Assembly: GCA_014382645.1 (NCBI GenBank)
Contig: JACNJI010000310.1
Span: 1-13,541 of the forward strand
Reading direction: 5' to 3'
DNA length: 13,541 nt
Source of the DNA: Verrucomicrobiota bacterium
GTDB taxonomy: Bacteria > Verrucomicrobiota > Verrucomicrobiia > Opitutales > Seribacteraceae
Made by a program: the position numbers and the translations under genes. Positions 1 to 13,541 of this stretch are shown here, in pieces (position 1 is the first letter of the stretch; each line of letters opens with the position of its first letter). The notes beneath the pieces are model-generated. The model was not told the origin of the DNA. It worked only from the letters and a program-made list of their open reading frames with translations, and made no database searches.

Positions 1-193
1 AAGCCGAGAATACCGGGGCACCGAGACCGGCGAAAGGCCAGAACACTGCGGGGGCGATGAGTCCTGCCCGTACTAACACCCGGGTGAACTGAGCTCGATC
101 GAGTTTCTGAACCACGTCGATCAGGTAGATGATCAGGAGAAAGGGGTTCAGCAGCACGAGCAACAAGGCTGAAGATATGATTAGGTCTGTCAT
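1..193 (-). CDS. MarC-like membrane protein, N-terminal part only
   Basis: An open frame begins with ATG at 193 and runs off the left edge, giving 64 residues (MTDLIISSALLLVLLNPFLL...). It has a hydrophobic first segment containing an NPF motif, then a charged stretch (DVVQKLDRAQFTRVLVRAG) and a second hydrophobic segment. That order resembles the start of the MarC/YhgN family of inner-membrane proteins (hydrophobic helix with a conserved NP, then an arginine-rich loop). MarC proteins are multi-pass membrane proteins of unclear function. It would be the gene of the next minus-strand cassette, starting 11 bases past the attC core at 204-210. The family call rests on pattern only and the C-terminus is outside the window. 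Confidence 0.5.
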   Translation of the reverse strand, partial: MTDLIISSALLLVLLNPFLLIIYLIDVVQKLDRAQFTRVLVRAGLIAPAVFWPFAGLGAPVFSA

Positions 194-203
194 CTGTTCT
201 TAC

Positions 204-277
204 ACCGAACGTTGCCATCACCTACCCGGATCGCAGCACAGCGAGATTTTGGGTTAGCGTGCATGGCTTTGTTGTGC
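204..277 (-). other. attC site following the exported-protein cassette
   Basis: On the minus strand the site runs from GCACAAC (271-277) to GTTCGGT (204-210). The arms just inside the cores pair: GCCATGCAC on one side with GTGATGGC on the other. It lies directly after the stop of the 282-854 gene and just before the next start, which is where an attC belongs in a leftward cassette. The R' core deviates by one base from GTTRRRY. Confidence 0.6.
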
Positions 278-281
278 AATC

Positions 282-854
282 CTATTCCTTCTCGGTGATC
301 TCTATGTCAACGGGGGGGAGGTCAATCTTTCCCTCCCATATTGTTGCTTTGCCCGGTCCGCCCATGAAGTCTGCAGCTCTGCCGGATGAGAATTCTCCAG
401 AGATGCGATACGTACCGGGAGAGAGCTTCCAGATAAGCGTAGTGATGTCCAGATGCGAACCCTTTGCTCCATCTTGACTCTGTATACTTACCCGGAAACC
501 GAGATACCCTCCGCGCGGAATTATACCCCAATGCGGCGATGACAGGATATCTGATCTCGTAAAAATGGTTTTCACCTGCTTGCCCGCGGCGTCAAATACC
601 GTAACGCGGAAGATATGCGGGTTGTGGCACTGGACTGCGAGGGGAATATTGCCGCTATTGGATAACTCCAGAGCAAGCTCGAAGTACTCGTCGGTCGTGA
701 TTGCCGATTTCGCGACACGCAAGCGCCCGGAAAGATTCGACACAGGATTGGACCAGGCGTTCTTCACAGGTGCAAGTGGGCCGGCTGCTGCTAAGACGCC
801 GAACAATAATCCTGCGATCGCTGACGCAAGGGCCGCATTGCGTGTGTTCGTCAT
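282..854 (-). CDS. exported hypothetical protein
   Basis: 190 residues. The start chosen is ATG at 854 because AGAGGA lies just upstream and a signal peptide follows at once (MTNTRNAALASAIAGLLFGVLAAAGP). The frame stays open further upstream, but that stretch is attC sequence of the previous cassette. The mature part (LRVAKSAITTDEYFELALELSNSGNIPLAV..., later PGTYRISGEF) is beta-rich and looks like an immunoglobulin-like periplasmic domain. It shares a rough pattern with the protein at 951-1480: an amphipathic strand, 'LxLALxxSNxxxxPL', then 'GxYxxxxxF'. I do not recognise a named family. It is a single-gene cassette between attC sites at 869-928 and 204-277. Confidence 0.7.
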   Translation of the reverse strand: MTNTRNAALASAIAGLLFGVLAAAGPLAPVKNAWSNPVSNLSGRLRVAKSAITTDEYFELALELSNSGNIPLAVQCHNPHIFRVTVFDAAGKQVKTIFTRSDILSSPHWGIIPRGGYLGFRVSIQSQDGAKGSHLDITTLIWKLSPGTYRISGEFSSGRAADFMGGPGKATIWEGKIDLPPVDIEITEKE

Positions 855-868
855 GATTCCTCTGCTAT

Positions 869-928
869 GCATAACGTCTAGGGTGTGGGATCGAGCTTGC
901 GAGATTCCGCACGACCCTCTGGTTATAT
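869..928 (-). other. attC site (60 bp)
   Basis: On the minus strand the cores are ATATAAC (922-928) and GTTATGC (869-875), the latter within GACGTTATGC. The arms inside, AGAGGGTCGTG and CACACCCT, form an imperfect stem. It starts 22 bases after the stop of the 951 gene and ends 14 bases before the ATG at 854. Confidence 0.75.
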
Positions 929-950
929 TGCGTTTCTCGGCGCTCACGGT

Positions 951-1480
951 TCACTTCATGCGTATGGTTATTGTATTGGACGGCGGAATTGCACTTGTCT
1001 TTCCATCCTTCGTCACGGGCGCCAGGCCTCTGAATTGCACAGTGTAAAGTCCGCGACGGCTGATGTCGTATTGTTCCTCGAGGATGAAGTCATAGAACAA
1101 TGGAAGGCTGTCTCCTGGTTGCAAGATGAGATCCCCTCCAATGGTGGAGCACCATTCAGCTCGATAAGGTACGATGTTACCTTTAGAATCCTTAACCAGC
1201 AATGAATCATTACATCCCGCGGCTTGCGCGTCGTAGTCAATCGGCTTGTCGCTTGTGTTGCTCAATGCAAGTGTCAAGAGAATCAACCGCCCTTTGGCAA
1301 GGCTGTTTTTTCGTTCCCATAATCCAGTTCTCAAACCGCCTTTTTCGCCCCCCACGGGATTGACTCCAACTGCGCAACTTTCGCGTCTTGTAAACGGCTT
1401 CCCGATCCGAAGGGACGGCATCCGAATGCAATTACACAAAGTGTGACCGGCAGGATTAGGCGCATTTGTATTCCAGTCAT
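951..1480 (-). pseudogene. lipoprotein gene with one frameshift
   Basis: A lipoprotein signal peptide opens with ATG at 1480 (or the in-frame ATG at 1465): MTGIQMRLILPVTLCVIAFGC, followed by RPFGSGSRLQDAKVAQLESIPWG. That frame stops at 1331-1333. The rest of the protein lies in another frame (EKGGLRTGLWERKNSLAKGRLILLTLALSNTSDKPIDY..., stop at 951-953). The frames meet at a run of six C (1348-1353; G on the coding strand) next to five T. One additional G would join them into about 176 residues. The second half has the same general pattern as the exported protein at 282-854. The lesion could be cassette decay, a sequencing error at the homopolymer, or slippage. Function unknown. Confidence 0.65.
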
Positions 1481-1481
1481 G

Positions 1482-1488
1482 ATATAAC
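1482..1488 (-). other. attC right core, apparently separated from its partner
   Basis: GTTATAT on the minus strand, two bases before the lipoprotein ATG at 1480, preceded by GGTTTAACACTCTAATT. It is the expected end of an attC. Its likely partner core (GCATAAC, coding-strand sense) is at 2324-2330, with the IS91 fragment between them. The two outer arms share ATAACAA next to the core when one is reverse-complemented. Confidence 0.5.
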
Positions 1489-1834
1489 AATTAGAGTGTT
1501 AAACCTAGTTGCGGATTCATGGACAGAGGTTACCCGCAAAGGGAGGGTTTGAACCAACAAAAAGTGTCGATCGAGGGTGTCGCGGCAACGTCGTATAAAA
1601 CTTTGTTGGACTTGCCGGTGACCTATGGGGAAAAGTAAACGATTGCCGGTGGCTGAACGCTGTCCGGCGCACTCCATTTGAGCGCGGGCGAGCTATTCAA
1701 CGTACATTTCCCCTTGATCAGATGATGTGCAATGGCTGAATTTTCACTTGTCTGCTCCAGCGAGTGCACACCGCTGCATGCACGCGAAAAGGGCGTGTTT
1801 CGAAAGCGAGTATTTTCGTTGAGCAGGCGCATGG
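1489..1834 (-). mobile_element. downstream flank of the IS91 fragment, no gene seen
   Basis: 346 bases between the transposase stop and the split attC core. A 69-codon open frame (1623-1832) is present but has no recognisable family or ribosome site, and I read it as the non-coding end of the element. Near the lipoprotein side are an inverted repeat (CCAACAAAAAG at 1552-1562 against CTTTGTTGG at 1602-1610) and a small stem, TTGCGG/CCGCAA. A GTTC tetramer, a target type known for IS91, lies beside the first of these. The exact end of the element cannot be fixed from sequence alone. Confidence 0.4.
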
Positions 1835-2323
1835 TTACGGAGGATCGTGGTTGCGAATAGGAGGGAGCTCACGCAGCTGTTCCATACGGCCGGTCTTACA
1901 ACGCCTGCACGCACACAGGTCGATGGCGTAGACGCGGGCGATGCGTTCGACGGGTGTTTCGTCGATGAGTTCGGGCGTGGGCTGTGCGATCAGTTGACGG
2001 ATAAGTGGGATGTTGGCTTTACGTACGGCGTTGCCCAAAAAACCGTAGTGGCGGATCCGCGTGAAGCCGTTGGGCAGGACGTGCATAAAGAACCGACGCA
2101 GGAACTCTGCACCATCAAGGCTGAGCGTTGTTTTCCTGGCCGCGTTCTTTGGGTCGCGGCAGGCGAAGGTGACGCCGTGTTCGTCTGCGTGATTGATGCG
2201 GGCGTTGGAGATGCCAACCCGGTGTGTATAGCGTCCGAGGTATTGCAACACCTGCTCGGGGCCGCCAAAGGGGCGCTTGCCGAAAACCACCCAGGGCTTT
2301 TTGTAGAGCGGATCCAGCGACTT
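1835..2323 (-). pseudogene. IS91-family transposase, C-terminal fragment
   Basis: The open frame reads SLDPLYKKPWVVFGKRPFGGPEQVLQYLGRYTHRVGISNARI... and ends at 1835. KPPFGGPEQVLxYLGRYTHRVAISN is the signature of IS91/IS801-type Y2 transposases, which move by rolling-circle transposition. The two catalytic tyrosines of the YLGRY motif are present, as is the downstream GFTRIRHYGFLGNA block and a CxxC-containing tail (CACRRCKTGRMEQLRELPP). The N-terminal zinc region and the HUH metal-binding histidines are missing: the frame fades into GCATAAC, an attC core, at 2324-2330. No start codon with a ribosome site is present, so this is a dead 5'-truncated copy. Confidence 0.85.
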
Positions 2324-2330
2324 GTTATGC
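2324..2330 (-). other. attC left core abutting the IS91 fragment
   Basis: GCATAAC on the minus strand, four bases after the stop of the 2335-2772 lipoprotein gene, followed by AAGTCGCTGG and then at once by transposase coding sequence. It matches the left cores of other attC sites here (9895, 11208). No matching right core is found nearby, only the one at 1482-1488. Confidence 0.5.
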
Positions 2331-2334
2331 TTTC

Positions 2335-2772
2335 CTAGTCGGAAATATGGCGCATGTGAGCGTTGTCAGCATAGTTTGGGCCTCTGACGAACAATCGGTC
2401 GGCCTCCTGATCATACTCGAGCTGACTACTCGATAATAGGAAGTGTGCTCCTTGCTCATCGCGAGTTTTAGTAAGTGTGAGCAGGAAGCTCCCATCATTC
2501 TTTTTCGTGAGCTGCCATGTGCCGTGATCGCGATACTCGAAGTCACTTATCAGAACGAATTTGTAGCTGCCATCAGGGGAAAACTGATACGTCTTTGTTT
2601 CCTGGCTTGGCAGACCCTCTGATATGATAAACCGCCAGCGTCCAACAACTAGGACATTGGGAAGGCTTTGCTTAAGATCACTTGCCTCCCCTGCACGTGG
2701 CGGGACAGCCTTCTCCGTGCAAGAGATCGCAAGTAATCCGGCAAGCAATAGTGGCAGGGTGTGTTTATGCAT
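2335..2772 (-). CDS. lipoprotein of unknown function
   Basis: 145 residues from the ATG at 2772: MHKHTLPLLLAGLLAISC, a lipoprotein signal peptide with a lipobox-like LAISC, then TEKAVPPRAGEASDLKQ. The mature part (VVGRWRFIISEGLPSQETKTYQFSPDGSYKFVLISDFEYRDHGTWQLTKKNDGSFLLTLTKTRD...) has the 'G.W......F..DG.Y......GTW.L......L.L' rhythm of small lipocalin-like or META-like beta barrels, although no family can be named. The ATG at 2772 lies inside the attC right core (GACGTTATGC). The frame remains open to 2787, but that is attC sequence. Confidence 0.75.
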   Translation of the reverse strand: MHKHTLPLLLAGLLAISCTEKAVPPRAGEASDLKQSLPNVLVVGRWRFIISEGLPSQETKTYQFSPDGSYKFVLISDFEYRDHGTWQLTKKNDGSFLLTLTKTRDEQGAHFLLSSSQLEYDQEADRLFVRGPNYADNAHMRHISD

Positions 2773-2830
2773 AACGTCATAGCGCATGCACCCCTACCAG
2801 CGAGGGCGGGTGTTGAACGCGGGGTTAAGG
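2769..2830 (-). other. attC site (62 bp)
   Basis: On the minus strand it runs from CCTTAAC (2824-2830) to GTTATGC (2769-2775, in GACGTTATGC). The arms CGCGTTCAACACCC and GGGGTGCATGCGC pair imperfectly around TCGCTGG. It follows the ATPase remnant and contains the start codon of the next cassette's gene. Confidence 0.7.
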
Positions 2831-2836
2831 TTGTAT

Positions 2837-3037
2837 CTACGAGAACTCATCGAAACAAAACGGCTGGTAGGGGTTGTCGTGGCGCGTCTTGTTCGCTTTC
2901 TTGTTTAGGCACACCGGCCCACTGCCATCCTGTCGTCGAGTCGCTTGGAAGCCCCTTGTAGATAGCAACGGCTTTCTGAACTCCTCACTATCCTCAATGG
3001 ACCGATGGTTTTGAACGCGGACTTTTGTGAGTTTCAT
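2837..3037 (-). pseudogene. N-terminal remnant of an AAA/OLD-type ATPase gene
   Basis: ATG at 3037 follows GGAG at good spacing and encodes MKLTKVRVQNHRSIEDSEEF. This closely resembles the first strand of SMC-like/OLD-type ATPases, where 'MKLxKVRIxNFRSIxDSxEF' precedes the Walker A loop. No Walker A follows. The frame continues for about 45 unrelated residues and stops at 2837. In a neighbouring frame there is a more protein-like run (AIYKGLPSDSTTGWQWAGVP..., ending at 2847), so the reading frame has probably been lost through deletion or fusion. It sits in its own cassette between attC sites at 3157-3232 and 2769-2830. It could instead be a genuine short protein, but I think that less likely. 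Confidence 0.5.
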
Positions 3038-3156
3038 TGAATCTCCATTCTTTGGCGAAATAGTAATTGATGCAACTGAAGTTCGGCGCTTGTCAGATAG
3101 GCGTTTAGAAAGAGGCCTCTCTTGAAAGCAAACTTCACCCTAGTCCCTTCGTCATG

Positions 3157-3232
3157 GCATAACGTCAAAATTCATCTGTAAGGTTCATGAGCGAAGCGAA
3201 TGGTTCTCATCAGGTGAAACTTTTTGTTATAG
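3157..3232 (-). other. attC site (76 bp)
   Basis: One of the clearest sites. On the minus strand it runs from CTATAAC (3226-3232) to GTTATGC (3157-3163, in GACGTTATGC). The arms AAAAGTTTCACCTGATGAG and CTCATGAACC...CAGATGAATTTT pair with a few bulges. It begins 23 bases after the stop of the AT-rich lipoprotein gene. Confidence 0.8.
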
Positions 3233-3255
3233 TTTTTTTAATACCTTTATCTAAA

Positions 3256-3900
3256 CTACTTATTTGTAGAGTTATACGTAACGTCATTGTACAAGTTATT
3301 CAGCATGTCGTTATTGTCTTTAGTATAGGAGTTAAAGATTTTTTCAGATATATTATCCGTCTCGTAAAGCATCTTATAAGCACTATATGAATAAAAGCAT
3401 TTGTCCGTTGTGTCCATGATCATTGCTTTACTTCGGGTAAACTTTTTTCCTTTCAGTTGAAGTAAAACATATAAAACAGTTCGCTCTTTAAGTTTTTTAA
3501 ATTCTTTTTTGATGATTTTAGGATTTTCAGTAGCCATTGTCGGAAGCATCAGCTCAACAAACAACTTTTCTAAATATGCTTGTCGCAGTTGTTCGTTTGC
3601 TAGTTCACCATTAAGTGCCGGCTCATAAAGTTGATAGTCTATTCGAGTTGTGTTGGATCTTGGCCAAAGAGGGTAAAACTGGACATATCCACCGCCCTTT
3701 GCTGTCATTTCGTCATACTCAGAATGGTCCGTTTCGAAATAGTGGTTATTATAGGAAAACATACCGTTAGGAGACGTATACGAACCACGACATGTACCTG
3801 TTTTTAGTGAATCTAAGTCGGGTTGAACCGGGAACGGCGTGGCAGTTTTACAGCCACTAAATAATGTTAATAATATCACTACAATTATTGCTTTGATCAT
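3256..3900 (-). CDS. AT-rich lipoprotein of unknown function
   Basis: 214 residues starting with MIKAIIVVILLTLFSGC, a lipoprotein signal peptide whose lipobox is LFSGC. The mature region (CRGSYTSPNGMFSYNNHYFETDHSEYDEMTAKGGGYVQFYPLWPRSNTTRIDYQLYEP...) resembles secreted proteins with a short beta-rich N-terminal part. It is followed by a lysine-rich alpha/beta section (ENPKIIKKEFKKLKERTVLYVLLQLKGKKF) that could handle an acyl or protease-like fold, but no catalytic motif can be named. The base composition is markedly more AT-rich than the neighbours, consistent with separate origin. It is a single-gene cassette between attC sites at 3967-4054 and 3157-3232. Confidence 0.8.
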   Translation of the reverse strand: MIKAIIVVILLTLFSGCKTATPFPVQPDLDSLKTGTCRGSYTSPNGMFSYNNHYFETDHSEYDEMTAKGGGYVQFYPLWPRSNTTRIDYQLYEPALNGELANEQLRQAYLEKLFVELMLPTMATENPKIIKKEFKKLKERTVLYVLLQLKGKKFTRSKAMIMDTTDKCFYSYSAYKMLYETDNISEKIFNSYTKDNNDMLNNLYNDVTYNSTNK

Positions 3901-3966
3901 TTATTTTAAATTTTTCTTTTTTTGAATTGTGAATTGCTTTTTCGTGAGTTTTTATTTTCCTCTCAA

Positions 3967-4054
3967 CTATAACGTAGAGGCTACTCAGCTCTGAAGCGCG
4001 GAGCGCGAAAGGGCTTGAGTATACTGACTGGATCTACGCTTCATTTGGTTGAGT
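3967..4054 (-). other. attC site (88 bp)
   Basis: On the minus strand it runs from ACTCAAC (4048-4054, which reads GTTGAGT on the plus strand, a perfect GTTRRRY) to GTTATAG (3967-3973). Arms AGCGTAGATCC...ACTCAAGC and GCTGAGTAGCCTCTACG pair. It separates the 63-residue protein from the AT-rich lipoprotein. Confidence 0.7.
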
Positions 4055-4104
4055 GGTTGTGGTTGTGGTTGGTCTTTGGTCCATTCGTCTTCTTTTCATT
4101 CTTT

Positions 4105-4296
4105 CTAGGAAAATCCAATCGTTCCCCCAAGGCCAAAGATCACACCAATTACGTATCCGATCAGATAACCGGAAAATCCTGAATCTATCGTGCTTCCAAG
4201 CATGATTGCTCCGAGAATTCCAAGTGCCTGCGAGATGATGAGTAAAATGGTGAGATTCGCGCGGATTCGTTCGAAGACTGTTTTTCTCTTTTCCAT
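4105..4296 (-). CDS. small two-helix membrane protein
   Basis: 63 residues: a basic start (MEKRKTVFERIRANL), a hydrophobic segment (TILLIISQALGILGAIML), a short glycine-rich linker, and a second hydrophobic segment (SGYLIGYVIGVIFGLGGTIGFS). It is probably inserted in the inner membrane with two passes. Short two-helix proteins are common in cassette arrays. It is the only open frame between two attC sites, which supports it as the gene of that cassette. I do not recognise a family. The upstream ribosome site is weak. Confidence 0.6.
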   Translation of the reverse strand: MEKRKTVFERIRANLTILLIISQALGILGAIMLGSTIDSGFSGYLIGYVIGVIFGLGGTIGFS

Positions 4297-4307
4297 TTTA
4301 TTCTGTA

Positions 4308-4452
4308 GATCACCGAAGTCACCGGATTTGAAGAGGGAAGGGATGAGAATTCCGGTGCACTGTTTTGTTATTTATAAGAAGACGAAACTGAAATCATTCA
4401 GAATAATCGTCTTTATTTAGATTAAGAATTCAATTCCGCTCGTTTGTTATGC
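4308..4452 (-). other. attC site, long form (about 145 bp)
   Basis: On the minus strand the left core is GCATAAC (4446-4452), followed by AAACGAG. Ten bases CGGAATTGAA pair with TTCAAATCCG near 4322-4331 with one mismatch, leaving a long loop similar to large chromosomal attC sites. An inner hairpin, CACCGGA/TCCGGTG, also lies in this stretch. The right core is degenerate (GTGATCT around 4310), so that end is uncertain. Confidence 0.5.
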
Positions 4453-4453
4453 C

Positions 4454-4891
4454 TCACTTGAGTTTCCAAGTCACAGTCTTGAGTCCGTAGTAAACGCTGT
4501 CTTTCTCAATGTTGGTACCTGGAGGCATCGGCATACCCTGCGGAACGCCATCGGTGCCTTGCTTGTCCTAGTCCCAGATGAACATTGGCCATCGCATTTT
4601 TACCACCTTGCCAGTGACAACAATGACTTGGCCGACTTGGTCTAAGGGAATTGCCACCTTGTCGCCTAATAGAAAGATGGTTTCGTCGCCAACTTTCACA
4701 GCGGGATCGTTTTCCTTGATGTGAGGCGAACTCGAGGCAATACCTTCGAATTGATGTCGCGAGCCAACCAATCGCTCGAGTGTGGGGTTGCGAACATTAA
4801 CCGGGGCCGCTTCGGCTGCGCCAGAACCAGAAGAACTATCCGATGAACAGGAGGCTAGGAACAACACAATAACTGTGGACAGTATTCTCAT
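4454..4891 (-). pseudogene. OB-fold-like lipoprotein gene with an in-frame TAG
   Basis: From ATG at 4891 the product starts MRILSTVIVLFLASC, a textbook lipoprotein signal (ATG at 4909, inside the attC core, is an alternative). The mature part has the pattern of short OB-fold lipoproteins: LERLVGSRHQFEGIASSS..., then TIFLLGDKVAIPLDQVGQVIVVTGKVVKM. A TAG at 4568-4570 stops the frame after MRWPMFIWD. In the same frame coding-like sequence continues (DKQGTDGVPQGMPMPPGTNIEKDSVYYGLKTVTWKLK) to a TGA at 4454-4456, two bases from the attC core. A Pro/Gly-rich segment followed by 'YY.L....W.L' is a natural end for such a domain, so the full gene appears to be about 145 codons with one amber mutation. 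Confidence 0.65.
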
Positions 4892-4905
4892 AGGGATCTC
4901 GGTAG

Positions 4906-5030
4906 TCATAACGTCAAAGTGAGGCACGGCTGACCGGGAGCGTGCATCCGATGCGGGACAGGGGTTGCAATTACGGTGCATCTTTCGAGTCGGGGCGTGT
5001 CAGCCGTTGCTCTCCATGCACTTGTTTGAC
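4906..5030 (-). other. attC site (125 bp) overlapping the SIR2 stop
   Basis: On the minus strand it runs from GTCAAAC (5024-5030) to GTTATGA (4906-4912, in GACGTTATG). The arms contain matching ACGGCTGAC on one side and GTCAGCCGT on the other, plus further imperfect pairing. The stop codon of the SIR2-like gene (5000-5002) lies within the site. Confidence 0.75.
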
Positions 5031-6058
5031 CTTTGGGGTTCAACCTGCGCAATATCAGCAAACCACGCCTGTAGCTGAGCAAGATCCTCTGTTCGTGGTG
5101 GCTCAATATACTCGCATGCCTCGCCGTACAAGGAGGTGAGGCTCTTCCATTCAGTCGTCCGGCGAGGCCAACGGGCGACCGACGAATCCCAAAAATCAGT
5201 CTGTACAAGGCTGTGATGATGCGGAAAATACTCACGCCAGTTATCAACCAAATGATCATAGTCAGCCTTATCGATAATCTCGACATGGTTTATATCGTAA
5301 CTCGGAGACTCGTTCCAGCTGTCCAGAATGAGTTTCCGAGCGCGGAAATCCGTCCTGGGGCCGCCGTAGCCGAAAATCGTCAAGTGGAACGCAGAGGCTA
5401 ACGCGTTCGTCGTGGTGTTCCAATCGCGAATAATTATCTCATCACGGGTATAGTCCTTGTCGTCATCGGGAAAGAATAACCCGCTGCGCTCCAAAGCGCG
5501 GGAACATGTCGGACATCGTTCGCCGATCACTCCCATCACATCATGCTCTGGACACGTCGCAAAGTTTACTGACCCATGAAGAAATCGGATGTCGGGAAGT
5601 TCAGCTACATCTCGGTTCCTACGATGCGCTTCCATGAGAAATGGATCCCAATTGAATGTGGCAATGAGGTCCTTTCCTCTCAATCCAAGGACGAGATAAT
5701 CATAGATAGTTGCGCGGTCCGGGAGCTGTAGTCCTGAAAAATACTCTTCTATCTTCGCCTCGACAGCCCTCAGCTCGGCCTCATATGTACCAGTCGAGCG
5801 AATCCACGAAAACTGTGTTTCAAAGTTGCCTTGAGGCGGAGAAGCATTGGCGACCAAATCCGTTCAACACTCGCCTACGATCGTTGGAAGGTCGTTCATT
5901 CCGGGCAGAATGTTCCCATTACGGTCGCCTTCCGGAAAACTAGCCATGCTCGCACCGGCGCCAAGTAACACAACATGCGGTTTTGGTGGAGCAAAGGGCT
6001 TACCGACAAGGTGCTCGCGTGTACCTGTTGCGGGCGTTTGATGATCCGCTATCGGCAT
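5000..6058 (-). pseudogene. SIR2-like protein gene with an in-frame TGA
   Basis: 353 codons from ATG at 6058 if one TGA (5864-5866, codon 65) is ignored. The N-terminal piece holds HVVLLGAGASMASFPEGDRNG (residues 29-49; GAGAS is the NAD-binding loop of SIR2 proteins) and LPGMNDL. After the TGA the same frame continues TDLVANASPPQGNFETQFSW..., then IATFNWDPFLMEAHRRN (NWD near 136-138), FLHGSVNFATCPEH (HG near 161), CPTC, KDY, and IFGYGGPRTDFRARKLI. This is the full motif order of bacterial SIR2-like proteins with a zinc ribbon. Relatives degrade NAD in phage defence or remain uncharacterised. The TGA follows TGT (GEC-stop-TDL). I read it as a nonsense mutation of TGG or CGA rather than recoding. 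It is a single-gene cassette. Confidence 0.8.
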
Positions 6059-6068
6059 TACTTCTTTG

Positions 6069-6144
6069 GTCCAACGCTAAGCTGTGGGACTGGTTTGCGA
6101 GTGCTAGCGAGCAATACCAGTTCTACAAGAGCGTCTTGTTGGCT
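6069..6144 (-). other. attC site (76 bp)
   Basis: On the minus strand it runs from AGCCAAC (6138-6144) to GTTGGAC (6069-6075), the latter a perfect GTTRRRY. Arms GACGCTCTTGTAGAACTGG and CCAGTCCCACAGCTTAGC pair well. Directly follows the stop of the AbiU2-like gene and lies 11 bases before the SIR2 start. Confidence 0.85.
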
Positions 6145-6797
6145 CATTTTTTGAAGTTGATTCTAAGATCATCATGTGGGATGTCGCGCGCCTTGACCAA
6201 CTCTGAGTAGCGAAGGCCGCGCGTAAGTGATGAAATAAGTGAATCCCCAGCTGCCCGGAGGATACAATCATTATATAGAGTTTGAGAGTCGGTGAAGTAG
6301 AGCTCGATGTGATTCAGTACGCCTCGCAAAGACTCAAGTGCAGTCTCTATCTCTTCGCGCGAAGGTCCAGCGCATGATACGACCGATGTTTCTAGCTTTG
6401 TCGCGAGGTCGAGGTGTGCGATAGCCTTATTCCTCCGAGTGCGAACATTCTCTGTATGGCTCTCGAAAATATCAATCAATGGTTCCAACTCACTCGCAAG
6501 GGTCGCCTCGTTGACCTTTCGCACCTCAACCAAGAGTCTTCGAAGAGTGAGATTTTTGCGTGCACCGGATCCGGCAGGATCCCCGAGCCGACTTATCGAA
6601 AGTTGTATGTCGTTAAGCATCATGCCTTGAATCATTGAAAAGGCAGTAGATGCGGAACGATTCAATATGCTGACTCGGTGTTCATCGGTTCCAAACAATT
6701 GGCGATACAAAATCCACCGTCCATGGGTCCACATGACTTCGTCTTTGATGGATCTCCAGATTTCGCTAAGTTCGCTAGGGATTGTCTTTGTAGTCAT
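6144..6797 (-). CDS. AbiU2-like HEPN-domain protein
   Basis: 217 residues. The N-terminal two thirds match the layout of the HEPN/AbiU2 family: IWRSIKDEVMWTHGRWILYRQLFGTDEHRVSILNRSASTAFSMIQGMMLNDIQLSISRLGDPA, then RKNLTLRRLL, and the motif RNKAIAH (R122, N123, H128). R(x4-6)H is the catalytic signature of HEPN ribonucleases, which cut RNA in abortive infection and in toxin-antitoxin systems; AbiU from lactococci gave the family its name. Both catalytic residues are present, so it is probably active. No antitoxin partner is next to it in the cassette. The following cassette carries a SIR2-like gene. The start at 6797 is the only ATG near the attC core at 6803-6809. Confidence 0.8.
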   Translation of the reverse strand: MTTKTIPSELSEIWRSIKDEVMWTHGRWILYRQLFGTDEHRVSILNRSASTAFSMIQGMMLNDIQLSISRLGDPAGSGARKNLTLRRLLVEVRKVNEATLASELEPLIDIFESHTENVRTRRNKAIAHLDLATKLETSVVSCAGPSREEIETALESLRGVLNHIELYFTDSQTLYNDCILRAAGDSLISSLTRGLRYSELVKARDIPHDDLRINFKK

Positions 6798-6840
6798 TGT
6801 CTAGCCAACAAGTTATTCTATGATGTTCATCTTTCACCCC

Positions 6841-6949
6841 TTTTGGCAGGATATTCAATCGCAATCATGGGGAATCAGTGGAATCCGTTTCGATATCACC
6901 TCATTTGGCAGGATATCCGATCCCCATGATCATTCCATTTGGGAGGATC
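6841..6949 (+). repeat. cluster of three 13-14 base repeats
   Basis: TTTGGCAGGATAT occurs exactly at 6842-6854 and 6904-6916. A third, weaker copy (TTTGGGAGGATCAT) is at 6937-6950. Spacing is uneven (62 and 33 bases), so this is not a CRISPR. The reverse form GAATATCC appears once more near 7005. They could be operator sites or remnants of element ends. Confidence 0.55.
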
Positions 6950-7000
6950 ATTGAACGCCTGTGCGCTCTTATTTGGTGGCCTGCCGGCCAAGCGTTCAAT
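6950..7000. other. attC-like palindrome of unclear orientation
   Basis: TTGAACGC and GCGTTCAA form a perfect 8-base outer stem 51 bases across (ATTGAAC at 6950-6956, GTTCAAT at 6994-7000), with an inner TTGG...CCAA/GGCC...GGCC structure. Both ends are near-cores of an attC. Because the outer arms are symmetrical, sequence alone does not say which strand is the active one. Confidence 0.45.
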
Positions 7001-7126
7001 TGTCGAATATCCGTTTTGGTAAGAATTCGACACCGACCTGATAAATCCATGCAGACAGACGCTCGTAAATCTCACTATTGTTAGCTAACGTTCAACCAAA
7101 TCAATTTTTAGTCACAAGAAAATCAA

Positions 7127-8233
7127 ATGCACACGTCGACCCCAAAGGTTTTATGCTTGGCAGTCCTAAGCTTGCTTGCTGTCGGTTCCTTGCTGGCCAA
7201 GCCCGATCCGTCTGATTCGGCTCCCTGGACTTTCGTCAGCATACCCGACTTCCTGAACTTCGACATCGAGTACCCGCAGAAAGGATGGGAGGGCGCCCTC
7301 GGGTTCATCGTGGGTTCCATGAAAAAGGAAGATCCGGCCTTCGCCCTGGTGGCGGGCGACCTCGTCATGGGGCACTGGGGAACCAAGAAGGAGGAGGTCG
7401 ATCAGTGGGCGAAGAAGTATTACCCAGGTTGGGTTCAACGCTTCAAGGACCACGGACTCAAGGTCTACGCTGCCCTCGGTGACCATGAGGTCGCCGACAA
7501 TCCCTGGCGGGGAGCGGTGGCCACCGCCGTGCCTTTTTACAAGGATGCCTTTCGGCGACATCTCAAGATGCCCTTGAACGGTCCCGACCACATGAAGGGG
7601 ACTGCCTTTTATTGGCTCCACAAGAATGCCTTGTTCGTCTCGGTCGACGTGTTCGAGAAGGGCAAGAGCAACCAAGGCGAGATTGCCGCCGGGGTGACCG
7701 GCAAGCAACTCGAGTGGTTTGAAAGGGTACTCAGAGAGCACGGACCCAAGGTGAACCATATCGTGGTTATGGGGCACACTCCCATTCTTCGCCCAGTCAG
7801 GACCTACAGTTCATCAGGGATGCTGACCGTCAAGGGACGTGACTCGGACTTTTGGAAGCTTATGGCCAAACATGGCGTCGACCTTTATCTTTGCGGGGAG
7901 GTGCATGCCGTGACCTGCACCCGGCGCGACGGTATCCAGCAAATCGCCCACGGTGGTCTGATCGGGCGCACGACCAAGCCCAACTACCTGCTTGTGACCG
8001 TGCATGAGGATAAGCTCGAGCTGGACCTCAAGGAGATCGACCTGATCAACGGCAAGGGACGGCTCTGGCAAAAAAACAAGAGCAAGGGGCCATGGGACAC
8101 GATAACCATTACCCGGGAACGCAAGAAGCGGGGTTTTACCTCGATCGGGAAGGTCTCCATAAACAAAGAGACGGACGCCAAGAAGTTCGAGGCCGCCACC
8201 GGCTTTTTCACCGAGAAAGACAACCCAAAATAG
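7127..8233 (+). CDS. secreted calcineurin-like metallophosphatase
   Basis: 368 residues with an N-terminal signal peptide (MHTSTPKVLCLAVLSLLAVGSLLA). Metallophosphoesterase motifs follow in order: AGDLV (76-80), LGDHE (117-121), VVMGHTP (212-218), and CGEVHA (255-260, the GxVH of the last motif). The first motif, normally DxH, reads PDFLNFD and lacks the histidine, so metal binding at that site may be altered. Such enzymes hydrolyse phosphomonoesters or diesters in the periplasm; the substrate is unknown. It is more GC-rich than its neighbours. It is the first rightward gene after the switch region, and I see no convincing attC after it, so it may not be a cassette. Its last 11 codons match a segment at 13059-13089. 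Confidence 0.85.
   Translation: MHTSTPKVLCLAVLSLLAVGSLLAKPDPSDSAPWTFVSIPDFLNFDIEYPQKGWEGALGFIVGSMKKEDPAFALVAGDLVMGHWGTKKEEVDQWAKKYYPGWVQRFKDHGLKVYAALGDHEVADNPWRGAVATAVPFYKDAFRRHLKMPLNGPDHMKGTAFYWLHKNALFVSVDVFEKGKSNQGEIAAGVTGKQLEWFERVLREHGPKVNHIVVMGHTPILRPVRTYSSSGMLTVKGRDSDFWKLMAKHGVDLYLCGEVHAVTCTRRDGIQQIAHGGLIGRTTKPNYLLVTVHEDKLELDLKEIDLINGKGRLWQKNKSKGPWDTITITRERKKRGFTSIGKVSINKETDAKKFEAATGFFTEKDNPK
8196..8226 (+). repeat. repeat X, copy 1
   Basis: 31 bases coding the end of the metallophosphatase (ATGFFTEKDNP). A copy with 28 of 31 identical bases is at 13059-13089. Here it is contiguous with repeat Y. Confidence 0.7.
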
Positions 8234-8257
8234 TACCTGCAAGCCTTGCAAGTGGAT
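8225..8257 (+). repeat. repeat Y, copy 1
   Basis: 33 bases spanning the metallophosphatase stop and containing an imperfect palindrome (ACCTGCAA-GCC-TTGCAAGT). A second copy, with two substitutions and one missing base, is at 12430-12461. Confidence 0.75.
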
Positions 8258-8537
8258 GCTCATGACTTCAAGCCATCTTTACGGGTTTAATATTCGACAT
8301 AAATCCGTCCTGGAGGATCCTGAGTTGGTGCCAAGTCCTTCATGAAACACCAACTTGAAATAATAAAATTTGCATTTCAAAAGGGGCTTTTTGAAAATTC
8401 AATTGCTTATCACTAAAATTAAATTTCCCCCTTTTAACTACTATTGAATTATTCTTTTTTACATGTAAATAATGGATACTATAAGTTCTGCAAAATGAAA
8501 TGAACGAATCCAAAGCATTGAATGTCTAATCAACTTG
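8234..8537. other. intergenic region with two hairpins
   Basis: About 300 bases without a gene. Besides the end of repeat Y, it holds a 9-pair hairpin (ACGGGTTTA 8281-8289 with TAAATCCGT 8300-8308, one G.T pair) and an 8-pair perfect inverted repeat (AGTTGGTG 8323-8330 with CACCAACT 8348-8355, loop of 17). Neither is followed by a T run, so they are not typical terminators. The second half becomes strongly AT-rich up to the methyltransferase start. No clear attC cores were found. Confidence 0.5.
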
Positions 8538-9155
8538 ATGACTGAAAAATCGAATTCTACAATTGAAAGGCTTCGCAAGCCAATTTCACGACTAATCGCA
8601 TTCATGCTGATTCTTATGGCTCTGCTTACAGTGCCAATAAATTTTGAAGACGGAGTTCATGAAGCTTTGGAGATTTTCGGCTATTTTTTACTGCTTACGG
8701 CAGGACTTGGTAGAATTTGGTGCTCTATTTACATTGCTGGCAGGAAGGATAAAATATTATGCACAGATGGTCCGTATTCAATTTGCAGGAATCCACTTTA
8801 CCTTTTTTCCTTTATAGGGGTCATTGGTGCATTTTTGGCATTTCAAAGTATTTTGCTCACAGTCATGGCATCTGCTATCTACTTATTGTATTATCGATTC
8901 GTTATTAAGAGTGAAGAAATAAGGCTGCTCGATATTTTTAAAGTTTCGTTTTCAGAATATATCAGCACTACCCCCCGATTTTTCCCAAGATTTTCTTCAT
9001 ATCAGAGTAGTGTAGCCGAAAGAATTACCTCAACAAAAGTTATCGAAAGGGGCTTGAGAGAAGCCGTTTGGTTTTTTATAGCTATAGCATTGATTGACAC
9101 AATTGAAGTCATTCACCGCCAAGGTTTCATGATATTGGCGACACTGCCATTCTAA
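8538..9155 (+). CDS. isoprenylcysteine/phospholipid methyltransferase-like membrane protein
   Basis: 205 residues from ATG at 8538 (a TTG at 8535 is also in frame). Several hydrophobic segments (about 16-35, 45-68, 87-125, 175-200) surround the family signature: DGPYSICRNPLYLFSFIGVIGAFLAF (77-102), then RFVIKSEEIRLLDIF...FSEYISTTPRFFP. 'GPY..vRNPxYl' followed by 'E...L...Fg.eY......RfiP' is the SAM- and substrate-binding core of the ICMT/PEMT superfamily, which methylates lipids or small hydrophobic substrates in the membrane. Bacterial members are mostly uncharacterised. AT-rich, unlike the metallophosphatase before it. Followed at once by a clear attC. No good ribosome site is seen. Confidence 0.8.
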   Translation: MTEKSNSTIERLRKPISRLIAFMLILMALLTVPINFEDGVHEALEIFGYFLLLTAGLGRIWCSIYIAGRKDKILCTDGPYSICRNPLYLFSFIGVIGAFLAFQSILLTVMASAIYLLYYRFVIKSEEIRLLDIFKVSFSEYISTTPRFFPRFSSYQSSVAERITSTKVIERGLREAVWFFIAIALIDTIEVIHRQGFMILATLPF

Positions 9156-9157
9156 AG

Positions 9158-9238
9158 GCAGAACAAGGCAGTGGAGGACAACTCCGTTACGCGCTCCGCA
9201 CTCCACGCTCCACTCCATGCCTACCTTTGACGTTATGT
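9158..9238 (+). other. attC site (81 bp), rightward
   Basis: Runs from GCAGAAC (9158-9164) to GTTATGT (9232-9238, in GACGTTATG). Arms AAGGCAGTGGAG and CTCCACTCCATGCCTACCTT pair. The right core is identical to those on the left half but on the opposite strand, which is the best evidence that the array changes direction. Confidence 0.8.
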
Positions 9239-9272
9239 AAAAGTAAAAAATGAATTGTCTTATTTATGTTAT

Positions 9273-9290
9273 TGTGTAAGTTCCTACACA
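9273..9290 (+). promoter_or_regulatory. probable VapB operator
   Basis: TGTGTA(agttcc)TACACA is a perfect 6+6 inverted repeat whose last base is the A of the antitoxin start codon. VapB-VapC complexes autoregulate by binding such palindromes. A possible -35 (TTGTCT, 9255-9260) is upstream. Assignment is by position only. Confidence 0.5.
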
Positions 9291-9490
9291 TGCCTACCAA
9301 TTTAGCAATAGACGATAATTTACTTGTAAAAGCCTTGAAGGTCAGTGGTCTTAAAACGAAAAAAGATACTGTAAATCAAGCCCTTAAGGAATTTGTTCTG
9401 AAAAGAGAGCAGAAGAAGATTTTAGACTTTTTTGGAGTTGTTGATTATTATGATGATTATGACCCGAAGGCAGATCGAAGGAAATCGTAA
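9290..9490 (+). CDS. vapB: VapB-type antitoxin
   Basis: 66 residues (MPTNLAIDDNLLVKALKVSGLKTKKDTVNQALKEFVLKREQKKILDFFGVVDYYDDYDPKADRRKS). The N-terminal 'NLAIDDxLLxxAxxxSGxxTKKxxVNxALxEfV' is the ribbon-helix-helix of VapB_antitoxin proteins. The acidic, aromatic tail (DYYDDYD) is the part that wraps the toxin. Start at 9290 is chosen because the domain begins there and the operator abuts it; an upstream TTG at 9266 would read through the operator. The stop TAA and the ATG of vapC share one base. Confidence 0.9.
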   Translation: MPTNLAIDDNLLVKALKVSGLKTKKDTVNQALKEFVLKREQKKILDFFGVVDYYDDYDPKADRRKS

Positions 9491-9888
9491 TGGTTATTGT
9501 AGATTCTGATGTGTGGTCAGAGGTATTTCGATCTAGGGCAGGGAAAGCGTCCAAGTATTTCGATAAGTTAGCGAAGTTAATTGAGGATGAAGACGTTGTT
9601 CTTTTGGGAGCGATACGCCAAGAGGTTTTATCAGGTATAAAGTCTAAAGAACAATTTGATTCCCTAAAAAAGGTTTTGAGATCATTTCCAGATGTTTCGT
9701 TACCTGAAGCAATTTATGAGATGGCAGCATCATTTTATAATATTTGCCGAAGTAATGGAGTTCCAGGATCGTATGCCGATTTCTTGATATGTGCTTGTAG
9801 TGTGTTTTATAAATTAGAGATTTTATCGAATGATAGAGAATATATTCATTATTCAAAACATATTCCTATCAAGGTTTGTAAGCTATAG
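9490..9888 (+). CDS. vapC: VapC-type PIN-domain toxin
   Basis: 132 residues with all acidic residues of a PIN ribonuclease: D5 (MVIVDSDVW), E45 (IRQEVLSG), D97 (SYADFLICA), D115 (LSNDREY). VapC enzymes cut tRNA or rRNA and are held inactive by VapB. The 1-base overlap with vapB (TAATG) indicates translational coupling. The module forms a single cassette with attC sites at 9158-9238 and 9895-10025; toxin-antitoxin cassettes are common in large arrays and are thought to stabilise them. Confidence 0.92.
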   Translation: MVIVDSDVWSEVFRSRAGKASKYFDKLAKLIEDEDVVLLGAIRQEVLSGIKSKEQFDSLKKVLRSFPDVSLPEAIYEMAASFYNICRSNGVPGSYADFLICACSVFYKLEILSNDREYIHYSKHIPIKVCKL

Positions 9889-9894
9889 GAATCA

Positions 9895-10025
9895 GCATAA
9901 CAATTGGATGGAGGGTAATCCCCAACACGGTTTTAATTATATTGAAGTATTGGTTCCCTATTACAGTTTTTGAAGATTTGAAGCGATGGAGTAAAGTTGG
10001 GGATACCTCATCCTGTGCGTCAGGT
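9895..10025 (+). other. attC site, long form (131 bp)
   Basis: Left core GCATAAC (9895-9901). Arms GGATGGAGGGTAATCCCCAAC and GTTGGGGATACCTCATCC pair almost completely, with a loop of about 70 bases. The right core is degenerate (GTCAGGT, 10019-10025, one base from GTTRRRY). Confidence 0.75.
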
Positions 10026-10036
10026 ACGAAAAAAAG

Positions 10037-10064
10037 TTTACAATGTGCTACATTTTGCTACATA
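10037..10064 (+). promoter_or_regulatory. promoter with tandem operator repeats
   Basis: TTTACA (10037-10042) and TACATA (10059-10064) are 16 bases apart. Between and over the -10 are two exact TGCTACAT repeats (10046-10053, 10056-10063) exactly ten bases apart, one helical turn. This fits an autoregulated toxin-antitoxin promoter 11 bases before the antitoxin start. Confidence 0.55.
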
Positions 10065-10074
10065 TCTTTATTGC

Positions 10075-10293
10075 ATGAGCACCGTAATAAGAATTTCCGA
10101 TCACTTGGCAAAAGAAGCGAAGACCAGATCAAAGGTAGAGCACCGCTCGATGACTTCACAATTGGAGTATTGGGCGACCATCGGCAAAACCGCAGAAGAA
10201 AACCCTGATTTACCGTTCAGTTTCATCAAGGAAACACTTCTGGCGATCGAGGAAATGAAGGAATGCCCAAAGGAGGAATATACCTTTGGGTGA
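10075..10293 (+). CDS. ParD-like antitoxin
   Basis: 72 residues: MSTVIRISDHLAKEAKTRSKVEHRSMTSQLEYWATIGKTAEENPDLPFSFIKETLLAIEEMKECPKEEYTFG. 'RISDxLxxEAkxxAkvehRSxTxQIEYWAxIGkxaeENPDLp' is the ParD-like antitoxin family, which carries a ribbon-helix-helix and is usually followed by a RelE/ParE toxin, as here. An upstream frame is open from 9997, but it runs across the attC, so the ATG at 10075 is the right start. No clear ribosome site precedes it; with the promoter so near, the mRNA may be nearly leaderless. Confidence 0.85.
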   Translation: MSTVIRISDHLAKEAKTRSKVEHRSMTSQLEYWATIGKTAEENPDLPFSFIKETLLAIEEMKECPKEEYTFG

Positions 10294-10573
10294 AAGGAAG
10301 ATTTTTGTCTCATCTGCCTTCGGGCGAAAAATTAAAAAGCTGAAGAAGCGGGAAAAGAAGGAACTTGATGACGCGGTTCTAGATCTTTCGAACGATCCAA
10401 GTGTTGCAGAAGAGAAAGTTGGCGATCTAGCAGGAGTTTCGGTCTATAAGTTTAAGATCAATAAACAGTCGGTTCTATTGCCTTATGCATACGACGAGAA
10501 TGAAATTAACCTCCTGACATTTGGATGCCATGAGAACTTCTATCGGAATCTGAAAAAATACAAAAAAGCCTAA
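10286..10573 (+). CDS. RelE/ParE-superfamily toxin
   Basis: 95 residues starting at a TTG (10286) that overlaps the antitoxin by 8 bases. AGGAGG lies about nine bases upstream inside the antitoxin gene, a strong ribosome site that fixes this start. The sequence (FVSSAFGRKIKKLKKREKKELDDAVLDLSNDPSVAEEKVGDLAGVSVYKFKINKQSVLLPYAYDENEINLLTFGCHENFYRNLKKY) has the RelE fold pattern: two basic helices, 'LaGv.vYKFki..q..LL.Y.yd...i.Ll..G.HENFYR.LK'. The C-terminal HENFYRDLK is typical of the toxins that partner ParD-like antitoxins. These act on ribosome-bound mRNA or on gyrase. The stop overlaps the following attC core. Confidence 0.88.
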   Translation: MGERKIFVSSAFGRKIKKLKKREKKELDDAVLDLSNDPSVAEEKVGDLAGVSVYKFKINKQSVLLPYAYDENEINLLTFGCHENFYRNLKKYKKA

Positions 10574-10622
10574 CCAGACGGAGAGAGCAAAACCGTTGGC
10601 GCACTCATCCTCCACATTATGC
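10568..10622 (+). other. attC site (55 bp), short form
   Basis: Left core GCCTAAC (10568-10574) is a canonical RYYYAAC and contains the toxin stop codon. Arms GGAGAGAGC and GCACTCATCCTCC pair; the right core is degenerate (ATTATGC, 10616-10622). Confidence 0.65.
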
Positions 10623-10683
10623 GAGGGAAAAGAATCAAACTATAAGAAGAAGAAAGAAACACACGCTCTCAATCCTTGGGACG

Positions 10684-11187
10684 ATGCTGATTTTTGTGCT
10701 ACTGTCCGGACTGCTCGTCGGATGTATGACATACCGAAAATAACAGTGGTTCGGCGGTATGACCACGATTCAACTGGAGGATGGAACGAAGGTTGGCTTG
10801 TGGTTTGACCCTGCCGACCGTCGACCGGACATACCTCTATTGGGTCGTTATTCGGTCAGTACACCACCCTATGCGCTACAGATTTATTTTCCGGATTTCG
10901 ACCCCGCTTGGGAATCCGCTGAGATTGATGAAGTGATCGTAGCATACAATGACGGCACCACGGATAAGCGAACGGACGGTGGCGTCGTGTGGCGGATAAG
11001 AAGTAAAGAGATGACGCTATATAGAGGACCACTTAAAGACCTCGTGACGCGTCACGAAAGCGGCAACATCACTGTAACGGGTAGTATTTCGGCGAAAACT
11101 GGCAAGAAAACTGGCTTTTCCTTCTCGCACAAATTTGAGGCAGAGCCTAAGGATTCTGGGATCGCACCTTACTGGTCTGGTGGGTGA
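10684..11187 (+). pseudogene. lipoprotein gene with an in-frame TAA
   Basis: ATG at 10684 opens a lipoprotein signal peptide, MLIFVLLSGLLVGC, followed by MTYRK and a TAA at 10741-10743. The same frame then continues QWFGGMTTIQLEDGTKVGLWFDPADRRPDIPLLGRYSVSTPPYALQIYFPDFDPAWESAEIDEVIVAYNDGTTDKRTDG... to 11187. A mature lipoprotein domain without any export signal of its own makes little sense, so I read this as one gene of 168 codons with a nonsense mutation. An alternative is reinitiation at ATG 10759, giving a 142-residue cytoplasmic product. The domain is beta-rich with no recognised family. It lies between attC sites at 10568-10622 and 11208-11264. Confidence 0.6.
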
Positions 11188-11207
11188 AAAGGCAAGAAGG
11201 GTAGCCC

Positions 11208-11264
11208 GCATAACGAGCAGGTGCTGCCGGACGGCTAATCGCCGCCGCAGACCTATGTGCTCAC
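11208..11264 (+). other. attC site (about 57 bp)
   Basis: Left core GCATAAC (11208-11214). Arms GAGCAGGTGCTGCCGG and CCGCCGCAGACCTATGTGCTC pair with a bulge. The right core is poorly conserved (near CACGGAA), so the right end is approximate. Confidence 0.6.
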
Positions 11265-11271
11265 GGAAAAA

Positions 11272-11306
11272 TTGACATTATGGCGTTTTAGCGTTTTGGT
11301 GTTTTA
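11272..11306 (+). promoter_or_regulatory. promoter element and triple 8-base repeat
   Basis: A consensus TTGACA (-35) is at 11272-11277. From 11283 to 11306 three 8-base units follow without gaps (GCGTTTTA, GCGTTTTG, GTGTTTTA), the last ending at the base before the antitoxin ATG. They look like tandem operator sites for the ribbon-helix-helix antitoxin. A -10 is not obvious, and there is no ribosome site. Confidence 0.5.
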
Positions 11307-11528
11307 ATGAAAAGAGCAACCGTGTATTTTGAAGAAGATCTCCACAAGGCCCTAAAAATGAAGTCTGCGGAGATTTCGACGCCTGTCTCCGACCTCGTGA
11401 ATGATGCGGTGAGGTCGGCGCTATTTGAAGATGCAGAAGATCTCGAAGCATTTAAAGAAAGAGAGAAAGAGCCGGTGATCGATTTTGAGTCTTTCGTCAC
11501 GTCTCTGAAAGAAGATGGAAAGCTTTAG
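11307..11528 (+). CDS. ribbon-helix-helix (CopG/RelB-like) antitoxin
   Basis: 73 residues: MKRATVYFEEDLHKALKMKSAEISTPVSDLVNDAVRSALFEDAEDLEAFKEREKEPVIDFESFVTSLKEDGKL. 'KRATVYFExDLHKALKxKAAExxxSxSdLVNxAVRxaL' is the N-terminal DNA-binding ribbon-helix-helix of CopG-type antitoxins; the acidic remainder (EDAEDLEAF...EREKEP) binds the toxin. It overlaps the following RelE-type gene by 14 bases, so the two are co-translated. Confidence 0.88.
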   Translation: MKRATVYFEEDLHKALKMKSAEISTPVSDLVNDAVRSALFEDAEDLEAFKEREKEPVIDFESFVTSLKEDGKL

Positions 11529-11775
11529 AATCGTAATCAAGAAGTCTGCGGCGAAGGAAATCGAAAGAATCGAAAAGAAAGATAGAATTCGCATCATCGA
11601 GAAGATCCGATGTTTGGCGAGTGATCCACGTCAATTCGGCAGCAAGAAACTTTCGGGCCAAGAAAAATACCGGATTCGCCAAGGGAATTACAGGATCTTG
11701 TATCAGGTTATTGATGACGAATTAATCATCAACGTCGTCAAGGTCGGGCATCGGCGAGACATCTACGATAATTAA
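11515..11775 (+). CDS. relE: RelE-family toxin
   Basis: 86 residues: MESFRIVIKKSAAKEIERIEKKDRIRIIEKIRCLASDPRQFGSKKLSGQEKYRIRQGNYRILYQVIDDELIINVVKVGHRRDIYDN. It has the complete RelE pattern: 'K.A.KEl..i.k.dr.rI..kI..La.dPr..g.kkL.g...yRiR.G.YRilY.i.d..l.i.VvkvgHRrdvY'. RelE toxins cleave mRNA in the ribosomal A site. The basic residues of the C-terminal half (R53, R55, R60 and HRRDIY) are present. It ends with TAA inside the left core of the next attC. Confidence 0.92.
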   Translation: MESFRIVIKKSAAKEIERIEKKDRIRIIEKIRCLASDPRQFGSKKLSGQEKYRIRQGNYRILYQVIDDELIINVVKVGHRRDIYDN

Positions 11776-11830
11776 TGTGGCCCAGTCTGAGGCGGCAACG
11801 GCTAACGTCCGCCACGTTTCTGCGTTGAAT
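11771..11830 (+). other. attC site (60 bp)
   Basis: Right core GTTGAAT (11824-11830) is a perfect GTTRRRY; left core ATTAATG (11771-11777) is degenerate. Arms GAGGCGG and CCGCCAC pair around CAACGGCTAACGT. It includes the stop of the RelE gene. Confidence 0.65.
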
Positions 11831-11839
11831 GAAAAGAAT

Positions 11840-11879
11840 TTGACAGGGCGGGATATGCGTACATTATCCTGTACATATG
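11840..11879 (+). promoter_or_regulatory. yefM-yoeB promoter and operator
   Basis: TTGACA at 11840-11845 and CATTAT/ATTATC at 11862-11868 make a good sigma-70 type promoter. Over the -10 and up to the start lie an inverted repeat (ATATGCGTAC 11853-11862 with GTACATAT 11871-11878) and the hexamer TGTACA (11870-11875). TGTACA cores in a palindrome are the known recognition feature of YefM operators in enteric bacteria. The module therefore seems to carry its own autoregulated promoter. Confidence 0.65.
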
Positions 11880-12134
11880 AATGCAATCACTTACACTGCA
11901 GCAAGAGAAAATCTAGCATCCACGATGGATCAGGTTTGTCTCGATCGAGATCCTGTGATCATAACACGCAAGCGCGAGCAATCGGTCGTCATGATCTCGC
12001 TGGAAGACTACGAAGCACTTGAGGAAACCGCATACCTTCTACGCAGTCCTGCAAACGCGAAACGATTGATTGCCTCAATTGAAGCAGCCGAACAAGGAAA
12101 TGTAGTGGAAAAGGAAATCGAGCTCATCGAATGA
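11877..12134 (+). CDS. yefM: YefM-family (Phd/YefM) antitoxin
   Basis: 85 residues: MNAITYTAARENLASTMDQVCLDRDPVIITRKREQSVVMISLEDYEALEETAYLLRSPANAKRLIASIEAAEQGNVVEKEIELIE. The Phd/YefM fold is clear: 'yTaARenLastmdqVc.drdPviITRk...sVVmiSLeDYealeETayLLrSPaNAkRLi.Si' matches YefM throughout. The ATG at 11877 sits at the edge of the operator. The last codons overlap the yoeB start (ATGA). Confidence 0.95.
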   Translation: MNAITYTAARENLASTMDQVCLDRDPVIITRKREQSVVMISLEDYEALEETAYLLRSPANAKRLIASIEAAEQGNVVEKEIELIE

Positions 12135-12388
12135 ATTTCACATTCACTCCACAAGCTTGGGAGGATTACCAATTTTGGCAAAAGACTGATAAGAAAATAC
12201 TGAAAAGGATTCATTTACTGATTCAGGATATCCTGCGATCACCACAGGAAGGCATCGGCAAACCAGAGTCATTGAAACATAACCTAAGCGGATACTGGTC
12301 ACGACGTATCACGGAAGAACACAGAATCGTTTATAAGCAATTCGAGCACGGGATCACATTCGTCCAGATGCGATACCACTATAAATAA
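12131..12388 (+). CDS. yoeB: YoeB toxin
   Basis: 85 residues, the usual YoeB length (84-85). Catalytic residues fall at the same positions as in the Escherichia coli protein: E46 (GKPE), R65 (EEHRIVY), H83 and Y84 (RYHYK). The family signature 'GkPEpLKhnLsGyWSRRItdEHRiVY' is complete. YoeB cleaves mRNA at the ribosomal A site and is neutralised by YefM. It overlaps yefM by four bases. A recognisable attC after it is not certain. Confidence 0.95.
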   Translation: MNFTFTPQAWEDYQFWQKTDKKILKRIHLLIQDILRSPQEGIGKPESLKHNLSGYWSRRITEEHRIVYKQFEHGITFVQMRYHYK

Positions 12389-12429
12389 TTGAGTCGAAGC
12401 AAGCGGAGTTTGCAACGGCTAGCATCGCG

Positions 12430-12461
12430 CCAAATAGTACTTGTAAGCCTTGCAAGTGGAT
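12430..12461 (+). repeat. repeat Y, copy 2
   Basis: 32 bases nearly identical to 8225-8257, with palindrome ACTTGTAA-GCC-TTGCAAGT. It lies between yoeB and the next gene. It is followed by a weak hairpin (TCCC...TTT/AAAGGGA, 12460-12482), possibly a terminator for yefM-yoeB. Confidence 0.75.
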
Positions 12462-12507
12462 CCCTCTTTCTTTAATAAAGGGACAAGTTACCCAACCTGT
12501 GGTCGAA

Positions 12508-13005
12508 ATGGAACCTAGATGGAAATATATTCTAATCACTGCGGCGTTTGTCAGCGTAGCGTTAGCCGTGCTTTACCCCATTCGCGGGTTTTTTCCGCCA
12601 TTCTACTACGAACAGTACAACGCCTTTAAAGACAGGCTGGAGACGATCGAAGACTTGCAGATTCGAGATTCTTGGCAACACAAGGATATCCGTCTGGAAG
12701 ACTGCGGATTCGATGTTGAAATCGATGACCGAAACGCCTCTTTGACGTTCACAGATCACCAAGACTGGGTTGCCCTGTTTTCCAAAATCGACGGAATCCG
12801 CATCTCAATGAAAGATCATCAACGTTTGGTTACTTGCAAAGAAATGAAATCCGCCGGCATGGAAATCGATGGCCTCCGGGACGTCCTTGAGAATCTTGGC
12901 TCAGTCATTGAATTTTGTTCGAATCAAAAGAACCCCATCCTTGTGCCCGATGCGGAATACGATTACTGGGATCACTTGAACTATGCTCAAATCCAATTCC
13001 AGTAA
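12508..13005 (+). CDS. membrane-anchored hypothetical protein
   Basis: 165 residues from ATG at 12508 (an in-frame GTG at 12499 would add three). One N-terminal membrane segment (YILITAAFVSVALAVLYPI, about 6-24) is followed by a soluble domain: FKDRLETIEDLQIRDSWQHKDIRLEDCGFDVEIDDRNASLTFTDHQDWVALFSKIDGIRISMKDHQRLVTCKEMKSAGMEIDGLRDVLENLGSVIEFCSNQKN. Three cysteines are scattered through it. It probably faces the periplasm. No family is recognised and no motif suggests catalysis. It is flanked by repeat Y upstream and repeat X downstream. No strong ribosome site is seen. Confidence 0.65.
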   Translation: MEPRWKYILITAAFVSVALAVLYPIRGFFPPFYYEQYNAFKDRLETIEDLQIRDSWQHKDIRLEDCGFDVEIDDRNASLTFTDHQDWVALFSKIDGIRISMKDHQRLVTCKEMKSAGMEIDGLRDVLENLGSVIEFCSNQKNPILVPDAEYDYWDHLNYAQIQFQ

Positions 13006-13012
13006 TGTCGCC

Positions 13013-13042
13013 TTCGGTAGATGCGAAGGATCCTCAGCCCAT
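13013..13042 (+). terminator. possible hairpin after the hypothetical gene
   Basis: CCTTCG and CGAAGG form a 6-base stem about ten bases after the stop at 13005. There is no T run, so it is at best a weak terminator. Confidence 0.3.
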
Positions 13043-13058
13043 TGCGCCGAAACGGCCC

Positions 13059-13089
13059 CCACCGGCTTCTTCATCGGGAAAGACAACCC
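13059..13089 (+). repeat. repeat X, copy 2
   Basis: 28 of 31 bases match the metallophosphatase 3' end (8196-8226). In the corresponding frame it still reads PTGFFIGKDNPR and then stops, so it looks like the severed tail of a second metallophosphatase-like gene. No upstream part of such a gene is present here. Confidence 0.65.
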
Positions 13090-13131
13090 TAGGTAGAAAT
13101 TGTCCGCCATTGCCAGGATAAGATAGAGTGC

Positions 13132-13150
13132 AAAAAGGAGTCGAGCTCCT
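13132..13150 (-). terminator. terminator of the M24 peptidase gene
   Basis: On the minus strand AGGAG-CTCGA-CTCCT is followed by TTTTT, with the hairpin starting at the peptidase stop codon. The stem is only five pairs but the T run is good. Confidence 0.55.
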
Positions 13151-13541
13151 AGGTAAGTATAAACTTCTCTAAATGACAGGACAATTTGTTCAAGGACCGG
13201 CAGCCATCGGCCGTCACAAGAACGTCATCTTCCAGGCGCACCCCGGCAAACCCTTTGATATACACACCTGGCTCGACTGTCATTATCATGTGCTTTCTAA
13301 GCACGGTATGATCCGTTTGATTGAAACGGACCGCTTCGTGAACTTCCATTCCGATGGCATGGCCGAGGCCATGGCGAAACTCTTCCTTGTACCCCCCCTG
13401 CATAATATGCTCGCGGGCTACCTTATCAATGGAAGATGCCTGGCGGCGTGGCTTGATCGCCCTGATCGCCAAGGAGTGAGCCTCTCTAACCAAATGATAG
13501 ATATCCCTTAGTCGGGGATCAATTTTCTTACCCGTAAATAC
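13149..13541 (-). CDS. M24 family metallopeptidase (Xaa-Pro peptidase type), C-terminal part
   Basis: The frame enters from the right edge (VFTGKKIDPRLRDIYHLVREAHSLAIRAIKP...) and ends at 13149, about 130 residues. The C-terminal half of the pita-bread fold is evident: FRHGLGHAIGMEVHE supplies a metal-binding His and the substrate-binding His, MTVEPGVYI the first Glu, and VRLEDDVLVTADG the second Glu. The aspartate ligands would lie beyond the window. These enzymes remove N-terminal residues before proline or cut Xaa-Pro dipeptides. It is transcribed toward the cassette array, carries its own terminator and resembles a chromosomal housekeeping gene, so it probably marks the distal end of the array. 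A shorter start at 13493 (TTG) is not credible because homology continues upstream. Confidence 0.88.
   Translation of the reverse strand, partial: VFTGKKIDPRLRDIYHLVREAHSLAIRAIKPRRQASSIDKVAREHIMQGGYKEEFRHGLGHAIGMEVHEAVRFNQTDHTVLRKHMIMTVEPGVYIKGFAGVRLEDDVLVTADGCRSLNKLSCHLEKFILT

Follow-up and report, generated by a model that had tools for sequence, protein, structure and literature searches.

The closest described systems to the locus analyzed here are attC arrays without an integrase, whose proposed origins include off-target insertion by a distant IntI and intI loss, as outlined in PMC8618304. The IntegronFinder 2.0 description (PMC9024848) sets the CALIN threshold at a minimum of two attC sites in a cluster. 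Insertion of cassettes at attG or secondary sites is attributed to Loot 2024, as referenced in PMC12444791. The Vibrio cholerae superintegron was inverted in the laboratory and then partially reversed through two copies of IS3, and the same source describes array orientation versus replication as setting the exposed attC strand and hence the ease of cassette loss (PMC11023631).

We analyzed a window of 13,541 nucleotides (the whole of the stretch studied, contig JACNJI010000310.1 of a Verrucomicrobiota genome), in which two opposed CALIN-like arrays flank the metallophosphoesterase gene mpe and point outward, a known kind of element in an uncommon arrangement. The window shares with known integrase-less arrays the attC arrays and an integrase that was not found, and differs from them in having two opposed clusters around one conserved gene. 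The sedentary chromosomal integrons of the same family (G021, G023) have the same attC family and, as here, several toxin-antitoxin cassettes, but they possess intI, attI and a one-way array, whereas the window runs in two directions and intI was not found. Like the cassettes at attG or secondary sites, as far as that source describes them, the window cassettes lie away from a known attI and have G|TT core joins; unlike attG-inserted cassettes, the chromosomal sequence stops short of the core. In having cassettes of both orientations on a single chromosome, the locus resembles the partly re-inverted V. cholerae superintegron as reported, which was a single laboratory-inverted array, whereas here a chromosomal gene lies between the arms and such an IS pair was not found. 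We suggest, with a probability of about 0.58, that these are two separate CALIN-like arrays that an integrase inserted on opposite strands, at two distinct sites around mpe.

Opposed arrays of one attC family

The attC sites were searched on both strands with the covariance model R2, whose training set was 14 attC sites from beyond the window and which was run with its filters disabled; the attC of the G023 mpe (L070, a near-copy of L034:14973) was excluded before building. A second model, R1, includes window sites and its scores are therefore partly circular. At E<0.01, R2 detected seven attC sites, five on the minus strand, all on the left (204-6144), and two on the plus strand on the right, each cluster thus reaching the CALIN threshold; all seven lie on the strand that goes with their half. 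The change of direction reported in the preliminary description, in which attC sites and cassette genes switch strand together, is borne out by this model trained on sites of other contigs, and its proviso that one half might hold no attC did not materialize. The five weaker R2 matches (E 0.57 to 4.6), two of them on the plus strand in the left half, are at the noise level. The contrast with ordinary arrays was also confirmed, all six fetched relative loci with at least two R2 hits being one-way, while the single direction from attI of a complete integron was not seen here with R2.

Left arm:
1..6809, minus strand: left arm, cassette array cut by the contig end (R2, five attC at E<0.01; R1, seven at E<1e-4)
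204..277, minus strand: attC (R2 E=6.4e-4)
869..928, minus strand: attC (R2 E=2.2e-3)
2769..2897, minus strand: attC (R2 E=2.9e-13)
3157..3232, minus strand: attC-like site (R1 E=5.3e-7, trained on it; R2 E=0.57)
3967..4054, minus strand: attC-like site (R1 E=9.4e-5, trained on it; absent from the R2 list)
4905..5030, minus strand: attC (R2 E=3.2e-22)
6069..6144, minus strand: attC of the AbiU2-like cassette (R2 E=4.5e-5)
6144..6797, minus strand: first left cassette gene, HEPN AbiU2-like (PF18734, 61.1 bits)
6803..6809, minus strand: first left core GTTGGCT, exact complement of the R'' box of its own attC (by eye)
6810..6938, unstranded: 129 nt between the left arm and the chromosome (no match in the other four genomes of the genus)

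Right arm:
8365..8484, plus strand: 120 nt before the right arm, the final ~30 nt attI-like
8485..12431, plus strand: right arm, cassette array, partly decayed (R2, two attC at E<0.01; remnants)
8485..8491, plus strand: first right core GTTCTGC, exact complement of the R'' box of its own attC (by eye)
8535..9155, plus strand: first right cassette gene, PEMT/ICMT-like methyltransferase (PF04191, PF04140)
9158..9238, plus strand: attC (R2 E=5.7e-5)
9895..10025, plus strand: attC, right core decayed to GTC (R2 E=4.1e-8; in neither training set)
11775..11830, plus strand: attC-like remnant, suggestive (1/200 shuffles as good)
12385..12431, plus strand: half-attC remnant at the distal end (3/200 shuffles as good)

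Both arms carry one attC family. The minus-strand series from 204 to 6144 stood as previously described, whereas the right side does not form a clear plus-strand series up to 11830, with 10560-10630 and 11200-11290 at the shuffle level (31/200 and 33/200 as good). Three left regions, 2290-2340, 1475-1620 and 4290-4460, are not significant either, being equalled by 18, 47 and 63 of 200 shuffles. The sequence GACGTTATG, said to occur at the right cores of both sides, was found at four left cores (869, 2769, 3157, 4906) but at a single core on the right (9232), with ACATTATG standing at two others of that side. Of the array span once drawn to 13150, the part from 12432 on is chromosomal sequence.

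Within cassettes the R'' box agreed with the first core at 32 of 40 positions (permuted mean 18.4) in a comparison where five of the ten pairs involved a box chosen by eye, and agreement was 13/20 versus 8.8 (p=0.048) when these pairs were left out. Folding of the presumed bottom strand gave z of -1.2 to -2.6 at four left sites and 0.06 for each significant right site; two decayed sites on the right reached -1.0 and -2.8. An Rfam scan of the window returned nothing at E<=1 and PADLOC, run on ten proteins, returned none. A mechanical GTT/AAC hairpin scan had no power, finding nothing in either the window or three shuffles at its thresholds, and listed many pairs at a lower one.

That the right half is no cassette array, its toxin-antitoxin genes being ordinary chromosomal ones and its attC-like repeats due to chance, appears very improbable. 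The arm has just two significant R2 sites, whose folds are no better than shuffles, and the two shuffle-level regions between them and the distal remnants agree with such an origin, but the E-values of 4.1e-8 and 5.7e-5 come from a model that saw neither site, the core of the first right cassette matches its R'' box exactly, and genes and sites alternate in a cassette-like manner.

The chromosomal block between the arms

Chromosomal features:
6939..7022, plus strand: 3' end of a conserved chromosomal gene of 236 aa, encoding its final 28 residues (tblastn 82%, E=8.2e-8)
7127..8233, plus strand: metallophosphoesterase gene mpe, chromosomal (PF00149; collinear in G002 and G004)
12432..12461, plus strand: copy of the 3' end of mpe (93% to 8228-8257)
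12499..13005, plus strand: ORF168, the chromosomal neighbor of mpe in G020 and AM-382-K23

The preliminary description placed a gene-free centre at 6798-7126, which holds the 3' end of the conserved 236-aa gene (6939-7022). Since a 1.4-kb chromosomal block separates the arms, divergence from an attI-like gene-free centre, simple head-to-head fusion and an inversion hinged there were discarded. The block is collinear with the sister genome G002 (6962-8364, 87% identical) and with G004 (6960-8240, 83% identical), and mpe, the 236-aa tail and ORF168 all keep the ancestral orientation. A reading of 6806-6962 as decayed DNA of the 236-aa gene found no support (p 0.45 and 0.49), although its final 28 residues match at the protein level from 6939.

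In G002 the order is cytochrome-c-domain gene, lyase, 236-aa gene and mpe, and the array is absent, which makes the left arm an insertion or replacement at that place. The gap between mpe and ORF168 is ~60 bp in G020 and ~1 kb in AM-382-K23, and this adjacency indicates that the right arm is an insertion. In two relatives, G021 and G023, mpe is a true cassette, whereas in the window it has no attC; a decayed mpe cassette was rejected, R2 giving no match after the mpe stop. The partial mpe of L120 was excluded from the tree.

The assembly comprises 557 contigs, and contigs break at repeats such as attC arrays, so two one-way arrays from different places might have been joined in metagenome assembly or binning. 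We consider this artefact very unlikely: G002 and G004 are collinear over the block that separates the arms, ORF168 adjoins mpe in two other genomes, and contig C72 of the same genome independently supports the place and orientation of the left arm. C72 carries a cytochrome-c-domain gene, the one expected beyond the arm, with an attC near its 3' end (R2 E=1.5e-15) oriented as needed for the left arm, which counts against the chimera considered in the preliminary description at the level of contig evidence. Elsewhere in the genome, the best match for the lpd locus is 38% identical and gave no useful information, and on the aroA-cmk-plsC-purC contig (names read from translations) R2 had no match at E<=0.5.

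Array heads and integrase

The intI gene of a complete integron was not found in the own genome, an 88%-complete assembly in which the analyzed contig ends inside the left arm; the search for an integron integrase gave seven weak matches, 0 over the cut-off. The array heads were compared with attI against a background of 7652 distinct GTT sites, from which intI loci, window duplicates and the G007 mpe contig were excluded, both first cores (6803, 8485) having been placed by eye. Only three of the 7652 sites score as high as the right head against the G021 attI, namely the right head itself and two near-copies of that attI, suggesting that the right arm may begin at an attI-like sequence. A G007 match ~80 bp after mpe outscores the right head, but its sequence resembles a gene start, as does that of an attI match in L102, so that the likeness of the right head may be chance; for the same reason a conserved attI-like site behind mpe was given little weight. 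The left head ranks 2438 of 7652 against the G021 attI and is not attI-like. It ends in TAACTTG before the core, like the presumed G056 attI (rank 8 of 7652, in a comparison chosen post hoc).

At both chromosome-cassette junctions there is the G|TT core of attG insertion (6803 GTTGGCT, 8485 GTTCTGC). Homology to host sequence ends 129 and 120 nt short of these cores, so that the junctions do not support a clean single-step attG insertion.

Origin of the two arms

Cassette arrays grow from attI. Under the preferred reading of two separate insertions, an integron integrase, elsewhere or since lost, would have placed cassettes at two sites on opposite strands, and growth of each arm would have started at the end that faces mpe. 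Insertion by an integrase is likely, and the arms are likely separate events. The right arm is probably older than the left, as three of the six recognized right cores are no longer GTT while all nine listed left cores keep it, an argument drawn mostly from cores placed by eye.

Inversion of one arm would yield the same picture, and the left head that is not attI-like, the chromosomal homology that stops before the first core of either arm and the lack of intI over the cut-off in the own genome are further observations that count against the two-insertion reading. A doubtful, though the most serious, alternative is that a resident integron left a remnant at mpe, with the right arm at its own attI (8365-8485) and intI deleted, and with the left arm, part of the same or a second integron, turned round by the integrase (attI x attI-like) or by homologous recombination. 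The resemblance of the right head to the G021 attI, the similar lengths of the stretches at both heads (129 and 120 nt) and the post hoc TAACTTG likeness of the left head agree with it, and PMC10127599 reports inversions made by integrase between secondary sites in inverted orientation. Against it, the ancestral orientation of mpe, the 236-aa tail and ORF168 means that a single inversion including mpe cannot explain the arrangement, the gene-start-like G007 (higher-scoring) and L102 matches weaken the attI likeness, and the search of the own genome turned up no remnant of intI.

We also consider, as a quite unlikely possibility, that the mpe locus might be a two-sided landing pad, where outward recombination heads on both strands would seed divergent integrase-free arrays and mpe would become a cassette in relatives.

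Implications

With two opposed arms of one attC family in under 14 kb, the locus would offer a natural control on the effect of array orientation, with genome and region shared and the strands opposite. The mpe gene has no attC in the window but forms a true cassette in G021 and G023, which makes it a concrete case for how genes become cassettes. If true, the landing-pad reading would show how cassette arrays swap places with genes of the chromosome.

Two arrays on opposite strands

We take the window as two CALIN-like arrays (attC clusters without an integrase) on opposite strands, flanking the metallophosphoesterase gene mpe. An Rfam scan of the window gave no match at E<=1, and therefore two covariance models were built, both with rough E-values: R1, trained on eight window sites and six from relatives and partly circular for the window, and R2, trained on 14 sites all outside the window (alignment A3). 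With filters off, R2 detected 12 matches in the window at E<=5, seven below 0.01 and the remaining five at E 0.57 to 4.6.

attC sites in the window
204-277, minus, attC, R2 E<0.01
869-928, minus, attC, R2 E<0.01
2769-2897, minus, attC, R2 E<0.01
3157-3232, minus, attC-like, R1 (window sites in training)
3967-4054, minus, attC-like, R1 (window sites in training)
4905-5030, minus, attC, R2 E<0.01
6069-6144, minus, attC, R2 E<0.01
9158-9238, plus, attC, R2 E<0.01
9895-10025, plus, attC, R2 E<0.01

All five minus-strand R2 sites at E<0.01 lie left of 6145 and both plus-strand sites right of 9157, so that each half carries attC and the opposite strands proposed in the preliminary description are borne out. 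Its series of plus sites from 9158 to 11830 stood in part: 9158-9238 and 9895-10025 were detected, and in a remnant test against the R2 training sites (200 shuffles per region) 1/200 shuffles was as good as 11775-11830, while 10560-10630 (31/200) and 11200-11290 (33/200) were not significant. The same test gave 3/200 for 12385-12432, 0/200 for positions 505-600 of contig C72 of the own genome, and no significance for the left-arm regions 4290-4460 (63/200), 2290-2340 (18/200) and 1475-1620 (47/200).

R2 was also run on 27 fetched loci, 25 of relatives and two of the own genome (E<=0.5 or E<=0.1). At least two matches were found in six, all from relatives, many of whose sites are in the R2 training set (L034, 4; L039, 3; L084, 2; L086, 4; L088, 2; L089, 3). 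Orientation was one-way in all six; among the 27 loci and the window, both directions occur only in the window. An inversion made by an integrase, which would have produced the two directions, is a real rival, and integrase-made inversions are reported in PMC10127599.

The chromosomal block around mpe

The centre, previously described as gene-free, holds the 3' end of a 236-aa gene (last 28 residues; tblastn 82%, E=8.2e-8), and the block also includes mpe (PF00149). Window 6962-8364 aligns at 87% to the sister genome G002, and 6960-8240 at 83% to G004. In G002 a cytochrome-c-domain gene is followed by the polysaccharide lyase, the 236-aa gene and mpe, and R2 matched nothing there; G004 has the same order, only the last 28 lyase residues being matched. 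What had looked gene-free is therefore the ragged margin of a chromosomal block. The closest named relatives are uncultured Opitutales/Verrucomicrobiota, and the mpe of CAJQSI010000090.1 (uncultured Opitutales bacterium) is 91% identical.

In G020, mpe is followed by ORF168 (12499-13005) as the next match at a distance of about 60 bp, and in AM-382-K23 the two are about 1 kb apart, ORF168 again downstream; the right arm is therefore located between mpe and ORF168. For the left arm, the second contig C72 of the own genome carries a cytochrome-c-domain gene on the minus strand and, about 850 bp beyond its 3' end, a plus-strand attC (R2 E=1.5e-15). In locus orientation this gives the gene (plus) followed by cassettes (minus), the arrangement that the left arm needs.

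At the distal edge of the right arm, 30 bp of the mpe 3' end recur (12432-12461, 93% to 8228-8257); another remnant, 82% to the mpe end of G002, is found at 13058-13108, and G020 has an additional mpe 3' end (L031 12179-12292). In the window and G020 these stray ends are downstream of mpe, which might reflect the loss of tandem copies or a 3' end that served repeatedly as an insertion point.

In two relatives mpe forms a cassette of its own, its stop followed by an attC: G021 (L034 13812-15031; another attC precedes the gene) and G023 (L035 8536-9687). Both models were trained on the G021 site, among others, and the G023 site is its near-copy. The corresponding loci are the only two with R2 matches among 30 mpe loci in named genomes (28 without). 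The two cassette copies, identical to each other, are placed by the 30-row mpe tree among copies without attC, adjoining two Akkermansiaceae/Verrucomicrobiales rows (support 83/83). In G007 (L033 924-2948), polysaccharide lyase and mpe form a single open frame of 674 aa. The mpe of L109, a contig labelled Marinovum (Pseudomonadota) and possibly mis-binned, branches with Roseibacillus within the verrucomicrobial clade.

Cassette anatomy and gene content

The R'' box of an attC is expected to complement its cassette's own first core. Over the 10 cassettes with nameable boxes, 32/40 variable positions agree, where permutation gives a mean of 18.4 (p=0.0001); the count is biased because five pairs contain a box chosen by eye. 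For the five pairs in which both boxes are model-derived, the figures are 13/20 and 8.8 (p=0.048). With cores picked by eye, the match is exact in the first cassette of each arm, AbiU2-like on the left (core 6803-6809, R'' 6138-6144) and methyltransferase on the right (core 8485-8491, R'' 9158-9164); the cassette of 2837-3037 matches at 0/4 positions. The nine left-arm cores listed are all GTT, a tenth, ahead of gene 4105-4296, not being recognised. The six right-arm cores are GTT at 8485, 9232 and 11824, GTC at 10019 and ATT at 10616 and 11277, the last three being taken as decayed; the cores at 8485, 10616, 11277 and 11824 were placed by eye.

The right arm (9290-12388) is crowded with toxin-antitoxin genes: VapB with a PIN toxin, ParD-like/ParE-like, Phd/YoeB, and a ParE toxin whose small partner is below Pfam cut-offs. 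The scanned left-arm proteins gave no toxin-antitoxin family match except the AbiU2-like HEPN protein. A Y2 transposase fragment (1835-2330, minus; PF04986 profile positions 94-179 of 183) adjoins a GCATAACAAG box in the left arm and may have cut an attC there. At 5000-6058 (minus), two ORFs in the same frame are separated by TGA; neither piece matched Pfam or PADLOC, and a GAGAS motif there suggests a SIR2-like protein.

Heads of the arms

The right head resembles the G021 attI over the 30 bases that precede its first core (anchored score 11.4), a score reached by 3/7652 distinct GTT sites including the right head itself, the other two being near-copies of that attI (L066, L064); an unanchored test gave p=0.004. 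This likeness may be due to chance, because sites resembling gene starts in G007 (outside the GTT background) and L102 score 13.8 and 9.4. Against the G021 attI the left head reaches 1.6 (rank 2438), and against the presumed attI of G056 it ranks 8 of 7652, a comparison picked after the match was noticed. Unassigned sequence separates chromosomal homology from first core: 129 nt on the left, unmatched in the four other genomes of the genus, and 120 nt on the right, for which the search of the 41 other genomes of the family gave a match in G002 alone, ending at 8364.

Integrase and route of insertion

In the source genome (3.79 Mb, 557 contigs, 88% complete; the window is its entire contig C439, 13,541 bases), the TIGR02249 profile gave seven weak matches, none over the cut-off, and three of these (L001-L003) look XerC/XerD-like from their reading frames. 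The cut-off was exceeded in 10/57 genomes searched, none of them in the window's genus. In G021 and G007, intI lies near genes read as lpd and purC; R2 found no match in the aroA-cmk-plsC-purC stretch of the own genome. Next to plsC in G001, which belongs to the same genus, is an attC remnant (L058 5062-5185; R1 E=0.037, the site being outside R1 and inside R2 training), close to genes flanking intI in other genera.

The literature covered, mostly outside subscription journals and in partial text, held no divergent arrays around one gene, which is weak evidence of absence. For two CALIN-like arrays flanking mpe, the most likely route would be that an integrase, working in trans or lost since, inserted the cassettes. 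PMC8618304 proposes CALIN origins that agree with such an integrase, and PMC12444791 describes conserved CALIN positions away from intI in Xanthomonas.
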